Below are positions 1 through 64,000 of a DNA stretch of 64,000 bases, piece by piece (within the stretch, counting starts at the first letter, position 1; each line of letters starts with the position of its first letter). This DNA comes from Hyphomicrobiales bacterium (GTDB lineage: Bacteria; Pseudomonadota; Alphaproteobacteria; Rhizobiales; Rhizobiaceae): contig UCJA01000005.1 in the NCBI GenBank assembly GCA_900472675.1, positions 250,848 through 314,847 of the forward strand, read 5' to 3'. The translations under genes and the position numbers were made by a program. The notes beneath the pieces are model-generated. The model worked only from the letters and a program-made list of their open reading frames with translations. It searched no databases and had not been told where the DNA came from.

Positions 1-191
1 CCCGGCCCGGTAAGGCCTGGCCGACCAAGGTTTTCGCGGCAACGATGGCGCGCGGCAGTGCCAACCCATCCACCGGTATCGCGATAGGTCGGAGACTAGC
101 CCACGTACCAAAGTCAGCGGAGCTGCCGACGGCGCCGCACCCACCGGCGTCACTCCACTCACCGTCATCCTCACCCACCGACGTCATCCTC

Positions 192-249
192 GGGCTTGAC
201 CCGAGGATCCACGGTTTGAGAGCGCGGCATGGATCCTCGGGTCAAGCCC
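192..249. repeat. REP-like palindromic element, 20-bp perfect arms
   Basis: A 20-bp perfect inverted repeat (192-211 and 230-249) with an 18-nt loop. Its core reads CTTGACCCGAGGATCC, and similar arms recur in intergenic regions of many alphaproteobacteria. The rest of 1-333 contains no convincing gene: the short ORFs there run through the repeat. It lies downstream of the minus-strand DJ-1 gene and may also act as a transcript end. Confidence 0.85.
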
Positions 250-333
250 TGACATGACGATGCCACGATCGAACCCCACAGCCGGCCGGCGGCAGGGGAG
301 AACCCAGACCGGGTCTGCCAGCGGCCATCCCTC

Positions 334-903
334 TCACGCGTGCTCGGCCCGAAATGGCGCAAATTCCGCCTGCGCGGTCGCGTCCCAGAGATCGAGCCCC
401 TTCAGCACCTCGACCGCAAACGTATAAGGGGCGGTGCCGGCAGCGGTGACGACCAGCCCGTCGCGCACGGCTTTCGGCGTATCGACGAAACGCGCAGCAC
501 CCTGGTAGGCGGGGTAGCGCTGATGGGAGGCAAGGCTGTTGCCGCCATGGTCGACATCGTTGAGAACGCCGGTGCCGGCCAGCATGCTTGCCGCAGCACA
601 GATGCCGGCCACCATTTTCGTCTCGCCATGGAAGCGTCGGATCAGGCCCTCCAAGGCGGCCGGCACGGTCTCCTTTTCCCAGGCGAGCCCTCCGGGGATG
701 ACGAGCGCATCGAAATCCTCCGGGGTCACCGCGTCATAGGAGAGGTCCGGCAAGACCTTAAGGCCTCCCATCGAGGTGACAGGGAGGCCATCGGCGGTTG
801 CCGTCTTGACGGTGACGCCGAGGTAGCTGCGCGCAGTCGCCATCAGGAGCGCGCATTCCCAGTCGGCGAAATCCTCGGTCAGGGCGACTGCGATTGACGT
901 CAT
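334..903 (-). CDS. DJ-1/PfpI family protein (class I glutamine amidotransferase-like)
   Basis: The 189-residue length matches single-domain DJ-1/PfpI proteins. The nucleophile elbow is GICAAAS with Cys at about 102, preceded by the VIPGG turn near 68-72. A conserved acidic residue (Glu16 in DWE) can contact the Cys as in DJ-1. No signal peptide or membrane segment is seen, so a cytosolic location is expected. Family members act as proteases, glyoxalases/deglycases or chaperones, and the sequence does not decide which. It is monocistronic, with repeat DNA on both sides. The start is followed at once by a typical N-terminal beta strand (TSIAVALTEDF). Confidence 0.85.
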   Translation of the reverse strand: MTSIAVALTEDFADWECALLMATARSYLGVTVKTATADGLPVTSMGGLKVLPDLSYDAVTPEDFDALVIPGGLAWEKETVPAALEGLIRRFHGETKMVAGICAAASMLAGTGVLNDVDHGGNSLASHQRYPAYQGAARFVDTPKAVRDGLVVTAAGTAPYTFAVEVLKGLDLWDATAQAEFAPFRAEHA

Positions 904-963
904 CTGGAAACTCCTCGCTGGAGGCCGTTTTCGGCGGCCGCGGAAACGAAATCAAACCACGTC

Positions 964-1065
964 TAAAGCGTGTCGCGATCGTTCAGATAAGCTCTTCACG
1001 CTTTATGTTTCTGTTTGATCGCATGTCGTTGTCGCAAAACCGCTGCACACTTTTGCGCGACATGC
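964..1065. repeat. Rhizobial intergenic mosaic palindrome
   Basis: Two adjoining inverted repeats fill the gap between the DJ-1 gene and the GNAT gene: TAAAGCGT (964-971) with ACGCTTTA (998-1005), and GCATGTCG (1021-1028) with CGACATGC (1058-1065). The second encloses the CGCAAAACCGC...TTTTGCG core typical of repeated palindromes in Rhizobium and Agrobacterium intergenic DNA. Assignment to a named family is from memory of such sequences. Confidence 0.7.
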
Positions 1066-1066
1066 T

Positions 1067-1567
1067 TCAGACGAGCGCCTGGGTATAGCGCATGCCGGTC
1101 ACCGGGCGCGGTGTGAAATCCATCAGCTCGTAGAACCGGTGGGCTGCAAAATTGCCCGTCGCAGCACTGACCGAGAGATAGCCGCAGCCGGCGTTTCGGG
1201 CGGTCTCGCGCGCACGCGCTACCAGGTGCTGGCCGATGCCGTGGCCGCGCTGCCCGTCACGCACGAAGAGATGGTGGAGGTCCATGCCGCGCTGTCCCTC
1301 CTGCGCCCGGTAAAGCGGCACGAGGATCGCATAGCCCATCAGCCCCGAACCGCTGTCGGCCACGAGCGCGGTAATCCACGGCACATCGCCGAACAGGTCT
1401 CGCTCGAGCGTGTCGGCGGTCATGGCCGCCGCGTCATTGTGGTGGGCGGCCAGCAGCGTGATCATCTCGCTGAGCTCGGGCAGATCCTGGCGCCGTGCCG
1501 TGCGGATAGTCAGCACCGCAGGGCGGGGGAGAATGATGTCGCTGTTATCGATAAGCGGGGCAGTCAT
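1067..1567 (-). CDS. GNAT family N-acetyltransferase
   Basis: Acyl-CoA-dependent N-acetyltransferase fold. The acetyl-CoA pyrophosphate loop is the segment RDGQRGHGIGQHLV (R/Q-x-x-G-x-G/A), followed by the helix and the SVSAATGNFAAHRFYELMDF region typical of motif B. The substrate cannot be told. I chose the ATG at 1567 (MTAPLIDNSD, 166 aa) because AAAAGAGG lies 9 nt upstream; an ATG at 1576 would leave no spacing, and longer forms run into the terminator hairpin. It is a single gene with no partner. Its 3' end touches the mosaic repeat. Confidence 0.82.
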   Translation of the reverse strand: MTAPLIDNSDIILPRPAVLTIRTARRQDLPELSEMITLLAAHHNDAAAMTADTLERDLFGDVPWITALVADSGSGLMGYAILVPLYRAQEGQRGMDLHHLFVRDGQRGHGIGQHLVARARETARNAGCGYLSVSAATGNFAAHRFYELMDFTPRPVTGMRYTQALV

Positions 1568-1611
1568 ATCCGGCATCCTCTTTTCGTGTCGGGAGCCGTC
1601 AGGTGCCTCTT

Positions 1612-1644
1612 GATACAACAAAGCCGCCTGACGGCGGCTTGTTG
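1612..1644 (-). terminator. Probable intrinsic terminator (minus strand)
   Basis: AAGCCGCC (1621-1628) pairs with GGCGGCTT (1633-1640) around a 4-nt loop, extended by CAACA/TGTTG. Read on the minus strand the stem is followed by TTTGTTGT. It is placed to end the DUF982 transcript and insulate the GNAT gene about 45 nt further on. Confidence 0.65.
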
Positions 1645-1763
1645 ACAAAATGATCTGTCGAGCCGCCCTTTACAGGTAGGCCCAAAAATACGTGCAGGCG
1701 TGGGTGGTGCGCGTCTTGATCATGCTGCAGTCATGCGCCGGAACCGGCTTCCTGTCAAGCAAA

Positions 1764-2024
1764 TCAGTCGGGGCGCCGCACCAGGCAGGCCGCATCCTCG
1801 CAGGCTGCCACGAAGGCCTCGCGGGCGATCACGGGGCACCCTTCGCCAAGCGCCGACGCCGCCGCCTCGCGAGCCTGGGCAAAGAACACGCCCTCCCGCG
1901 CCGGCCAGTCGCTGCTCAGAAAATCGAGCGCTTCGCCCGGGCCGCTGATCGACAAGAGCGAAAGTCCACGGCCCACCACAGACACAGGCTCGTCCCACAG
2001 GGGCTCGTTTGCCACTCGGACCAT
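1764..2024 (-). CDS. DUF982 domain-containing protein
   Basis: An 86-residue protein resembling the small DUF982 family that is expanded in Rhizobiaceae: an N-terminal LWDEPVSV strand, the ISGPGEALDFLSSDWP segment, then a helical REAFVAACEDA tail. No biochemical role is known for the family. The ATG at 2024 starts just before the conserved region but has only a weak Shine-Dalgarno (GAAG). An in-frame ATG at 2081 with AAGGAA upstream is an alternative that adds 19 unconserved residues. It is divergent from the protease/phospholipase gene at 2269, sharing a promoter interval of roughly 200 bp. Confidence 0.65.
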   Translation of the reverse strand: MVRVANEPLWDEPVSVVGRGLSLLSISGPGEALDFLSSDWPAREGVFFAQAREAAASALGEGCPVIAREAFVAACEDAACLVRRPD

Positions 2025-2268
2025 TGCTTCGTTAGACACAAGAGATTTTCCCGCCCAGTTTACGGCGGGGTGAACGGACATGTGCAAAAGAAGTTCCTTG
2101 AACCTTTCAAATCCGCCGCAGGCGAAATGCCGCAGGCGGGCGAAGGCTTTGGCGTCGATCCGCAAGGAGACCGATCGATTTGCCGGCGCGTGCTATCTGA
2201 CAGTGCAGGTGTCACAGACACCCGCTATTATTACGCGCATGGGATCCGTGGCCGGGGGAGCGCGCGTC

Positions 2269-4656
2269 ATGACCAGCATTGTGGAGAGAGACTACAACTT
2301 TGCCAGCCTTTCGGTTCACGACCTCCTGGAGGCGCGCGACCTTTACCACTTCCACCTGATGAGCAAGGAGAATGTCGTCGGCACGGCGATCGGTCTCTAT
2401 CTGATCCGCAAGCAGGAGGCCTGGCCGAAGGCCAAGGGCGAGGGGCGCACGCCTGCCAACAAGCTTGATTTTCCCCGCACCCTCGCCAATTCCGAAGTCC
2501 GCGACTACTCCTGGCCCTGCATCCTCGCCTTCGTTCACACATGGGAAACACCGGAGGATTTCAACGGCCGTCCGTCGCAGGCGCTGCCGAAGACCCTTTA
2601 CCTGCCGGACGGCAAGGCCGTGCCGGTCTGCGTCGTCCAGGTCGATGAGGTCACCGCCGACGCCGACCGGATGATGGCGCCGGTGGTCTGGCCGCACAAC
2701 AAGCTCGGCGGCGGGCTGCCGATCACCGTCGAGGTACAGGGCCGCCGTCATATGGCGACGGCCGGCTGCCTGGTGACCGACGGCAACCTCACCTATGCCC
2801 TGACTGCCCGCCATGCCTGCGGTGAGCCTTACACGGGCGTCCAGAGCCAGACCCGCGACGGCCTCGTCCCCATTGGGCTCAGCTCGGAAAAGCAGCTCAC
2901 CCGGCTACCGTTCAGCGAAGTCTATCCCGCCTTTCCCAGCCGCCAGTCCTTCCTGACGCTGGATGTCGGCCTGGTGCGGCTGGATGACGTCAACGACTGG
3001 ACGAGCAACATCTACGGCCTGCCGCCGATGAAGCCTGTGGCCGACTTCTACGAGCAAAATCTCAGCCTCAAGCTGGTTGATCGGCCGGTGGTTGCCTGGG
3101 GCGCCGCGTCGGGTCTGCTGCGCGGCCGCATCAAGGCGCTGTTCTATCGCTATCGCTCGGTCGGCGGTTATGACTATGTCGGCGATTTTCTGATCGCCCC
3201 GCAGCCGGATGGCCCAAGCGTCCGGCACGGCGATTCGGGCGCGGTGTGGCATCTCGACCTGACCCCGCGAAAGGAGGAGGAGGCCGGCAAGCCCATCCTT
3301 GAGCGGGATCTGCGGCCGCTGGCGGTGGAGTGGGGCGGGCAGGTTTTCGACCTCGATGGCAAGCGCTCGAATTTCGCCGTCGCCACCAGTCTCAGCAACA
3401 TCTGCCGGCTGCTCGATGTGGAAATGGTCACCGACCAGGACCGCGGCGTTTCGGGCTATTGGGGACGCGTCGGCCACTACAGCATCGCGACGCTCTCGAT
3501 CGGCGCGCTGTCGGACGGGCGCCTGAAGACGCTGATGGACGACAATGCGGATCTCCTCAGCTTCGATCTGCAGACCATCACCAAGAAGGGCTTTGCCAAG
3601 AACGAGGGCAAGGCCGCCTTTGCCCGCCTCGCCGACGTGCCGGACGACGTCTGGAAGAAATCGATCCGCCAGGAGGGCGGCCGCGACACGCAGGTGCGCG
3701 CCGGGCCCGAACATCCAACCCACTACGCCGATATCGACATCCCCTACGGTCCCGAGGGGCAAACGCTGCGCGAGCTGATCCTCGCCGACCCCGACACCTA
3801 TCTGACGATCGCCGAATGGCAGCGCTACTATCGCAAGCTCGAGAAGGACGCTCGGGACGACGGCGACAATGAGGCCGCCAAGAACGCCGCCGATCCGTTC
3901 CACCAGGGGCTGCTGCCCTTCCGCGTCTGGCAGATCTTTGACGAGATGGTCGGCTTTGCCCGCAGCGGCGATACCGCCCGTTTCGTGACGGCGGCAGGGA
4001 TCCTCGCCCATTACGTCGGGGACGCCTCCCAACCCCTGCACGGGTCCCACCTTGCGGACGGCGATCCGGACCACATCGTCCACGACGAGGACGGAACGGA
4101 GGCCCACTACGGCGAAGGGGTGCACGGCGCCTTCGAAAGCGACATGCTGGACATCATGGGCGCCGCCGGCAAGCTGGTTCCGGCGATCGAAAAGGCCCTG
4201 CCGCCCGGCAGCCACGGGCTTGATCCGGTGGCCGATGGAAGGGCTGCGGCGCTTGCTCTCGTCAGGCTGATGGACGAGGTGGCGGACATCCTGCCGCCGA
4301 TGGACATCATCGACGTCTACGAGGAGGTCGGCGCCCGCGGCACGTCTCGGCAGGCGACGCGCGTCGCCATGTGGGACCGGCTCGGCGACCGCACCGGCGA
4401 AGTCATTGCGCTTGGGGTGCGCTATCTGGCAATGATCTGGCAATCGGCCTGGGCGGCGGGCAATGGCGACGGCGTGGCGCAGGCGGCGATCCGCGCGTTC
4501 GACGAGGACGAACTCCGCCGCATCTACATCGAGCGTGATTTCCTGAAATCGCTGACGCTTCGGGACCTGGCAACGGTGCTCGGCCAGGCAAGCGCCGATG
4601 GCGACGAAGAAACGCCCGCCGGCAAAAAGAAGAGCAGAAAGAAGAGGAAGCTCTGA
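2269..4656 (+). CDS. Trypsin-like serine protease fused to a zinc phospholipase C / S1-P1 nuclease-like domain
   Basis: The 795-residue protein has two recognisable enzymatic halves. Residues about 160-340 look like a chymotrypsin-fold protease: LTARHAC (His about 182), LDVGLV (Asp about 232) and RHGDSGAVW (Ser about 323). Residues about 485-760 resemble zinc-dependent phospholipase C/S1-P1 nucleases: HYADID (His485), AHYVGDASQPLHGSH (His581, Asp585, His591, His594) and GVHGAFE (His619, Glu623), which would supply the metal cluster. The tail is basic (KKKSRKKRKL). No signal peptide is seen. The start was chosen at ATG 2269 with GGGGGAG about 8 nt upstream; the frame is open further upstream without similarity. 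The biological role is unknown. An effector, toxin or defence role is inference only. Confidence 0.75.
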   Translation: MTSIVERDYNFASLSVHDLLEARDLYHFHLMSKENVVGTAIGLYLIRKQEAWPKAKGEGRTPANKLDFPRTLANSEVRDYSWPCILAFVHTWETPEDFNGRPSQALPKTLYLPDGKAVPVCVVQVDEVTADADRMMAPVVWPHNKLGGGLPITVEVQGRRHMATAGCLVTDGNLTYALTARHACGEPYTGVQSQTRDGLVPIGLSSEKQLTRLPFSEVYPAFPSRQSFLTLDVGLVRLDDVNDWTSNIYGLPPMKPVADFYEQNLSLKLVDRPVVAWGAASGLLRGRIKALFYRYRSVGGYDYVGDFLIAPQPDGPSVRHGDSGAVWHLDLTPRKEEEAGKPILERDLRPLAVEWGGQVFDLDGKRSNFAVATSLSNICRLLDVEMVTDQDRGVSGYWGRVGHYSIATLSIGALSDGRLKTLMDDNADLLSFDLQTITKKGFAKNEGKAAFARLADVPDDVWKKSIRQEGGRDTQVRAGPEHPTHYADIDIPYGPEGQTLRELILADPDTYLTIAEWQRYYRKLEKDARDDGDNEAAKNAADPFHQGLLPFRVWQIFDEMVGFARSGDTARFVTAAGILAHYVGDASQPLHGSHLADGDPDHIVHDEDGTEAHYGEGVHGAFESDMLDIMGAAGKLVPAIEKALPPGSHGLDPVADGRAAALALVRLMDEVADILPPMDIIDVYEEVGARGTSRQATRVAMWDRLGDRTGEVIALGVRYLAMIWQSAWAAGNGDGVAQAAIRAFDEDELRRIYIERDFLKSLTLRDLATVLGQASADGDEETPAGKKKSRKKRKL

Positions 4657-4686
4657 CGGGACGGCTTCGATGCTGCCCGGGCTGCT

Positions 4687-5103
4687 CTAATGCTCGCTGC
4701 CGCAGAGGCCATGGTCCGACAGCGCGCGGATCACATAGCACTCCTCGATCGAGTGGCCGCCGTCGCATCGGGAAACGATCCGGGCCAGCTCCTGTTCGAG
4801 CTTGCGGAGCTTTTCGATCTTGAGCCTGACCGCAGACAGATGGTCCGCAGCAATCCGGTCGGCATGCGCGCAGGGCTCCTCCTTATGTTGGCTAAGCGCG
4901 ATGAGCTCGCGGATTGCGGAAATCTCCAGCCCAAGGTCCCGGCCATGCCGGATGAAGGTCAGCCGCTCCAGGTCGCGTTGGTCGTAGCGCCGCTGGTTGC
5001 CCTCGGTCCGGTCCGCTTCCTCCAGCAGGCCCATCTGCTCGTAATAGCGGATGGTCGGCACCTTCACGCCGGTGCGTTTCGAAAGGTCTCCGATCGACAG
5101 CAT
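4687..5103 (-). CDS. MerR-family metal-type transcriptional regulator
   Basis: 138 aa: N-terminal winged HTH (IGDLSKRTGVKVPTIRYYEQMG), a dimerisation helix around 83-112, and a Cys/His-rich tail with Cys78, His80, Cys113, His117, Cys122 and Cys134. This pattern fits metal-responsive MerR proteins (ZntR/CadR/PbrR side of the family), but the metal cannot be assigned. AAGGAT precedes the ATG by 7 nt. It is divergent from dmeR. A MerR-type dyad at 5131-5147 lies 28 bp upstream of the start, so autoregulation is likely. Its own target gene is not obvious here: dmeRF has its own operator. Confidence 0.85.
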   Translation of the reverse strand: MLSIGDLSKRTGVKVPTIRYYEQMGLLEEADRTEGNQRRYDQRDLERLTFIRHGRDLGLEISAIRELIALSQHKEEPCAHADRIAADHLSAVRLKIEKLRKLEQELARIVSRCDGGHSIEECYVIRALSDHGLCGSEH

Positions 5104-5130
5104 GCTGAAATCCTTGTCCGGCGCGGGGAA

Positions 5131-5147
5131 GCTCTAGTCTCTAGAGT
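5131..5147. promoter_or_regulatory. MerR-type operator dyad
   Basis: Perfect 7-3-7 inverted repeat GCTCTAG-TCT-CTAGAGT? read as GCTCTAG/CTAGAGT, with six of seven pairs matching, closely similar to the CTCTAG-type dyads bound by zinc/cadmium/lead MerR proteins. It sits just upstream of the divergent MerR gene at 4687-5103. Binding is inferred. Confidence 0.6.
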
Positions 5148-5231
5148 TATGAGATAGGGTCTGTTGGGCGGCTTGGCAAGTTGGTGCTTAACCGATCGCA
5201 GCTGCCCGCTTGCTCCGGCGGAGCCTGTCAT

Positions 5232-5257
5232 ATATAGGGTACCCCCTTATCCTATAT
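5232..5257 (+). promoter_or_regulatory. DmeR (RcnR/CsoR-family) operator
   Basis: ATATAGG (5232-5238) and CCTATAT (5251-5257) flank GTACCCCCTTAT. This AT-rich dyad around a C5 tract is the architecture of RcnR-type boxes and resembles the dmeRF box described for Rhizobium leguminosarum. It lies 13 nt before the dmeR TTG start, where repressor binding would occlude the promoter and ribosome site. Confidence 0.75.
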
Positions 5258-5269
5258 TGGAGGCGCAGC

Positions 5270-5542
5270 TTGTCACATACGGTTCGGGAAAAGGCAAAGC
5301 TTCTGGCCCGCGTGCGCCGGATGAAGGGCCAGATGGAGGCCGTCGAGCGTGCGCTGGAGGCGGAGGCGGAATGCGGTGAGGTCATGCAATTGCTGGCCTC
5401 CATCCGCGGCGCGCTGGCCGGGCTGACCGGCGAGGTCATCGAAGGCCATCTGCACGAACATATCGTGCATGCGCAAAGCGAGACGGAGCGGAACCAGGCG
5501 GCCGACGAACTGATGTCGGTGCTGCGCACCTATGTCCGCTGA
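5270..5542 (+). CDS. dmeR: DmeR, RcnR-type Ni/Co-responsive repressor
   Basis: A 90-residue all-helical RcnR/CsoR-family repressor. The TTG at 5270 was chosen because GGAGG lies 6 nt upstream and because it places the ligands exactly as in E. coli RcnR: His3, Cys35, His60 and His64. The family binds C-tract operators and is released by Ni(II) or Co(II). The operator at 5232-5257 and the downstream exporter gene dmeF, whose start lies 10 nt after the dmeR stop, support a self-contained efflux circuit. A longer reading frame upstream runs through the operator and is not used. Confidence 0.9.
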   Translation: MSHTVREKAKLLARVRRMKGQMEAVERALEAEAECGEVMQLLASIRGALAGLTGEVIEGHLHEHIVHAQSETERNQAADELMSVLRTYVR

Positions 5543-5552
5543 GAGAATTTCC

Positions 5553-6617
5553 ATGGAGAACGAAATGGCAGAAACTGTCGATCACCTGAGGCATGAACAC
5601 GTCTTCCTCGGCGCCGATCATGTCCGCAACGAACGCAAGGTCTGGCTGGTCATCGCGTTGACCGCGACCATGATGGTGGCAGAGATCATCGCCGGCTCGG
5701 TCTTCGGCTCCATGGCGCTGACGGCGGACGGCTGGCACATGTCCACCCATGCCGCCGCCATGCTGATCTCGGTCTGCGCCTATGTCTACGCCAGGCGCCA
5801 GGCGCACAATCCGCGCTTCACCTTCGGCACCGGCAAGCTCGGTGATCTGGCCGGCTTTGCGAGCGCCGTCGTTCTGGCGCTGATCGCGCTCCTGATTGCC
5901 GCCGAGAGCCTGCTGCGGCTGGCAAACCCGGTCGCCATCGACTTCAACCAGGCCATCCTCGTGGCGGTCATTGGCCTTGCGGTTAATCTGGTCAGTGCCT
6001 GGCTCCTGAAGGACGATCACCACCATCACCATGGTGGTCACCATGGCGGGCATCATGCCGGCCACCATGGGGGCCATCACGGCGCGCACCAGCACGACGG
6101 CGGGCATCATCATGATCACGCCGGTCATCACGGCAGCCATGATGCCGGCCATCACGGGGCCCATCACGGATCGCCTGTGCGGGCCAGCGAGGACAACAAT
6201 CTGCGGGCCGCCTACCTGCATGTCCTGGCAGACGCGCTCACCTCCGTGCTTGCCATCGTCGCGCTGACGCTTGGCCGCATCTACGGTTGGAATGCGCTCG
6301 ATCCGATCATGGGCATTGTCGGCGGTCTCGTGATTGCCCGCTGGTCCTGGAGCCTGGTGAAGACGACGGCCACCGTCCTGCTCGATGCCCGCGTATCCGG
6401 CGACGATCTCGCCGAGGATATCCGCAAGGCCGTGGAAACGGAGGACGACCGGATTTCGGACCTGCACGTCTGGCAGGTGGGCCCGGGCCATCAGGCCGCC
6501 ATCGTCGCGCTTGTCACCAAAAATCCCCGCAACCCGTCCTTCTACAAGGACAAGCTGCGGGGTCTGGAGGAGCTGTCGCATGTCACGGTGGAGGTCACGC
6601 CTGCCGAGGCGGCGTAG
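5553..6617 (+). CDS. dmeF: DmeF, cation diffusion facilitator (Co/Ni exporter)
   Basis: Inner-membrane CDF antiporter, about 354 aa. Six transmembrane helices are predicted by eye, with ADGWHMSTH in TM2 supplying metal ligands, followed by a cytosolic C-terminal domain. Between TM4 and TM5 is a very His-rich loop (about residues 153-207, over 25 His in HHGGHH-like units), longer than in many homologues and likely a metal-buffering region. DmeF proteins export Co(II) and Ni(II). The ATG at 5553 (GAGAGA upstream) and the ATG at 5565 (GGAGA upstream) are both plausible. It is co-transcribed with dmeR. Confidence 0.9.
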   Translation: MENEMAETVDHLRHEHVFLGADHVRNERKVWLVIALTATMMVAEIIAGSVFGSMALTADGWHMSTHAAAMLISVCAYVYARRQAHNPRFTFGTGKLGDLAGFASAVVLALIALLIAAESLLRLANPVAIDFNQAILVAVIGLAVNLVSAWLLKDDHHHHHGGHHGGHHAGHHGGHHGAHQHDGGHHHDHAGHHGSHDAGHHGAHHGSPVRASEDNNLRAAYLHVLADALTSVLAIVALTLGRIYGWNALDPIMGIVGGLVIARWSWSLVKTTATVLLDARVSGDDLAEDIRKAVETEDDRISDLHVWQVGPGHQAAIVALVTKNPRNPSFYKDKLRGLEELSHVTVEVTPAEAA

Positions 6618-6682
6618 ACGGGATTAGAGCCGGCTGACGGCAAAAACCTTGCCGCGGGAACGATCCGTTAACCCTGAGAACC

Positions 6683-6958
6683 TTAACTGAATTCCTGGTA
6701 GAGGTTTTCGACCCAGTCTTGCGTGACCGAGTGAGCGGCAATGGTTTCCTCGGCAGTTGCGGAGGACTGGCCGCTCTCCATCACCCAGAGCGCATTGGAA
6801 AGAGCGCTGGAAAACAGCGTGCTGCTGCCAGTGATGGCGTCCGCATTGCGGGAAAATCCTGCGGTTTCTTCCCGCGCAGGCGCTTCTTCCGTCTTCCGGT
6901 CGATTTCCTGCGTCCGGCTCTGATAGTAGTAGCCGTTCAGGCCGCTGTCGATTTTCAT
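6683..6958 (-). CDS. Conserved-looking 91-aa protein of unknown function
   Basis: A small soluble protein with a polar, low-complexity N-terminus (GLNGYYYQSRTQEIDRKTE) and a C-terminal helical half ending in VTQDWVENLYQEFS. No domain is recognised. It stands alone between dmeF and the DUF2254 gene. A consensus CtrA box (TTAA-N7-TTAAC) lies at 6987-7002, 29 bp upstream of its start, which suggests cell-cycle or motility-linked expression. The coding assignment rests on its clean start, the promoter motif and the absence of a better frame. Confidence 0.6.
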   Translation of the reverse strand: MKIDSGLNGYYYQSRTQEIDRKTEEAPAREETAGFSRNADAITGSSTLFSSALSNALWVMESGQSSATAEETIAAHSVTQDWVENLYQEFS

Positions 6959-6986
6959 GGCGCTGAACCCAAACCATTTACTTCGG

Positions 6987-7002
6987 TTAAGGAGACGTTA
7001 AC
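6987..7002 (-). promoter_or_regulatory. CtrA-box consensus TTAA-N7-TTAAC
   Basis: TTAA (6987-6990), 7 nt, TTAAC (6998-7002). The sequence is a full match to the alphaproteobacterial CtrA site and, being near-palindromic, fits on either strand (GGTTAAC on the minus strand). The only gene it can serve is the 91-aa ORF starting at 6958. Confidence 0.6.
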
Positions 7003-7095
7003 CATGGAAGCTTGCGCGAAGCTTGCGCAGCGCTCCGCGCCGGTCTGCGCCAATCTTGACACGCCGCTGCAATTCCGGCAGCGGGCGCCAGATTG

Positions 7096-8367
7096 TCAGG
7101 CCGGCGCCAGCTGCTGAAGTTCCGTTTCGAACCTCTCCCGGTCCGGCTCGAAGCTTAGGCCCTCGCGGCTTCGGCGAGCAGCGACCGCTGCGAATGTTCG
7201 CGCTGCAGCGGCAAGCTCGGGTCGGCGGCAATGGGAAAGGGCGCTCAGCGCCTTCTGCAGCCGGATCGAAATCTCGATGAGACTGGCGCCGTCGCGCGCG
7301 ATCGGCATGAAAGCCGCATCCACGAGATCGTCCTCGCTGATCCCGACCAGGTGGATACGGGGATATTCGGGTGCCGACGTCGCGCCGTCCGCATCCGTCT
7401 CGTCTCCGGGCTTGGCCATCACCCGCACCAGCGCCCCCAGCACGTCGATCACCGTGCCCGGATCATTGATGGCGGCAGACAACGCCCGCGAGGCAATCTC
7501 CGAAAGCGCGATCAGCCCGAAGCGGGGATCCTGGTCGAAGGATCTCCGGTCACCCACCGTAAAGGCGCCGCGAATGCGCTCGATCACGCCTGTGTCCAGC
7601 ACCTGGCTTTGGTCGCGAAGCGTGATCCATGCGATGGGAGTGGCCGGGTCGCAGAAACTGCCCGGGCGCCGCATGATGAAGAGATCAGCGCCGGCCTGCT
7701 CCGTGACAGGGGCAAGCGCGCCGATATCCAGATGCTGCAGGTAGCCGATCCGCTCGTGGTGGATAGCAATTGCGCCATCAGGAACACTTTCAAGCGGCTT
7801 GCATCCCAGCAGCGGGTTTTTCCGGTGTTTGTCATAGGCGGCTGCAGCGGCATTTTCCACGCGGCTGATGGTCTCTCCCACCCGGCCCAGCCCGGCCAGA
7901 TGGTCGATCCAGCGCAGCAGCGTCACCACGATCAGCGCCACCACGCAAAGCGTGGCGATAAACAGCACGAAGCGACCGCCATCGCCATAGAGCTGCGTGT
8001 TAAGCGCGATCAGGCCGACCAGCGAAAACAGGAAGGCGCCGAGAAAGGTGGAAAGAGCCCGCTGCGCCGTGCTGTCTTCCAAAAGCAGGCTTGTCGCCCT
8101 CGGCGTGGCATTGCTGGTTGCGGCCGATGTGGCCGCCACCAGGGTACTCAGTGAAAACGTCGTAACGGCCAGCATGCTCGACGCGATGATGGAGAGGATG
8201 GCATCCACCGCATGGGCGCCGACCTTGCGTGGTAGGTCGTTCGGCAGGTAGGGGCCGACCCAGATCGCGGCAAGCGCCGTGACGATCCCGATCACGCAAT
8301 AGAGGCTGGCCCGGACCCAGAGGCGCCGGGACAGCTGCACCCATTTCCACCATTGGCGCGATGCCAT
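7096..8367 (-). CDS. DUF2254 family membrane protein
   Basis: 423 aa. The N-terminal half holds about four hydrophobic helices (LYCVIGIVTALAAIWVG, then SIIASSMLAVTTFSLSTLV, FLGAFLFSLVGLIAL and FVLFIATLCVVALIVV), and the C-terminal half is a soluble domain of about 250 aa. This is the DUF2254 predicted-membrane-protein layout, whose function is not established. The start at ATG 8367 (MASRQWWKWV) was chosen because the open frame upstream of it runs into the ptrB gene in another frame. It begins 13 bp after the ptrB stop, so the two are likely one transcript. Confidence 0.85.
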   Translation of the reverse strand: MASRQWWKWVQLSRRLWVRASLYCVIGIVTALAAIWVGPYLPNDLPRKVGAHAVDAILSIIASSMLAVTTFSLSTLVAATSAATSNATPRATSLLLEDSTAQRALSTFLGAFLFSLVGLIALNTQLYGDGGRFVLFIATLCVVALIVVTLLRWIDHLAGLGRVGETISRVENAAAAAYDKHRKNPLLGCKPLESVPDGAIAIHHERIGYLQHLDIGALAPVTEQAGADLFIMRRPGSFCDPATPIAWITLRDQSQVLDTGVIERIRGAFTVGDRRSFDQDPRFGLIALSEIASRALSAAINDPGTVIDVLGALVRVMAKPGDETDADGATSAPEYPRIHLVGISEDDLVDAAFMPIARDGASLIEISIRLQKALSALSHCRRPELAAAARTFAAVAARRSREGLSFEPDRERFETELQQLAPA

Positions 8368-8380
8368 TAGCCCGCCCGTC

Positions 8381-10486
8381 TCACATCTTGCCGGCCATTT
8401 TAATCGCGAAGGCATATTCGAAGGCGATTTCCTCCAGCCTCTGGAAGCGACCCGACTTGCCGCCGTGGCCGGCCGACATGTTGGTCTTAAGCAGGTAGGG
8501 ACCCGCATCCGGCGCCATGTCGCGCAGCTTCGCGATCCACTTGGTGGGCTCCCAGTAGGTGACGCGCGGATCGGTGAGGCCCGAGATGGCAAGGATCGGC
8601 GGGTAGGGTTTGTTGCCCACATTGTCATAGGGGCTGTAGGCGGCGATCCAGTTGTATTCCTCGACGGATTCGATCGGGTTGCCCCACTCCGGCCACTCGG
8701 GCGGCGTCAGCGGCAAGGTATCGTCCAGCATGGTGTTGAGCACGTCGACGAAGGGGACCGCCGCGATGATCCCGGCGAACTTCTCCGGCGCCATGTTGGC
8801 GATTGCGCCCATCAGCATGCCGCCGGCCGAACCGCCCTCGGCGATGATGTTGTCGTAGGCGGTGAAGCGCTCGGCAACCAGATGGTCGGCCGCGGCGATG
8901 AAGTCCCTGAAGGTGTTTTCCTTGTGCTCCATCTTGCCATTCTCGTACCAGGCAAAGCCCTTGTCCTTGCCGCCGCGGATATGCGCGATGGCGTAGACGA
9001 AGCCGCGATCGGCAAGCGACAGCGCGTTGGTAGAGAAGGAGGCAGGGATGGTGATGCCGTAGGCGCCGTAGCCATAGAGCAGGCAGGGTGCCGACCCGTC
9101 GAGCGGCGTGTCCTGGCGATAGAGCAGGGTGACCGGCACCAGTTCGCCGTCATGCGCCGGTGCCATCACCCGGCGCGTCACATAGTCGTCCGGGTTATGC
9201 CCCGAGGGCACTTCCTGGGTCTTCAGCAGCGTCCTCTCGCGGGTGGCCATGTTGTAGTCGAACAACTGGCTCGGCGTGGTCATGGAGGAATAGGAGAAGC
9301 GGATCACGTCGGTATCGTATTCCGCTGCCCCCTGCAGGCCGAGCGAATAGGCTTCCTCGTCGAACGCGATGGCGTGTTCCTCGCCACTCGCGCGGTCGCG
9401 CACGATGATCTGCGGCAAGCCGTCTTTGCGCTGCAGCCAGATCAGGTGGCGCTGGTAGGCCATGTGGGAAATGATCAGCCGGCCCGGCTCGTGCGGCACC
9501 ACTTCGCGCCAGTTCTCCTTGCCCGGTGCCGAAAAGGGCGCCTCGACGATCTTGAAGTCCTTGGCGTCGCCCTCGTTGGTGAGGATGTAGAAGACCTCGC
9601 CACCTTCGGTCATCGAATACTCGATGCCGTCTTCGCGCTCCGCCACCAGCTTCGGCTCGGCCGTCAGATCCTTGGTGGAGAGCAGCCGGTATTCCGATGT
9701 CGCATGGTCGTGGATGTCGATATAGATGACATCGTCCAGCAGCGATCCGCCGACGCCCATGAAGAAGCCGGGATCGGTTTCCTCGTAGACGAGCCGGTCG
9801 TCTGCCTGCGGCTGGCCGAGAATGTGATGGAAGACCTTGGACGGCCGGTGGTTCTCGTCCTGCAGCGTATAGAAGAAGCTCTTGCCGTCCGGCGCCCAGA
9901 CGCCGCCGCCGGCGGTGTTGTCGATCACGTCGGCAAGATCCTCGCCGGTCGCCAGATCGCGCACCCGCAGGGTGAAATATTCGGACCCCTTGTCGTCATA
10001 GCCCCAGATGCCGCGGGAATGATCCATCGCATGGTCGATGCCGGCCAGGCGGAAGTAATCCTTGCCCGCCGCTTCCTTGTCGCCGTCGAGCAGGATCTGC
10101 TTGGTCCCGCCGTCGCGTGGTGTGCGAAAATATTTCGGCTGCTCTCCGCCGGTCACGAACAGCGATCCGTAGGCAAACGGCCCGTCCTTCATCGGCACGG
10201 AACTGTCGTCTTCCTTGATGCGGCCGCGCATTTCGGCAAACAGCGTCTTCTGCAGATCGGCCGTGTCGCCCATGGCCGCTTCCATATGGGCGTTTTCCGC
10301 CTCCAGATGCTTGCGGATCTCCGGGTCGAGGATGGTGGGATCCTTGAACATCGCCTGCCAGTTGTCGGCGCGCAGCCAGGCATAATCATCCGTCCGCGTC
10401 ACCCCGTGGCGGGTGTCGGTGACAGGCTTTTTCGGTGCATGCGGCGCCGCAGGGAGGTTCTGGAAGACGGCTTTGGACTTGGCCAA
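8381..10486 (-). CDS. ptrB: Oligopeptidase B (S9 family prolyl-oligopeptidase fold)
   Basis: A 701-residue cytosolic serine peptidase that cleaves short peptides after basic residues. An N-terminal seven-bladed propeller (about 75-420) caps a C-terminal alpha/beta-hydrolase domain. The nucleophile motif is EGGSAGGML with Ser at about 553, the YGYGAYG oxyanion segment is about 75 residues earlier, and the catalytic His lies in SAGHGGKSG near the C-terminus. Length and motif spacing are normal for PtrB. No signal peptide is seen. It is the first gene of a probable operon with the DUF2254 gene. Confidence 0.93.
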   Translation of the reverse strand: MAKSKAVFQNLPAAPHAPKKPVTDTRHGVTRTDDYAWLRADNWQAMFKDPTILDPEIRKHLEAENAHMEAAMGDTADLQKTLFAEMRGRIKEDDSSVPMKDGPFAYGSLFVTGGEQPKYFRTPRDGGTKQILLDGDKEAAGKDYFRLAGIDHAMDHSRGIWGYDDKGSEYFTLRVRDLATGEDLADVIDNTAGGGVWAPDGKSFFYTLQDENHRPSKVFHHILGQPQADDRLVYEETDPGFFMGVGGSLLDDVIYIDIHDHATSEYRLLSTKDLTAEPKLVAEREDGIEYSMTEGGEVFYILTNEGDAKDFKIVEAPFSAPGKENWREVVPHEPGRLIISHMAYQRHLIWLQRKDGLPQIIVRDRASGEEHAIAFDEEAYSLGLQGAAEYDTDVIRFSYSSMTTPSQLFDYNMATRERTLLKTQEVPSGHNPDDYVTRRVMAPAHDGELVPVTLLYRQDTPLDGSAPCLLYGYGAYGITIPASFSTNALSLADRGFVYAIAHIRGGKDKGFAWYENGKMEHKENTFRDFIAAADHLVAERFTAYDNIIAEGGSAGGMLMGAIANMAPEKFAGIIAAVPFVDVLNTMLDDTLPLTPPEWPEWGNPIESVEEYNWIAAYSPYDNVGNKPYPPILAISGLTDPRVTYWEPTKWIAKLRDMAPDAGPYLLKTNMSAGHGGKSGRFQRLEEIAFEYAFAIKMAGKM

Positions 10487-10567
10487 GGAATATTCTCCGG
10501 CTCGGAACTGAGGGTCCGCCAGAGATAGGGAGCAAGGCCGGAGGAGGCAAGCGGAGAAGGTCTTGAG

Positions 10568-10702
10568 TTACTTCTTTACAGGCTTCGGCCGCGCCTTCTG
10601 GCCCGGAAGCACGCCATCGCGCCAGCTCTGCCAGTAGACCACGGCGATGGCCATGCCCGCACCCAGAACCGGCGTCAGGATGAGAATGATTTTTTCCGTC
10701 AT
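10568..10702 (-). CDS. Small single-pass membrane protein (44 aa)
   Basis: Starts at ATG 10702, whose first bases overlap the stop of the preceding 81-aa gene (ATGA coupling). It has one hydrophobic helix (IILILTPVLGAGMAIAVVYW) and a basic tail (KARPKPVKK). No family was recognised. The overlap and the membrane nature of both partners argue for translation as a pair. Confidence 0.6.
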   Translation of the reverse strand: MTEKIILILTPVLGAGMAIAVVYWQSWRDGVLPGQKARPKPVKK

Positions 10703-10944
10703 CTGCTCAATCCTTTCAGGACCCAACTTGCAGTTAAATGTAAGACAATGCCGAGAAGAAAACAACCAATCGGCCAGCCAAGCAGGCCCGAGCGGCTCAC
10801 GCCGGATTGCATGTCGCCGTAGACCAGTCGGGTCACGGGCGTGAACACGCCGATCAGGATAATGCCGATCCCGATCCCGTTCAAAAACGTCGCACGCAGC
10901 TTAATCTGCTCCTTCTGCGCGTCCGACAGCCCTTCATTTGCCAT
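10699..10944 (-). CDS. Small two-helix membrane protein (81 aa)
   Basis: Start at ATG 10944 (MANEGLSDAQKEQ). There is a short amphipathic N-terminus, then two transmembrane helices (GIGIGIILIGVFTPVTRLV and LGWPIGCFLLGIVLHLTASW), giving a hairpin in the inner membrane. No family was recognised. It overlaps the 44-aa membrane protein gene by 4 nt. The longer open frame upstream (to 11112) is antisense to the promoter and start of the DUF930 gene and is not used. Confidence 0.65.
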   Translation of the reverse strand: MANEGLSDAQKEQIKLRATFLNGIGIGIILIGVFTPVTRLVYGDMQSGVSRSGLLGWPIGCFLLGIVLHLTASWVLKGLSR

Positions 10945-11063
10945 GTTTTGCAGCCTAAACCCCGTGCTTGCGCTGCACTCTAATTCCCGCTGCGGTAGGT
11001 GGTCAATTGCAGCACCATCTTCTAGTTTCCGCGCCGGAACGACCAAATCAGGATAGGAACGAC

Positions 11064-11450
11064 ATGAAAAAACCGCTGTTGCTGGTGGCTTTCGCCCTGT
11101 TTTCCGCCTCAACCGCTCATGCGTTGGACGACCGGATCATCAAGCAGCTGAACGCGCTTGCCCCTGACGAGCGGCGCGAGCAGCGCTGCGACATGGAAGC
11201 CATGGACAGGATTCGCAAGGACGCCGACTTCAAGCCGGACAAGGTCATCGCCTATAGCTTTGGCGATCCCGAGGAAATTGGCGATGCGATTCGCGCGCCG
11301 GGTGCCGTGTTCCGCAGCGGTGGCGACTGGTACCGGCTGAAGTACAAGTGCGAGACCGGTGAACAGGGCCTGACGGTTCAATCCTTCGACTACAAGATCG
11401 GCTCCAAGGTCCCGCGTGAGGACTGGGAGAAGCACTACCTCTACGACTGA
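11064..11450 (+). CDS. DUF930 family secreted protein
   Basis: 128 aa with a Sec signal peptide (MKKPLLLVAFALFSASTAHA) and a mature part beginning LDDRIIKQL. The mature domain has the DUF930 signature: EQRCDMEAMDRI, FKPDKVIAYSF, FRSGGDWYRLKYKC and PREDWEKHYLY, with two Cys that may form a disulphide. It is a periplasmic protein of unknown function, common in Rhizobiales. GGATAGGAA precedes the ATG at 11064. It is divergent from the small membrane gene pair. Confidence 0.85.
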   Translation: MKKPLLLVAFALFSASTAHALDDRIIKQLNALAPDERREQRCDMEAMDRIRKDADFKPDKVIAYSFGDPEEIGDAIRAPGAVFRSGGDWYRLKYKCETGEQGLTVQSFDYKIGSKVPREDWEKHYLYD

Positions 11451-11508
11451 CGATGATCGGCGGGCGCAAGACGGCCAATGCCCTCGCGTCCGCGACCGTT
11501 CGATCGGC

Positions 11509-12669
11509 TCAACCGGGGAGGTTGGGCACGGTCTTCCGCTCCGGGAAGAGTTCGGCCAGAACCGTCATCAGGATCAGCGAAATTGGCAGCGCCAGAAACG
11601 CGCCCACGGCCCCCCACATCCAGGTCCAGAATAGGATGGCGATGAACACCACGAAGGGGTTCAGCTCCCACTGGCGACCCATGACGGCCGGAAACAGCAG
11701 GTTCTCCATGATCAGGTGGACGCTGAAGAAGATCACCGCCGGCAAAAGCGCCAGAAGCAGCGTGTCGTGGGTCAGGATGCCGGCGATCGCCACCGAGATG
11801 GTCATCACCGTGATTCCGAGGAATGGGATGAAGCTGGAGAGGAAGGCGAACATGCCCCACAGCACCGGCATGCTCAGCCCGCCGAAATAGGCAATCAGCG
11901 TCATCACCACGCCCAGCGCCAGATACATCACGCTGGCGGTCGCAAAATAGTAGCCGAGCACCCGGTCGATCGCGTTCAGCACGCGGATAGTCATCAGCCT
12001 CTGGCGGCGCTTGGGGAAGGCCATGATGATCGTCCGACGCAGACGCAACCGGCCGTAGAGAAACAAAAGCAGCGCCGCAAAGAAGATCAAACCCTGCACG
12101 ATGGCCGGCGTCAGGTTGGCTGTGACCACGCCGAGGATATTGCCCGAATTCTCGATCAGCGACTGCATCGACATCGGACCGGTGTGAAAGGTGGCGGGCG
12201 AAATGTTCAGCCACTGCTGCTTTTCGAGATAGGGCATAAAGCGGGCAAGCGTCCGCTCGGCAAAGCTCGGACCTTCGGTCACGAGGGTCGCGAAGGGTTC
12301 GGCTAGCGAGTTGACGATCAGAAACAGGGCCGCAAACACCAGCGACGACAGCATCAGCGCGATGCCGGAGCGCGGCACACCGAGGCGACCGAGCTTGTCG
12401 GCCACCAGCCCAAGGATCAGCCCGACGACCACGGCGAGCGTGACCGGGATCAGCACCAGCGACATGTAGTGGACAATGCCGAGGAAGACGATCACGAAAA
12501 TGCCGATCGTCGCCCAGGCCATGGCGACGTCGAGCGCCTCGCGGCCAAGTACCAGGGGTTCGTTGTCCTCGTCCTCTTCCAGCTGGACCGCGATCGCTTC
12601 CTTGCGGGCGCCCCCCTGGTCCACGGGATTCCTTTTCGGCTTGCTGCCGCGCGCGCTGGTCATGGCCAT
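11509..12669 (-). CDS. AI-2E family transporter (PerM-type permease)
   Basis: 386 aa with the typical AI-2E exporter profile: an N-terminal polar leader of about 40 aa, two to three helices around 48-115, an extracytoplasmic stretch (EGPSFAERTLARFMPYLEKQQ), and a C-terminal bundle including GVVMTLIAYFGGLSMPVLWG and LLALLPAVIFFSVHLIMENLLFP split by short loops. Family members are inner-membrane permeases, and actual substrates are rarely known. AGGGA lies 7 nt before the ATG at 12669; an ATG two codons later is also possible. It is monocistronic. Confidence 0.87.
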   Translation of the reverse strand: MAMTSARGSKPKRNPVDQGGARKEAIAVQLEEDEDNEPLVLGREALDVAMAWATIGIFVIVFLGIVHYMSLVLIPVTLAVVVGLILGLVADKLGRLGVPRSGIALMLSSLVFAALFLIVNSLAEPFATLVTEGPSFAERTLARFMPYLEKQQWLNISPATFHTGPMSMQSLIENSGNILGVVTANLTPAIVQGLIFFAALLLFLYGRLRLRRTIIMAFPKRRQRLMTIRVLNAIDRVLGYYFATASVMYLALGVVMTLIAYFGGLSMPVLWGMFAFLSSFIPFLGITVMTISVAIAGILTHDTLLLALLPAVIFFSVHLIMENLLFPAVMGRQWELNPFVVFIAILFWTWMWGAVGAFLALPISLILMTVLAELFPERKTVPNLPG

Positions 12670-12827
12670 TTTGAGATCCCTGGTTCAGCCCGGAAAACGC
12701 GGCGCCACGCTTTCGGTTCCGGTTTCCGAGAGGAGCTCAGAAACGGGACACAAATGCACGCATTTCGCATGAAATGCGGCCGAAAAATTGAGATCAGGCC
12801 GCTAGGGCTCGGCCGAAACGTTGCTAT

Positions 12828-13691
12828 TCAAGCTGCGAGGGTCAATCCGATGCCCCAAGGATCCTTCAGCCAATACCCGTCCGTCGTTGTCGTGACGTCG
12901 ATCTCCTGCGCGGCAGCAGCGGCCAGTGCCTTGTCGAGCGAGGCGCGGTCGTTGAACTTGACCCGGTAGTCCGAAAGCCCGGTCATGGCGTCCTGGCGCT
13001 TCTGCGCGCCCCGACTGTTCCAGATGTTGGCGGCGATGTGGTGATGGTAGTCGCCGGTCGCAAAGAAGCTGGCGCCGGGATAGCGCGCCATGATCTTCAG
13101 CCCCAGCACGTCGCGGTAGAAGGCGTCCGCCTGCGGCAGGTCGCCCACCTGCAGGTGGATATGGCCGAGCGCCGTGCCGTCCGGCATGCCGCCGAAGCGG
13201 CTTTGCGGCGCGCTCTCGACCAGTGCCTGGAGGTTCAGCCGCTCGGTCGCCATGGCAACCGTCCCATCCGGATAATAGGTCCATTCATCCGGGCGGCGGT
13301 CGCGGTAGATCTCGATGCCGTTGCCTTCCGGATCCGACAGGTAGAGCGCCTCGCTGACTAGATGGTCGGAGGCGCCGTCGAGCCGGATGCCGTTGTCGGC
13401 CGCATGCGCGAGCCAGTGGGCAAGGGTGGCGCGGTCCGGCACCAGGAAGGCCGTGTGGAACAGCCCGGCCGCCGTGCGGGGTGCCCGGGTGACGCCGCTG
13501 CCGGTCGTCAGCGTCAGGAGCGGACGCCCGGCAACCCCCAGCACCTCGCCGCTTGCGGTTTTGTCGAGGACGCCAAGCCCGACCACCCGCTGGTAGAAAT
13601 CGGATACGCTCCTGAGGTCGTCCACCACCAGATGGGCGGAGGCTACATGCGCCGGGCGCGTCAGGGCAAAGGGTTCGGCTGGGCTGGTCAT
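12828..13691 (-). CDS. VOC superfamily protein, two glyoxalase/dioxygenase modules
   Basis: 287 aa made of two tandem vicinal-oxygen-chelate modules. The first begins ASAHLVVDDLRSVSDFYQRVVGL and ends with YLSDPEGNGIEIY; the second begins LGHIHLQVGDLPQADAFYRDVLGL and ends in the WGIGLTLAA strand. The second module carries HIHLQ and YHHHIAANIW, while the first has the Glu in GIEIY, as in catechol 2,3-dioxygenase-like enzymes. The substrate is unknown. ATG 13691 was preferred because AAGGA lies about 9 nt upstream. Confidence 0.85.
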   Translation of the reverse strand: MTSPAEPFALTRPAHVASAHLVVDDLRSVSDFYQRVVGLGVLDKTASGEVLGVAGRPLLTLTTGSGVTRAPRTAAGLFHTAFLVPDRATLAHWLAHAADNGIRLDGASDHLVSEALYLSDPEGNGIEIYRDRRPDEWTYYPDGTVAMATERLNLQALVESAPQSRFGGMPDGTALGHIHLQVGDLPQADAFYRDVLGLKIMARYPGASFFATGDYHHHIAANIWNSRGAQKRQDAMTGLSDYRVKFNDRASLDKALAAAAAQEIDVTTTTDGYWLKDPWGIGLTLAA

Positions 13692-13897
13692 GACGCGGGT
13701 CCTTCCGGTCGCACGGCGTTGGTGTGTCTCTTGTACTGCCAAAGCCATCGTTCACGACAGACCAGCAACTGGCGAAAGATTGTCGCCGCGGCATTGACAA
13801 TGCCGGAAGCCAAGCGAAGCGAATTAATTTCGCACCTGGCCACCCTTGCCTTGAGGCACCTGCCTTGCCATCATTTATGCTTCTCGAGTGAGGGCAT

Positions 13898-14566
13898 ATG
13901 AGCGAAGTTTTCAAATTCGGACGGCGTTACGAGTTCGATGAACTGGTGGCCGACAGCATCGTCAACGGCCTCGGCACAGTGTTCGCCCTGGTGGGGGCGA
14001 CCGCGCTGATCTTTTATGCAAGCGTGTGGTCGAGCCATGGCGAGCTGGCCGCTGCCTGGATCTACGGCACCGGCCTCGTGCTTTGCCTGTCCATCTCCTT
14101 CACCTACAATATCTGGCCGCACACGCGCACCAAATGGCTGCTGCGGCGGTTCGACCATTCGGCCATCTTCATCCTGATTGCCGCCACCTACACGCCCTTC
14201 CTGCAGCGGGGCGCGGAGGATCCGCTCATTCTGGGCATGCTGGCGGCCATCTGGGTCAGCGCCATTGCCGGCGTCCTGCTCAAATGCCTCTTCCCGGGCC
14301 GCTACGACAGGATGGCCATCCTGCTCTACCTCGCCATGGGCTGGAGCGGCGTAATGATCATGCAGCCCGTCTCGAGCTACCTGCCGTCCGTCACCATCTG
14401 GCTGATCGTCATCGGCGGGATCATCTATTCTCTCGGCGTCATCTTCCACGTCTGGGAGAAGCTGAAATACCAGAATGCCATCTGGCACGGCTTCGTCGTG
14501 GCCGCCGCTGCCGTGCACTACAGCGCCGTCCTGACCTGCTTCAGCGCGGGCGGGCGTACCTTCTGA
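13898..14566 (+). CDS. Hemolysin III / PAQR family membrane protein
   Basis: 222 aa, seven predicted transmembrane helices. PAQR-family marks are visible: DSIVNGLGTVFALVG near the N-terminus, RFDHSAIFILIAATYTPF carrying the conserved Asp-His, and FHVWEKLKYQNAIWHGFV with two His near the C-terminus, together a potential zinc site. The bacterial family is named hemolysin III, but haemolytic activity is not general and the physiological role is uncertain. GAGGGCAT precedes the start. The intergenic region to the VOC gene (13692-13897) should hold divergent promoters. Confidence 0.88.
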   Translation: MSEVFKFGRRYEFDELVADSIVNGLGTVFALVGATALIFYASVWSSHGELAAAWIYGTGLVLCLSISFTYNIWPHTRTKWLLRRFDHSAIFILIAATYTPFLQRGAEDPLILGMLAAIWVSAIAGVLLKCLFPGRYDRMAILLYLAMGWSGVMIMQPVSSYLPSVTIWLIVIGGIIYSLGVIFHVWEKLKYQNAIWHGFVVAAAAVHYSAVLTCFSAGGRTF

Positions 14567-14640
14567 GCGTCGCTTCACTGGACAACAAGCGCCGTCCTCT
14601 ATAGTGGACGAATGAACTCTATAAGAGACGGGAGCGCGCC

Positions 14641-15138
14641 ATGATCATCCGCGATGCCACCGAGGCGGATCTCGCCGCGGTGTTGGACATCTACAACGAC
14701 GCCGTCGCCAACACGACAGCCATCTGGAACGAAACGCTGGTGGATCTCGCCAACCGCCAAGACTGGTTTGCGGCCCGCATGGCGCGCGGCTTCCCGGTAC
14801 TGGTCGCGGATAAGGATGGCACGATCGGCGGCTATGCCTCTTATGGCGACTGGCGCCCCTTCGAAGGTTTTCGCCAGACGGTGGAGCATTCCGTCTATGT
14901 CCACCGCGACCATCGCGGCAGCGGCATCGGCCGCAAGCTCATGACGTCGCTTGTCGAGCGGGCGGCGACCGGCGGTATCCACGTGATGATCGCCGCCATC
15001 GAATCCGGCAACTCTGCCTCCATCCGCCTGCACGAACAGCTCGGCTTCCGCGTTGCGGGCCAGTTCTCCGAAGTGGGCAGCAAGTTTGGCCGCTGGCTCG
15101 ACCTGACCTGCATGGAACTGAAGCTACCTGCCGCCTGA
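14641..15138 (+). CDS. GNAT acetyltransferase, phosphinothricin/methionine-sulfone type
   Basis: 165 aa. It begins MIIRDATEADLAAVLDIYNDAV and contains the WRPFEGFRQTVEHSVYV strand-turn, the CoA loop HRDHRGSGIGRKLM and IESGNSASIRLHEQLGF, the hallmark order of Bar/PAT/MddA N-acetyltransferases. Such enzymes acetylate phosphinothricin, methionine sulfoximine or similar glutamate analogues. The true substrate here cannot be read from the sequence. GGGAGCGCGCC lies before the ATG. Confidence 0.88.
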   Translation: MIIRDATEADLAAVLDIYNDAVANTTAIWNETLVDLANRQDWFAARMARGFPVLVADKDGTIGGYASYGDWRPFEGFRQTVEHSVYVHRDHRGSGIGRKLMTSLVERAATGGIHVMIAAIESGNSASIRLHEQLGFRVAGQFSEVGSKFGRWLDLTCMELKLPAA

Positions 15139-15259
15139 GGCACGCTGAAGGCATGCGAAACGCGCGGAGAACGGCGGGGAGGGCCATGGTCGTCATGGAA
15201 GTGCCATGCCGGGCCGCCAATGTTGAGATACTATGCCCATGCCCCACAAGGAGCCGCAG

Positions 15260-16144
15260 ATGAACAGCCCCACCACGCGCATGTCCAATGGCCAGCTCAC
15301 GGTCGAAATCGCCGCCCTCGGCGCCGAACTGCAGTCGCTCACCACGGCCGATGGACGGTCCTGGTTGTGGAACGGCGACCCCGCCTTCTGGACCGGACGC
15401 GCGCCGGTGCTCTTCCCCATGGTTGGCAAGGCGCCGGACAACCGTATCCGCGTCGATGACGCGCCCTATGAGATGACGCAGCACGGCTTTGCCCGCCGCA
15501 GCGAATTTACCCTGGTCTCGGCCAGCGACACCCTTTGCCGCTTTGAACTCCTCTCCGCGCCGGAAACCCGGGCCGTCTATCCCTTCGATTTCCGCCTGGC
15601 GGTGGAGTATGCGCTGGACGGCAACCGGCTGACGGTGTCGGCGGAAGTGCAGAACCGCAGTGCCGGCATCATGCCCTTCGGCTTCGGCTTCCACCCGGCC
15701 TTCCTCTGGCCGCTGCCGGGCGCCGAGGGCAAGCCCCACCGGGTCCGCCTCGACAATGGCGCGGAGCCGGAGCTCGCGCGGCTGGAGTATGGGCTGCTCG
15801 GCGATGATCGGCTGCCGTCTCCCTTCCGCGACGGCGAGCTGACGCTTGACCACGCCATGTTCGATGCCGATGCGATGATCTTTCCCGAAGGTGCCGGCGA
15901 CGGTCTGATCTATGCGGCCGAAGACGGTCCGGAGCTGAAATTCACCTTCGAGAACCTTCCGAACCTGGCACTCTGGAGCAAGCCGGGCGTGGATCCCGCA
16001 CCGCCTTTCCTGTGCATCGAACCCTGGCACGGCACCGCGGCTGAAGTCGGAAGCTCGGGCGAACTGTCGGAGCGCCCGTATGGGACCCTGCTGCCCACCG
16101 GACAGACCGCGCGCTACGCCTGGAGCGTCGAACTGCCCGCGTGA
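15260..16144 (+). CDS. Aldose 1-epimerase family protein (LacX/YeaD-like)
   Basis: 294 aa, a galactose-mutarotase-like beta-sandwich. AAGGAG sits 7 nt upstream of ATG 15260, which is preferred over two earlier ATGs. Visible motifs include GAELQSL, WNGDPAFWTGRAPVLFPMVG, QHGFARRSEF (catalytic His region), MPFGFGFHPAFLWPL (second His) and CIEPWHGT (Glu region). The PMVG-type version belongs to the LacX branch rather than GalM. It probably interconverts sugar anomers in the cytosol. It is a single gene. Confidence 0.86.
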   Translation: MNSPTTRMSNGQLTVEIAALGAELQSLTTADGRSWLWNGDPAFWTGRAPVLFPMVGKAPDNRIRVDDAPYEMTQHGFARRSEFTLVSASDTLCRFELLSAPETRAVYPFDFRLAVEYALDGNRLTVSAEVQNRSAGIMPFGFGFHPAFLWPLPGAEGKPHRVRLDNGAEPELARLEYGLLGDDRLPSPFRDGELTLDHAMFDADAMIFPEGAGDGLIYAAEDGPELKFTFENLPNLALWSKPGVDPAPPFLCIEPWHGTAAEVGSSGELSERPYGTLLPTGQTARYAWSVELPA

Positions 16145-16219
16145 GGGCGCCCGTTGCCCTCGTTAAGAATTCCTTAGAGCGGCCTGCCGATACTGCGGAA
16201 AACTAGCGGAACCGTCTCA

Positions 16220-17554
16220 ATGGCCAAGACCTCGGTCTATTCCTATACGCAGATCGCCTCCCAGCTGACCGATGGTTTCTGGACGTCGCAGGGCAGCTCC
16301 CGGCATTCCTTCGATGTCTCGCCGGGCGGCACGCTGAAGGTGAATATCACCGCGCTCACCTCGGCCGGCCAGCAACTGGCCCATTGGGCTCTGGATGCCT
16401 GGACGGCGGTGAGCGGCATCCGCTTCAGCTACGTCAGCACGGCGGCCGACATCAGCTTCGACGATAATGACTCGGGCGCGTATGCTGGCTACTCGTCATC
16501 GGGCAGCAAGACGGTTTCGGCTTACGTGAACATCGAGACCGGCTGGCTCGATGCCTACGGCACCGGCAAGGCGAGCTATTCCTACCAGACCTATATTCAT
16601 GAAATCGGCCATGCCCTCGGTCTCGGCCATGCCGGCGATTACAATGGCTCGGCCACCTACGGCATCGACAACGACTATGCCAATGACAGCTGGCAGGCGA
16701 CCGTCATGTCCTACTTCAGCCAGGACGACAACACGACCATCGATGCCAGCTACGCCTTCGTGACCACGCCCATGGTGGCCGATATCATCGCCATTCAGAG
16801 CCTCTACGGCAAGTCGAGCTACCACACCGGCAGCGACGTCTACAGCTTTTCGAATGCCTCGGGCACGCCAACCGCCAAAACCGTTTTCGACACCGGCGGC
16901 TCGGACACCTTCGACTTCTCCGCTGTGACCAAATCGCAGGTGATCGACCTGCGGCCGGAGCATTATTCCAGCACCGGCGGCCTGATCGGCAATCTCGGCA
17001 TTGCCCGCGGCACGGTGATCGAGAACGTCATTGGAGGCACCGCCGGCGACAAGATCATCGGCAATGATGCCGCCAACAAGATGGATGGCCGCGCCGGCAA
17101 CGACACGCTGCAGGGCGGCAAGGGCAACGACACCCTGAAGGGCGGCTCGGGAAACGATACGATCAAGGGCGAGACCGGCAACGACCTGATCGTCGGCGGC
17201 TCGGGCAATGACAAGCTTTCCGGCGGCACCGGGCAGGACAGCTTCCTGTTCGACAACAAGCTGAGCACGACGGCCAACGTCGACACGATCACCGATTTCA
17301 ACGTGGTCGATGACATCATCCGGCTCGAGAATGCGATCTTCACCATTCTGAAGACCGCGGGCAGCCTGGCATCGTCCGCCTTCTACGCCTCCAACAGCGG
17401 CGTCGCGCACGACACCAACGACTACATCATCTACGACAAGGACGGCGGCAATCTCTATTACGACGTCAACGGCAACAAGTCCGGCGGGTCGACGCTGTTC
17501 GCCCATGTCGATCCCAGCCTCTCGCTGAGCTACAAGGACTTCCTGATCGTCTGA
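16220..17554 (+). CDS. Serralysin-like M10 metalloprotease with RTX repeats
   Basis: 444 aa, extracellular zinc protease. The catalytic motif HEIGHALGLGH lies at residues 127-137 and the Met-turn VMSYF at about 162-166, as in serralysin/alkaline protease. It is followed by calcium-binding RTX nonapeptides (GGKGNDTLK, GGSGNDTIK, GGSGNDKLS) around 290-335 and a C-terminal segment with the YYDVNG...FAHVDPSL pattern and hydrophobic end of type I secretion substrates. No Sec signal is present, consistent with T1SS. No ABC/MFP secretion genes or inhibitor are adjacent, so the exporter must be elsewhere. A partial CtrA-like element (TTAA-N7-TTAG) lies 43 bp upstream. Confidence 0.9.
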   Translation: MAKTSVYSYTQIASQLTDGFWTSQGSSRHSFDVSPGGTLKVNITALTSAGQQLAHWALDAWTAVSGIRFSYVSTAADISFDDNDSGAYAGYSSSGSKTVSAYVNIETGWLDAYGTGKASYSYQTYIHEIGHALGLGHAGDYNGSATYGIDNDYANDSWQATVMSYFSQDDNTTIDASYAFVTTPMVADIIAIQSLYGKSSYHTGSDVYSFSNASGTPTAKTVFDTGGSDTFDFSAVTKSQVIDLRPEHYSSTGGLIGNLGIARGTVIENVIGGTAGDKIIGNDAANKMDGRAGNDTLQGGKGNDTLKGGSGNDTIKGETGNDLIVGGSGNDKLSGGTGQDSFLFDNKLSTTANVDTITDFNVVDDIIRLENAIFTILKTAGSLASSAFYASNSGVAHDTNDYIIYDKDGGNLYYDVNGNKSGGSTLFAHVDPSLSLSYKDFLIV

Positions 17555-17813
17555 CGATCGGCAAGACGCGACCTTTCTTGCGCCATGCCAGACCCATCCT
17601 ACGGACCGGTCGCTGGACGATCGACGCGCCTCGGAGGTGACAAGTGCGTCGCGGCTAAACCTGACAATTACTCATAAAATTCAGGCGCTTGCCGCGATGA
17701 ACCATCGCCGTGCGATGCGTCGGAAAAGAGCAGTTAATTCGCTCAGTCGCGCAACCTTCTTCATTCGAACTTGTTTAGTATCTGTGAATAAATAAACGAA
17801 TGAGGAAACACTC

Positions 17814-18110
17814 ATGATCACCAAGATTCTTGCTGTAACCGCACTCTCCCTCGGTCTCGCAACCTCTGCCATGGCGCAGGGCGCCGGTTCTGGAAACTCG
17901 GGATCTTCCGGTTCCGGCTCCGGTTCTTCGTCGAGTGATTCCTCGAGCTCGGGCAATGCCGGCGGCAACGGCGGCGACAGCAGCAGCCGTACCAATTGCG
18001 GCCCGACCACGGCCAACCAGGGTTCGGGCAGCACCGGCGCCAAGACCGGCGCATCGTCGACCGGCACCAACGACACCGGCATGGCTGGCAACACCGGCGC
18101 CAGCTGCTGA
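17814..18110 (+). CDS. Small secreted Gly/Ser-rich protein
   Basis: 98 aa: a Sec signal peptide (MITKILAVTALSLGLATSAMAQ) followed by a low-complexity mature part of Gly, Ser, Asn and Thr with two Cys (RTNCGPT and the C-terminal TGASC). It is likely an intrinsically disordered periplasmic or surface peptide, and its role is unknown. Evidence that it is real: a clean signal peptide, GAGG before the ATG, an AT-rich promoter-like stretch upstream (17640-17813) and a strong terminator just downstream at 18155-18181. Confidence 0.8.
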   Translation: MITKILAVTALSLGLATSAMAQGAGSGNSGSSGSGSGSSSSDSSSSGNAGGNGGDSSSRTNCGPTTANQGSGSTGAKTGASSTGTNDTGMAGNTGASC

Positions 18111-18154
18111 TGACACTGGTCGGGAGGCTTATCCCTCTTGACCATGGATGTACG

Positions 18155-18181
18155 AAGGGGAGGCGCGAGCCTCCCCTTTTT
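18155..18181 (+). terminator. Rho-independent terminator
   Basis: AAGGGGAGGC (18155-18164), GCGA loop, GCCTCCCCTT (18169-18178), then a T run. This strong intrinsic terminator follows the Gly/Ser-rich protein gene. Confidence 0.92.
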
Positions 18182-18232
18182 GTTGTTCAGCGACTGAATA
18201 GGCAGGGGTTTCCCCGCCGTCGCAATTGCTGG

Positions 18233-18643
18233 TTATGGCAGCGGCTCGAAGGTCATGGAGTGGCCGTTGATGCAGTAGCGCAGGCCAGTCGGCGGCGGTC
18301 CGTCGGGAAACACATGGCCGAGATGTCCGTCGCAATGGGCGCAGCGTACCTCGGTGCGCACCATCCCATGCGACGTGTCGCGGATCTCGGTGATGGCATC
18401 CGGTCCGACTGACTGGAAGTAGCTCGGCCAGCCGCAGCCGGAATCGAACTTGGTGTCGGAAACGAACAGCGGCTCATGGCAGGCGGCACAGCTGTAGATG
18501 CCCTTTTCCTTGCTGTCCCAGAACGGCCCTGTGAACGGCCGCTCGGTGCCTGCCTGGCGCAGGATGCGGTACTGATCCGGCGACAGCTGGCTGCGCCATT
18601 CCGCGTCGGTCTTCTGGATTTTCGGGGTGACGGTCTCTGACAT
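18233..18643 (-). CDS. msrB: Peptide-methionine (R)-S-oxide reductase MsrB
   Basis: 136 aa, the usual MsrB length. It reduces methionine-R-sulfoxide in proteins. It has the zinc-binding CxxC pairs CAAC and CAHC, the conserved GCGWPSY, the [10 protein letters not shown] loop, and the catalytic cysteine in RYCINGHSM near the C-terminus. No signal peptide. AAAGGAAT precedes ATG 18643. It is divergent from the mrp operon, with 151 bp between the two starts. Confidence 0.95.
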
Positions 18644-18794
18644 CAGTATTCCTTTCCGTTTCCTAAGAGATAGGAAATCCGGTGCCCTGCGAAAAGGGGC
18701 ACACACTTGTGTGTTTAAACCTGTTTTGCTTGAGACGGCTGAACCTTTCCCGTAGAAACCCCCATTCAGAGGGGCGTCGGAACAGGGAGGCGAC

Positions 18795-21125
18795 ATGGCT
18801 GCCATAGGTCCGGCATTGACATTCTGCGTACTGATGTTGCCGTTTCTTGGCGCAATTCTTGCCCCGTTCATTGTCGCAAGGCTTGGCGATCGGGGCGCCT
18901 GGCTGCTGGCACTCCTGCCCGGTCTCGCCTTCGTGCACTTCTTCGGCTTTCTGCCGGAAATCTCCCGCGGCGAGGTCGTGACCGGTGGCTATGCCTGGGT
19001 CCCGAGTTTTAATCTGTCCTTCTCCTGGTTTCTCGACGGACTGTCGCTCACCTTTGCGCTTCTGATCACCGGCATCGGTACGCTGATCGTCCTCTATTCG
19101 GGCGCCTACATGAAGGGCCACCCGCATCAGGGTCGCTTCCTCGCCTTCATTCTCCTGTTCATGGGCGCCATGCTGGGCCTCGTGGTGTCCGACAGCTTCC
19201 TGATGCTCTTCCTCTATTGGGAACTGACCTCGATTGCCTCCTTCCTGCTGATCGGCTTCGACCACGAGCGCGAGGCGGCCCGGCGGGCTGCACTTCAGGC
19301 CCTCGTTGTCACCGGGGCAGGGGGGCTCAGCCTGCTGGCGGGCCTGGTTTTGCTGTGGAACATCACCGGCGTCACCCAGCTTTCGCTGCTGGTGCACATT
19401 CCAAGCGGCCTGCGTGAAAGCCCCTTCTACCTGGCGACCCTGCTGCTGGTCCTCGGCGGTGCCTTCACCAAGTCCGCCCAGTTCCCCTTCCACTTCTGGC
19501 TGCCGAACGCCATGGAGGCGCCGACCCCGGTCTCCGCCTATCTGCATTCGGCAACCATGGTGAAGGCGGGCGTCTATCTGCTCATGCGCCTGCAGCCGGC
19601 CATGGGCGATACCCCGGCCTGGGAGATCCTTTTGCCCTTCTTCGGCGGCATCACGCTTCTGGCCGGGACCCTGCTCGGTCTGAAGCAGACCGACATGAAG
19701 CTCATCCTCGCCTATACCACCGTTGCCTCGCTCGGCCTGCTGGTCATGCTGACCGGCTTCGGCTCGCCCCATGCGCTGCAGGCAGCCGTGCTCTACCTGA
19801 TCGCCCATTCGCTGTTCAAAGGCGCCCTCTTCATGGTGGCCGGCGCCGTCGACCATGAGGCTGGCAGCCGCGACATCACCAAACTGTCCGGGCTTCGCCG
19901 CGCCATGCCGCTCACCTTCGCCGCAGCGCTCCTGGCCGCCCTGTCGATGGGCGGACTGCCGCTGTTCTTCGGCTTCCTTGCCAAGGAGGAGATCTACGCA
20001 GCGCTCGCCGCCGGCAATCCGCGCGCGGTCTTCTTCACCGCCATCGCGCTTGCCGGCAATGCGCTGATGTTCGCGCTGGCCTTTGCCGTCGGCCTGCGGC
20101 CCTTCATCGGCGCCCGCAGCCAAGCCGCGGACACCGCACACGAAGCCCCGCCCGGCCTCTTGATCGGGCCCCTGGTGCTGGCCCTGCTCGGCCTTGCCGG
20201 CGCGCTATTGCCCACCGTGTCGCACCGCTATTTTTCGTCGCCCATGGCAAGCGCCGTGGCCGGGCAAAGCGTCGCCGTCGACATCACCTCCATGCCCCAT
20301 CTGGGGCTTCCGCTCGCCCTGTCGCTGGCAACCATTGTGCTCGGCATCCTCATCTACTGGCAGCTCGAACGCGTCCGAACTGTAGCGGTGCGCGCCTTTG
20401 AAAGCCTCGGCGACGGGCCTGACCGCGGCTTCGACCACGTGGTCTCAGGCCTTGTGCGCGGGTCCGTCGTGGTGACGCGCATCCTGCAGCCGGGTCGGCT
20501 GGAAATCTACATCACCGTCACCTTCATCATGGTGGCGCTGGCGCTGCTGGTGCCGCTCGTCCTGTTTAATGAAATGCCGTCCATGCCCGCCTGGCCGCAC
20601 GACATGCTGATCCACGAAGGCGCCTTCCTGCTGATTGCCCTGATCGGCATCTTCGCAGTGCTGCGTGCCCGCAACAGGCTGACCGCCATCGTCTCGCTCG
20701 GCATCCAGGGCTTTGCCGTGGCGGTGCTCTTCCTGCTGTTTGGCGCGCCGGACCTGTCGTTCACCCAGTTCATGGTGGAAACCCTCTCGGTGGTCATCCT
20801 GACGCTGGTGATGACCAAGCTCAGGCTGACACCGTCGGACCACCGGCCGCTCGGCGAGGCGCTGCTCGATTCGACCATCGCCATTGCCTGTGGCCTCGGC
20901 TTCACGCTGCTGCTCCTGAAGACGCTGCAACTGCCTTTCGACAGCGGCCTGTCCGATTTCTTCAACACCTATTCCAAGGCGATTGCCCACGGCGCCAATG
21001 TCGTCAACGTCATCATCGTCGATTTCCGCGGCACCGATACGCTGGGCGAAATCGCCGTGGTGATGATCACCGGCCTTGCCGTGCTGGCACTGATCCGGGT
21101 TCGGGCGGGGAGCAAGCCGCGATGA
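18795..21125 (+). CDS. mrpA: Mrp/Pha cation:proton antiporter subunit A
   Basis: 776 aa, first gene of a complete seven-gene mrp operon (phaABCDEFG in Sinorhizobium). It is related to complex I subunit NuoL: many transmembrane helices with the Proton_antipo_M core ([36 protein letters not shown] carries the conserved Lys/His positions) and a C-terminal extension with MrpB-like helices ending near [20 protein letters not shown]. The complex drives Na+ or K+ out in exchange for protons and supports pH and salt tolerance. GGGAGGCGAC precedes the ATG. Its last 4 nt overlap mrpB (ATGA). Confidence 0.94.
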
Positions 21126-21658
21126 ACACCTTGATTCTGCGCACCGTCGCCCCGGCACTTACCGCCCTCATGCTGCTGTTTTCGGTCTTCGTGCTGCTGC
21201 GTGGCCACAACGAGCCAGGCGGCGGCTTCATCGGCGGGCTGATCGCCGCCTCGGCGCTCGCCATCTATGGCATCGCCTTCGGCGTCGGTGCCGTGCGCCG
21301 CGCCATCCGCTTCCACCCCATGGCGATCGCCGGCGCCGGCCTCTTCATCGCCACCCTGTCGGGTCTCCTGTCGATCCTGTTTGGTACCCCCTTCATGAGC
21401 GGGCTCTGGATCTATCCAAAACTGCTCGGCGTCGAAGTGCCGCTGTCGACGGTCATCTCCTTCGATCTCGGGGTCTACATGGTCGTGCTCGGCTCGATCG
21501 TGTCGATCGCGCTGGCGCTGGAGCAGGACACCGAGGAACCGGGCACGACCCGGCTTGCTGCAGAAGACCGGGCAGGCGAGACGGCACAAGTGCCGACCGA
21601 AACCCTGGCGGCGGGCAAGCGTAGCAAACGGGCGCGGCAAAAGCGGGAGAACGGCTGA
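21122..21658 (+). CDS. mrpB: Mrp antiporter subunit B (MnhB domain)
   Basis: 178 aa. It has the MnhB signature [37 protein letters not shown] at the N-terminus, four transmembrane helices, and a hydrophilic C-terminal tail of about 40 aa rich in charged residues. It overlaps mrpA by 4 nt and mrpC by 1 nt (TGATG), so translation is coupled along the operon. It is part of the inner-membrane antiporter assembly. Confidence 0.93.
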
Positions 21659-22035
21659 TGGAAGCCCTGTTTGCCATACTGGTCGGCTTCTTCTTTGCCG
21701 CCGCCATCTATCTCATGCTCTCCAAGCACACGGTGCGCATCCTGCTCGGCGTGGTCCTGCTCGGCAATGGGGTGAACCTTTTGCTCTTCACCGCCGGGCG
21801 GCTCACGCGCGAAGTGCCGCCGATCATCCCGACCGGACAGGACCAGCTGGCTGCCGGTGCCGCCAATCCGCTGCCGCAGGCGCTGATTCTGACGGCAATC
21901 GTCATCTCCTTTTCCTTCTTCGCCTTTCTTCTGGTGCTGACCTACCGCGCCTATCAGGAGCTTGGGACCGACAATAGCGGCGAGATGCGGCTGTCCGAGC
22001 CGCGCGACGAGCCGCTGCCGCCGATGGGATACTGA
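21658..22035 (+). CDS. mrpC: Mrp antiporter subunit C (NuoK-like)
   Basis: 125 aa with three transmembrane helices, homologous to NuoK: IYLMLSKHTVRILLGVVLLGNGVNLLLF holds the conserved helix, followed by the short polar loop with PLPQALILTAIVISFSFFAFLLVL. The start overlaps the mrpB stop. The C-terminal tail is acidic and proline-containing (EPRDEPLPPMGY). Confidence 0.93.
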   Translation: MEALFAILVGFFFAAAIYLMLSKHTVRILLGVVLLGNGVNLLLFTAGRLTREVPPIIPTGQDQLAAGAANPLPQALILTAIVISFSFFAFLLVLTYRAYQELGTDNSGEMRLSEPRDEPLPPMGY

Positions 22036-22041
22036 TCGACC

Positions 22042-23619
22042 ATGGCCGTTCCCACTTCCGCTGCGCTCGATCTGTCGAAAGCCCTGGTGCTGACCCCGCC
22101 GCCGCTCGGCGACTGGCTGGTCATCGCGCCGGTCGTACTGATGATCGGGCTTGGCGCGCTCCTGATGATGGTGCGCAAGTCCGTGCGCCTGCATGGCACA
22201 ATCGCGCTGGCCGGTCTCGCCACGCTGGTTCTGCTGGATGCGGCCTTGCTCTGGCGGGTGATCACCCATGGACCCGTCACCATGGTCATGGGCCGTTGGC
22301 TGCCGCCCTTCGGCATCGCCTTCACAGCCGACCTGTTCGGGGCCGTGATGGCGCTCGCTGCTGCCGTCGTGGCGCTTGCCGCCGGCATTGCTTCGCTGAG
22401 CGATATCGACGGCAACGGCCGCCGTTACGGCTTCTTCCCCTTCCTGATGCTGTTGATGGCCGGCGTCAGCGGCGCCTTCCTCACCGGCGATATCTTCAAC
22501 CTTTATGTCTGGTTCGAGGTCCTGCTGATCTCCTCCTTCGGCCTGCTGATTCTCGGGTCGCAGCCGCAGCAGATCGATGGCGCGCTGAAATACGCCGTGC
22601 TCAACTTGATCGCCACGACCCTCTTCCTGATCGCGGTTGGCTATCTCTATTCCATCTTCGGCACGCTCAATATGGCAGACCTTGCCGTGCGGGCGCGGCT
22701 TGCCCCGCAACATGCGCCGCTGGTCACGCTGACGGCGCTCTTCGTGCTCGCCTTCGGCATGAAGACCGCAGCCTTCCCGGTCAATTTCTGGCTGCCCGCC
22801 TCCTACCACACGCCCCGCATTGTCGTGTCGGCGCTGTTCGGCGGTCTGCTCACCAAGGTCGGCATCTACGCGCTGATCCGCGTCACGGTCATGCTGCTGC
22901 CGGTGGAACGGGAGGCGCTGAGTGTCGTCATTGCGGTGTCAGCAGCGCTCACCATGATCTTCGGCGCGCTGGGGGCGCTTGCCCAGTCTGATACCCGTCG
23001 GCTGGTCGGCTATGTGGTGATCGTCGGCATCGGCAACGTGCTCGCCGGCGTCTCGGTCGGCACGCCAGCTGCCGTCAGCGGTGCGGTGCTGTACACGCTG
23101 CATTCCATGGTCAGCATGACGGCGCTCTATCTGATGATGGGGGAGGCTGCCCGCATCGGTGGCTCCTGGTCGCTGGCGAGCCTCGGCGGCATCTACCGCC
23201 GGTCTCCGCTGTTTGCCGCCATCTCCCTGCTGCTCATCCTTGCCGCCGCCGGCCTGCCGCCCATGTCGGGCCTCTGGCCGAAGGTGGTGCTTCTGAAGGC
23301 AGCGCTCGATATGGGCGCCTGGTGGCTCGCTGCCGCCATCCTCGTCTCGGCCTTCCTGCTGACGCTGGCGCTTGCCCGCATCTTCCTGCTCGCCTACTGG
23401 CGCCCAGCAGCAGCAGCAGCAGCCGCCGCCGCCTTGCCGGCTGAGGCAACCCGGGCAGACTGGCGAATCATCACGCCGCTGGTCGGCCTCACAGCCCTGT
23501 CGCTTGTCTTCGGCCTCTTCCCGGAAACCCTGCTGCGGCTTGCCCAGGCCGCCGCAGATGGCCTTGCCGATCCGCAGGCCTATATCCTGTCTGTCTTTCC
23601 GGGAGGACGCGCGCCATGA
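22042..23619 (+). CDS. mrpD: Mrp antiporter subunit D (NuoM/N-like)
   Basis: 525 aa, about fourteen transmembrane helices with the Proton_antipo_M core: FLTGDIFNLYVWFEVLLISSFGLL has the conserved Glu, FGMKTAAFPVNFWLPASYHTPRIVVSALF the conserved Lys, and later helices the GIYALIRV and LHSMVSM segments. It is a second proton-channel-like subunit of the Mrp complex. An alanine tract near residue 455 is encoded by a CAG repeat run (23404-23422). It overlaps mrpE by 4 nt. Confidence 0.94.
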   Translation: MAVPTSAALDLSKALVLTPPPLGDWLVIAPVVLMIGLGALLMMVRKSVRLHGTIALAGLATLVLLDAALLWRVITHGPVTMVMGRWLPPFGIAFTADLFGAVMALAAAVVALAAGIASLSDIDGNGRRYGFFPFLMLLMAGVSGAFLTGDIFNLYVWFEVLLISSFGLLILGSQPQQIDGALKYAVLNLIATTLFLIAVGYLYSIFGTLNMADLAVRARLAPQHAPLVTLTALFVLAFGMKTAAFPVNFWLPASYHTPRIVVSALFGGLLTKVGIYALIRVTVMLLPVEREALSVVIAVSAALTMIFGALGALAQSDTRRLVGYVVIVGIGNVLAGVSVGTPAAVSGAVLYTLHSMVSMTALYLMMGEAARIGGSWSLASLGGIYRRSPLFAAISLLLILAAAGLPPMSGLWPKVVLLKAALDMGAWWLAAAILVSAFLLTLALARIFLLAYWRPAAAAAAAAALPAEATRADWRIITPLVGLTALSLVFGLFPETLLRLAQAAADGLADPQAYILSVFPGGRAP

Positions 23620-24089
23620 TCGTCTTCGTCCTGTCGCTGCTCTTTGCCGTCATCTGGGCGGCCATCACTGGCAGTGCCTCGCTGCAGAACCTGGTGCTCG
23701 GCTTCGTGCTCTCGACGCTGGCGCTCTCGGTGGTGCGCGGCGAGATGAGTGCCGGCGGCTATCTGCGCCGGCTGGGACGCATTCTGTCGCTGCTGCGGCT
23801 GTTCTTCAAGGAACTGGCGCTGTCGGCCTGGAAGGTCACGGTCCTGGTGCTGTCGCCCGATATGCAGGTCAAGCCCGGCCTGTTCGCCTTCCCGCTGACG
23901 GTCGACCGCGATTTCGAGATTACGCTGCTCGCCAACCTCATCACGCTGACTCCCGGCACGCTGTCGGTGGATGTGTCGGCCGACCGGAAAACCCTCTACG
24001 TCCACGCCCTCGATTGCTCTGATGTCGAGGCAAACCGGCGCGATATCGCGGAAGGCTTCGAGCGCAAGATCCTGGAGGCCTTCCGATGA
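23616..24089 (+). CDS. mrpE: Mrp antiporter subunit E (MnhE domain)
   Basis: 157 aa: two N-terminal transmembrane helices, then the soluble MnhE domain with [17 protein letters not shown] and [22 protein letters not shown], which are diagnostic for the subunit. It is coupled by 4-nt overlaps at both ends. In characterised Mrp systems MrpE is needed for full complex activity and assembly. Confidence 0.93.
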
Positions 24090-24487
24090 TCCTTGCAGCC
24101 GCGCTCTGGATTGCCCTGGTCGTGCTCGGCCTTGCCTTCCTGCTTACCGTCTGGCGGGTGGTGCGGGGACCGACGCTGCCCGACCGGGTCGTGGCGCTCG
24201 ACATGCTGGTCGGGATCGTCATCGGCTTCATCGCGCTGATCGCCATCCGCACCGGCTTCACCCTTTATATTGATATCGCCATCTCGCTCGGCCTGGTCGG
24301 CTTCCTGGCGACCGTGGCCTTTGCGCGCTTCATCCTTGCCCGCCACGGCGGTGAGGAGGGCGGTGAGGCTCCGCCGGCCGAGATACCCGCGCCGGAACAC
24401 CCCGGCCTGCCGGCAGAGCGCCGCAAGCCGGCCCGCAAGGGCAAGATCGACGAGATGGCGGGCAGCCGCCGCAGGAAGGCACGATGA
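24086..24487 (+). CDS. mrpF: Mrp antiporter subunit F with C-terminal extension
   Basis: 133 aa. The first 90 residues are the standard three-helix MrpF ([30 protein letters not shown]). An extra tail of about 45 aa is hydrophilic, Pro/Glu-rich then Lys/Arg-rich ([19 protein letters not shown]), beyond the usual family length of about 90, and would lie on the cytosolic side. It overlaps mrpE and mrpG by 4 nt each. Confidence 0.92.
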
Positions 24488-24828
24488 TGCAGATGCTTGC
24501 CGAAATTGCCGTTGCACTGATCGTTCTTCTGGGCGCGCTCTTTGTGCTTGCCGCCGCCATCGGCCTCAATCGGCTGCCGGATGTCTATAGCCGCATGCAT
24601 GCGGCATCCAAGGCCGGCACCGTCGGATCGGGCCTCATGTTGCTCGCCGTCGGCCTCCATGCAGGAGACCTCGCAACCCTTGCGCGAGCACTGGCCGGCT
24701 TCTTCTTTTTTGTGCTGACGGCCCCTGTTTCGGCACATCTTCTTGCGATGGCAGCGCGCAAGGCGGGTTATCCACTGGCAAAGCAGACGTTGCTTGACGA
24801 AATGCAAAGCCAAGAAAAATCAATATAG
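24484..24828 (+). CDS. mrpG: Mrp antiporter subunit G (MnhG/PhaG)
   Basis: 114 aa, three transmembrane helices with the PhaG_MnhG signature [28 protein letters not shown] and [19 protein letters not shown]. It is the last gene of the operon. No clear terminator follows; 24829 onwards is AT-rich mucR upstream DNA. Confidence 0.93.
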
Positions 24829-25246
24829 ACAAGGCTTCGGAAGTTAAATCCCTGTCACAATAAGAGAATCCTTGCTGTTTTTGGCAAATAACAACAGAAT
24901 AGGTGGCATCGGGCCTTGCAAAAATGATTCGTTACTAAATTTCACAGTTGGACTTTTTGAATCCCGGTGCTACTTCACAGTCAGTAGAGCATCGATGTCG
25001 GTCTAGACTAGTGTTTCCCCGGGGCAGTCGGTTGCGCAGCAAGCGCTTCGCGACCGATGTAAGGAAAACGCTCGGCTAGAGCAACATCTAACGGTCGATT
25101 TGTCGGCATTCCGCATGAAACTTAGGGGTAGGTTTCAGTCCGGCGGACGATGTGGGCAGGGCAAGTCGGCGGTGTGTACCGCTCTACGCGATGGAGTTCC
25201 GCGGAGGTCGCGGTTCTCGTCACGAGAATATGACAGGAGACTAAAC
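24829..25246 (+). promoter_or_regulatory. AT-rich mucR upstream/leader region, no gene seen
   Basis: These 418 bp contain no convincing ORF. The first 130 bp are markedly AT-rich for this genome (AAATAACAACAGAATAGG, CTTGCAAAAATGATTCG), and the rest forms a long leader before mucR. Ros/MucR proteins bind AT-rich DNA upstream of their own genes, so an autoregulatory site is expected here, but I cannot define its borders. Confidence 0.45.
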
Positions 25247-25678
25247 ATGACTGAAATCTCATTGGGCAAAGGCCCGGATCTGCTGGTAGAACTGACAGCA
25301 GACATCGTGGCTGCCTATGTGAGCAACCATGTCGTTCCGGTCGGGGATCTTTCGAACCTCATTACCGACGTGCATTCGGCGCTCAGCAATACCTCATCGC
25401 CGACACCCGTTGCGGCACCCGTAGAAAAGCCCAAGCCTCCCGTGCCGATCAAGAAGTCGATCGAAGAGGATTACCTGATCTGCCTTGAGGACGGCATGAA
25501 GTTCAAGTCGCTGAAGCGACACCTCATGACTCATTACAACATGACCCCTGAAGAATACCGCGAGAAGTGGGGCCTGCCGTCGGATTATCCCATGGTCGCT
25601 CCGGCCTATGCGGAAGCCCGTTCGCGCCTCGCCAAGGAAATGGGCCTCGGCCAGCGTCGCAAGCGCGGCAAGGTCTAA
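25247..25678 (+). CDS. mucR: MucR/Ros family zinc-finger transcriptional regulator
   Basis: 143 aa. The N-terminal oligomerisation half ([32 protein letters not shown]) is followed by a linker and the Ros/MucR finger [36 protein letters not shown], in which Cys plus the two His (HLMTH) and an acidic residue coordinate zinc. It ends with a basic tail (RRKRGKV). Ros/MucR is a global repressor of exopolysaccharide, motility and virulence genes in rhizobia and Agrobacterium, and acts as an H-NS-like protein. ATG 25247 has AGGAG 8 nt upstream. The longer frame to 25100 crosses the leader. A terminator follows at 25732. Confidence 0.94.
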
Positions 25679-25731
25679 GGCCACCAATCGCTTCCGCATC
25701 GGGGGCGATGATCGAGATCGATCCATGAAAG

Positions 25732-25757
25732 GACCGGGCCCCTGCGCCCGGTCTTTT
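25732..25757 (+). terminator. Rho-independent terminator of mucR
   Basis: GACCGGGC (25732-25739) pairs with GCCCGGTC (25746-25753), followed by TTTT. It lies 54 bp after the mucR stop and separates mucR from the gafYZ pair. Confidence 0.85.
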
Positions 25758-25806
25758 CCGTTTGGGCTGGCCTTAGCATGATGCCCCGACACCGGGGACA
25801 TCAGGA

Positions 25807-25818
25807 GGAAAATAATCC
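25807..25818 (+). promoter_or_regulatory. Shared GTA motif GGAAAATAATCC upstream of gafYZ
   Basis: A 12-bp sequence 128 bp before the gafY start. The same 12-mer recurs exactly at 57147-57158 and 58583-58594, the latter abutting the GTA promoter. It is an imperfect palindrome (GGA-N6-TCC with a central AT). Here a weak -10-like AAATAA lies at 25841-25846, a distance compatible with an activator- or repressor-controlled promoter. Function is inference. Confidence 0.5.
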
Positions 25819-25945
25819 CAGTAAATGTGGGCGACAGCCCAAATAACCGGGCAAAGTCAAGCGCCGACGCAAAGCCAGATCTTGGCTTTATCCCCACTCA
25901 TGCTCTAGGGTGTATGAATTAATTCCTATTCACAGAGGAGTTGTC

Positions 25946-26368
25946 ATGCCCTTCGAGAAACCCGCCGAGCCTGTCTTCACGCCAGAGACGGGCGCCTTGC
26001 GATCCGCCCCCCTGGTCGGCCCGCCGCAACTGCCGGCAAGCCTGCCGCTCAAGACCGCCTGCCGCATCGTGCGCCAGATGACCGCCGAACTGGTGATGCT
26101 TCTGGGCGACCGGATCCTTTTGCGACGCGACCGCCGCCGCTTTGCCTGCCACGTGCGCCAGATTGCCATGTATGTCTGCCACGTCTCGCTGCAGGTGTCG
26201 CTCAGCGATATCGGACAGGCTTTCGGGCGCGACCGGACCACCGTCGGCCACGCCTGCCATGTGGTGGAAGACCGTCGCGACGATCCGGCCTTCGACGATT
26301 TCGTCTCCACCGTCGAGCGTCTTGTCTCCACCGTCTTCGGCCTGGCCGAGGTGCCGGCCTATGAGTGA
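25946..26368 (+). CDS. gafY: GafY-like GTA activator (DnaA domain IV-like HTH)
   Basis: 140 aa with a helix-turn-helix like the DNA-binding domain of DnaA: RQIAMYVCHVSLQVSLSDIGQAFGRDRTTVGHACHVVEDRRDD matches the DnaA signature region (A-M-Y-x-n-S-x-x-x-I-G-x-x-F-G-x-R-D-x-T-T-V). The AAA+ domain of DnaA is absent. The next gene encodes a DUF6456 protein. This pair corresponds to GafY/GafZ of Caulobacter, the split form of Rhodobacter GafA, which activates GTA transcription. GAGGAG precedes ATG 25946 by 6 nt. It overlaps gafZ by 8 nt. A motif shared with the GTA promoter lies upstream. Assignment is from motif and gene order, without a database search. Confidence 0.75.
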   Translation: MPFEKPAEPVFTPETGALRSAPLVGPPQLPASLPLKTACRIVRQMTAELVMLLGDRILLRRDRRRFACHVRQIAMYVCHVSLQVSLSDIGQAFGRDRTTVGHACHVVEDRRDDPAFDDFVSTVERLVSTVFGLAEVPAYE

Positions 26369-27194
26369 GCCGAAGCGAACGGTGAAATCGAAGGGAAAGT
26401 TGGAGGAGAGCAGGACGCAGCGGCGGCTGCTCCTGCGCCTGATCCGCCAGCTGCTGCACGGTCCCTGCCGGACGGTGGCCGGGGAGAGCGGGATCGAGGT
26501 CATCGGGAGCGAAACCCGTGTCTACCCGGAGGCACTGCTGCGCGAAGCACGCTCGCTCGGCCTTGTCGCCTGGACAGGTGCCACGATCGCCGCCACCGCC
26601 TCTGCAGCAACCCATCTGCGCCGCGCCCTGGTGGAGACAGAGGATGCCTTTGCCGACCAGCACCGCGAGGTGGTGGAGACGCAGGTGGAGGTGGAAACCG
26701 TCCGCCAGACGGCCCGTCGCAATCTCGCCGAATCACCGCTTGGCGCGATCGGGCGCCTGAAGGACCGCGACGGGCAGCCCTTCCTGCCGCAGGACGCCGT
26801 GGACGCGGGCGAGCGGCTGCTGGCGGACTTTAACCGGGGTCAGCTCCAGCCGCGCATCACCGCCTCCTGGGAGCCGCGGCTGGCCGGCAAGGGCGAGGGT
26901 CGCCGCAGCGCCGGCGGGCAGGAGATCGCCGATAGCGCCATGGCAGCAAGGCTGCGCGTCTCCCGGGCCATGGATGCCATGGGGCCGGAACTGGCAGGCG
27001 TTGCGCTGGATGTCTGCTGCTTTGGCAAGGGGCTCGAACTGGTGGAGCGGGAAAGGCAGTGGCCGGCGCGCTCCGCCAAGCTGATGCTGCGCACAGCCCT
27101 CCTGGCGCTTGCCCGCCATTACGCACCGCCGCCGGTCCGCCAGGCCGGTCGTGCCCACCATTGGGGCGCGGAGGACTATCGGCCGGAGCTGTGA
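26361..27194 (+). CDS. gafZ: GafZ-like GTA activator (DUF6456 domain)
   Basis: 277 aa. Start at ATG 26361 within the end of gafY (ATGAGTGA overlap). The N-terminal part is a helical segment of about 90 aa (RRLLLRLIRQLLHGPCR, then ALLREARSLGLV, winged-helix-like). The C-terminal DUF6456 domain begins at NLAESPLGAIGRLKDRDGQPFLPQDAVDAGERLLADFNRGQL and ends DVCCFGKGLELVERERQWPARSAKLMLRTALLALARHY. In Rhodobacter GafA the equivalent region contacts RNA polymerase omega, and in Caulobacter GafZ partners GafY to activate the GTA operon and allow read-through. The GTA genes of this genome start 31 kb downstream at 58.8 kb. Confidence 0.75.
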   Translation: MSEPKRTVKSKGKLEESRTQRRLLLRLIRQLLHGPCRTVAGESGIEVIGSETRVYPEALLREARSLGLVAWTGATIAATASAATHLRRALVETEDAFADQHREVVETQVEVETVRQTARRNLAESPLGAIGRLKDRDGQPFLPQDAVDAGERLLADFNRGQLQPRITASWEPRLAGKGEGRRSAGGQEIADSAMAARLRVSRAMDAMGPELAGVALDVCCFGKGLELVERERQWPARSAKLMLRTALLALARHYAPPPVRQAGRAHHWGAEDYRPEL

Positions 27195-27200
27195 CCAAGA

Positions 27201-27620
27201 TCAGGCGGCGCGGCGCATCGCCTCGTCGCGGATCCGCTTCACCATCGAGCGCAGGCCGTTTGCCCGCTGCGAAGACAGGTGCTCCACCAGGCCGATGCGG
27301 TTAAAGATCTCGATCGCATTGGTCGCGGCAATCTCGGATGCATGCTTGCCCGAATAGGCGGCGAGCACGATCGCCACCAGGCCGCGCACGATATGCGCAT
27401 CCGAATCGCCGTCGAAGGTCATCACCGGGTCGCTGCCCTGGTCCGCCGCGTGGCTGACCACCCAGACCTGGCTGGCGCAGCCCTGGACCTTGTTTTCGGC
27501 CGTCTTGTCGGCGTCAGGCAGGTCCGGCATCTGCTTGCCAAGCTCGATCACATAGCGGTAGCGGTCTTCCCATTCGTCGAGATAGGCAAAATCGTCGAGG
27601 ATCTTTTCGAGGCTGGCCAT
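27201..27620 (-). CDS. sufE: SufE-type cysteine desulfurase activator
   Basis: 139 aa. SufE accepts sulfane sulfur from SufS for Fe-S cluster assembly. The acceptor Cys lies in KVQGCASQVW (Cys48), preceded by the family N-terminus LEKILDDFAYLDEWEDRYRYVIELGK and followed by HIVRGLVAIVLAAYSGK and GLVEHLSSQRANGLRSMVKRI. GGAG lies 6 nt before ATG 27620; an open frame upstream is not part of the fold. It is convergent with gafZ, with 6 bp between the stops. The rest of the suf operon is not here. Confidence 0.93.
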   Translation of the reverse strand: MASLEKILDDFAYLDEWEDRYRYVIELGKQMPDLPDADKTAENKVQGCASQVWVVSHAADQGSDPVMTFDGDSDAHIVRGLVAIVLAAYSGKHASEIAATNAIEIFNRIGLVEHLSSQRANGLRSMVKRIRDEAMRRAA

Positions 27621-27776
27621 GCGTGCTCCACTGTCGTGAGGGCAGATATAGGCATTCTCGACTAAGGATAAAGAGAAAAGAGCCGCCGGGGCGGTGCGGC
27701 GAACCGCCTCCACGTCGTTGCGGGCGGCTGCCTGGCGTGCCAGACTAGGGGCCGCATGACACGGCAAGGAGCCATC

Positions 27777-28361
27777 GTGGTTACCGTTCTCGGCCTGCAT
27801 GGCTCATCCGGGCGACCGGCCAGTATAAGCAGCATCATCGACGCTCTAGATCTGCAGGCGGAGGTCCACTGTCCGCAAGGTCGGTTTGCCGATGGCACGG
27901 GATTCACCTTCTTCCGGCGCAATCCAGATTTCAGCATTCCGCAAGAGCTGCTGCTGGAACTGGCACGCGAGAGCTTTGCCCCTGACGGCTTTGCAGGCCT
28001 TCAGGATGAGGAGCCTTTGGCTCTGGTGGGGTATTCCAGCGGCGCCGTCTTTGCCACTGCCCAATTGGCCGTTGCCCCGCAGCGCATCGCCGGGGCTATC
28101 CTCCTGCGTCCGCAGGTGCTGGCCGAGGATTTCCTCTTCCCGGCCTTGAACGGAGCGCCCGTTCTCCTCCTGTCCGGCCTTCGCGACCCCAGGCGCAAGC
28201 CGCATCACGCGACGATGCTTGCCGCACAACTGCAAAAGGCTGGAGCGCGGGTCACCCACCACGCCCTCGACACGGGTCATGAACCGGCGCCGGAGGACGT
28301 GTCGCTGGCGCGCGCCTGGATCGCCGATCATCTGCCGCAGTTGCTGAGCCCGCAGCCCTGA
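27777..28361 (+). CDS. Alpha/beta hydrolase (carboxylesterase/phospholipase type)
   Basis: About 194 aa. It has the serine-hydrolase motif GYSSG, an LHGSSG oxyanion segment near the N-terminus, Asp in LSGLRDPRR and His in DTGHEPAP, the order seen in the small dienelactone-hydrolase/YpfH-type esterases. The GTG at 27777 has AAGGAG 5 nt upstream and places the first strand (VTVLGLHG) correctly; an ATG at 27756 has no ribosome site. The substrate is unknown. It is divergent from sufE and convergent with the DUF5330 gene. Confidence 0.83.
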   Translation: MVTVLGLHGSSGRPASISSIIDALDLQAEVHCPQGRFADGTGFTFFRRNPDFSIPQELLLELARESFAPDGFAGLQDEEPLALVGYSSGAVFATAQLAVAPQRIAGAILLRPQVLAEDFLFPALNGAPVLLLSGLRDPRRKPHHATMLAAQLQKAGARVTHHALDTGHEPAPEDVSLARAWIADHLPQLLSPQP

Positions 28362-28393
28362 CCGCTCGGACGTAGGCACAGCTTAGGAACCCG

Positions 28394-28430
28394 CAAAAAA
28401 AGCGCCGTGAGGGGTTCATTCCTCACGGCG
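28394..28430 (-). terminator. Rho-independent terminator (minus strand)
   Basis: CGCCGTGAGG (28403-28412) and CCTCACGGCG (28421-28430) form a 10-bp stem. On the minus strand it is followed by seven T (28401-28395). It ends the DUF5330 transcript, whose stop is at 28523. Confidence 0.88.
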
Positions 28431-28522
28431 TCAGCAAAGGCTGCAGTTGAACAGGCAGTCAGGCGCCGGAACCAATGGCTGGAAAGCCGGCGCAAGGGGT
28501 TGAAAGGGAAGGGTGCCGCAGG

Positions 28523-28942
28523 TCAGTGATTGGCGGGGCGACGCTGCGGCAAAGGCACGGTGCCGGTAAATACGGGGTCCGAGACGGGCGTGGCAGAGGC
28601 CATGGCCTTGGCCGGAAAGGGGGCGGGATCGGGGTCGGAACGCTCGGCCATGGCAGGCTCCTGGTCGCCGAACTGCTTGTCGAGCAGCTCGAAGGCAACG
28701 CGGGCGCCTTCAGTGGCGCGCACACCAAGGGCTGCAAATGTCTCGGAACCCTTTTCGCAGACTTCGGGCCTCTCGCCGCAGATGGCGCTCAAATACTGGT
28801 AGGCCTGCGTTGCGGCGGTGACCGCATCACCCATCTGGAATGACTTGGTGCCTTCGATCTCCGTCGCTGGCTTGCTGCTGAAATAGGAGAGCACCACCAG
28901 CACGGCTGCAAAGAACACGCTTCCCTTGATCAGAAACCACAT
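28523..28942 (-). CDS. DUF5330 family membrane-anchored protein
   Basis: 139 aa. It has an N-terminal transmembrane anchor (MWFLIKGSVFFAAVLVVLSYF), then a periplasmic helical domain with FQMGDAVTAATQAYQYLSAICGERPEVCEKG (two Cys, probable disulphide) and a proline-rich C-terminus. This matches the rhizobial DUF5330 family, whose function is unknown. ATG 28942 opens the hydrophobic anchor directly; the longer frame upstream lacks similarity. It has its own terminator at 28394-28430. Confidence 0.8.
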   Translation of the reverse strand: MWFLIKGSVFFAAVLVVLSYFSSKPATEIEGTKSFQMGDAVTAATQAYQYLSAICGERPEVCEKGSETFAALGVRATEGARVAFELLDKQFGDQEPAMAERSDPDPAPFPAKAMASATPVSDPVFTGTVPLPQRRPANH

Positions 28943-29378
28943 CGCCCTGTCCACCTGTCTTGCCCAAAGCTCATGCTCGGGTCGCCGGTCTCTCCCGGTC
29001 TTGGCAGCAACTCTAGTCCCCGGAAGACAACACGCCTTTGACCGGTTCATTCGGATAAGCGGCAAATTTGCTTAAAATGCCGACGATCGCCTTCCGCTCA
29101 TCCTTTTCCCACAACTTTCGGTCGAAGTTTAAGCACTACGGTTAAGCATAAATGCGGCAGCCGCCCGTAAGTGCCACGCTTTTGCGGCCTTCTTCGCCCA
29201 AATGGTTAACGCGCATCGGAAAATGAAGGCAAATCCGCCGCTTACGCCCTGTTAACCACGACCGGAATTGCCCCGGCCTGCCTGTTCCAAACCGGGATAA
29301 ACCCACGTTTTGCGGCCTCTCGCATCCCTCTCTTTTATCCTTTCCTTAAGTCGCCGAGACCTATTGTCGGGGTCAGAG
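28943..29378. other. Intergenic region between DUF5330 gene and divJ
   Basis: 436 bp without a convincing gene. It is richer in A and T than its surroundings and holds several TTAA words (near 29129-29145, 29203 and 29251), but none forms a TTAA-N7-TTAA CtrA box. It presumably carries the promoters of the two divergent genes. Confidence 0.5.
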
Positions 29379-30941
29379 ATGAGTTCTGCGTCAGGGTTTT
29401 GTGTGAGCGTATTGAGTAACATTGCTGGGGTAGCGGTGCTGTTCGTCGACAAGACGTCGGCCCGCTGGCTGTCCCGCCTGGGAAACAACCAGGCGGCGCG
29501 TGCCGGCGATATCGCCGTGCTGCGGCGTCTCTTCTTCTCGGGCGCGCTCGCCTTCCTCCTGGTGCCGCTCGTGCTGACCCTGGTCTTGACCCCGGCGCTT
29601 GCACTGCCGGTCGGTGCAGCCCTGGTGGCGGCCCTCTTCCTGATGCTTGCAGCGCTCGCCTTCCTGCTGCCGGTCCATAATCTTCCGCCGCAGGCCCAGC
29701 CCGCCGGCGACGACCTCGCCTTCGAGGTCTGCCCGGGCCTATCCCTGATGCTCGATCCGCAGGGCCTCGTCGAAAAGATCGGCGGCCGCGATCGCAACGC
29801 CTTTCCCGTGATGCTGCGCGAAGGCGCCGGCCAGACGCTCGCCGAACTCGTCCATGTCTCGGATCGCATCGCGCTGGTTCAGGCGGTCGATCTGCTGCGC
29901 CAGGGTCAGTCTGGAACCACGGTCGATATCCGCATCGAACGGCCGCTGTCGGCTTCGGCCGGGCGTCAGTTCCTGCATGTCCGGCTGGATCTTGCCGCCA
30001 TCCGCAACACCGACGGCGAACTCGCCCAGATCTTTGCCCAGGCCCGCGACTGGACCGAGGAAGAGATGCTACGCGTCGAGGCAGAAAGCCGCACCGCCGA
30101 AGCCCATTCCGCCCATGAAGCCAAGTCGCGCTTCCTGGCCGCCGTCAGCCATGAGCTTCGCACCCCGCTCAATGCCATCCTCGGCTTCTCCGACGTGCTG
30201 GCCGGCGAATACTTCGGCAAGCTCGCCAACGACCGCCAGCGCGAATACGTCGGCCTCATCCGCCAGTCCGGCGGCCATCTCCTGTCCGTGGTCAACACCA
30301 TGCTCGACATGTCGAAGATTGAGACCGGCCGCTACGAACTGCTCGCCGAACCCTTCCCGATCGCCGAAGCCATGGAAACCTGCCGCGCCATGCTGGATCT
30401 CTCCGCGCGCGAAAAGGGCGTGGCGCTCACCACGCGCGCCTCGCGCACGATAGGCGAAGTGGTGGCCGATCGCCGCGCCATGCAGCAGGTGCTGATCAAC
30501 CTTGCCGGCAATGCCATCAAGTTCACCAAGGCCGGTGGCATCGTCTCGATCGATGCCAGCATCGAGGCCGGAGAACTGGTGATCTCGGTGAGCGATACCG
30601 GCATCGGCATTGCCGAAGACAAGCTCGCCATGATCGGCCAGCCCTTCATGCAGGTACAGAATGATTACACCCGCCACTACGAAGGCACGGGCCTTGGCCT
30701 GTCGCTGGTCAAGGGCCTGGTGGCGCTGCACGGCGGCCGCTTCCAGATCGCCAGCCGGCCTGGGGAGGGGACAATTGTCACGATCTCATTGCCCGCGGAC
30801 GGTTCGGGTGTTTATAACGACGAGGACGACACCGCCGGCGAGATGGTGGAGTTTCCGCCGCGGCTGAAGCCCATCCGTCAGCCGATCCAACTGGACCAAC
30901 GGGAATTTACAGATGAACGGGCGGAAGCAAAAATCGCCTGA
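29379..30941 (+). CDS. divJ: DivJ-like sensor histidine kinase
   Basis: 520 aa. Two or three N-terminal transmembrane helices (FFSGALAFLLVPLVLTLVL, VGAALVAALFLMLAALAFLL) are followed by a PAS-like region, then the HisKA domain with the phospho-acceptor in AAVSHELRTPLN (His258) and an HATPase_c domain with N box (LINLAGNAIKFT), G1 (SVSDTGIGIAED) and G2 (HYEGTGLGLSLV). It resembles the DivJ/PleC kinases of the DivK-CtrA cell-cycle pathway, and its position close to a Ros/MucR gene agrees with my recollection of Agrobacterium. The ATG at 29379 has only a weak ribosome site. It overlaps the next gene by 29 nt. Confidence 0.75.
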   Translation: MSSASGFCVSVLSNIAGVAVLFVDKTSARWLSRLGNNQAARAGDIAVLRRLFFSGALAFLLVPLVLTLVLTPALALPVGAALVAALFLMLAALAFLLPVHNLPPQAQPAGDDLAFEVCPGLSLMLDPQGLVEKIGGRDRNAFPVMLREGAGQTLAELVHVSDRIALVQAVDLLRQGQSGTTVDIRIERPLSASAGRQFLHVRLDLAAIRNTDGELAQIFAQARDWTEEEMLRVEAESRTAEAHSAHEAKSRFLAAVSHELRTPLNAILGFSDVLAGEYFGKLANDRQREYVGLIRQSGGHLLSVVNTMLDMSKIETGRYELLAEPFPIAEAMETCRAMLDLSAREKGVALTTRASRTIGEVVADRRAMQQVLINLAGNAIKFTKAGGIVSIDASIEAGELVISVSDTGIGIAEDKLAMIGQPFMQVQNDYTRHYEGTGLGLSLVKGLVALHGGRFQIASRPGEGTIVTISLPADGSGVYNDEDDTAGEMVEFPPRLKPIRQPIQLDQREFTDERAEAKIA

Positions 30942-32085
30942 TCCCAGGCGAACGGGCAAGAAGCAGCCCGCCCGCCAGCCGGGCTTGCCGCTGCGCCTCC
31001 TGTCGGGGGCGGGCGGACTTGTTGCGCGCAATCCCAAGCCGCTGATCGGCGTTGCAGGCTTTGCGGTGCTGTTCTCCTTCGTGGCCGCCAATGCGCTGTG
31101 GTACCAGCCGACCGGCCATCCGGCACCTTTCCTAGCCACCCGCGATCCGGATGATCCGAACCGCATTGCCGGCTACCAGCCGCCGCGCCACACGGCACCG
31201 GGCGACGTCACCACCTTCCGCATCGAGCGGGCACCGGAGCCTGAGGACACGCCTCATCAGGTCACGCAGGAAGCGCCCGCGCCGGCAGCGCCCCAGACGG
31301 CGGCAAAGCCGGCAGGCACACCGTCTGCCGCACCTTTCCCTTCCCATGCCGGCACGCCGCCGCAGCCTTCACAACCCATGCCGGCCGCCCCGCCGCAGAT
31401 GGAGGCCACCCGCCCGCTGATTGCCGACGTGCAGCGTGAGCTCGCCCGCCGCGGCCTCTATGAGGGCGTGGAAGATGGCGTAATGGGCTCGCGCACCGCA
31501 GCCGCGATCACCGCCTTCCAGCGCGGCGCAGGCCTGCCGCAGACGGGCGAGGTCAGCCCGGAGCTACTCGGTTTCCTGAAGGCTCCGGCGTCCGATCCGG
31601 CCGCTGCGGAGCGCGCCGAAGCGCGGCCGCAGCAGGTGGCAGCACCCCTGCCAAAGCCCACCCGCACCCAGCAGACCGCATCACGGACGGCCGCCGCTAC
31701 ACCGGCGCCTGCCTCGTCCGCCGCGCGCAACGCGGCCTCGGCACGTCCCATGGAAAACATCGGCCTGCATGGCGATGATCCGGTGGCCGCCGCGATCCGC
31801 TCTTCCAACCGCAGCCCCATGATGACGCCGCCTGCCGATATCCCGACCGGCAGCGCTCGTCCTGTGCGCCCCGTGGCACCCGGACCGGCCGGCGCCACGC
31901 AACTCGTCCTGCAGATCCAGAAGGGCCTTGCCAATATCGCCTATACGGATGTGGAGACCGATGGTCTCGCCGGGGCCCAGACACGGGCAGCCATCCGCCG
32001 CTTCGAGAAGCACTACCGGCTTCCGGAAACGGGCGAACCCAATGAAGCAGTCCTGAAGAAATTGAAGGCGATCGGCGCGCTCTAA
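30913..32085 (+). CDS. Membrane-anchored protein with two peptidoglycan-binding domains
   Basis: 390 aa. It has a basic cytosolic N-terminus, one transmembrane helix (KPLIGVAGFAVLFSFVAANALWY), a long Pro/Ala-rich periplasmic linker, and two PG_binding_1 domains: DVQRELARRGLYEGVEDGVMGSRTAAAITAFQR around 176-210 and LQIQKGLANIAYTDVETDGLAGAQTRAAIRRFEKHY around 335-375. It overlaps the end of divJ by 29 nt, so the two are translationally linked, which suggests a link between cell-pole/cell-cycle signalling and the wall. No catalytic domain is present. Confidence 0.87.
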   Translation: MNGRKQKSPDPRRTGKKQPARQPGLPLRLLSGAGGLVARNPKPLIGVAGFAVLFSFVAANALWYQPTGHPAPFLATRDPDDPNRIAGYQPPRHTAPGDVTTFRIERAPEPEDTPHQVTQEAPAPAAPQTAAKPAGTPSAAPFPSHAGTPPQPSQPMPAAPPQMEATRPLIADVQRELARRGLYEGVEDGVMGSRTAAAITAFQRGAGLPQTGEVSPELLGFLKAPASDPAAAERAEARPQQVAAPLPKPTRTQQTASRTAAATPAPASSAARNAASARPMENIGLHGDDPVAAAIRSSNRSPMMTPPADIPTGSARPVRPVAPGPAGATQLVLQIQKGLANIAYTDVETDGLAGAQTRAAIRRFEKHYRLPETGEPNEAVLKKLKAIGAL

Positions 32086-32195
32086 AGGCTCGACCCTGAA
32101 AGGGGAGCGGGCGGCGCTAAGCAAACCCTAAAGGGCAGACTGCGCCCGGCGCCGGGCCGCAGGGGCCGTGGCATCCGGGCGCAAGCCGTCGTCGC

Positions 32196-32363
32196 TTAGA
32201 AAACGGCGAGATACTTCAGCATCGAGATGATACCGATGATGATGATGATAAGCTGGACGATCTGCTTGGCGCGACCATCGATCGGCAGGCGCGCGACGAG
32301 ATAGAGAACCAGTACGATTACCAGGAAGGTGATTAGAATGCTGATCAGCACGGAAGAACCCAA
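32196..32363 (-). CDS. Small two-helix membrane protein (Thivi_2564-like)
   Basis: 55 aa from a TTG at 32363 with AAGGAG 8-9 nt upstream: MGSSVLISILITFLVIVLVL, a short loop with LPIDGRAKQIVQ, then LIIIIIGIISMLKYLAVF. It resembles the Thivi_2564 family of tiny membrane proteins, of unknown function. An open frame continues upstream to 32576 but without a ribosome site or similarity. It converges with the peptidoglycan-binding protein gene; a GC-rich palindrome around 32138-32161 may serve as a bidirectional end. Confidence 0.65.
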   Translation of the reverse strand: MGSSVLISILITFLVIVLVLYLVARLPIDGRAKQIVQLIIIIIGIISMLKYLAVF

Positions 32364-32594
32364 AGCCCCAACTCCTTTTATGACAACGCCTTGACGGCAA
32401 TACGGCGTAACTATGGAGAGGCGGCGGAAAGGAAAGGGTCGCATTCGCGCCAATACGCGTTTTTTCGCATATTCGAAGCCTTTTGCCGGGCTTTCGTGGC
32501 CAAAATGCCCCGGATTCGCACGCCGGCTCTGGAAAATCGACGTGGCACCGCCGTTGCCTTTGCCGCTTTCCGCCAAAACAGGGTAAGACGAGCC

Positions 32595-32942
32595 ATGCGT
32601 CTCAGATCCGATCTTGTCGTCTCCGCCCTGACCCGCCGCGTCTTTTCAGCGGGCGGTTTCGCGGCTGTCGAGCACAAGGGGGCCGATGCGGCAGGCGCGA
32701 TCTTCATCCGCCATCGCCTGCGCGACGGGCTGGAAACCCTCTACGGCCCGGCACCCCAAAACTTCTTCGCGGAAGAGGACGACGGCGATCGCCGGTTCGA
32801 ACTGCGGCTGAGGGCGGCAGAACCGGAAGCGGTGGCCGACCTCATGGCGCGGGAGCGCCGCTTCGATCCGGACCTCTGGCTGCTGGAGCTGGAAACGGAC
32901 ACGGTCGACGGCCTGTTTCCGGTGGTCGACACCCAAGCCTGA
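32595..32942 (+). CDS. DUF1491 family protein
   Basis: 115 aa, matching the alphaproteobacterial DUF1491 pattern: RLRSDLVVSALTRRVFSAGGFAAVEHKGADAAGAIFI, YGPAPQNFFAEEDDGDRRF, and the RRFDPDLWLLELE end. It is soluble, with no known function. It starts at ATG 32595 just before the conserved first strand. It converges with the DUF2336 gene, with 31 bp between the stops. Confidence 0.85.
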   Translation: MRLRSDLVVSALTRRVFSAGGFAAVEHKGADAAGAIFIRHRLRDGLETLYGPAPQNFFAEEDDGDRRFELRLRAAEPEAVADLMARERRFDPDLWLLELETDTVDGLFPVVDTQA

Positions 32943-32973
32943 TCCAGGCCTCGGTCGGCGTGATCTGCCAAAG

Positions 32974-34041
32974 TCAGCGGCGCCGCACGCCAACGATGCT
33001 GCGCCGGACGCTGGCGGAGGTACGCAGCGGCATCTCGACCTCCTCTACGACCGGATGCGCCTGCGGCATGTCCTGATCCGCAACGGCGGGCGTCGCCGCC
33101 TGGCCGCGCTGCGGGTCCGCATAGGTGTAGCGGTCGGCCCGGCGCCAGGCCTCCACGCGTTTGCCGCAGGTCTCGGTGTCCAAAAGGTCCCACAGCGCCT
33201 CGGCTGCAGTCTCGGCACCGGTTCCGGTCAGCGGCGCATACGAGAGGTGGCTGTAGAGCCGCTCGAGAATGAACAGCGCATCCGCTTCCTCCACAAATAA
33301 GCCCTTCAGCGTCGCGGCGAGCTGCTGGCCAGAAATGTCGAGCATGATGCGCTCGGCAAGCCAGCGGCTGGCGGACAGGCTATCGGCAAGCACGCCGGCA
33401 AACAGGCCCGCATCGCGGGTGCGGGCAAACCGCACCAGGAGGGCCACCTGGATGGTGGAGATCGTTCGAAGCCCGAGCCGGTCGTTCTCGGCCCGCTCCA
33501 TATGACCGGCCATCAGCTTGATCCGGTGGCGCAGGTGCTCCTCCCGCATCAGCCGCTCTGCCTCGCGTGCCTCTTCCAGCGCCTGCGCCGTGTCGTCGGG
33601 CGTGACCTCCGGTTCGGGGCGCCGTGCGGGGCGCTCATAGCGCAGGGCGACAAGCGCATCCACCACGGTCGGCGGCAGCGAGGCACGGCGGGCGATCGCA
33701 TGGGCGTGGTCGACGCCCTGCGTGCGGGCAATCGCGATCAGCGCCTCGTTGGAAAGGCAGGGGGAGGCGATCAGGAAGGGAGCGGCGACAGCGATCGGCT
33801 GGCTGGCGATGAAGAAGGCGACCGGCGGCGGCACGTTTTGCGATTGCGACAGGGCCGCCACGGCATCGCGGCGCGCGGCGTCCGAGGAGGCCGTAAACAG
33901 CGGCGCAAACAGCTCGGCGAATTGTCGAAGCTCCGACCGCGACGGATGCGGCAGGCTCTCGAAACTCGTGACTGTGGCCATCAGCACCACATCCTTCTTG
34001 CGCATGGCCTGCGGCCTCTCAAGCTCTCGAAAATCGTTCAT
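32974..34041 (-). CDS. DUF2336 domain-containing protein
   Basis: 355 aa, largely helical HEAT-like repeats (RRDAVAALSQSQNVPPPVAFFIASQPIAVAAPFLIASP is one clear unit), as in rhizobial DUF2336 proteins, which are soluble and of unknown function. It ends with a basic segment (RRSIVGVRRR). The start is uncertain: ATG 34041, 34005 (GAGAGG upstream) and 33981 (AAGGAT upstream) are all in frame, and the conserved part begins near 33960. It is not in an operon. Confidence 0.8.
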   Translation of the reverse strand: MNDFRELERPQAMRKKDVVLMATVTSFESLPHPSRSELRQFAELFAPLFTASSDAARRDAVAALSQSQNVPPPVAFFIASQPIAVAAPFLIASPCLSNEALIAIARTQGVDHAHAIARRASLPPTVVDALVALRYERPARRPEPEVTPDDTAQALEEAREAERLMREEHLRHRIKLMAGHMERAENDRLGLRTISTIQVALLVRFARTRDAGLFAGVLADSLSASRWLAERIMLDISGQQLAATLKGLFVEEADALFILERLYSHLSYAPLTGTGAETAAEALWDLLDTETCGKRVEAWRRADRYTYADPQRGQAATPAVADQDMPQAHPVVEEVEMPLRTSASVRRSIVGVRRR

Positions 34042-34676
34042 CCGGCAATCTCACAGAACGCAAAACAACTTGGAGGTGCCGCAAAGCGACCGGCGGACAA
34101 TGAGGCCTGCCGGGACTTTGCATCTGACCTTTGCCTGGGGAAACTCCCGGTGGCGGAGCCTTATGGAAGAGCCTTCCGGGTCTGCCGCAGGTCCAGCCTT
34201 GGTTTAACCCTATGCTAACGTCCGGAGGGTTAATGCTTGGTGAAAACGTGCCGTCTTGAGACGCCCCTCATTTCTGGGGAGAGGCCTCGCATTCGTCAGG
34301 ACGGCGTGGCAAAGCCCCGGCTGAGCCTGGAGACTGCAGCCCTTGCGGGTCTGCATGCCGATGCCAGATTGCATCAGTGGCAAGTATTATATTAGCCTTA
34401 GTGAATTGTTAACTCTGGTCTGGCTCAATCGATGGTGACCGGTGCGTATCTTGCCGGTTTGTTCCGTTCCGGATGGTGTCGCGGCAGGCGCCATCCGGAC
34501 ACGGCCGGGCCAGGCGGGGCCGGTCGGCATGATGTCGCGGCGCGTCACGGTGCGCCGCCGACGAGAAAGACGCGGATGCTCATGGCCGAAACCATGGGGC
34601 GCGTCGGCCCCTTCAAAAGGGCAGGGTGAGATCGTTCCGTCTTCATCCGTCTCGAATTCGTTCAACGGAGGCGAGC
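34042..34676. other. 635-bp intergenic region, no protein gene supported
   Basis: The ORFs crossing this interval lack ribosome sites and protein-like composition. It contains a CtrA-like word with one mismatch (TTAA-N7-CTAA, 34204-34218), a folded-looking stretch at 34340-34370 (GCAGCCC...GGGTCTGC), and an AT-rich promoter-like segment at 34383-34415 (TATTATATTAGCC). A small RNA is possible but unproven. Confidence 0.4.
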
Positions 34677-34853
34677 ATGGCAGAGATAGTTGTACTGAAC
34701 ACATGGCGTGTCGCACGCAATCGTCCGCCCCAGGTGCGGATCGGCGAAGTCGACGATGCGGCTGAAATCGTGTTCTTCACGGGCGTGCGCTACGAGCGCG
34801 TCGCCGAGCGCATGGACCGCAAGGCCGAAAATCACGCCGTCTGCGCCGATTAG
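34677..34853 (+). CDS. Small conserved-looking protein, unknown function
   Basis: 58 aa, from ATG 34677 with ACGGAGG 6 nt upstream. The protein is compact and charged (TWRVARNRPPQVRIGEVDDAAEIVFFTGVRYERV), with no signal or membrane segment. No family is assigned. Coding is supported by the strong ribosome site and amino-acid composition. It converges with the DUF1254 gene. Confidence 0.6.
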   Translation: MAEIVVLNTWRVARNRPPQVRIGEVDDAAEIVFFTGVRYERVAERMDRKAENHAVCAD

Positions 34854-34863
34854 TTTTGTTTGG

Positions 34864-35445
34864 TCAGAAGCGGCTTCTGGAACGCCATTCGAACGGCGTG
34901 CACGCGGCCGTGTCGAGGAACTGAGAAACGGCAGCGGCAAAGCTCTGCTGCGGTGCCAGCGCCCTCAGCACCACATAGCCCTCCGAACTCTGGCTCTCGA
35001 CCAGGATCGATTGCGTTGCGCTGGCCGGAAGGTTCTTGCGCAGCAGCGTCATCTGCACCGGCGTAGCCAGCACCACGTCGAGCGCACCGGCAACCGAGGT
35101 CCGGTCGTTGATGCTGAACACCTCGTTGGAGCCGCTGTCATAGACGGCGAGCGACCAGAACGGCACGCCCGGATTGGTTCCGGCCACCCGCATCGGGCTT
35201 TCACCAAGGTCGAAGGCACAGACCGCGGTCTGAAGATAGGGATCGTCCTGCGCCAGTCCTGATTTGTCCGGCGTCTCGCCCAGCCGCCAGAACCGCTGGA
35301 TCTCTCCCTTGGCAAGCACCCGCGTATAGGCATCCCGCTCGCTGAACTGCGGCAGCAAGAGCACGATGACGAGATGCAGCAGCGCGGCGCCCACGAGACC
35401 GACCGCCACCGCCATCACGAGATGAAGCGCAAACCGCCTAGCCAT
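34864..35445 (-). CDS. DUF1254 family membrane-anchored protein
   Basis: 193 aa. One N-terminal transmembrane helix (LVMAVAVGLVGAALLHLVIVLLL), then a periplasmic domain with RVLAKGEIQRFW, AVCAFDLGESPMRVAG, PFWSLAVYDSGSNEVFSINDR and SEGYVVLRALAPQ, typical of the DUF1254 half of the DUF1254/DUF1214 proteins. In rhizobia the two halves are often separate neighbouring genes, as here: its start overlaps the DUF1214 gene by 8 nt. Function is unknown. Confidence 0.78.
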   Translation of the reverse strand: MARRFALHLVMAVAVGLVGAALLHLVIVLLLPQFSERDAYTRVLAKGEIQRFWRLGETPDKSGLAQDDPYLQTAVCAFDLGESPMRVAGTNPGVPFWSLAVYDSGSNEVFSINDRTSVAGALDVVLATPVQMTLLRKNLPASATQSILVESQSSEGYVVLRALAPQQSFAAAVSQFLDTAACTPFEWRSRSRF

Positions 35446-36022
35446 TCCCGCATCCGATCATCTTGATGCTCGGCATCGACAGGTCGATGACGCCGGAACT
35501 GCCGGCAGTCGGCGTGTCGAGCAGCGTCAGCGTCAGGCGAAAGGGTCCAGCCGGTGCGGCGATCCAGTTGCCAGGCGCCGCCTGCCGGCTGACGTGGATC
35601 TCGAAGCCGCCATCGGGGCGGTAGAGCGCCGTGCGGGAATTGAGCGCACCGGGAAGCGGGCTGGCGGGCGAGGGCGTGCCGGCGCCAGGCGCTGCGGCAA
35701 ACAGCGTCCACAGGCGCGCGGCGGGTGTCTGGCCGCTGATCTGGTAGCGGCAGTCGCCCGTCAGCCGTTGGCCGGCGTCGTCCACCGCGGCGGTAAAGGC
35801 AAGCCCCTCGGCGCTGGCATAGAGCAGCTTGCCGGCATTCGCCCGGTGCGACTTGGCATAAGGATCGGCATCTGCCGTCTGCGCTTCCGGAAAGGCATCC
35901 CAGGCCCCGAGCCGGATCGCCCCGAACCCGGCGGTGGCATTCAGCGCCGCGATCGTCGACCAGATCCCGCCGCTAAAGGCAATCGTAAGCGCAATGGCGA
36001 TGAGGATGGGAATGCGGAACAC
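35438..36022 (-). CDS. DUF1214 family membrane-anchored protein
   Basis: 194 aa. An N-terminal transmembrane helix (IPILIAIALTIAFSGGIW) is followed by GAWDAFPEAQTADADPYAKSHRANAG, RLTGDCRYQISGQ, ARLWTLFA and GNWIAAPAGPFRLTLTLLDTP, the DUF1214 pattern. It is first in a two-gene unit with the DUF1254 protein (8-nt overlap), the pair probably forming one periplasmic complex. Function is unknown. Confidence 0.8.
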   Translation of the reverse strand: MFRIPILIAIALTIAFSGGIWSTIAALNATAGFGAIRLGAWDAFPEAQTADADPYAKSHRANAGKLLYASAEGLAFTAAVDDAGQRLTGDCRYQISGQTPAARLWTLFAAAPGAGTPSPASPLPGALNSRTALYRPDGGFEIHVSRQAAPGNWIAAPAGPFRLTLTLLDTPTAGSSGVIDLSMPSIKMIGCGNG

Positions 36023-36093
36023 GACAGGCTAGGGCCTCTGCAAAGCGGTCCGGGACGATTAGCACTGAGGGGCTTTTTAAACAATGGGAGCGT

Positions 36094-36179
36094 TCCCCCT
36101 CACCAACAAGATCTACGACTTAGCTGCGCTAAGATCGTGATCTTGTAACCTCTCCCACAAGGGGAGAGGGAGGCTGCGG
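36094..36179. repeat. Mosaic repeat, unit A copy 1
   Basis: Unit A runs from CCCTCACCAACAAGATCTACGA to GGAGAGGGAGGCTGCGG and contains an internal palindrome (AAGATCGTGATCTT) and CTCTCCC/GGGAGAG arms. Further copies are at 36363-36448 and 37166-37255. It fits the rhizobial intergenic mosaic element style, located between the DUF1214 gene and the DUF559 gene. Confidence 0.8.
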
Positions 36180-36235
36180 CAAGCCCTCGTTGGAGATCTC
36201 TCTCGAGGGCAGGCGGAAGGCTGCGGCAAGCTCGA

Positions 36236-36448
36236 CCCCCTCTCTCCCCTTGAGGGAGAGAAAGCAGGTTCAACATCTTGGGGCGCAGTCCCCAAGTGTT
36301 AGAAACTGCAAGTGAGGGGGCCTTTTGAAATACGAGGCGACGCGCGGTTCATGGCACCGCCTTCCCCCTCCCCAACAAGATCTACGACTTGAGCTGCGCT
36401 AAGATCGTGATCTTGTAACCTCTCCCACAAGGGGAGAGGGAGGCTGCG
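36236..36448. repeat. Composite mosaic repeat (unit B, linker, unit A copy 2)
   Basis: Unit B (36236-36320: CTCTCTCCCCTTGAGGGAG ... CTTGGGGCGCAGTCCCCAAG ... AACTGCAAGTGAGGGGG), then a linker with GAAATAC-AGGCGACGCGCG, then unit A (36363-36448). The same B-linker-A order recurs at 37040-37255, so this is the basic repeat unit. Confidence 0.8.
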
Positions 36449-36449
36449 A

Positions 36450-36534
36450 CCCCCTCTCTCCCCCTGTGGGAGAGAAAGCAGTTTCAACATCTTGGGGCGC
36501 AGTCCCCAAGTGTTAGAAACTGCAAGTGAGGGGG
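36450..36534. repeat. Mosaic repeat, unit B copy 2
   Basis: A second unit B, nearly identical to 36236-36320 over about 80 bp, including the CTTGGGG/CCCCAAG palindrome. It forms the left border of the DUF559 gene. Confidence 0.8.
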
Positions 36535-36645
36535 AAAGGGACTACAGGATCAGCGGAGCTGTGAGGGGGACGTAAGATCCCGTATAACGGGAAGTGACTG
36601 CCGTTTGAGTTGTGCTATCCTCTCATCGCTATCGGGGGCGAGGGC

Positions 36646-37023
36646 ATGGGACATCAACCGCCGCAGGTCAATCGCGTCCGCGCCCGGGCAATGCGCCGGG
36701 ATCCCACCCGGGCAGAAAACCTGCTCTGGCAGGCGCTGCGCGACAGGCGGCTGGAGGGCTACAAGTTCCGCCGCCAGGTGCCGCTCGAACGCTACATCCT
36801 CGATTTCGTATGCTTCGATGCCATGCTGATCGTCGAGGTGGACGGCGCCCAGCATGCCGAGAGTACGCGCGACATCATTCGCGACGCCGTCTTCCGGGCG
36901 CGCGGTTTTCGCATCCTGCGGGTCTGGAACGACGACGTCATCGACCATATGGACGGCACCCTGCGCCTCATCCTCACCGCGCTCGCGGGTCGGGATCTGT
37001 GGGGCGAGACGCCTTATCCGTAG
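36646..37023 (+). CDS. DUF559 domain protein (Vsr/restriction-endonuclease-like fold)
   Basis: 125 aa. Typical DUF559: RARAMRRDPTRAENLLWQALRDRRLEGYKFRRQVPL, then YILDFVCFDAMLIVEVDGAQH with the Asp...Glu-x-Asp residues of a PD-(D/E)XK-like site, and AVFRARGFRILRVWNDDV. It resembles Vsr-type nucleases; no activity has been shown for most members. ATG 36646 has GGGGGCGAGG upstream. It is flanked on both sides by mosaic repeat units (36450-36534 and 37040-37255), suggesting the gene travels with or was inserted among them. Confidence 0.85.
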   Translation: MGHQPPQVNRVRARAMRRDPTRAENLLWQALRDRRLEGYKFRRQVPLERYILDFVCFDAMLIVEVDGAQHAESTRDIIRDAVFRARGFRILRVWNDDVIDHMDGTLRLILTALAGRDLWGETPYP

Positions 37024-37039
37024 TGCGGCAAGCTCGGCG

Positions 37040-37255
37040 CCCTCTCTCCCCCTTGAGGGAGAGAAAGCAGTTTCAACATCTTGGGGCGCAGCACCAAGTG
37101 TTAAAAACTGCAAGTGAGGGGGACCCTTCGAAATACCAGGCGACGCGCGATCGATGGCCACACCGCTCCCCCTCACCAACAAGAACTACGACTTAGCTTC
37201 GCTAAGCCCGTGATCTTGTAACCTCTCCCACAAGGGGAGAGGGAGGCTGCGGCAA
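37040..37255. repeat. Composite mosaic repeat (unit B, linker, unit A copy 3)
   Basis: The same arrangement as 36236-36448, slightly diverged (the CCCCAAG arm reads CACCAAG). It fills most of the gap between the DUF559 gene and the 3' end of the PBP gene. Confidence 0.8.
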
Positions 37256-37300
37256 GTGAGGGGGCCCTGAATAAAGTAAGTGGGGCGAAAGCCACACACG

Positions 37301-39526
37301 CTACCGCCCAGGCGCAGCGGCCGCGGGGCCCGATGCCTCCACCGAACCGGTGGTGGTTTGATCGGCGAGGTTGGCGGTGACGGAAGGCAGCGGCCCCGCC
37401 GCCTTCAGCGTCTCGGCGATCTGCTTCAGCACCCTTGTCGCTTCGCCCGACAGCGAGCGCGGCCGCACCATGGCGGCAAACGCGCCGGCCTCCGGTTTCT
37501 TGTCGGCCACGGCGCCGCCCGGCTTGTGGTTGCCGCTCGGCAGCGGGTTGTCGATGCCGGGAATGGCGCGCAACTCGATCCCCTGGTGGGCATAGTCCAT
37601 CAGCGGCTTGAAGGTCATCGCCGGCAGCGCGCCGCCGGTCATGTTGTTCATCGGCGTGAAATCGTCGTTCCCGAACCAGACGGCAGTCGTGTAGTTGCCG
37701 GTAAACCCGATGAACCAGGCATCCCGGTAGCTCTGCGAAGTGCCGGTTTTGCCACCCGTCACGATGCCGCCGTCGAGCGCTGCCTTCTTGGCCGTGCCGA
37801 TCACCGGGATCTGGGTGAGGATGCGGTTCATCGACGAGGTGGCCTGTTCGGACAACACGCGTTTGGCCGGCGCCTCGTCGCGGTTGAAGTCGTAGAGCAC
37901 CCGGCCGTCGTAGCCGAGCACCTGCTCGACCCCGTGGCGACGCGAGGTGACGCCGCCCGCCGGCATCACCGCATAGGCGGTCGCCTGGTCGAGCACGGTC
38001 ACCTCCGAGGTGCCGAGCGGGATGGTCTTGTCGCTGCGCAGCGGGGTCTCGACCCCGAAATCCTTGGCGGTCTGCACGATGACGTCGGTGCCGAGCACCT
38101 CCTTGGCGAGCCGCACCGGCACGGTGTTCAGCGATTGCGCCATGGCCGACAACAGCGTCACCTTGCCCTTGTAGGAGCGGCCGTAGTTTTGCGGCGACCA
38201 GCCGCGCCAGGTGATCGGCGCGTCGGAAATTGTGGATTCCGGCTTGTAGCCGCGCTCCATCGCCGCCGCATAGGTATAGAGCTTGAACGACGAACCCGGC
38301 TGCCGCAGCGCCTTGGTGGCGCGGTTGAACTGGCTCTCGCCATAGTCGCGCCCGCCGACCATGGCGCGCAGCCCGCCGCCGGTCTCGATCATCGCCATGG
38401 CGCCCTGCTTGACCCGGTAGGTCTCGCCATATTCGCGAAGGCTCGTTTCCATGGCCGACTCGGCAGCCTGCTGCAGCCCCATGTCGATCGTGGTGCGCAC
38501 CACCACCGAATGCTCCTTAAAGCGGCCGGCCGTGGCCAGACGCTGCACCTCGTCGAAGGCCCAGTCGAGAAAATAATCCGGCGATTTGACGTCGGCCCGG
38601 TCGACCACGGTTGCCGGGTTGCGCCGCGCCGCGATCACCTGGCCCTCGGACATCAGCCCGCTCTGCACCAGATTGGTCAGCACCTCGTTGGCGCGGGCGC
38701 GGGCCGCCGGCAGGTTCACATGCGGGGCATATTTGGTCGGCGCCTTGAACAGGCCGGCGAGCATTGCCGATTCCGCCAGGCTGACCTCGGTGATGTTCTT
38801 GCCGAAATAAAACTGCGCTGCGGCCGCTGCCCCGAAGGTGCCGCCGCCCATATAGGCGCGGTCGAGGTAGAGCGACAGGATCTCCTTCTTCGACAGGTTG
38901 GCTTCCAGCCAGAGCGACAGGAAGGCCTCCTTGATCTTGCGCTCGATCGAGCGCTCGTTGGAGAGAAACAGGTTCTTGGCCAACTGCTGCGTCAGCGTCG
39001 AGCCGCCCTGGACGACGCCGCCGGCCTGCGCATTGACGCTCATGGCGCGGATCAGGCCGAGGAAATCGATGCCGAAATGCGCAAAGAAACGCCGGTCTTC
39101 CGTTGCCAGCACCGCCTTGATCAGGTGGTCCGGCAACTGGTCGATCGGCACCGAGCCCTCGTGGATGATGCCGCGATGGCCGATCACATTGCCGTAGCGG
39201 TCAAGGAAGGTCACGGCGAAGTCGCCGCGGTTGCGCCAGTCCTCCTTGGTCTCCTCGAAGGCGGGCATGGCCAGCGCCAGAAGCACCACGAAGCCCAGCG
39301 TGCCGAGCGTCATCGCTTCGCCGGCGAGCTCGAACCCGATCCGTTTCCAGCCGCGCACCCGGAAGCGGCGGAAGAAGATGGTGATGTCTTCCCAGAGTTC
39401 GCCGAGCCGGAAGCCGAGGTTCCAGACGGTGGAATCGATCCAGGAATCCACACGCAGAAGCATGTGGCGCTTCTTGCGCGGCCGCCCCGATGGCACCTCC
39501 TCGGGTGACTTTGGCTCGTCCTGCAC
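37301..39526 (-). CDS. Class A penicillin-binding protein (transglycosylase/transpeptidase)
   Basis: 741 aa, bifunctional peptidoglycan synthase. A cytosolic N-terminus and one transmembrane helix (TLGTLGFVVLLALAMPAF, about 74-91) are followed by the GT51 domain with catalytic Glu143 in ATEDRRFF and QGGSTLTQQLAKNLF. The transpeptidase domain has S-x-x-K (Ser412-Lys415 in GSSFK), S-x-N (Ser465-Asn467) and KTGTS (593-597). The tail is low-complexity. Overall it is PBP1A-like. It stands alone; the full-length antisense ORF is an artefact of high GC. Confidence 0.94.
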   Translation of the reverse strand: MQDEPKSPEEVPSGRPRKKRHMLLRVDSWIDSTVWNLGFRLGELWEDITIFFRRFRVRGWKRIGFELAGEAMTLGTLGFVVLLALAMPAFEETKEDWRNRGDFAVTFLDRYGNVIGHRGIIHEGSVPIDQLPDHLIKAVLATEDRRFFAHFGIDFLGLIRAMSVNAQAGGVVQGGSTLTQQLAKNLFLSNERSIERKIKEAFLSLWLEANLSKKEILSLYLDRAYMGGGTFGAAAAAQFYFGKNITEVSLAESAMLAGLFKAPTKYAPHVNLPAARARANEVLTNLVQSGLMSEGQVIAARRNPATVVDRADVKSPDYFLDWAFDEVQRLATAGRFKEHSVVVRTTIDMGLQQAAESAMETSLREYGETYRVKQGAMAMIETGGGLRAMVGGRDYGESQFNRATKALRQPGSSFKLYTYAAAMERGYKPESTISDAPITWRGWSPQNYGRSYKGKVTLLSAMAQSLNTVPVRLAKEVLGTDVIVQTAKDFGVETPLRSDKTIPLGTSEVTVLDQATAYAVMPAGGVTSRRHGVEQVLGYDGRVLYDFNRDEAPAKRVLSEQATSSMNRILTQIPVIGTAKKAALDGGIVTGGKTGTSQSYRDAWFIGFTGNYTTAVWFGNDDFTPMNNMTGGALPAMTFKPLMDYAHQGIELRAIPGIDNPLPSGNHKPGGAVADKKPEAGAFAAMVRPRSLSGEATRVLKQIAETLKAAGPLPSVTANLADQTTTGSVEASGPAAAAPGR

Positions 39527-39707
39527 CGCTGGAATTCCCCCGCTGTCGATGAGTTATGCTTGACGTAGACCCGCCGCAGGATCAAGAGGCTGGGTCTACC
39601 ACCGTTATTCAGCATTAGCTGACAAATGGTTTAAGCGCGATGTGCAATCGCAACGAGGCAGGAAGCAGGCGCGGGCTGATCCGCCATCCTGCTACAGCGA
39701 AATGATC

Positions 39708-40163
39708 ATGACCGAAGCGTTCTGGAAGACCAAGCGGCTGGACGAGCTCAACCCGCAGGAGTGGGAAAGCCTCTGCGACGGCTGTGGCCTCTGTTGTCTT
39801 AACAAGCTCGAGGACTGGGATACGGGCGAGGTGGCCTTTACCTCGGTCGCCTGTCGCCTGCTCGACGGCAGCAGCTGCCGCTGCACCAATTATCCCAACC
39901 GCCAGGCGATCGTGCCCGACTGCATCCAGCTCACCCCGACGGAAGTCGACGAGATCAGCTGGTTGCCGCCTACCTGCGGCTACCGCCTGGCGCGCGATGG
40001 CGAGGACCTCTACTGGTGGCACCACCTCATCTCCGGCGATCGCGAAACCGTCCACCAGGCCGGCATTTCCGCGCGCGGCCGCACGGTGTCTGAAACCGAG
40101 GTGGATGTGGATGATTTCGAGGACTATCTGGTCGACTGGCCGCTGACGGTCGGACAGCGGTAG
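39708..40163 (+). CDS. YcgN/UPF0260 family Cys-cluster protein
   Basis: About 151 aa. It begins [30 protein letters not shown], with the CDGCGLCC cluster, then [29 protein letters not shown] and [10 protein letters not shown], the pattern of the YkgJ/YcgN zinc- or iron-cluster family. It is cytosolic, of unknown function. Another ATG two codons upstream (39702) is equally possible. It is divergent from the PBP gene. Confidence 0.88.
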
Positions 40164-40190
40164 GAACCTGGGCCGACGCCCGCCTCTTGA

Positions 40191-40211
40191 ATAACCCATC
40201 CGATGGGTTAT
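40191..40211 (+). promoter_or_regulatory. Perfect palindromic operator before the DUF4160/DUF2442 pair
   Basis: ATAACCCATC-C-GATGGGTTAT, a perfect 10-1-10 inverted repeat ending 8 nt before the ATG at 40220. Its position over the start region suggests autoregulation by one of the two downstream proteins. Confidence 0.7.
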
Positions 40212-40219
40212 CTTCGGTC

Positions 40220-40459
40220 ATGGTCGTTGTTCATCGGGCGCTTGGCTTCCGTTTTGTCATTTACACGGCCGATCACGAGCCGGCCCATATTCATGTCACC
40301 GGCCCTGGCCAGGCTAAAATCAACCTGCTGGGACCGGATGGAAGGCCGCAGCTGGTCTATAGCATCGGCATCAAGCGATCCGACATGAAGCGGTTGATGG
40401 CAGAGGTCGTTCTGCACCAGGAGCGATTGCTGGAAGAGTGGGAGCGAGTTCATGGCTGA
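40220..40459 (+). CDS. DUF4160 protein (putative toxin partner)
   Basis: 79 aa from ATG 40220. DUF4160 pattern: GFRFVIYTADHEPAHIHVTGPGQAKINL, where the DHEPAHIHV motif is diagnostic, followed by a helical end (KRLMAEVVLHQERLLEEWERVHG). DUF4160 genes commonly sit in tandem with DUF2442 genes, as here (8-nt overlap), an arrangement proposed to be a type II toxin-antitoxin module. An upstream TTG at 40187 would run through the operator palindrome and is not used. No clear ribosome site is seen, and translation may be near-leaderless. Confidence 0.78.
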   Translation: MVVVHRALGFRFVIYTADHEPAHIHVTGPGQAKINLLGPDGRPQLVYSIGIKRSDMKRLMAEVVLHQERLLEEWERVHG

Positions 40460-40874
40460 TGGAAATGAAGCGGAGTATAGGGCCGCTGAAGAGCAGGGCC
40501 GGGCTCTCCTCGAAAAGGGGCCGCGCGCCGTCGAAGCGCGTTACGACCACGAAACGCGGCGGCTGGAGCTCGAGCTGGTCAATGGCTGCTCCTATGCCTT
40601 CCCTGTCGAACTGATCGAGGATCTTCAGGGCGCGACCGAGACCGATCTTGCCGCGGTGGAGGTGGATGGCCTCGGCTTCAACCTGCACTGGGCCTCCCTC
40701 AACGTGGATCTTTACGTGCCCGCGGTGGTGAGCGGCGTGTTTGGCACAAAGGCATGGATGGCGCGTGAACTGGCCCGCCATGCGGGCGCCACGACGTCCC
40801 CCGCGAAAGCTATCGCCGCTCGCGCCAATGGCCTGAAGGGCGGCCGGCCGAAGAAGCTCGCCGGACAAGCCTGA
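40452..40874 (+). CDS. DUF2442 protein (putative antitoxin partner)
   Basis: 140 aa. The DUF2442 region is RYDHETRRLELELVNGCSYAFPVELIEDLQGATETDLAAVEVDGLGFNLHWASLNVDLYVPAVV, followed by a basic C-terminus (RANGLKGGRPKKLAG) that could bind DNA, suiting an autoregulatory antitoxin. It overlaps the DUF4160 gene. Conserved pairing supports a two-component module; toxicity is unproven. Confidence 0.78.
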   Translation: MADGNEAEYRAAEEQGRALLEKGPRAVEARYDHETRRLELELVNGCSYAFPVELIEDLQGATETDLAAVEVDGLGFNLHWASLNVDLYVPAVVSGVFGTKAWMARELARHAGATTSPAKAIAARANGLKGGRPKKLAGQA

Positions 40875-40893
40875 CATTTCCCACTTCACGCCC

Positions 40894-40924
40894 TTGACCT
40901 TCCCATGATGGGAAGCCCTATTTG
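40894..40924 (+). promoter_or_regulatory. CueR/HmrR-type copper promoter of copA
   Basis: The -35 box TTGACC (40894-40899) and a TATTTG -10 (40919-40924) are 19 bp apart, and the spacer holds the dyad CTTCCC-ATGAT-GGGAAG (40899-40915). Long spacer plus CTTCCC/GGGAAG dyad is the hallmark of promoters remodelled by copper-responsive MerR proteins. HmrR is encoded two genes on. Confidence 0.9.
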
Positions 40925-40948
40925 GGGGAGGAAAGTGAGATCCCTCCC

Positions 40949-43447
40949 ATGAACCAGACCGTAAGACCTGTCCCCAAGCCTTTGCAGCTGACCGTTCCGG
41001 TAGAGGGCATGACCTGCGCCTCCTGCGTGCGGCGCGTGGAGATGGCGGCGGCCAAGGTGCCGGGCATCGAGGCAGGTGCGGTCAACTTCTCCACCAAGAA
41101 ACTGAGCTTCTCCGCCACGGCCGAATTTTCGGCGCAAGCGCTCGAAAAAGCGATCCGCAAGGTCGGCTACGAGATCCCGGACGGCGCCATGGATCGCGCC
41201 ATGCACGAGGCCGGGCTGATACCGCAAATGCCGGTCTCTCATGACGGGATGCACGGCAGCCAAGCTCACGACGGCACCGGACACGACGGCGGCAGCCACA
41301 GCGGTGGTCACGACCACATGCACATGCATGTCGGCGAGGAAGCGGTGCTGAAGCGTGATCTGGTCATCGCCTTCGTGCTGACCCTGCCGCTTTTTGTGCT
41401 GGAGATGACGGGCCATGCCTACCCGCCCTTCCATCACTGGCTGATGGGGGCGGTCGGCATGCAGCCGCTCTATCTCGCCTATTTCGCGCTGGCGACGGTG
41501 GTGATCTTCTGGCCCGGCTTCCGCTTCCTGCGGCTCGGCCTGCCGGCACTACTGCGTGGCGCGCCGGAGATGAACTCGCTGGTCGCGGTCGGCGTGCTGG
41601 CCTCCTACGGCTATTCTGTCGTCACCACCTTTGCGCCCGAGCTGCTGCCGCAACAGGCCCGCTTCGTCTATTACGAGGCAGCGACGGTGATCGTCGTGCT
41701 CATCCTGTTCGGCCGTCTTCTCGAAGCGCGGGCCACCGGACGCACCGGCGAGGCGATTGCCAAGCTCGCCGGCCTGCAGGCAAAGACCGCCCGCGTCGAA
41801 CGCGACGGCAAGACATTGGACGTGCCCGCAGCCGAGGTCGTGACTGGCGACATCCTGGTCATCCGGCCGGGCGAGCGCATCCCGGTGGACGGAACCGTGA
41901 TCGACGGTCAGTCGAACATCGACGAATCGATGATCTCAGGCGAGCCGCTGCCGGTCGCAAAAAGCACAGGCGGTACGGTGATCGGCGGCACCATCAATGG
42001 CACCGGCGCCTTCCGTTTCCGGGCCGACAAGGTCGGCCGCGACACCATGCTGTCTGGCATCATCCGCATGGTGGAACAGGCCCAGGGCGCAAAACTGCCG
42101 ATCCAGACGCTGGTCGACCGGGTCACCGCCTGGTTCGTGCCGGCGGTGATTGCGCTCTCGGTGCTCACCTTCGCGCTCTGGTTTTTCATCGGGCCCGAAC
42201 CCGCGCTCAGCCATGCGCTGGTCAATGCGGTGGCCGTGCTGATCATCGCCTGCCCCTGCGCCATGGGGCTGGCGGTCCCCACCTCGATCGTCGTCGGCGG
42301 CGGCAGGGCGGCACAGTTCGGCGTGCTCTTCCGCAAGGGAGCCGCCTTGCAGGAGCTGCGCAATGTCGATCTCGTCGTCTTCGACAAGACCGGCACGATC
42401 ACCAAAGGCAAGCCAGAACTCACCGATATTCTGGCAGCCGATGGTTTTAGCGAGGACGAAGTGCTGGCGCTGGTAGCATCAGTCGAAGCACAGTCCGAGC
42501 ATCCGATTGCCGAGGCTCTGGTCAAGGCAGCGAAACTGCGTGGGCTGTCGCTCGAAAAGGCTGAAAACTTCCGCTCGGTCACCGGTTATGGCATCGAGGC
42601 GATCGTCGGCGGACGGCAGGTGGCCGTCGGCGCCGATCGGTTCATGGAAAAGCTCGGGCTATCCGTCGAGATTTTTGGAGAAGCCGCCCGGCGCATGAGC
42701 GGCGAAGGCAAGACCCCGATCTACGCTTCTATTGACGGCAGACTTGCCGGTGTGCTGGCCGTCGCCGATCCGGTCAAGCCCTCCAGCCGCGAGGCAATCC
42801 GCCAGCTGCGCGCCCTGGGCATTGAAGTGGCACTGGTAACCGGCGACAACCGCCGCACGGCAGAGGCGATCGCCGCGGTAGTCGGCATCGACACGGTGGT
42901 GGCCGAGGTCCTGCCGCAGGGCAAGGTTGCGGCAATCAGGGAGCTGCGGGATGGCGGTCGAACCATGGACGTCGGGTCTCCGACACCCCCCTCTGCCCTG
43001 CCGGGCATCTCCCCCTCAAGGGGGGAGATCGATCTGCCGCGAGGTCTTCATCCTTCACGCAAACTCGCCTTTGTCGGCGATGGCATCAACGATGCGCCGG
43101 CGCTGGCTGAGGTGGATGTGGGCATCGCCATCGGCACCGGCACGGACGTGGCGATCGAAAGTGCCGACGTGGTGCTGGTCGGCGGCGACCTGCAGGGCGT
43201 TGTTTCGGCGATTGCGATGAGCCGCGCCACCATGCGCAATATCCGCCAGAACCTCGCCTGGGCCTTCGGCTACAATGTCGCGCTGATCCCGATTGCGGCG
43301 GGCGCGCTGTACCCGGCCTTCGGCCTGTCGCTGTCGCCGATGATCGGGGCGGCCGCCATGGCGCTCTCGAGCGTTTTCGTGGTGGGCAATGCGCTGCGGC
43401 TGAAGTCGGTGCGCCTGGACGACGCGTACGGGAAGGAGAAGCCATGA
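40949..43447 (+). CDS. copA: Copper-exporting P1B-type ATPase (CopA/ActP)
   Basis: 832 aa. An N-terminal heavy-metal-associated domain (GMTCASC) and a His-rich linker ([18 protein letters not shown]...HDHMHMH) precede the eight-helix ATPase core: CPC in [10 protein letters not shown] (about 434), phosphorylation motif DKTGTITKG (Asp479), SEHPIAEAL in the nucleotide domain, and [11 protein letters not shown] (about 711). It pumps Cu(I) to the periplasm. An insert of about 33 residues encoded by a palindromic repeat (42962-43060) breaks the P-domain just before KLAFVGDG, in frame. It overlaps hmrR by 4 nt. It is preceded by a copper-type promoter. Confidence 0.93.
42962..43060. repeat. Palindromic repeat inserted in frame in copA
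   Basis: About 99 nt with ATCTCCCCC (43007-43015) and GGGGGAGAT (43021-43029) arms and the CCCCCTCTGCCCTGCCGGGC word common in rhizobial intergenic repeats. It encodes [20 protein letters not shown] and following residues, absent from the normal ATPase between ELRDGG and KLAFVGDG. The borders are estimated from the family sequence. Confidence 0.75.
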
Positions 43448-43887
43448 ACATCGGCGAGGCATCCACCGCCTCCGGCGTGTCGGCCAAGATGATCCGCTAC
43501 TACGAGGAGATCGGGCTGGTCACGCCCGCGGCCCGCACCGGCAACAACTACCGTGTCTATGGCGAGGCGGAAGTGCATGTGCTGCGCTTCATCAAGCGTG
43601 CCCGCTCGCTCGGCTTTTCGCTGGAGGAAACCGAGACGCTGCTGAAACTCTGGCAGGACAAGAGCCGCGAAAGCTCGGCCGTCAAGGACGTCGCGACGGC
43701 CCATATCGCCGACCTGGAGCGGCGGATCGCCGAAATGCAGGGCATGGTGAAGACGCTGAGCCATCTCGCCCATTGCTGCGGCGGCAATCACCGTCCCGAT
43801 TGCCCCATCCTCGATGATCTAGCGGGCGATAGCTCCGTAGCGGGCGAAAGTGTGAGCCCGTCCGGAAGCGAGATCCAGATGACGTAA
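43444..43887 (+). CDS. hmrR: HmrR/CueR copper-responsive MerR regulator
   Basis: 147 aa. MerR HTH ([25 protein letters not shown]), coiled dimer helix, and the copper loop [14 protein letters not shown] with the two Cys of the CueR signature. HmrR activates the copper ATPase promoter on Cu(I) excess in rhizobia. The usual protein ends near DCPILDDLA; here about 20 extra polar residues follow ([20 protein letters not shown]). It is translationally coupled to copA (ATGA overlap), and its operator is at 40894-40924. Confidence 0.93.
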
Positions 43888-43954
43888 CGCGTCTGTCGCC
43901 TCATCGCGCTAGCCTTTGAGGAGACGGCAGGGCGATTCGATGGGGGAGCGGGCC

Positions 43955-44308
43955 ATGAACAAAAGTTTCGCGCAATTGAGTGAAGAGATCGGTCGGGTAG
44001 GCGACCTCTATGCAAGCGTGCACGGGATCGACCGCAGTTCCGACTGGTATCTTCTGAAGCTGACGGAAGAGCTCGGCGAACTGACCGCCGAGCACCTGCT
44101 GCTTCAAGGGCGGGCGAGGCCGGCTGCGGATGAAGCTAGCGGCACGCGGCAGGCTCTCGAAAACGAGGCGGCCGATCTGTTCGGCCAGTTCGTACTCTAC
44201 CTGCGCCACAACGAGATCGACATCGAGGCGGCCATCGAGCGCAAATGGCTGCGCCACCTGGATCATTACGAAGAGCTCGCTGCCGCGCAGATAAGGCCGT
44301 CGTCCTGA
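43955..44308 (+). CDS. MazG-like nucleotide pyrophosphohydrolase
   Basis: 117 aa from ATG 43955 (GGGGGAG 7 nt upstream). The all-alpha NTP-PPase motif is visible: KLTEELGELTAEHLLL (E-E-x-x-E) and ENEAADLFGQFVLYL (E-x-x-D), which bind Mg2+. It probably hydrolyses a nucleoside triphosphate to the monophosphate, but the substrate is unknown. It lies between hmrR and copZ, 67 bp after hmrR, and may belong to the copper operon by position only. Confidence 0.8.
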   Translation: MNKSFAQLSEEIGRVGDLYASVHGIDRSSDWYLLKLTEELGELTAEHLLLQGRARPAADEASGTRQALENEAADLFGQFVLYLRHNEIDIEAAIERKWLRHLDHYEELAAAQIRPSS

Positions 44309-44436
44309 CCGGACGTGTCGGCATGACGCGCCCTGCATCAGCATTTTTCGTGCCTTGTCGGCTGAGCATCGCTGGCAGGTTTGGTCGCGGCATCCCACAT
44401 TTACCCGACGCCCCACCACCTTGAAGGAGACCTGAC

Positions 44437-44637
44437 ATGACTGCCATCTTCAACGTTCCCGACATGACCTGCGGCCATTGCGAAAAGACCGTGCGCGGCG
44501 CGCTGGAAGAGGTGCTGCCCGGCGCCCCGGTAACCGTCGATCTGGACAGCCAGAAGGTGACGGTGGAAGGCGATGCTGCCGTCGCAGAAGCCGCCATCCG
44601 CGAGGCGGGCTACAGTCCCGTTCCGGTCTCCAGCTGA
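44437..44637 (+). CDS. copZ: CopZ-type copper chaperone
   Basis: 66 aa, a single heavy-metal-associated ferredoxin-like domain with the Cu(I)-binding MTCGHC loop at residues 10-15 and the fold's typical VTVDLDSQKVTVEGDAAVAEAAIREAGY. It delivers copper to CopA. AAGGAG precedes the ATG. It completes a copper set with copA and hmrR. Confidence 0.92.
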   Translation: MTAIFNVPDMTCGHCEKTVRGALEEVLPGAPVTVDLDSQKVTVEGDAAVAEAAIREAGYSPVPVSS

Positions 44638-44712
44638 CGCCGGGGCTTGCGGCGCCCGCCGATTGCGGAGCAGGCGGGAGGCCTGATCGGAGGGTGCCGC
44701 GGCTTGACATTT

Positions 44713-44739
44713 GTCAGGTGGCGATCAAGTAGACCTGAC
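44713..44739 (+). promoter_or_regulatory. Candidate promoter with inverted repeat upstream of the YecD-like gene
   Basis: TTGACA at 44704-44709 resembles a -35. Overlapping the spacer and -10 is a perfect 7-bp inverted repeat, GTCAGGT (44713-44719) and ACCTGAC (44733-44739), 77 bp before the start. This may be an operator for an unidentified repressor. Confidence 0.45.
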
Positions 44740-44815
44740 GCGGCAGCCCTCAACGAACCTTCATGGGCCGGCCGTCCTGGTGTTCCCTGATCCTCCTGAA
44801 ACATGCGGGTTTTCC

Positions 44816-45379
44816 ATGATCTCTCTGGCTTCCAAGACAACCGCCCTGGTCCTCATCGATCTCCAGAAGGGGATCCTGTCCATGGACACCGCGCCCTATC
44901 CGACGGCGCAAGTGCTGGACACCGGACGGGGGCTCGCCGGCTGGTTTCGCGCCGCCGGCGCAACCGTGGTGCTGGTCAACGTGGACTTCGGGCCCGATTT
45001 TGCCGATGCGCCGACCGGGCTTGCCGATGCGGCGATGCCCCGCAGCGCGGACCGTCCGGACGACTGGTCCGAGCTGGCGGACGACCTTCTGGAGCCGGGC
45101 GACCTGAGAGTCACCAAGCACCAGTGGGGCGCCTTCCACGGCACCGATCTCGACGTCAAGCTGCGCCGGCGCGGTATCGATACCATCGTGCTTGGCGGTA
45201 TCGCCACCAATTTCGGTGTCGAATCCACCCTGCGCGCCGGCTGGGAGCATGGCTACAACATGATCGTCGTCGAAGATGCCTGCACCACCGTCTCGCAGGA
45301 GATGCACGACATGGCCTTCGACAAGGTGTTTCCCCGCATTGCCCGGGTTGCCCGCGCCGGGGACCTGAATTTTGGATGA
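44816..45379 (+). CDS. YecD-like isochorismatase-family hydrolase
   Basis: 187 aa. It follows E. coli YecD closely in pattern: KTTALVLIDLQKGIL (catalytic Asp), KHQWGAFHGTDLDVKLRRRGIDTIVLGGIATNFGVEST, and EDACTT...PRIARV. The catalytic Lys is in TKHQWG. At the site of the usual nucleophilic Cys (C-V-E-x-T) there is Gly (NFGVEST), as in YecD, so cysteine hydrolase activity is doubtful. ATG 44816 has a weak ribosome site. It overlaps the AbrB-family gene by 8 nt. Confidence 0.85.
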   Translation: MISLASKTTALVLIDLQKGILSMDTAPYPTAQVLDTGRGLAGWFRAAGATVVLVNVDFGPDFADAPTGLADAAMPRSADRPDDWSELADDLLEPGDLRVTKHQWGAFHGTDLDVKLRRRGIDTIVLGGIATNFGVESTLRAGWEHGYNMIVVEDACTTVSQEMHDMAFDKVFPRIARVARAGDLNFG

Positions 45380-46457
45380 TCGATCCGCCGGAGGAGGCTC
45401 CGGACGCCTGTCCTCGCAGCCGGTCTGGCTGCGCTGGCTTTGCCTGGTCATAGGCTCTTTCTGCCTGGCGATGGCGCTGGAACTTCTGCACCTGCCGGCC
45501 GCCCTTCTGCTGGGGCCGATGGCGGTCGCGGTGCTGCTGGCGGTGACCGGCGCGAGCGTCAAGACGCCGCGCTCCGGCTTCGTCATTGCCCAAGGCGTGG
45601 TCGGCCTGATGATCGCGACCAGCCTGCCGCCCACCATATTTGCCGAAATTGCCGACCAGTGGCCGATCTTCGTGGCCGGCGTGCTGTCGACCGCCGCCGC
45701 CGCGGCCTGCCTCGGCTGGCTGATGGCGCGCGCCCGCATCTTCCCCGGCACCACCGCCATATGGGGCTCGTCGCCGGGAGCCGCCTCGGTCATGACGCTG
45801 ATGTCGGAATCCTACGGCGGCGACATGCGCCTCGTCGCCTTCATGCAGTATATCCGCGTCGTCTGCTGTGCGCTGGCGGCAACCGTGGTGGCGCGCAGCA
45901 TGGGCGTGACGCCGGACGGCAGCCCCGCCGCCATGGTCTGGTTTCCGGAACTGCCCTGGCCGGCGGTGGTGGGAACGGTGGCGATCGCCGTCGTGGTCTC
46001 GCTGATCGGTGCCAGATTGCGCATCCCTGGCGGCCCCATGCTGCTGCCGCTGGCCGTCGGCATGGCGCTGAAACTGTCCGGCCTGATGCCGATCGTGCTG
46101 CCGCCCTGGCTGCTGGCGGCAAGCTACGCGATGATCGGCTGGGGGATCGGAATGCGCTTTACCCCTGACGTCATCGCGCATGCGGCGAGCACGTTTCCGC
46201 GCGTGCTGATGTCGGTCCTGTCGCTGATTGCCATCTGCGGCGTCTTCGCCGTGATCCTGGTCGCCGTCACCGGCATCGATCCCCTGTCGGCCTATCTGGC
46301 GACCAGCCCGGGCGGTGCCGATTCCGTTGCCATCATCGCGGCCTCCACCAAGGTAGACGTGCCCTTCGTGATGACCATGCAGATCGCCCGCTTCCTGTTC
46401 GTGGTGGCGACCGGCCCGGCCACGGCAAGGCTTCTGTCGCGCGCCGCGCGAAGCTGA
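45372..46457 (+). CDS. AbrB family membrane protein (duplicated AbrB module)
   Basis: 361 aa, about ten transmembrane helices in two similar halves. Each half has a Gly-Ala-rich segment (GTTAIWGSSPGAASVMTLMSESYGGD and LATSPGGADSVAIIAASTKVDV), the mark of this AbrB/YrbE-like transporter family, once annotated as ammonia monooxygenase. This is not the Bacillus DNA-binding AbrB. The transport substrate is unknown. It is coupled to the YecD-like gene by an 8-nt overlap. It converges with the diguanylate cyclase gene (6 bp). Confidence 0.87.
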   Translation: MDDRSAGGGSGRLSSQPVWLRWLCLVIGSFCLAMALELLHLPAALLLGPMAVAVLLAVTGASVKTPRSGFVIAQGVVGLMIATSLPPTIFAEIADQWPIFVAGVLSTAAAAACLGWLMARARIFPGTTAIWGSSPGAASVMTLMSESYGGDMRLVAFMQYIRVVCCALAATVVARSMGVTPDGSPAAMVWFPELPWPAVVGTVAIAVVVSLIGARLRIPGGPMLLPLAVGMALKLSGLMPIVLPPWLLAASYAMIGWGIGMRFTPDVIAHAASTFPRVLMSVLSLIAICGVFAVILVAVTGIDPLSAYLATSPGGADSVAIIAASTKVDVPFVMTMQIARFLFVVATGPATARLLSRAARS

Positions 46458-46463
46458 ACGACG

Positions 46464-48368
46464 TTAGAGCGCCGGCGACGGTGTCGGTTCGCTGAGGCTG
46501 CGCCTTGCGGTGCCGACCACCCGGTTGCGGCCGGCGGATTTCGCAAGGTAGAGCGCGTCGTCCGCCTGAGCAAATAGCGCCTGCGCCTTGAACGGCGAAG
46601 GCGATGCCGGGTCATGGCTCGCAATGCCGATGCTGATCGTGGCCATGCCGAGCGGCGGATTGCCCGCATGCGTCAGGCGCAGCCCCTCCACCCGGGCCCG
46701 GAGCTCTTCCGCAACCAGCGCCGCCTGCGTCCCGTCCGTATCGGCCAGCAGCACCGAGAATTCCTCGCCGCCGTAGCGCGCCGCCACGTCGTCCAGGCAG
46801 TTGACGCAATCGCGGATCACCATGCCGATCTGGCGCAGGCACTCGTCGCCGGCCGCATGGCCATAGGTGTCGTTGTAGAGCTTGAACCGGTCCACATCGA
46901 TCATCAGCAGCGTCAGGGGCGTTGCCGTGCGCACTGCCTGCTGCATCATGTCCTCGAACCGCATGTTGAAGAAGCGCCGGTTGGAAAGCCCCGTCAGATC
47001 GTCCGTATGGGCAAGCGTATCGAGCTCGTCCTGCATCTTCTTGTGGCGGCTGACATCGCGGGTGATGGCAACGACGCGGGTGGCCGGCTGGTCGGGTGAG
47101 GCGGGGAGCTTGCTGAGCGCAGTCTCCAGCCACACGACTTCGCCGCCCGGTTTGACGTGCCGGGTGGTGAACTTCTCCTGGGTCGAGCCGGCCTTCAGCC
47201 GGACCGCCGCCTGGCGCACCAGCGCGGTGGTGTCGTCTGCCATGTCTTCAAACACGCTGCGGCCGATCAGCCGGGCCGGCTCGATACCGAGGATCTCGGT
47301 GGAGGAGGGGGATACATATTCGCGGATGCCGTTCTCGTCGAACCGCGAGATCACGTCGCTCGAAGATTCCGCCAGCAGCCGGAATTCCGCCTCGCGTGCC
47401 GCGACCAGCGCCTCCGTCCGGTGCCGCATGTTGGTCTGCCGCTTCCAGTCGATGGCGGCCGCCAGCGTCACGGCGAGCAGGATGGCCGCATAGATCCACC
47501 GGGGCTTGGCCGTGCCGAACCATAACAGAAAGACCTGCCGCTCCGCCGAGGAGGCGACCACAATGATCCCGGTCCGCTCGCTCTGGAAGTAGCCGCCGGC
47601 GCGGTCGGTCCCGTCGATCGGCGACCGGTAGTGATAGGCGCCCATCGCCTGATGCTTCAGGTACTGGGTGAACAGATCCGTCGTCGACAGGTCCAGCCCG
47701 AAGGCGTTCGGCTCTGCCGGTCCCCGCGCCAAAACGATGCCGTCGCCGCGCATCAGCAGGAAAGCGCCGTCGCTCCCCACGTCGAAATTGCGGAAGAAGT
47801 TGATGAAATGGTCCAGCGTCACGGTCGAGACGACGACGCCGCCGAAGGAGCCGTCCGGAAGCGCCACTCTCTGGGAGATGGGAATGATCCAGCGATGCGA
47901 CAGGCGGCTCTCGATCGGCCGTCCCACCACCGGAGGGGTGAGCGCATGCGTCTTGTGGAAGATGAAATACTCGCGGTCCGCATAGTTCACGCCGGCCTGC
48001 GCGTCCTGCGATGACGTGGCGACCATGTTGCCGTTCGCATCGACGAAGGACAGCGTGTTCAGGGTCGGTGCGGCCTTCATCTGCCCGGCAATCAGCACCT
48101 TGATCCTGGCGGGCAGATCCTCATCATTGCCACCGTCCGCGATCTCCGAGACCAGGCTGGCAAGCGGCAGGCGCGACATCTCGATCACGTCGTCTGCATG
48201 CAGGGTGATGGCTTTCGCCGTCTGCTCCAGGCTCGCCTCTGCCCGGGCCACCTGGATGCGCCAGTTGGAATATTCAGTCCAGCAGAACAGCGCCGCGAAA
48301 GCAAGAAAGCCGCAGAGCGCCCAGAGGTTTGTCAATTTAGTCCGGTACGCCAGCACTGTGAAATCCAC
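46464..48368 (-). CDS. Membrane diguanylate cyclase with Cache, PAS and GGDEF domains
   Basis: 634 aa. TM1 (NLWALCGFLAFAALFCWTEY), a periplasmic double-Cache sensor (about 40-275), TM2 (WIYAAILLAVTLAAAI), a PAS domain (about 325-445) with PAC, and a C-terminal GGDEF domain with an intact active site RYGGEEF. It should make cyclic-di-GMP in response to an external ligand. The inhibitory I-site Arg (R-x-x-D five residues before the active site) is replaced: CLDD instead of RxxD, so product inhibition through that site is not expected. No EAL domain. The start is at ATG 48368. Confidence 0.92.
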   Translation of the reverse strand: MDFTVLAYRTKLTNLWALCGFLAFAALFCWTEYSNWRIQVARAEASLEQTAKAITLHADDVIEMSRLPLASLVSEIADGGNDEDLPARIKVLIAGQMKAAPTLNTLSFVDANGNMVATSSQDAQAGVNYADREYFIFHKTHALTPPVVGRPIESRLSHRWIIPISQRVALPDGSFGGVVVSTVTLDHFINFFRNFDVGSDGAFLLMRGDGIVLARGPAEPNAFGLDLSTTDLFTQYLKHQAMGAYHYRSPIDGTDRAGGYFQSERTGIIVVASSAERQVFLLWFGTAKPRWIYAAILLAVTLAAAIDWKRQTNMRHRTEALVAAREAEFRLLAESSSDVISRFDENGIREYVSPSSTEILGIEPARLIGRSVFEDMADDTTALVRQAAVRLKAGSTQEKFTTRHVKPGGEVVWLETALSKLPASPDQPATRVVAITRDVSRHKKMQDELDTLAHTDDLTGLSNRRFFNMRFEDMMQQAVRTATPLTLLMIDVDRFKLYNDTYGHAAGDECLRQIGMVIRDCVNCLDDVAARYGGEEFSVLLADTDGTQAALVAEELRARVEGLRLTHAGNPPLGMATISIGIASHDPASPSPFKAQALFAQADDALYLAKSAGRNRVVGTARRSLSEPTPSPAL

Positions 48369-48503
48369 GCCTGCTCAACACGGGATGGCAGGATAACCGC
48401 AACCTATTATAGATCACTCAATAACTACCATCAAAAATACGAGGGGGCTGCGAGAGGGCCTCCCCGGAGCGGGCGTCTGCCGGCCCGCATCAGGCAGGCT
48501 GGA

Positions 48504-49139
48504 TCAGAACTTCACGCCGATGCCGACGTTGATCACGTGCTGGTCGAAATCCACCTCGGCACCGTTAAGACTGCCGCTGCCATAGTCGTTGAAGCGATAT
48601 TCCAGGCGGCCGAACATGGAATCGGTAAAGGCAAAGTCGACGCCCGCGCCGATCGTCCAGCCGTTCAGCATTTCGTCGTCGCTGACCGGTCCGTCGAGAC
48701 TGACACTGGTGGCCGTCCAGCCGCCGGCGGCATAGACCAGCGCCCGGTCCATGGCAAAGCCGACCCGGCCGCGCACCGAGCCGGAAAAGCCCGTATCCAT
48801 GTCGAAGCCGCCCGTATAGCTGTTCTCGTTCCAGTCGTAGTTGACGTCGCCTTCGACGCCGGCAACGAAACCGTTGGAGAGCTGCCAGTTGTAGCCGGCA
48901 AACCCGCCGATGCGTCCGCCGTCGAACGTGTCGGAGCCGCTGCCGTCCGCCGCCGTCGCGTCGCCCTTGCCCCATCCGTAGCCGCCATGCACGCCCACAT
49001 AGGGACCGCTCCAGCTGAACGCCGGCATCGTCTCCACAGCGACGGGCGCTGCCGGAACCTGGCTCACGGCATCGGCGGCAAAAGCGGCGGAAGCCGCCGT
49101 CAACGCGACCGTGGTGGCGATGATGAACAGTGACGTCAT
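48504..49139 (-). CDS. Outer-membrane beta-barrel protein (Omp25/RopB type)
   Basis: 211 aa: signal peptide (MTSLFIIATTVALTAASAAFAAD), a short linker, then an eight-stranded barrel beginning WSGPYVGVHGGYGWGKGDA and ending HVINVGIGVKF with the C-terminal Phe required for BAM. The pattern matches Omp25/Omp31-like porin-family proteins of Rhizobiales. ATG 49139 has GGAG 8 nt upstream; the longer open frame is discarded. It is divergent from selO. Confidence 0.9.
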   Translation of the reverse strand: MTSLFIIATTVALTAASAAFAADAVSQVPAAPVAVETMPAFSWSGPYVGVHGGYGWGKGDATAADGSGSDTFDGGRIGGFAGYNWQLSNGFVAGVEGDVNYDWNENSYTGGFDMDTGFSGSVRGRVGFAMDRALVYAAGGWTATSVSLDGPVSDDEMLNGWTIGAGVDFAFTDSMFGRLEYRFNDYGSGSLNGAEVDFDQHVINVGIGVKF

Positions 49140-49408
49140 GACACATGCTCCAGATGGTGTTCTGCAACAGGTAGTGCGTCCTGGTAGAAAAGCTGTAGCT
49201 AAAAAGCCACAATTTCGCCTGGATGGCGGCTTTTCTGTGGATAACCTGTGATTTCCGCGGTCCCGACACTGTTCGCGCAAGGTTGGATCTCGCCGCGCAA
49301 CAAAATCCGCCTGACCTTGTTCGGTCGGCAGGGGCTCCCATATGGGAAACCAGACGCCCATCGGGCACAAGACGGCCCCGCCGCCGCGCGGCCGGATAGG
49401 AGTTTTCC

Positions 49409-50869
49409 GTGTTCCATTTCGACAACAGCTACGCCCAGCTGCCGGACCGTTTTTACGCCGCTGTCTACCCCGAGCCGGTCGAAGGGCCGGTGCTTCTGAA
49501 GTTCAACGAGGCGCTGGCCGCCGAACTGGGAATTGAGGCCGATCTCAGCGATCCGGCGCGCCTGGCGGAAGTGTTTGCCGGCAATGTCGTGCCTTCAGGC
49601 GCCATGCCGATTGCCATGGCCTATGCCGGCCACCAGTTCGGCAATTTCAGCCCGAAGCTCGGCGATGGGCGCGCGATCCTGCTCGGCGAAGTGGTCGACG
49701 CAAAGGGCCGCCGCCGCGACATCCAGCTGAAGGGGGCCGGCCCGACGCCCTTTTCGAGGCGCGGCGATGGACGCGCCGCACTTGGACCGGTGCTGCGCGA
49801 ATATCTCGTGTCGGAAGCCATGGCCTCCCTCGGCATCCCCGCCACCCGGGCGCTGGCAGCCGTCGCGACAGGCGAGGCGGTGCAGCGCGAACAGCTGATG
49901 CCGGGCGCCGTCTTCGTGCGGGTGGCGGCGAGCCATGTGCGGGTCGGCACCTTCCAGTTCTTTGCGGCGAAGGGCGACGACGAGGGCGTCAAGCTGCTCG
50001 CGGACTACGTGATCGACCGCCATTATCCGGAGCTCAAGGACAGGCCGAACCCCTATCTCGCCATGCTGGAAACCGTGGCGCTGCGCCAGGCCGAGCTGAT
50101 CGCCCGCTGGATGGGAATAGGCTTCATCCACGGCGTCATGAACACCGACAACATGACCATCTCGGGCGAAACCATCGACTTCGGCCCCTGCGCCTTTCTC
50201 GACGAATACGATCCGGCAAAAGTCTTCTCCTCGATCGACCAGGCGGGCCGCTACGCCTACCGAAACCAGCCGGGCATCGGCCAGTGGAACATGGCGCGTC
50301 TGGCGGAATGCCTGCTGCCGCTCTTGGATGCGGATGAGGAAAAGGCGGTGGAAGCCGCCAATGCCGTGCTGAAGATTTTTGGCGAACATTTTCAAGCCGA
50401 ATGGCTGTCGGTCTTTCGCGCCAAGCTGGGCCTCGCAGGCGAAGAGGCGGGCGATGCCGAACTGGTGCAGGCGCTGCTGGGTGCCATGCAGGAGGCCGAG
50501 GCCGACTTCACGCTCGCCTTCCGGCTGCTCGCCCATGCGGCCGAGGGACGCGACGAGGCTTTCCTCGCGCTCTTCCCGGACCAGCAAAAGGCGACCGCCT
50601 TCCTCGCCACTTGGCGCGAGAGGCTGAGCCGTGAAGACCAGCCGGCCACAGCCCTTGCGGCCACGATGCGAAGCGTCAATCCGGCGGTCATCCCGCGCAA
50701 TCACCGCGTCGAGGAAGCCATCGCCGCGGCGCTGAACGGCGACATCGGCGTCTTCCATCAACTGCTGCAGGCGCTCGAAAAACCCTTCGAGGAACTGCCG
50801 GAATTTGCGAGCTATATGCTCCCGCCGCAGGTGGAGGAACGCGTCGCCCAGACGTTTTGCGGCACGTGA
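49409..50869 (+). CDS. selO: SelO protein adenylyltransferase (YdiU/UPF0061)
   Basis: 486 aa pseudokinase-fold enzyme that transfers AMP to proteins, linked to oxidative stress. Diagnostic segments: GHQFGNFSPKLGDGRAILLGE, QLKGAGPTPFSRRGDGRAALGPVLREYLVSEAM, and the metal-binding NTDNMTISGETIDFGPCAF. The C-terminal Sec/Cys motif region is NPAVIPRNHRVEEAI followed by the extreme C-terminal Cys (TFCGT). Length is normal. It is single, convergent with the DHDPS-family gene across a hairpin region. Confidence 0.93.
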   Translation: MFHFDNSYAQLPDRFYAAVYPEPVEGPVLLKFNEALAAELGIEADLSDPARLAEVFAGNVVPSGAMPIAMAYAGHQFGNFSPKLGDGRAILLGEVVDAKGRRRDIQLKGAGPTPFSRRGDGRAALGPVLREYLVSEAMASLGIPATRALAAVATGEAVQREQLMPGAVFVRVAASHVRVGTFQFFAAKGDDEGVKLLADYVIDRHYPELKDRPNPYLAMLETVALRQAELIARWMGIGFIHGVMNTDNMTISGETIDFGPCAFLDEYDPAKVFSSIDQAGRYAYRNQPGIGQWNMARLAECLLPLLDADEEKAVEAANAVLKIFGEHFQAEWLSVFRAKLGLAGEEAGDAELVQALLGAMQEAEADFTLAFRLLAHAAEGRDEAFLALFPDQQKATAFLATWRERLSREDQPATALAATMRSVNPAVIPRNHRVEEAIAAALNGDIGVFHQLLQALEKPFEELPEFASYMLPPQVEERVAQTFCGT

Positions 50870-50933
50870 CGGGGGAGGGGCGCTCCGCATTGTCCGCGGG
50901 GCCGTTTCATGGTCCTGCTAGCGCGATCGCAAC

Positions 50934-51009
50934 GCCTTATACCATTTTCGCAATTCTAGTATAAGGCCGGGCCAGACGCCGCCGTGGAGCCACGGTGCGC
51001 CCACCGTGG
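50934..51009. terminator. Paired inverted repeats between convergent genes
   Basis: GCCTTATAC (50934-50942) with GTATAAGGC (50959-50967), then the hairpin CCACGGTG-CGCC-CACCGTGG (50990-51009). They lie between the stops of selO (50869) and the DHDPS-family gene (51032). Neither has a good T run, so this is a probable bidirectional, not classical, terminator. Confidence 0.5.
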
Positions 51010-51031
51010 CGAGCCTCCCAAGGCTTCCCTT

Positions 51032-51928
51032 CTATCCCTCCAACCCCCCGATGGCTGTTTCGATGGCGGGCAGGAGGTCGCTGGAGAGCGGCAGGATCGG
51101 GCGCGGCGGGAGAGCATCCGTCAGCCCAAGCAGACCGGCGGCGGCGTAGACGACGCGCAGGCTTCCATGCGTCTTGAACAGGTCCCAGAGCGGCGCAAAG
51201 AGGGCATCCAGGCGACGGCTCTCGGCGACATCGCCTTGGCTTGCGGCCCGCGTCAGGGCTGCGGCGGGTTTTGGAAACAGGCCCGCAACGACGCTGTACC
51301 AGGCATCGGCGCCGGCAAGCAGCGCTCCGCAAGCACCCCAATCGCCGGAATAGCCGATCTTGAACTCGGGCGGCACGCCGGCCCTTAGGCGCTTCATTTC
51401 GCCTGGAAAATCCATGTCCTTCGGCAGCGGCATCTTCACCGCGTGGATCCGCGCAAGGCCGGAGAGCCGCTGCAGCAGATCAGGGCTAAAGCTGAAATGG
51501 GTGGTCGAAGGGTTGTTGTAGATGCAGAGCGGCAGGTCCGTTGCACCCGCAACGGCTTCGAAATGCCGGAACACTTCCTCGTCGGTCAGCGGCGTGTAGG
51601 AAACCGGTGCCAGAAGCAGCGCGTCGGCCCTTTCGGCTGCGGCATCGCGAGCAAGCGCCTGTGCCTCGTCGGTGCGCAGCGTGCCGACCCCGACCATCAG
51701 CGGGATCTTGCCACGCACGACCTCCACCGCCGCCGCCACGGCCCGCCGCCGCTCCTCGCGGCTCAGATACATATAGACGCCGGTGCTGCCGAGGAGGCCG
51801 ATCGACTGGACGTCCGCTTGCAGGATCCGGTCAAGCAGGCGCTGCAAAACCTTGGTATCGACCACGCCGTCCGCGCTGGCAGGAGTGAGCGGGAAGGCGG
51901 ACAGGCCGGTAAAGGGGAAGGGGGACAT
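51032..51928 (-). CDS. Dihydrodipicolinate synthase / N-acetylneuraminate lyase family protein
   Basis: 298 aa TIM barrel. Family marks: TGLSAFPLTP at the start, GSTGVYMYLSREER, a Tyr-containing IYNNPSTT, and the Schiff-base lysine in IHAVKMPLP. It catalyses an aldol-type condensation or cleavage involving pyruvate or a related keto acid; the exact substrate is unclear, since the lysine-pathway dapA is normally more conserved. ATG 51928 was chosen because the 25 residues before it are not part of the fold. It is in the same direction as the catalase-pao genes, 127 bp after them. Confidence 0.87.
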   Translation of the reverse strand: MSPFPFTGLSAFPLTPASADGVVDTKVLQRLLDRILQADVQSIGLLGSTGVYMYLSREERRRAVAAAVEVVRGKIPLMVGVGTLRTDEAQALARDAAAERADALLLAPVSYTPLTDEEVFRHFEAVAGATDLPLCIYNNPSTTHFSFSPDLLQRLSGLARIHAVKMPLPKDMDFPGEMKRLRAGVPPEFKIGYSGDWGACGALLAGADAWYSVVAGLFPKPAAALTRAASQGDVAESRRLDALFAPLWDLFKTHGSLRVVYAAAGLLGLTDALPPRPILPLSSDLLPAIETAIGGLEG

Positions 51929-52055
51929 GCGGGGTGGCTCCGGGCTGCAAGACGATGCCGCACTATGCCCGACCTTCAACCCTGCGCAACCGGCAGCGCT
52001 CATGAAAACGCCGCCCGAGTGGGGCGGCGCTTATGGGGGTAATCCGGCAAGGGCC

Positions 52056-53210
52056 TCAGGTGGCGCCGGTCTGCGTCGCTTCCAGGGTCGAGGCTGGTGC
52101 GGCGCTAACCCCATGGCCGAACGGACAGGTGAGCGGCTCGGTGACCGGTGTCTCGTTGCGCTGCGAGCGGAAGGCGGACGACCGCTGGTAGGCGAGCTTG
52201 CGCAGCCGCATGATCGAGCCGAGCGGCTGGTGCGGGGCAATGCCGTTCCAGGGGCTGAAGTGCATGCCGTCGTCCACGGCTTCCGCCCGGTCTTCTGTCC
52301 AGGCGGTCTGCGGGCTGGCGGTGATCCGCGCGACCGTGACGAAGGGGCTCTTCTCCTCGTCCCAGGCCTCGATGCCTTCAACAGGCATGGCCTCGATGTC
52401 GGTGCAGAGCTGCACCTGCAGCTCCCAGACGGCGGTCTGGCTTTCGAAGAAACCCTGCACCGCATGGCGGATGGCATCGTCGTCCTTGCCCGTATCGACG
52501 GTGGCGCCTTCCAGCGCCTTGAGGCTTTCGGACGCCGGCACGATCGCAAACTTGGCGATGTAATCGCCATAGCGCAGCGGCAGCTGGGCGAAGAAGCTTT
52601 CGCCCAGAATATGCGTATAGGGATTGCCGCCCATGGTCTTCAGCGTCGCGCTTTCTGTGCCGACCGCTTCCAGCACCGCCTCGACGCCGCGGAATGCCTT
52701 GGACAGCAGTTCCTTGGCGCCTTCCATGCGGTCGGTTGTGGCCGCCAGCAGCTTCAGGTTCTTCAGGAAAGCCTTGCCGCTCGGGGAGTTGAATTCCTTG
52801 CCGTTGACCATGACGAAGTCCTGGCTGGTGGAATTCTCCGAGCCTGGTAGGCGGTCGCCGTCGACGTCGAGGATTTTGAGCGCCATGCCGCGCGGCGTCG
52901 ACACGCTGTCGTGCAGAAGGTCGCCCGGCGTTGTGGAAAGCCGGATCACCGCTTCACGGGTCGCAGGCTTGGCAAACAGGCCCTGGGCATATTGGGCCGG
53001 CAGATTTCCGAGCACTTCCACGCTGGCCTCCAGCAGCCCGTGGCTCTTCGCATGCACCGACCGGATGGCATGGCCGGAGTTGGCATAGGTGGTCTCAGAA
53101 ACCGACAGCATGGTCTCTGCCAGCTCGCGGGCCGTCTTCGGTTCGTCCGGCTGGATCTCCTCCACCTGAGGCGAAAAGCGAACGGGGGTGATTGCGGTAT
53201 GATCGATCAT
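52056..53210 (-). CDS. Catalase-like heme protein
   Basis: 384 aa of the reduced catalase superfamily: RSVHAKSHGLLEASVEV (distal His region), IRLSTTPGDLLHDSVSTPRGMALKI, and SQDFVMVNGKEF, with AFRSQRNETPVTEPL near the end. It is shorter than classic catalases and lacks the usual proximal R-x-x-x-Y signature as far as I can see, so it may be a heme peroxidase-like member. Its ATG overlaps the paoC stop by 4 nt. A role in removing H2O2 made by the oxidase is inference from this coupling. Confidence 0.83.
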   Translation of the reverse strand: MIDHTAITPVRFSPQVEEIQPDEPKTARELAETMLSVSETTYANSGHAIRSVHAKSHGLLEASVEVLGNLPAQYAQGLFAKPATREAVIRLSTTPGDLLHDSVSTPRGMALKILDVDGDRLPGSENSTSQDFVMVNGKEFNSPSGKAFLKNLKLLAATTDRMEGAKELLSKAFRGVEAVLEAVGTESATLKTMGGNPYTHILGESFFAQLPLRYGDYIAKFAIVPASESLKALEGATVDTGKDDDAIRHAVQGFFESQTAVWELQVQLCTDIEAMPVEGIEAWDEEKSPFVTVARITASPQTAWTEDRAEAVDDGMHFSPWNGIAPHQPLGSIMRLRKLAYQRSSAFRSQRNETPVTEPLTCPFGHGVSAAPASTLEATQTGAT

Positions 53211-55474
53211 TGCAGCGTCTCGCTTTCAAGGGCAGTCGCGCCCAGAACCTTGTCGATGGTGATTGGGAAGGAGCGGATGCGGCTTCCCGTGGCATGGAAG
53301 ATCGCGTTGGAGACGGCCGCAGCAACGCCGACGATACCGATTTCGCCAAGCCCCTTGACGCCGATCGGGCTTGCCTTGTCGTCGTCCTCTTCCACGAAGA
53401 TGACGTCGATCTCCTCAATGTCCGCATGTGCCGGCACGTGATATTCGGCAAGGTTGTGGTTCATGATCCGGCCGGTGCGGTGGTCCACCATGCCTTCCTC
53501 ATGAAGAGCCATGCCGATGCCCATCACCACGCCGCCCAGGATCTGGCTGCGGGCGGTCTTGGGGTTGAGGATACGGCCGGCAGCGACCGCATCGACCACG
53601 CGCGTCACCCGCACCTGACCCAGTTCCTCGTCGACCCGCACTTCGACAAACACCGCCGAATGGGTATAGGCCGAGTACTTCTTCTGGATCGACTTGTCCG
53701 GCTCGATCTTGGCGTGTTCCTCGATCTCGTCGAGACCGGCAGCCGCCATGATGTCGGAGAGCGCGATGCCGACCTGGTGGTTGGTTTCGAGCACCAGACG
53801 CCCTTCGGCGACCTCGACCTGCTCCTCGGTCGCCTTGGCGAGCGGTGAGTTGTCGATCTTCTGGGCAGCTTTCAGCAGCGTCGCGATCACCATCTTGGCG
53901 GCGACCTGCACGGCGGTACCCGACGAGGCCGCGGTCCAGGAACCGCCTTCGACGGTGGTCTTTGGAAGGCTGGAATCGCCGATCTTGACGGTGACGTCGG
54001 AGAGCGAAAGGTCGAAGGCCTCCGCCGCCAACTGGCCTAGGATCGTATAGGTGCCGGTACCGATATCGGAGGCAGCGGCAGAGACAGTGAGCTTGCCATC
54101 CGATGACAGCCGAACCTTGGCCTCGGCCGGCGACATCTGCGCCTCCCAGATGCCGGTTGCGACGCCCCAGCCGATCAGCTCGTTGCCTTCCCGCATGGAG
54201 CGCGGCTCATGCGAGCGCTCGGACCAGCCGAACCGTTCGGCACCTTCGCGGTAGCAGGCGTGCAGCGCCTTGGAGGTGAGGTCCTTGTCCGTGTTCTGGT
54301 CGCGGTGGATGAAGTTGATGACGCGCAGCTCCAGCGGGTCGATGCCGACCTCGTAGGCGAGCTCGTCCATCGCCGTTTCCAGCGCCGTAATGCCGGTTGC
54401 AGCACCGGGAGCACGCATGTCTCCGGGGGTGGGGACATCCAGCTTGGCGATCTCGTAGGAGATCGTCACGTTGTCGCACTTGTAGGCAAGGCCCGACCAG
54501 TTGGCGACATTCTCCTGATAGTCCTCGTAGCGCGAGGTGGCATGCAGGGCATGGTGCATCACCGACTGGAGATGGCCCTTGTCGTCGGCGGCCAGCGATA
54601 CGGTCTGGATGCTGGTCGGGCGCCAGGTGAGATAGAACATCTCCTGCCGGCTCATTTCGACCCGGACTGACCGTTTCAGGTCGAGGCTCGCCATCACCGC
54701 AAAGAACAGCTGGTGCTTGGGCCGCAGGCCCGACCCGAAGGCGCCGCCGACGTATGAGTTGCGCACCACCACCGTTTCCGGATCGAGCGAGAAGATGTTG
54801 CAGATATAGTCGTGGCTGTTCTGCGAGCCTTGCGACTTGTCGTGGATCAGGTAGCTGCCGTCCTCATGGCGGATCGCCGTGGTGGCAAACAGCTCCATCG
54901 GATTGTGATGCTCGCCCTCGATCGTGTATTCGGCCGAGATCTGGTGCGGCGCCTGGGCAAAGGCGGCTTCGGAGTCGCCACGCGGCTTCGGCGGCATGAA
55001 GGCCTGCATCCGCGGCACCGGTGGCACATAGGAATCACCCTGTTCGCGGGCAAGATCCGTGTGCGGCTCGCCGGCCTCGTAAGTCACCTGCACAAGCGCT
55101 GCCGCATCGCGCGCAGCCTCGAAACTGTCGGCAACCACAAGCGCCACCGGCTGGCCGTCGAACAGGATGCGGTCGTTGTTGAGCGGCCGCAACGGATGGC
55201 CGGGAAGGGCCACTTCGTCCTTCCACTTGGAGTCTCTCCAGGCGGCCTTGGGACGGTTTTCATAGGTGTAGATCTTCACGACGCCGGGGAAGGCTTCCGC
55301 CGCCGATGTGTCGATCTTGGTGATCGTGCCGGTCGCCACTGTGGAACAGACCACATAGCCGTGCAGCATGTCCGGTGCAGAATATTCGGCGGCATAGCCC
55401 GCCGTTCCGGTGACCTTGAGAGGTCCGTCGATCCGGGACAACGGCAGGCCGACGACCTTGGATGAATTGAACAT
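53207..55474 (-). CDS. paoC: Aldehyde oxidoreductase molybdenum-binding subunit (PaoC-like)
   Basis: 755 aa, xanthine dehydrogenase family large subunit. Two Ald_Xan_dh domains: SRIDGPLKVTGTAGYAAEY at the N-terminus, YVGGAFGSGLRPKHQLF binding the cofactor, GGSWTAASSGTAVQ, and the catalytic Glu in KGLGEIGIVG near the C-terminus. With PaoA and PaoB it forms a heterotrimer oxidising aldehydes. Order A-B-C on the minus strand matches E. coli paoABC; no PaoD insertion chaperone is adjacent. It starts 28 bp after paoB and overlaps the catalase-like gene. Confidence 0.92.
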   Translation of the reverse strand: MFNSSKVVGLPLSRIDGPLKVTGTAGYAAEYSAPDMLHGYVVCSTVATGTITKIDTSAAEAFPGVVKIYTYENRPKAAWRDSKWKDEVALPGHPLRPLNNDRILFDGQPVALVVADSFEAARDAAALVQVTYEAGEPHTDLAREQGDSYVPPVPRMQAFMPPKPRGDSEAAFAQAPHQISAEYTIEGEHHNPMELFATTAIRHEDGSYLIHDKSQGSQNSHDYICNIFSLDPETVVVRNSYVGGAFGSGLRPKHQLFFAVMASLDLKRSVRVEMSRQEMFYLTWRPTSIQTVSLAADDKGHLQSVMHHALHATSRYEDYQENVANWSGLAYKCDNVTISYEIAKLDVPTPGDMRAPGAATGITALETAMDELAYEVGIDPLELRVINFIHRDQNTDKDLTSKALHACYREGAERFGWSERSHEPRSMREGNELIGWGVATGIWEAQMSPAEAKVRLSSDGKLTVSAAASDIGTGTYTILGQLAAEAFDLSLSDVTVKIGDSSLPKTTVEGGSWTAASSGTAVQVAAKMVIATLLKAAQKIDNSPLAKATEEQVEVAEGRLVLETNHQVGIALSDIMAAAGLDEIEEHAKIEPDKSIQKKYSAYTHSAVFVEVRVDEELGQVRVTRVVDAVAAGRILNPKTARSQILGGVVMGIGMALHEEGMVDHRTGRIMNHNLAEYHVPAHADIEEIDVIFVEEDDDKASPIGVKGLGEIGIVGVAAAVSNAIFHATGSRIRSFPITIDKVLGATALESETLQ

Positions 55475-55501
55475 AGTCGGGTTCCTAATCTCTGGATCGG
55501 T

Positions 55502-56518
55502 CTACTGGATGGCCTTGACGGACTGGACCTGCGGACGACCGGAGGCCGCCTGCTTGAGGGCCCGCACGATCACCTTTTCCGCAAGCGGGATCTTGAAGTC
55601 GTTCTGGCCCTGGCCCTTGGCACCGGCGAGAAGCCGCTGCGCAATGTGCCGGAAGGTGACTTCCTCGGCCGGCTGCCCGGCAAATTCGGTCTCCGCCAGC
55701 ATGTCGCGCCACGGCTTGTGGGCGACACCGCCGAGCGCCACGCGCAGCTCGACGATCTTGCCGTCCGACACTTCCATGGCCGCCGCAACCGAGACCAGCG
55801 CAAAGGCATAGGAGAGGCGATCGCGCAGCTTCAGATAGGTGTGGTGGCCGGCGAAATGATTGCCCTCGAGCCTGACGGCAACCACCATCTCGCCCTGGGC
55901 CAGCGTGTTGTCGCTTTCCGGACGATCGCCCGGCAGGCGGTGGAAATCGGCAAACGGGATGTCGCGCTTGCCCTGTGGTCCTTCCACCTCGACCACCGCC
56001 GACAGCGCTGCCAGCGCCACGCACATGTCGGACGGATGGGTGGCGATGCAGTCTTCGCTGGCGCCAAGGATGGCGTGGATGCGGTTGATGCCACCGATCG
56101 CGCTGCAGCCCGACCCTGGCTCGCGCTTGTTGCAGGGCGTCGACGGGTCGTAGAAATAGTAGCAACGGGTGCGCTGGAGCAAATTGCCGCCGGTGGTGGC
56201 GGCATTGCGCAGCTGCGGCGAAGCACCGGCAAGGATGGCGCTCGACAGCAGCGGATAGCGCTCCTGCACCCGCGGGTCATAGGCAACGGTCGTATTGCTC
56301 ACCAGCGCGCCGATCCTCAAGCCCCCGTTCGGCAGTTCATCGATCTGCTTGAGCGGCAGCTTGTTGATATCGATGATCGAGCCGGGCTTGGCCACGTCGT
56401 ATTTCATCAGGTCGACGAGATTGGTGCCGCCGGCAAGAATCTGCGCCTGCGGATCGGAGGCAAGTGCTGCGACGGCTTCGGAGACGGTCTCGGCGCGCGT
56501 ATAGGAAAAATGTCTCAT
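55502..56518 (-). CDS. paoB: Aldehyde oxidoreductase FAD-binding subunit (PaoB-like)
   Basis: 338 aa. N-terminal FAD_binding_5 domain ([37 protein letters not shown]) and a C-terminal CO dehydrogenase flavoprotein domain. The segment [30 protein letters not shown] has the extra Cys cluster that in E. coli PaoB binds a [4Fe-4S] centre. It overlaps paoA by 4 nt. It passes electrons from the molybdenum centre to the acceptor. Confidence 0.92.
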
Positions 56519-57039
56519 TCTGCGGCCTCCCGAACTGGCGCCGCTTTGTCGGCGGCCATGACCTCCTCAATGGCATCGGCGATATTCGTATAGGCGCCGC
56601 AACGACAGAGATTGCCGCTCATCTGTTCGCGGATCTCGTGACGCTCATGGGCATGACCCTCCTTGACGAGCGCCACGGCGGAACAGATCTGGCCGGGCGT
56701 GCAATAGCCGCACTGGTAGGCGTCATGCTCCAGAAACGCCTTCTGCATCGGGTGCAGATTGTCCGGCGTGCCGAGGCCCTCGATCGTGGTGATCTCGGCG
56801 CCATCCAGTGAAACCGCCAGTTTCAGGCAGGAATTCATCCGCTCGCCGTCGATCATCACGGTGCAGGCACCGCACTGGCCGTGGTCGCAACCCTTCTTGG
56901 TGCCGGTAAGTTCAAGCTGTCCACGCAGGAGGTCCAGAAGGGACACCCAGGGGTGGAGATCGAAACTGCGCTTCTCGCCGTTGATGGTCAGCGAGACGGG
57001 ACAGGTTGCAGCGGTATGCGACTGCGAGCTGAGATCCAT
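56515..57039 (-). CDS. paoA: Aldehyde oxidoreductase 2Fe-2S subunit (PaoA-like)
   Basis: 174 aa with two [2Fe-2S] domains: the plant-type motif [14 protein letters not shown]...NSC and the helical [13 protein letters not shown]...NLCRCGAY. There is no Tat twin-arginine leader, unlike E. coli PaoA, so a cytosolic complex is expected. ATG 57039 was chosen; the longer frame to 57204 crosses the promoter region and the repeat at 57145. It is the first gene of paoABC-catalase. Confidence 0.92.
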
Positions 57040-57144
57040 GGGGAGACCCTTTCTATGGTGATGCCGCTTAACCCCATAAAAGGGAGCTTTGTTCCAAAGA
57101 CCGGGGCGCACGCTCGGCGGTTGCGGACGACAAAATATGCAATA

Positions 57145-57158
57145 TAGGAAAATAATCC
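57145..57158. repeat. 14-bp direct repeat, left copy (TAGGAAAATAATCC)
   Basis: A perfect match to 58581-58594. The two copies bracket the DUF1828 cassette, 1,436 bp apart. The copy also lies 106 bp upstream of paoA. The inner 12 bp equal the motif before gafY (25807-25818). Confidence 0.8.
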
Positions 57159-57261
57159 AAGGTCGGTCGCTAACCTTTTTGGCTCGACCCAAGCTGATGA
57201 ACATCGCCGCGACCGAGTGTGCTCAGTCGCGAATGGCGGCTTGAGCGCCGTCGCTTTCTTC

Positions 57262-58032
57262 CTATTGGTTTCCTAGCGCTTCCCTGATGATACGTGCGAC
57301 TGCAGCGTCTTCATCATGCCTGAAGATTGGCACCGTCGTCAGACGATTGGTTGCGCGTCTGCGCAGTGCCGTGGGGACTGAGTTATCCTGCTCCAACAAC
57401 GCGATGACCGAAATATCCTCTTTGACTTCGTACGTAGCTGTCTGGTGGAGAAAAATCGCGTCATGTACACGAGCCTCGGTGTTGCCGAAGAAGATTGCCA
57501 CCGGTGGACGATGCTTCGCTTCGACGATCATGTCCGGTTTGACCTCAGATAAACGCGCGCTGATGGCTTCCCCTTCACGGATATCCGCCATGTCGCCAAC
57601 GCCTGCTCGTATTGCCGTCGCGGCGTCCTCTCGAAATGTGGAAGTTACCTTTTCCTGCGTCAGGAGGAGAAAGTCGTTTATTCTGATCATTACACTAACG
57701 AAATCCAGGGATCGGCGCGGTAGTTCTTTCTCAGGAAAAGCTTCGGTCCTGATGGTCGCATCATCACCATCGAAGTAGGCGCCAACGCTGGTAAGCAGGC
57801 CATCGAGGGCTCTTCGGCGAGTATCAGTCTCGAAGTCCACTCCTGCTCCTTCGAGCAGTGGTATCGTCGCCCCATCGTCCTCAAGACGAAATTTACCATC
57901 TGCCAATTCGACAACATAGAAGGATACGCGATCTCCGTCGTCGCGCCTGAATGCAGTGCTGACCGCCAGGCCGTATGGGACGGTAGTAACTGTTATTTCG
58001 TTGCAAAACGCATTGCAGAGGTCAGCCTTCAT
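57262..58032 (-). CDS. DUF1828 domain-containing protein
   Basis: 256 aa. The N-terminal 90 residues fit DUF1828 (KADLCNAFCNEITVTTVPYGLAVSTAF, RVSFYVVELADGKFRLEDDGATIPLLEGAGVDF), followed by a DUF1829-like C-terminal region with KPDMIVEAKHRPPVAIFFGNTEARVHDAIF, which has the spacing of a nuclease-like core but is not proven. Genes of this type occur in mobile and defence contexts. It overlaps the upstream unknown gene by 4 nt and is preceded by GAGGGAGG. Base composition is lower in GC than its neighbours. It is bracketed by 14-bp direct repeats. Confidence 0.78.
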   Translation of the reverse strand: MKADLCNAFCNEITVTTVPYGLAVSTAFRRDDGDRVSFYVVELADGKFRLEDDGATIPLLEGAGVDFETDTRRRALDGLLTSVGAYFDGDDATIRTEAFPEKELPRRSLDFVSVMIRINDFLLLTQEKVTSTFREDAATAIRAGVGDMADIREGEAISARLSEVKPDMIVEAKHRPPVAIFFGNTEARVHDAIFLHQTATYEVKEDISVIALLEQDNSVPTALRRRATNRLTTVPIFRHDEDAAVARIIREALGNQ

Positions 58033-58523
58033 AGCTCGCCCTCCCTCTTATCGATCTTAAAAACCTTCACCGCACAATGGAGCGCAGAAGGGGCCGAAAG
58101 TTGGCTCTTCCCGAACGTAAACTCGGAGCGCCTGTGTTTATTTCCAGATTTTGGCAGACGAATGCCCCCGTAGCGGTTTGTCCCGGCGGAAATCGCACTG
58201 ATATCCTCGCAACGAGCGTGACAGTGCCAACCCGGTTCCGACGCATGATACTCGTAATCGCAAAGTACGGTTGTTTCCCCGGCACATGTGACACCGAGTG
58301 AAGCTCTAAATATCTGCTTACTCTCGTTAAGCAACAGGAGAACTCTGCACTCATGTCCGAGTGCGAAGAATGTTATGATGCGCCACCTGTAAAGTGGTCC
58401 CCACTTGTAGAATTTTGGCTTGGCCTTGCGCGATGGCCATTGGGCGCGGGGTATTTCCCCTTGCTTCCATTCCCCGGACCGAACCGAAGATTTCTCCGCC
58501 CCTATCAAAGCCCTCAGATCCAT
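58029..58523 (-). CDS. Unknown protein, partner of the DUF1828 protein
   Basis: 164 aa, not recognised. It has a basic N-terminal half (SRKAKPKFYKWGPLYRWRII), a hydrophobic strand (CRVLLLLNESKQIF), a Cys/His-rich middle (VTCAGETTVLCDYEYHASEPGWHCHARCED) that could bind zinc, and a polar C-terminus. Composition and lower GC suggest acquisition. The ATG at 58523 lacks an obvious ribosome site, so the start may be later. ATGA overlap with the DUF1828 gene implies joint translation. Confidence 0.6.
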   Translation of the reverse strand: MDLRALIGAEKSSVRSGEWKQGEIPRAQWPSRKAKPKFYKWGPLYRWRIITFFALGHECRVLLLLNESKQIFRASLGVTCAGETTVLCDYEYHASEPGWHCHARCEDISAISAGTNRYGGIRLPKSGNKHRRSEFTFGKSQLSAPSALHCAVKVFKIDKREGEL

Positions 58524-58580
58524 AGTGACATCGGTACCACTTATAGCGACGATTCACACGTATTATGTAAAAACACAACC

Positions 58581-58594
58581 TAGGAAAATAATCC
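58581..58594 (+). repeat. 14-bp direct repeat, right copy (TAGGAAAATAATCC)
   Basis: Identical to 57145-57158. It ends exactly one base before the -35 box of the promoter at 58595-58623, upstream of the GTA genes, and shares 12 bp with the sequence upstream of gafY. Confidence 0.8.
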
Positions 58595-58623
58595 TTGACG
58601 GCGTGACGGTGTTCGGCTAGTGT
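58595..58623 (+). promoter_or_regulatory. Probable promoter of the GTA cluster
   Basis: TTGACG (58595-58600), 17-nt spacer, TAGTGT (58618-58623). The GGAAAATAATCC motif directly abuts the -35, the position of a class II activator site. The leader to the first gene is about 175 nt. CtrA-type TTAA boxes were not found here. Confidence 0.65.
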
Positions 58624-58803
58624 TTGGTCATGGTCGAAGAACTGCGGCGAAGGGGTCTCTGAGAGACCCCCGCTGCGCCGACCGGAAGAACATTCCCGAA
58701 CCGAACTACGATAACCGAACCGGCCTGACGGGCGCCCGCAACCTCGATGCACCAAGCCGAGGCCTCGAAGGCGCCGTTCGGCATGCTTTTGCGCGAGTGT
58801 CCC

Positions 58804-59463
58804 ATGTCCCATCTCGATGATTTCGACCCGAGCCTGTTCGGCACTTGGGGCCCCCGGGCAGATTATGACGGAGGAGCGGGGCGCGAGGACGCAGCGCTGG
58901 CGCAGGAGGTGCGGGACGTGTTCCTGGAGACCAAGTCTGCCGGGGACGGGCCGGACACTTCCGACGAGCTGCGCCGGCTTCTGAACGAGATGACGGTTGA
59001 GATCCGCGAGCAGTTTTCCACTTTCCGGCGGCTGCGCACGGCGGCCGAACAGGCGCTCGACCACGGCGATGACGCCGCCCAGAAGCTCGCCCGCGCCGAC
59101 GTGAAGGCGGCAACCGATGCCATGTCGCTGATCATTCGCACGCTCGAAAAGGTCGACGCCCTGCAGCGCCAGCTGGCCCGCGACCGGGCGCTGGAAGCGG
59201 AGCGGGTGGCCGACGAGGGCGGTTACGGAGAGGCCAAGGCGCGCTTCATGAGGATGATCGAGGAGCGAGCTTTTGAGAAAGCCATCGAGCTTTACGAGGC
59301 CTGGCAGCGCGATGGGCCTCCCGAAGGGAGCGCGGCCAGGCTTGCCGCCGATGCTTCTCGGCCAGAGAACCATCCGGCGGCGGGAGGAGAAGGCGGCCTT
59401 GAAGACGGCGCAACTGGCGAGGTCACACGGGCAGGGCATGGATCTGGTCAGGACGGCACGTGA
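58804..59463 (+). CDS. GTA g1-type protein (putative small terminase)
   Basis: 219 aa from ATG 58804 (MSHLDDFDPSLFGTWGP); the open frame begins 19 codons earlier. It is mostly helical: EVRDVFLETK, DELRRLLNEMTVEIREQFSTFRRLRTAAEQALDHGDD and MSLIIRTLEKVDALQRQLARDRALEAERVAD, plausibly oligomerising. Position directly before TerL equals gene g1 of Rhodobacter GTA, identified there as the small terminase. The last 40 residues are low-complexity and overlap the terL frame. Assignment is by position and character. Confidence 0.65.
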   Translation: MSHLDDFDPSLFGTWGPRADYDGGAGREDAALAQEVRDVFLETKSAGDGPDTSDELRRLLNEMTVEIREQFSTFRRLRTAAEQALDHGDDAAQKLARADVKAATDAMSLIIRTLEKVDALQRQLARDRALEAERVADEGGYGEAKARFMRMIEERAFEKAIELYEAWQRDGPPEGSAARLAADASRPENHPAAGGEGGLEDGATGEVTRAGHGSGQDGT

Positions 59464-60880
59464 CGCGGCGACCGCCGCAGTGGCGCAGGGCAAAGACTTA
59501 GGCGCTGTGCTGGGTGGCTTTGCGGGTGGCCCTGATCCAGAACCTTTACCCGCTCCACCCTTGGTGCAGACCGATCCGGTCAAGCCGCCGGAGCCTTCGG
59601 AACCGAAGGAGCCTCAGGAGTTTCCAACCGACGATGCGGCCGATGAATTCGCCGACTTTCGTCAGGGGCTTGATCGCGAATGGCATTTCGCGGGTCGTCC
59701 GGAGCAGAAGCCGCCGGAGGGCGACTGGCGCACCTGGCTGATCATGGGCGGGCGCGGCTCCGGAAAAACCCGCGCCGGTGCCGAATGGGTGCATGCGCTG
59801 GCGACGAGCGCCAAACGGTCGGACCTGCGCATCGCGCTGGTGGCGGAAACGCTGGGCGATGCCCGCGAGGTCATGATCGACGGCGTCTCCGGCATCTGCC
59901 GCATTGCCGGGCGACATGCGCCGGAATTCGAGATCTCGAGGCGCAGGCTCATCTGGCCGACCGGTGCGATCGCCCAGATCTTTTCGTCGGAAGATCCGGA
60001 AAGCCTGCGCGGACCGCAGTTTCACTATGCCTGGTGCGACGAGCTCGGCAAATGGAAGCACGCCGAGGACACCTTCGACATGCTGCAGTTCGGCCTTCGT
60101 CTGGGGGTGGCGCCACGCCAGCTAGTGACCACGACGCCGCGGCCGGTGCCGATCCTGAAACGACTGATCGGTGAGGCGGGCACGCGGCTGGTGCGGATCA
60201 CGACCAGGGCCAATGCGAGCAATCTGTCGCCAGGTTTTATCGAGGCGCTGGAGGTCCGCTACGGCGGAACGCGGCTGGGGCGTCAGGAACTCGAGGGAGA
60301 ACTGATCGAGGATCGCCAGGACGCGCTGTGGAAACGCGCCGACCTGGAGGCGATCCGCAGCCGGCCGACAGCGGCACTGCGGCGCATCGTCGTCGCGGTG
60401 GACCCGCCGGCGGGATCCGGCCCGGCATCCTGCTGCGGCATCGTGGTGGCGGGACTGGAGGAAAGCGGCCGGGCCATGGTGCTGGCCGATTGCTCGGTGG
60501 AGGGTGCGAGCCCGGCTGGCTGGGCGCAGGCGGTGGTCAAGGCCTATCGCCGCTTCCAGGCCGACCGCGTGGTGGCCGAGGTCAACCAGGGCGGCGAGAT
60601 GGTGGTGGCGATGTTGAAAAGCATCGATGCGGTTCTGCCGGTCACCATGGTGCGGGCAACGCGCGGCAAGTTCACCCGCGCCGAACCGGTGGCGGCGCTC
60701 TACGAGCAGGTGCGGGTGGCCCATGCCGCCTGCTTCAGGGATCTGGAGGACCAGATGTGCGATTTCGGGCCGGACGGATTGTCGTCTGGCCGCTCGCCGG
60801 ACCGGCTGGATGCCCTGGTCTGGGCGTTGACGGCACTGCTTCTGGAAGGAGCAGGCGAGCCGCGGATCAGGGGTGTCTGA
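59438..60880 (+). CDS. GTA/phage terminase large subunit (g2)
   Basis: 480 aa DNA-packaging motor. Walker A is GGRGSGKTRAGAEW (104-117). The Walker B region is FHYAWCDELGKWKHAEDTF. The coupling motif TTTPRP follows. The C-terminal nuclease has acidic residues in VVAVDPPAGSG, RVVAEVNQGGEM and SPDRLDALVWAL. It is of the RcGTA-like TerL type. The start is uncertain: the frame is open from a TTG at 59273 with an ideal GAGGAG, which would overlap g1 by 191 nt; ATG 59438 gives a 26-nt overlap and a length nearer to homologues. Confidence 0.92.
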   Translation: MDLVRTARDAATAAVAQGKDLGAVLGGFAGGPDPEPLPAPPLVQTDPVKPPEPSEPKEPQEFPTDDAADEFADFRQGLDREWHFAGRPEQKPPEGDWRTWLIMGGRGSGKTRAGAEWVHALATSAKRSDLRIALVAETLGDAREVMIDGVSGICRIAGRHAPEFEISRRRLIWPTGAIAQIFSSEDPESLRGPQFHYAWCDELGKWKHAEDTFDMLQFGLRLGVAPRQLVTTTPRPVPILKRLIGEAGTRLVRITTRANASNLSPGFIEALEVRYGGTRLGRQELEGELIEDRQDALWKRADLEAIRSRPTAALRRIVVAVDPPAGSGPASCCGIVVAGLEESGRAMVLADCSVEGASPAGWAQAVVKAYRRFQADRVVAEVNQGGEMVVAMLKSIDAVLPVTMVRATRGKFTRAEPVAALYEQVRVAHAACFRDLEDQMCDFGPDGLSSGRSPDRLDALVWALTALLLEGAGEPRIRGV

Positions 60881-60910
60881 CCTGAAATTGACGCGGCACG
60901 CGGGGTCGGA

Positions 60911-61054
60911 TCAGCGCTGGACTGGCAGAGCTGGAACGCTTTCGCGGATCTGCTTCCACTCGGACTCGAGACGATCGAGGACGTGCTGGGGAATGGGTTT
61001 CGAAGGGGTGGCCTGGACCGGCTGCGGCATCGTCGTGATCTCCTGTTTCGTCAT
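60911..61054 (-). CDS. Small 47-aa ORF antisense inside the GTA cluster
   Basis: Reads MTKQEITTMPQPVQATPSKP and ends ESVPALPVQR, with GGGGAGG 7-8 nt before its ATG at 61054. It is acidic/polar, with a short helix (HVLDRLESEWKQIRE), and of unknown function. The excellent ribosome site and protein-like composition support coding. It lies opposite to the cluster between terL and the endolysin. Confidence 0.6.
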   Translation of the reverse strand: MTKQEITTMPQPVQATPSKPIPQHVLDRLESEWKQIRESVPALPVQR

Positions 61055-61269
61055 GAAAGCCTCCCCAAACGTGACTTACCCCGCTTGGTTCCATGGCCTG
61101 TTGCAATTGTAAACAGGGGCTAACCATCTAAACCGATTTAGGTTTTTCTGAACCGATTGAAAGTCGGGGAGGCGCCGTGAGCATCCTGCAGGGGTGAACT
61201 TGCAGCATCTTGCGAATGCAATTTATAAGAGTAAAGTAGGCGAGAAACTCGCTGAAGGGGAGGAATGTG

Positions 61270-61929
61270 ATGGATATCAATCGCAGCTTTTTCCATGAGC
61301 ACGTGGCCGAAACACTGTACGGCGGCCACATGTCATTTGCCCAGGTGGACGGGCACAATGCCCTGCTCGACTATTGGGAAATGCATCATTCCGAAATGGA
61401 CGATCGCTGGCTCGCCTATATCCTGGCGACCGCCTACCACGAGACGGGGCGCGCCCTGCAGCCGGTCGAGGAGAACCTGCGCTACGGTGCCCAACGTCTG
61501 CTCGTCGTCTTCCCGAGCCGGTTCACGCCGGAACAAGCCCGGGCCTATGCGGGCCATTCCGAAAAGATCGCCAACCGCGTCTACGGCGGCAGACTCGGCA
61601 ACGGGAACGAGGCAAGCGGCGACGGCTGGCGCTACCGGGGCCGTGGCCTCGTCCAGATCACCGGACGTGACAACTACGGCAAGTTCGGGCTGGAGGACGA
61701 TCCGGCACGGGCGCTCGATCCGGGCACGGCCATCCGCCTTCTCGTCGAAGGCATGATCGGGGGCAAATACACGGGCAAGAGCCTCGCTGACTATTTGCAT
61801 GGCGACGAGGCGGACTGGGTGAACGCCCGCAAGATCATCAACAAGCTCGACCGCGCAACCGATATCGCCGGCTATGCGCGGCGCTACTACGCCTCGATCA
61901 GCTACACCATCGCCCTGGCGACGGTCTGA
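61270..61929 (+). CDS. GH19-type endolysin (chitinase-like lysozyme)
   Basis: 219 aa. Glycoside hydrolase family 19 lysozyme-like fold: ATAYHETGRALQPVEEN with catalytic Glu58, YGGRLGNGNEASGDGWRYRGRGLVQITGRDNYGKFG, and a helical end DEADWVNARKIINKLDRATDIAGYARRYY. It cleaves peptidoglycan to release particles from the cell. There is no signal peptide, so a holin or similar would be needed; none is seen here. ATG 61270 has GGGGAGG 7 nt upstream. Its place between terminase and portal is unusual for an RcGTA-like cluster. Confidence 0.88.
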   Translation: MDINRSFFHEHVAETLYGGHMSFAQVDGHNALLDYWEMHHSEMDDRWLAYILATAYHETGRALQPVEENLRYGAQRLLVVFPSRFTPEQARAYAGHSEKIANRVYGGRLGNGNEASGDGWRYRGRGLVQITGRDNYGKFGLEDDPARALDPGTAIRLLVEGMIGGKYTGKSLADYLHGDEADWVNARKIINKLDRATDIAGYARRYYASISYTIALATV

Positions 61930-61970
61930 CGAACCCAGGTCGCCCGGACGCTTCACAAGGAATAGATAGA

Positions 61971-63179
61971 ATGAGATCTCCGTTCCGCCGGCCGCGCCTG
62001 TTCGCGGGCGGGCGACAGGCCGTGGCCGATGCGCCGTCGCTCGATGGTATTCAGACCGCCGCAGCACGACCGACCGAGGGGAAGATGCTGGGCACCGGTT
62101 TTGCCATCATGTCCGGCGAGGGTGCGGCCCACTGGTCGGGCCGGTCCTATGCGGCCCTGTCGCGCACCGCCTTCATGCGCAACCCGGTCGCCTACCGTTG
62201 CATCCGCATGATCGCCGAAGCGGCGGCCGCCGTGCCCTGGCTGGCCTACGAGGGGCGCAACGAGATCCCCGATCATCCGGCCCGCGCCCTGCTGGCGAGA
62301 CCGAACAGCCGCCAGAGCGGTCCGGATTTTCTGGAGGCGCTGTGCGGCCACCTGCAGCTTTCCGGCAATGCCTATGTGGAGCCGCTGTTGCTCGGGGAGG
62401 GGCTGCGCGAGCTGCATCTTCTGCGGCCGGACAGGATCAGCGTGGTGGAGGGCAGGGATGGCTGGATCACCGCCTATGACTACCGCGCCGGCGGCGTGAC
62501 CCGCCGCCTGCCAGCGGAAGGACCTGGCCTCTCGCTGTTGCACCTGAAGCTGTTCCACCCGCTCGACGATCATGGCGGCATGTCGCCGCTCAGCGCTGCC
62601 GGTGCAGCGGTTGACCTGCACAATGCGGCCACCGCATGGAACAAGGCGCTGCTCGACAATTCGGCACGCCCCTCCGGTGCGCTGGTCTACCAGCCCAAGG
62701 AGGGCGGCAATCTTTCCGCCGACCAGTACCAGCGGCTGAAGGAGGAGCTGGAGGCCGGCTATGCGGGCGCCGTCAACGCCGGTCGGCCGCTGCTCCTGGA
62801 AGGCGGGCTCGACTGGAAGACCATGGCGCTGTCGCCCAAGGACATGGACTTCATCGAGGCCCGCAACGCCGCCGCCCGCGATATCGCGCTGGGGCTCGGC
62901 GTGCCGCCCATGCTGATCGGCATTCCGGGCGACAACACCTACGCCAATTACCAGGAGGCCAACCGCGCCTTCTACCGCCTGACCGTGCTGCCGCTGGTGG
63001 CACGCACGGCGGCGAGCTTTTCCGCCTGGCTCGGCGACGCCTATGGCGATGCGCTGCGGCTGGAGCCGGATCTCGACGGCGTGGCGGGACTTGCCAGCGA
63101 GCGCGAGGCGCTGTGGGCCCGCGTGGGCGCCGCTGGCTTCCTTTCCGACGATGAGAAACGCGAAGCGGTGGGCTATTGA
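61971..63179 (+). CDS. HK97-type portal protein (GTA g3)
   Basis: 402 aa. Portal signature: RNPVAYRCIRMIAEAAAAVPWLAYEG, PNSRQSGPDFLEALCGHLQLSGNAYVE, DHGGMSPLSAAGAAVDLHNAATAWNKALLDNSARPSGALVY and FGVPP-like LGLGVPPMLIGIPGDNTYANYQEANRAFYRLTVLPL. It forms the dodecameric ring through which DNA enters the capsid. AAGGAATAG precedes ATG 61971. It is the second core structural gene of the GTA cluster; protease and capsid genes would be expected beyond 64 kb. Confidence 0.93.
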   Translation: MRSPFRRPRLFAGGRQAVADAPSLDGIQTAAARPTEGKMLGTGFAIMSGEGAAHWSGRSYAALSRTAFMRNPVAYRCIRMIAEAAAAVPWLAYEGRNEIPDHPARALLARPNSRQSGPDFLEALCGHLQLSGNAYVEPLLLGEGLRELHLLRPDRISVVEGRDGWITAYDYRAGGVTRRLPAEGPGLSLLHLKLFHPLDDHGGMSPLSAAGAAVDLHNAATAWNKALLDNSARPSGALVYQPKEGGNLSADQYQRLKEELEAGYAGAVNAGRPLLLEGGLDWKTMALSPKDMDFIEARNAAARDIALGLGVPPMLIGIPGDNTYANYQEANRAFYRLTVLPLVARTAASFSAWLGDAYGDALRLEPDLDGVAGLASEREALWARVGAAGFLSDDEKREAVGY

Positions 63180-63195
63180 GCAAAGGCGCGCTGAA

Positions 63196-63213
63196 GCGTA
63201 TTTTGTAATACGC
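63196..63213 (+). promoter_or_regulatory. Palindromic operator of the toxin-antitoxin pair
   Basis: GCGTATT-TTGT-AATACGC, a perfect 7-4-7 inverted repeat, with a third half-site CGTAT at 63214-63218. It ends 23 bp before the antitoxin ATG, the typical place for RHH antitoxin autoregulation. Confidence 0.8.
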
Positions 63214-63236
63214 CGTATGACAAAAGGAGCCGCGCC

Positions 63237-63500
63237 ATGGCCGATAAGCCCGTTCTGTCCGATCCGATCACGCTGCGCGTGCCGCAGGACATCCTGGACG
63301 ACATCGAGAAGATTGCGCAGACGGCGGACCGCAGCCGCAGCTGGGTGATCGTGCGGGCGCTGAAATATTATCTGATGGCGGAGGGGAATGACATCCTTCA
63401 GATCCGCAAGGGCGAAGAGCAGATTGCCCGCGGCGAATTCGTCGATGCGGACGAATTCTTCGCCGAACTGCTCGGCGACAAGAAGAGCGACGCCGCCTGA
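63237..63500 (+). CDS. Ribbon-helix-helix antitoxin (ParD/CopG-like)
   Basis: 87 aa. The RHH DNA-binding domain is at residues 8-50 (DPITLRVPQDILDDIEKIAQTADRSRSWVIVRALKYYL); the C-terminal tail (EEQIARGEFVDADEFFAELLGDKK) would wrap the toxin. AAAGGAG precedes the ATG. It overlaps the toxin gene by 1 nt (TGATG), the classical coupled layout, and has an operator at 63196-63213. Confidence 0.9.
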   Translation: MADKPVLSDPITLRVPQDILDDIEKIAQTADRSRSWVIVRALKYYLMAEGNDILQIRKGEEQIARGEFVDADEFFAELLGDKKSDAA

Positions 63501-63808
63501 TGCGGATCAGGGTTTCAAAGGACGCCTCGGCCTTCCTGCGAAGCGAACAGCGCTACCTGCAGCATTTTAACCCGCGGGCTGCCGACGCCGTGCTGAAACA
63601 GATCCGGGCAGCGCTGGCCCTTCTCGCCGAATATCCTCAGGCCGGTAGCCCACATGCGGCCTTGCCGGATCGACGCCAGTTCATCTCCGGCGACTATGTG
63701 ATCGACTACCGGCTCGACGGGCGGTTCCTGCTCGTCTCCCATATCCGGCACGGCCGGCAAATGCCGCCAGAGCTCGAAGAAGACCGAGATACGGACGCCG
63801 CGGACTGA
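63500..63808 (+). CDS. RelE/ParE superfamily toxin
   Basis: 102 aa. The RelE/ParE fold is seen in SKDASAFLRSEQRYLQHFNPRAADAVLKQIRAALALLAEYPQAGSP, RRQFISGDYVIDYRLDGRFLLVSHIRHGRQMPPE, with the IRHGRQ end typical of ParE/RelE toxins. Targets are gyrase (ParE) or ribosome-bound mRNA (RelE); the sequence alone does not decide. It is linked to the antitoxin and directly follows the GTA portal gene. Confidence 0.9.
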   Translation: MRIRVSKDASAFLRSEQRYLQHFNPRAADAVLKQIRAALALLAEYPQAGSPHAALPDRRQFISGDYVIDYRLDGRFLLVSHIRHGRQMPPELEEDRDTDAAD

Positions 63809-64000
63809 GGCCTGGACGTCCCCAAAAACAGTTGATTCAATCTATGAAGGCGCTGACCTCGTCTGTGAGGTCCAGGCACCAAGCGATTCCGAACACTGAC
63901 GAAAATCATCTCGCTTGAAGCGATGCATGAAGGCGCTTGCACAGTCTGCGCCAAGGATCGACGTTTCGCACGTCGCATCTGCAAACATTCTCAACCAGAA
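63809..64000. other. Window end, no gene seen
   Basis: 192 bp without a supported ORF. It has an 8-bp inverted repeat (GCCTGGAC near 63811 and GTCCAGGC near 63869) and two copies of ATGAAGGCGCT (63845 and 63926). The absence of the expected prohead protease directly after the portal is notable. Confidence 0.4.

Follow-up and report, generated by a model that had tools for sequence, protein, structure and literature searches.

A conserved operator-like motif shared by the gafYZ and gene transfer agent promoters of Rhizobiaceae and its probable lambda-repressor-like reader

Gene transfer agents (GTAs) are tamed viruses that ship bacterial DNA from cell to cell. In the stretch of 64,000 nucleotides analysed here (the window), the 12-base motif GGAAAATAATCC is found ahead of the gafYZ genes and on the promoter of the GTA structural genes, and comparison with related genomes suggests a lambda-repressor-like protein as its probable reader, one that would restrain the switch genes as well as the particle genes and act on its own gene too. 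The favoured reading, to which we assign a probability of about 64%, is that GGAAAATAATCC is recognized at both promoters by an autoregulated, RogA-like repressor of the lambda-CI/LexA type. The titles and abstract openings found in a literature search gave no description of how rhizobial GTAs are regulated. A candidate operator, the protein likely to read it and a feedback on that protein's own gene can now be named across the Rhizobiaceae. The arrangement suggests that the particle genes themselves, beyond the activators alone, are directly gated, and GTA induction in soil and symbiotic bacteria becomes testable through the deletion of one gene.

All three exact copies of GGAAAATAATCC in the window lie on the plus strand, at 25807-25818, 57147-57158 and 58583-58594, as the first-pass annotation had listed, and they are the only exact copies in the genome (5,397,313 bases in 41 contigs), in which the reversed pattern is entirely absent. 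First- and second-order Markov models with parameters taken from the window give an expectation of 0.10-0.19 copies per genome and 0.001-0.002 per window, in agreement with the earlier estimate of well under one in 64 kb. When one mismatch is allowed the genome contains 18 places, and the reversed pattern finds 2. A rough coding test puts 9 of the 15 inexact places within likely genes.

The copy at 58583-58594 is contained within TAGGAAAATAATCCTT (58581-58596) and directly abuts the -35 element of the GTA core promoter, as had been annotated. This promoter, TTGACG-N17-TAGTGT on the plus strand (58595-58623), is recognized from its sequence and conservation and consists of a near-consensus -35 (TTGACG, 58595-58600), a conserved spacer with a repeated TGACGG, and the -10 element TAGTGT (58618-58623). 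Transcription is predicted to start near 58630, which places the operator centre at about -41.5. In 56 of the 57 genomes of the genus TAGGAAAATARTCCTTGACGGCGTGACGG is found, with up to three mismatches, against the GTA -35, and the spacing between motif and -35 is zero in all 56 of these promoters. The right half of the operator reads ATCC or GTCC, and TTCC in none of the 56. On a wider scale, the combined motif-35 pattern is present in the family in 174 of 394 genomes (reversed control: 2) and in the order in 63 of 297 (reversed control: 3). Of the 28 family loci that were read (30 given), 24 have terminase DNA downstream, as do 19 of 30 order loci. In the window the promoter is followed by a first open reading frame for which no family was found (58747-59463, plus strand) and by the gene for the terminase large subunit (59273-60880, plus strand; Terminase_6N and Terminase_6C). 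In 30 of 56 genus genomes a leader terminator follows the GTA motif after some 100-190 bp; the same search found none in the genome studied here. A regulator bound at the GTA operator, which extends into the beginning of the -35, would block RNA polymerase.

The copy at 57147-57158 (plus strand) was correctly located by the first-pass annotation, but it fronts no promoter: no adjoining -35 or -10 is seen, whereas in the relatives G016 and G043 the stretch around it continues directly into TTGACGG. The copy is a relic, the left end of a GTA promoter that has been cut in two by a 1.4-kb insert (57159-58582), and a function as a site in its own right is ruled out. The insert carries two minus-strand genes, a DUF1828 gene identified by domain match (57262-58032) and a gene of no known kind (58029-58523); at a glance, its ends show no inverted repeat. 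A homologous gene pair is found at the same place ahead of the GTA promoter in G036, with a single motif, so the cassette does not always duplicate the motif.

At the other end of the system, domain matches identify gafY (25946-26368, DnaA_C domain) and gafZ (26367-27194, DUF6456), both on the plus strand. The start of gafY is most likely the ATG at 25946, 127 bp past the motif, because a longer frame holds a stop codon in most relatives; the longer frame of the present genome has none. A ROS_MUCR gene (25100-25678) is located just upstream of gafY. The distal operator GGAAAATAATCC (25807-25818, plus strand) is conserved in the genus, being within one mismatch of GGAAWWWARTCC in 51 of 56 readable promoters; in most cases a second dyad follows 95-100 bp later, at the core promoter. 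This second, similar dyad, TATGAATTAATTCCTAT (25913-25929, plus strand), which had been overlooked in the first-pass annotation, lies over the presumed -10 and start region and is a candidate second operator. Its form GAA-N4-TTCC is present in 56 of 57 genus genomes, most of which have T in place of the first G of GGAA-N4-TTCC. The GTA and distal gafY sites are usually one right-half base away from GGAA-N4-TTCC. The earlier proposal of an operator shared between gafYZ and the GTA genes is strongly supported by conservation, including that at 56 of 57 GTA and 51 of 56 gafY promoters of the genus.

Of 18 gafY loci from other families, most show, by eye, a dyad resembling TAGGA-N6-TCCTA at the corresponding position. 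The core dyads of several of these families are GGAA-N4-TTCC or near it, and some come close to the GTA motif, as does TAGGAAAATAATCATA in L298 and L299. A search of 700 bp revealed a site with at most one mismatch in 5 of the 18 loci: in four it is close to the core, and in L302 it lies 70 bp ahead of the estimated start. Two further elements were noted in the genus promoters. The plus-strand sequence TTTATCCCC (25887-25895) may be a GafY site or a -35 region, and in 40 of 56 promoters TCCCC precedes the core dyad by 23-25 bp; an IHF-like ATCAR-N4-TT is found in 12 of the 56, and the present promoter is without it. In the proposed mechanism the regulator would hold gafYZ down through the distal operator and the core dyad, which are separated by about 108 bp from centre to centre and might be joined by looping. 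With the regulator acting at gafYZ as well as at the GTA promoter, the activator and particle gene tiers would therefore be placed under one regulator.

The candidate regulator is a 221-residue protein with an HTH and an S24 domain, encoded outside the window (G000:C22:262621-263283). It matches PF00717, and its N-terminal part has helices in the predicted model, with no HTH match in Pfam; the architecture corresponds to that of RogA (~213 residues, N-terminal HTH, C-terminal S24 domain). The model, of moderate quality (pLDDT 72.6, pTM 0.48), has the lambda repressor as its best structure match (E 2e-7), with a TM-score of 0.34 against the full-length repressor. Residues Ser144, Lys181 and Ala103-Gly104, presumed by comparison with LexA to be those of cleavage, do not vary in alignments of 14 and of 22 sequences. 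The genome encodes four further S24 proteins.

Of 80 Rhizobiaceae loci, 68 have a dyad of the same frame ahead of the CI/LexA-like gene, compared with 0.2 expected from shuffling; a perfect site is absent from the other 12. Two Shinella loci have GGAAAATAATCC itself at this place, and three Ensifer loci have GGAAAATAGTCC. In the present genome AGGAANNNNWTCCT occurs at 12 distinct places, one being 164 bp before the CI-like gene and another the GTA promoter, and for the loose pattern no enrichment is seen, with 16 rows as against 24 for the control. The 221-residue protein would control its own gene through AGGAATAAAATCCT; the site lies upstream of the presumed -35 at a variable distance, which is no classic blocking place. 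In the order sample each of the 63 genomes showing the motif-35 pattern also has the CI-like gene, and none of the 79 genomes without the gene shows the pattern (Fisher 3e-10); 155 of the 218 genomes with the gene lack the strict pattern. Among gafZ-bearing genomes the pattern occurs in 62 of 197 with the gene and 0 of 38 without it (3.6e-6). These Fisher values overstate independence because the genomes are related, and the E-value cut-off of 1e-15 was picked after the table had been seen.

In Caulobacter crescentus the core promoter of gafYZ contains two GGAA-N4-TTCC repeats for RogA. The protein was detected at gafYZ and at CCNA_02002 alone, the GTA promoter not being among its sites, and loss of rogA turns the GTA on (PMC9632790). 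RogA is LexA-like and is said to lack key self-cleavage residues; its homologues are enriched in Rhizobiales and may control gafYZ there (PMC9632790). The two systems share the CI/LexA-like HTH and S24 architecture and, at the core promoter of gafYZ, repeats of the GGAA-N4-TTCC type. The 221-residue protein would bind these sites and may be the rhizobial counterpart of RogA. Unlike in Caulobacter, the matching operator is also placed on the GTA structural promoter, where it suggests repression, and before the regulator's own gene. In addition, the rhizobial protein, a candidate counterpart of CCNA_00080, retains the Ser/Lys pair and Ala-Gly. A bolder scheme, which we regard as rather unlikely in its entirety, has rhizobial GTAs governed by one master switch alone, a CI-like repressor that is complete and able to cleave itself: it would loop the two gafYZ operators and sit on the GTA late promoter and its own gene, RecA-stimulated cleavage upon DNA damage would open both tiers, and GafZ would carry polymerase past the leader terminator, the whole being a domesticated lambda-like circuit around a host gene.

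Of the two readers proposed in the first-pass annotation, a repressor such as RogA is supported by the RogA-like letters of the sites, the dyads at the gafY core and before the CI-like gene, and the co-occurrence of motif and gene; GafY itself is less well supported. If the motif is a GafY element, which we consider improbable, GafY would activate gafYZ from the distal copy, the intervening DNA being bent by IHF, and the GTA promoter from -41.5, possibly in contact with sigma region 4. Caulobacter GafY indeed binds the gafYZ, GTA and accessory promoters far upstream, together with IHF, and the succession of distal site, IHF-like sequence (12/56) and core promoter resembles this layout. The Caulobacter GafY element is located at -123 to -113, and the -35 reads AATCAT (PMC11150451). 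A common control element of gafYZ and GTA and a distal site are found here too, but the motif adjoins a near-consensus -35, which argues against GafY. The halves TAATCC and TTTTCC may bear a faint likeness to DnaA-box letters. In G015, G023 and G032 the distal gafY site has a degenerate right half (GGAAAAAAATCG, GGAAGAAAATCA) and GafY has diverged too, its recognition helix reading GISRTSVREAC or GLSRTSVRETC and otherwise GRDRTTVGHAC; these changes favour GafY at that one site. However, the GTA motif of these genomes, which form one clade, is letter-identical to that of the present genome despite the altered helix, and in G025 a similarly degenerate distal site is accompanied by an ordinary helix. 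Also unfavourable are the similar dyads at the gafY core and ahead of the CI-like gene, and the lack of the pattern in all 38 gafZ-bearing genomes without that gene. GafY consequently appears to fit less well as the reader of the motif.

The CI-like protein might also act with the opposite sign, activating or priming the GTA promoter from -41.5 while repressing gafYZ, although this seems distinctly improbable. Lambda CI bound at OR2 activates PRM, and fixed spacing is typical for class II activation; the predicted operator centre, the zero spacing in 56 of 56 genus promoters and the structural match to the lambda repressor would suit such a role. It is opposed by the switching-on of the GTA upon rogA loss in Caulobacter, by the overlap of the 16-bp operator with -35 letters and by the variable spacing at the CI-like gene's own promoter. 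That another regulator reads the site, either a second S24/XRE protein or a MucR-type protein encoded upstream of gafY (25100-25678), with the co-occurrence reflecting ancestry, is very unlikely: the four further S24 proteins and the several XRE proteins that also repress gafYZ in Caulobacter are outweighed by the same-frame dyad ahead of the CI-like gene (68/80 loci) and by contrasts within families f11 (3/5 versus 0/6) and f40 (1/1 versus 0/4).

The RogA-like repressor reading also invites comparison with phage lambda, whose CI at OR/PRM is a well-known operator layout. The best structure match, an operator centre near -42 and a site ahead of the regulator's own gene are alike, but here the regulator is host-encoded and acts on a domesticated element, and the triple-operator layout is not seen. 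The lambda late promoter system PR'-Q-tR' likewise combines a good core promoter with a leader terminator (here in 30/56 genus genomes) and an antiterminator, for which GafZ, with an antiterminator role shown in Caulobacter, is the candidate; no leader terminator was found in the present genome, unlike in lambda, and no Q-type site is shown here.

Many unrelated intergenic copies, which the first-pass annotation would have taken as a refutation, are not found in the present genome, but some other lineages have several at non-GTA places (G135, G644, G509, G574, G550 and G696). These do not seem to mark GTA accessory genes: of 20 nearby open reading frames, some possibly on the wrong strand, 10 have a Pfam match and none is GTA-like; no tRNA was found in 32 loci and no Rfam match in 20. 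Within the genus, 50 matches away from gafY and terminase were read together with two more, 52 loci in all, and they are not counted as a wide regulon. Four stretches that recur between genomes and have the appearance of coding DNA account for 33 of them, and decayed clusters contribute 3 GTA promoters (L100, L129, L130). The other 16 are singles, of which L106, L128 and L137 have promoter-like surroundings.

In the window the 12-bp motif GGAAAATAATCC is present, as the first-pass annotation had claimed, at 25807, 57147 and 58583; each copy is on the + strand. The copy at 25807 lies near gafY (DnaA_C domain), which has gafZ (DUF6456) beside it and a MucR-type gene directly upstream. The copy at 58583 lies at the other end, near the GTA (gene transfer agent) terminase and portal genes, and indeed directly adjoins the -35 of a promoter, TTGACG-N17-TAGTGT. 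A genome-wide scan for unrelated copies returned no further match in the 5.4-Mb source genome and none to the reversed pattern, the expectation being 0.10–0.19 copies per genome (Markov models).

The copy at 57147 did not hold up as a functional site and is better described as a relic left of an insert in an interrupted GTA promoter, because in G016 and G043 the CoxS-gene DNA continues through ATAGGAAAATAATCC straight into TTGACGG, whereas in the source genome 1,424 bp (57159–58582) separate this motif from the second copy with its -35. The insert carries a DUF1828 gene and a gene of unknown type. This pair (57262–58523) also precedes the GTA promoter of the distant genome G036, where the homologous genes occupy the same place next to a single motif; it is possibly an exchanged cassette at this GTA-adjacent spot. 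Upstream of the GTA promoter of G023, two TAGGAAAATAATCC copies enclose 2.9 kb of DNA (locus L106, 1500–4436, numbered in the motif's orientation) with an ORF of transposase-like look, with inverted ends TAAyATTATCTTTsACA (by eye) just inside these copies.

Named relatives of one gene of the source genome suggest that the genus is Neorhizobium. The anticipated conservation at GTA promoters is clear: TAGGAAAATARTCCTTGACGGCGTGACGG with at most three mismatches was found in the oriented terminase-upstream DNA of 56 of the 57 genus genomes (three of them, G013, G050 and G051, located via an exact motif match), the sole exception, G041, being a GTA remnant. The gap between motif and TTGAC is zero in 56/56, and the core promoter is near consensus, whereas the Caulobacter GTA promoter has the -35 AATCAT and requires GafY and IHF (PMC11150451). 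The motif directly joined to TTGAC (the motif-35 pattern) occurs in 174/394 family genomes, representing 58/109 genera, and in 63/297 order genomes (reversed control 2 and 3 genomes, respectively). Terminase DNA follows within the locus in 24 of the 28 family loci that could be read out of 30, and in 19/30 order loci, counts in which some loci end at contig ends and some order matches are multi-copy non-GTA sites. Several such non-GTA promoter layouts per genome are seen in L258–L274 (G644, G509, G574), L253–L257 (G135) and L280–L281 (G696); in the first three genomes terminator-like palindromes and small ORFs, hydrophobic by eye, often follow within ~100 bp. The spacer between -35 and -10 (58601–58617) is conserved, with a TGACGG direct repeat, or AGCGTGACGCT-like palindromes in other families, and is a candidate GafZ element.

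Across the genus, exact matches to the 12-mer number 100, with at least one in 50/57 genomes (reversed pattern 1): 11 near gafY, 39 within 6 kb of terminase (one, in G047, actually a gafY site) and 50 elsewhere. The 52 loci read (these 50 and two more) were not counted as a wider regulon; they comprise 33 repeats of four stretches shared between genomes, three promoters that belong to decayed GTA clusters, and 16 singles.

Conservation at gafY likewise extends through the genus. The distal motif differs by at most one mismatch from GGAAWWWARTCC in 51 of the 56 readable promoters (in G050 gafY is broken), and all 56 carry a second dyad, GAA-N4-TTCC, at the presumed -10/start region. The gap between distal site and core dyad is 95–100 bp in 50, 85–86 in 4 and 107 in 2, classes differing by about one helical turn; looping is suggested only, since these steps reflect few independent events and the 50 scatter by several bases. 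The 18 loci examined from other families showed no clear equivalent of the distal site; most have a dyad at the core place, such as TAGGAAGTTATTCCTA, or TAGGAAAATAATCATA in L298 and L299 (all by eye). A TATCCCC element (25887–25895) precedes the core dyad, also in other families (L286–L304), and TCCCC lies 23–25 bp before it in 40/56 genus promoters; its letters recall a DnaA box, and it is a possible GafY site.

PMC9632790 describes the Caulobacter repressor RogA (HTH and S24 domains) as binding the gafYZ core promoter, which bears two GGAA-N4-TTCC inverted repeats, as does the CCNA_02002 promoter. According to that paper, RogA was not detected at the GTA promoter, a motif for GafYZ could not be predicted, and Rhizobiales are enriched for RogA homologues, which may control gafYZ in that order. 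In the base tables, all four classes of site have the frame GGAA-N4-NTCC in common (gafY core, TGAA-N4-TTCC). Among the papers listed in the literature searches, no title or abstract opening described this operator in Rhizobiales or RogA binding at the structural promoter of a GTA.

Among five S24 matches in the source genome is a 221-aa CI-like protein (G000:C22:262621-263283), found at E < 1e-15 in 218/297 order genomes (54–91% identity among the matches listed, self excluded) and in part of the class sample. Its model (mean pLDDT 72.6, pTM 0.48) best matches lambda repressor, with E 2e-7, although TM for the full chain is 0.34. Ser144, Lys181 and Ala103-Gly104 are kept across 14 and 22 aligned members, the Ser144–Lys181 distance, 37, being that of LexA; the protein may therefore be cleavable, whereas Caulobacter RogA is described otherwise. 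The pattern AGGAANNNNWTCCT has 12 distinct places in the source genome, among them the GTA promoter and a site 164 bp before the CI-like gene, and is not enriched there (16 rows versus 24 in the control). A perfect site lies within 300 bp before the CI-like gene in 68/80 named loci (0.2 by shuffling), reading GGAAAATAATCC in two Shinella and GGAAAATAGTCC in three Ensifer loci.

The CI-like gene is present in 63/63 order genomes with the motif-35 pattern, which occurs in 0/79 without it (Fisher 3e-10, too small a value as the genomes are related, and with the E cut-off chosen once the table had been seen); the strict pattern is absent from 155 genomes that do carry the gene. gafZ was found in 62 of the 63, and among gafZ-bearing genomes the pattern occurs in 62/197 with the CI-like gene versus 0/38 without; contrasts within families f11 and f40 have the same direction. 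As to GafY, the first-pass annotation's other proposed binder, its helix GRDRTTVGHAC is changed to GISRTSVREAC or GLSRTSVRETC in G015, G023 and G032, and despite this they share every letter of the GTA motif with the source genome; on the other side, the right half of the distal site before gafY is degenerate in these three. The contrast counts once because they form one clade.

Repression at gafYZ is likely, judging from site position and the Caulobacter precedent. At the GTA promoter, overlap of the operator with the -35 fits blocking. With the start predicted at ~58630 the operator is centred at -41.5, the place where lambda CI activates PRM, so that control of the opposite sign is conceivable; it ranks behind repression, which we put first.

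Terminator-like hairpins lie 101–191 bp past the motif start in 30/56 GTA leaders (2.0 by five mononucleotide shuffles per leader); none was found in the leader of the source genome. Since GafZ is an antiterminator in Caulobacter, such hairpins suggest, by analogy, that many species have a second gate of the lambda kind. Genus leaders such as L057 and L060 contain GGCCCGG-loop-CCGGGCC followed by a T-run between promoter and first gene.
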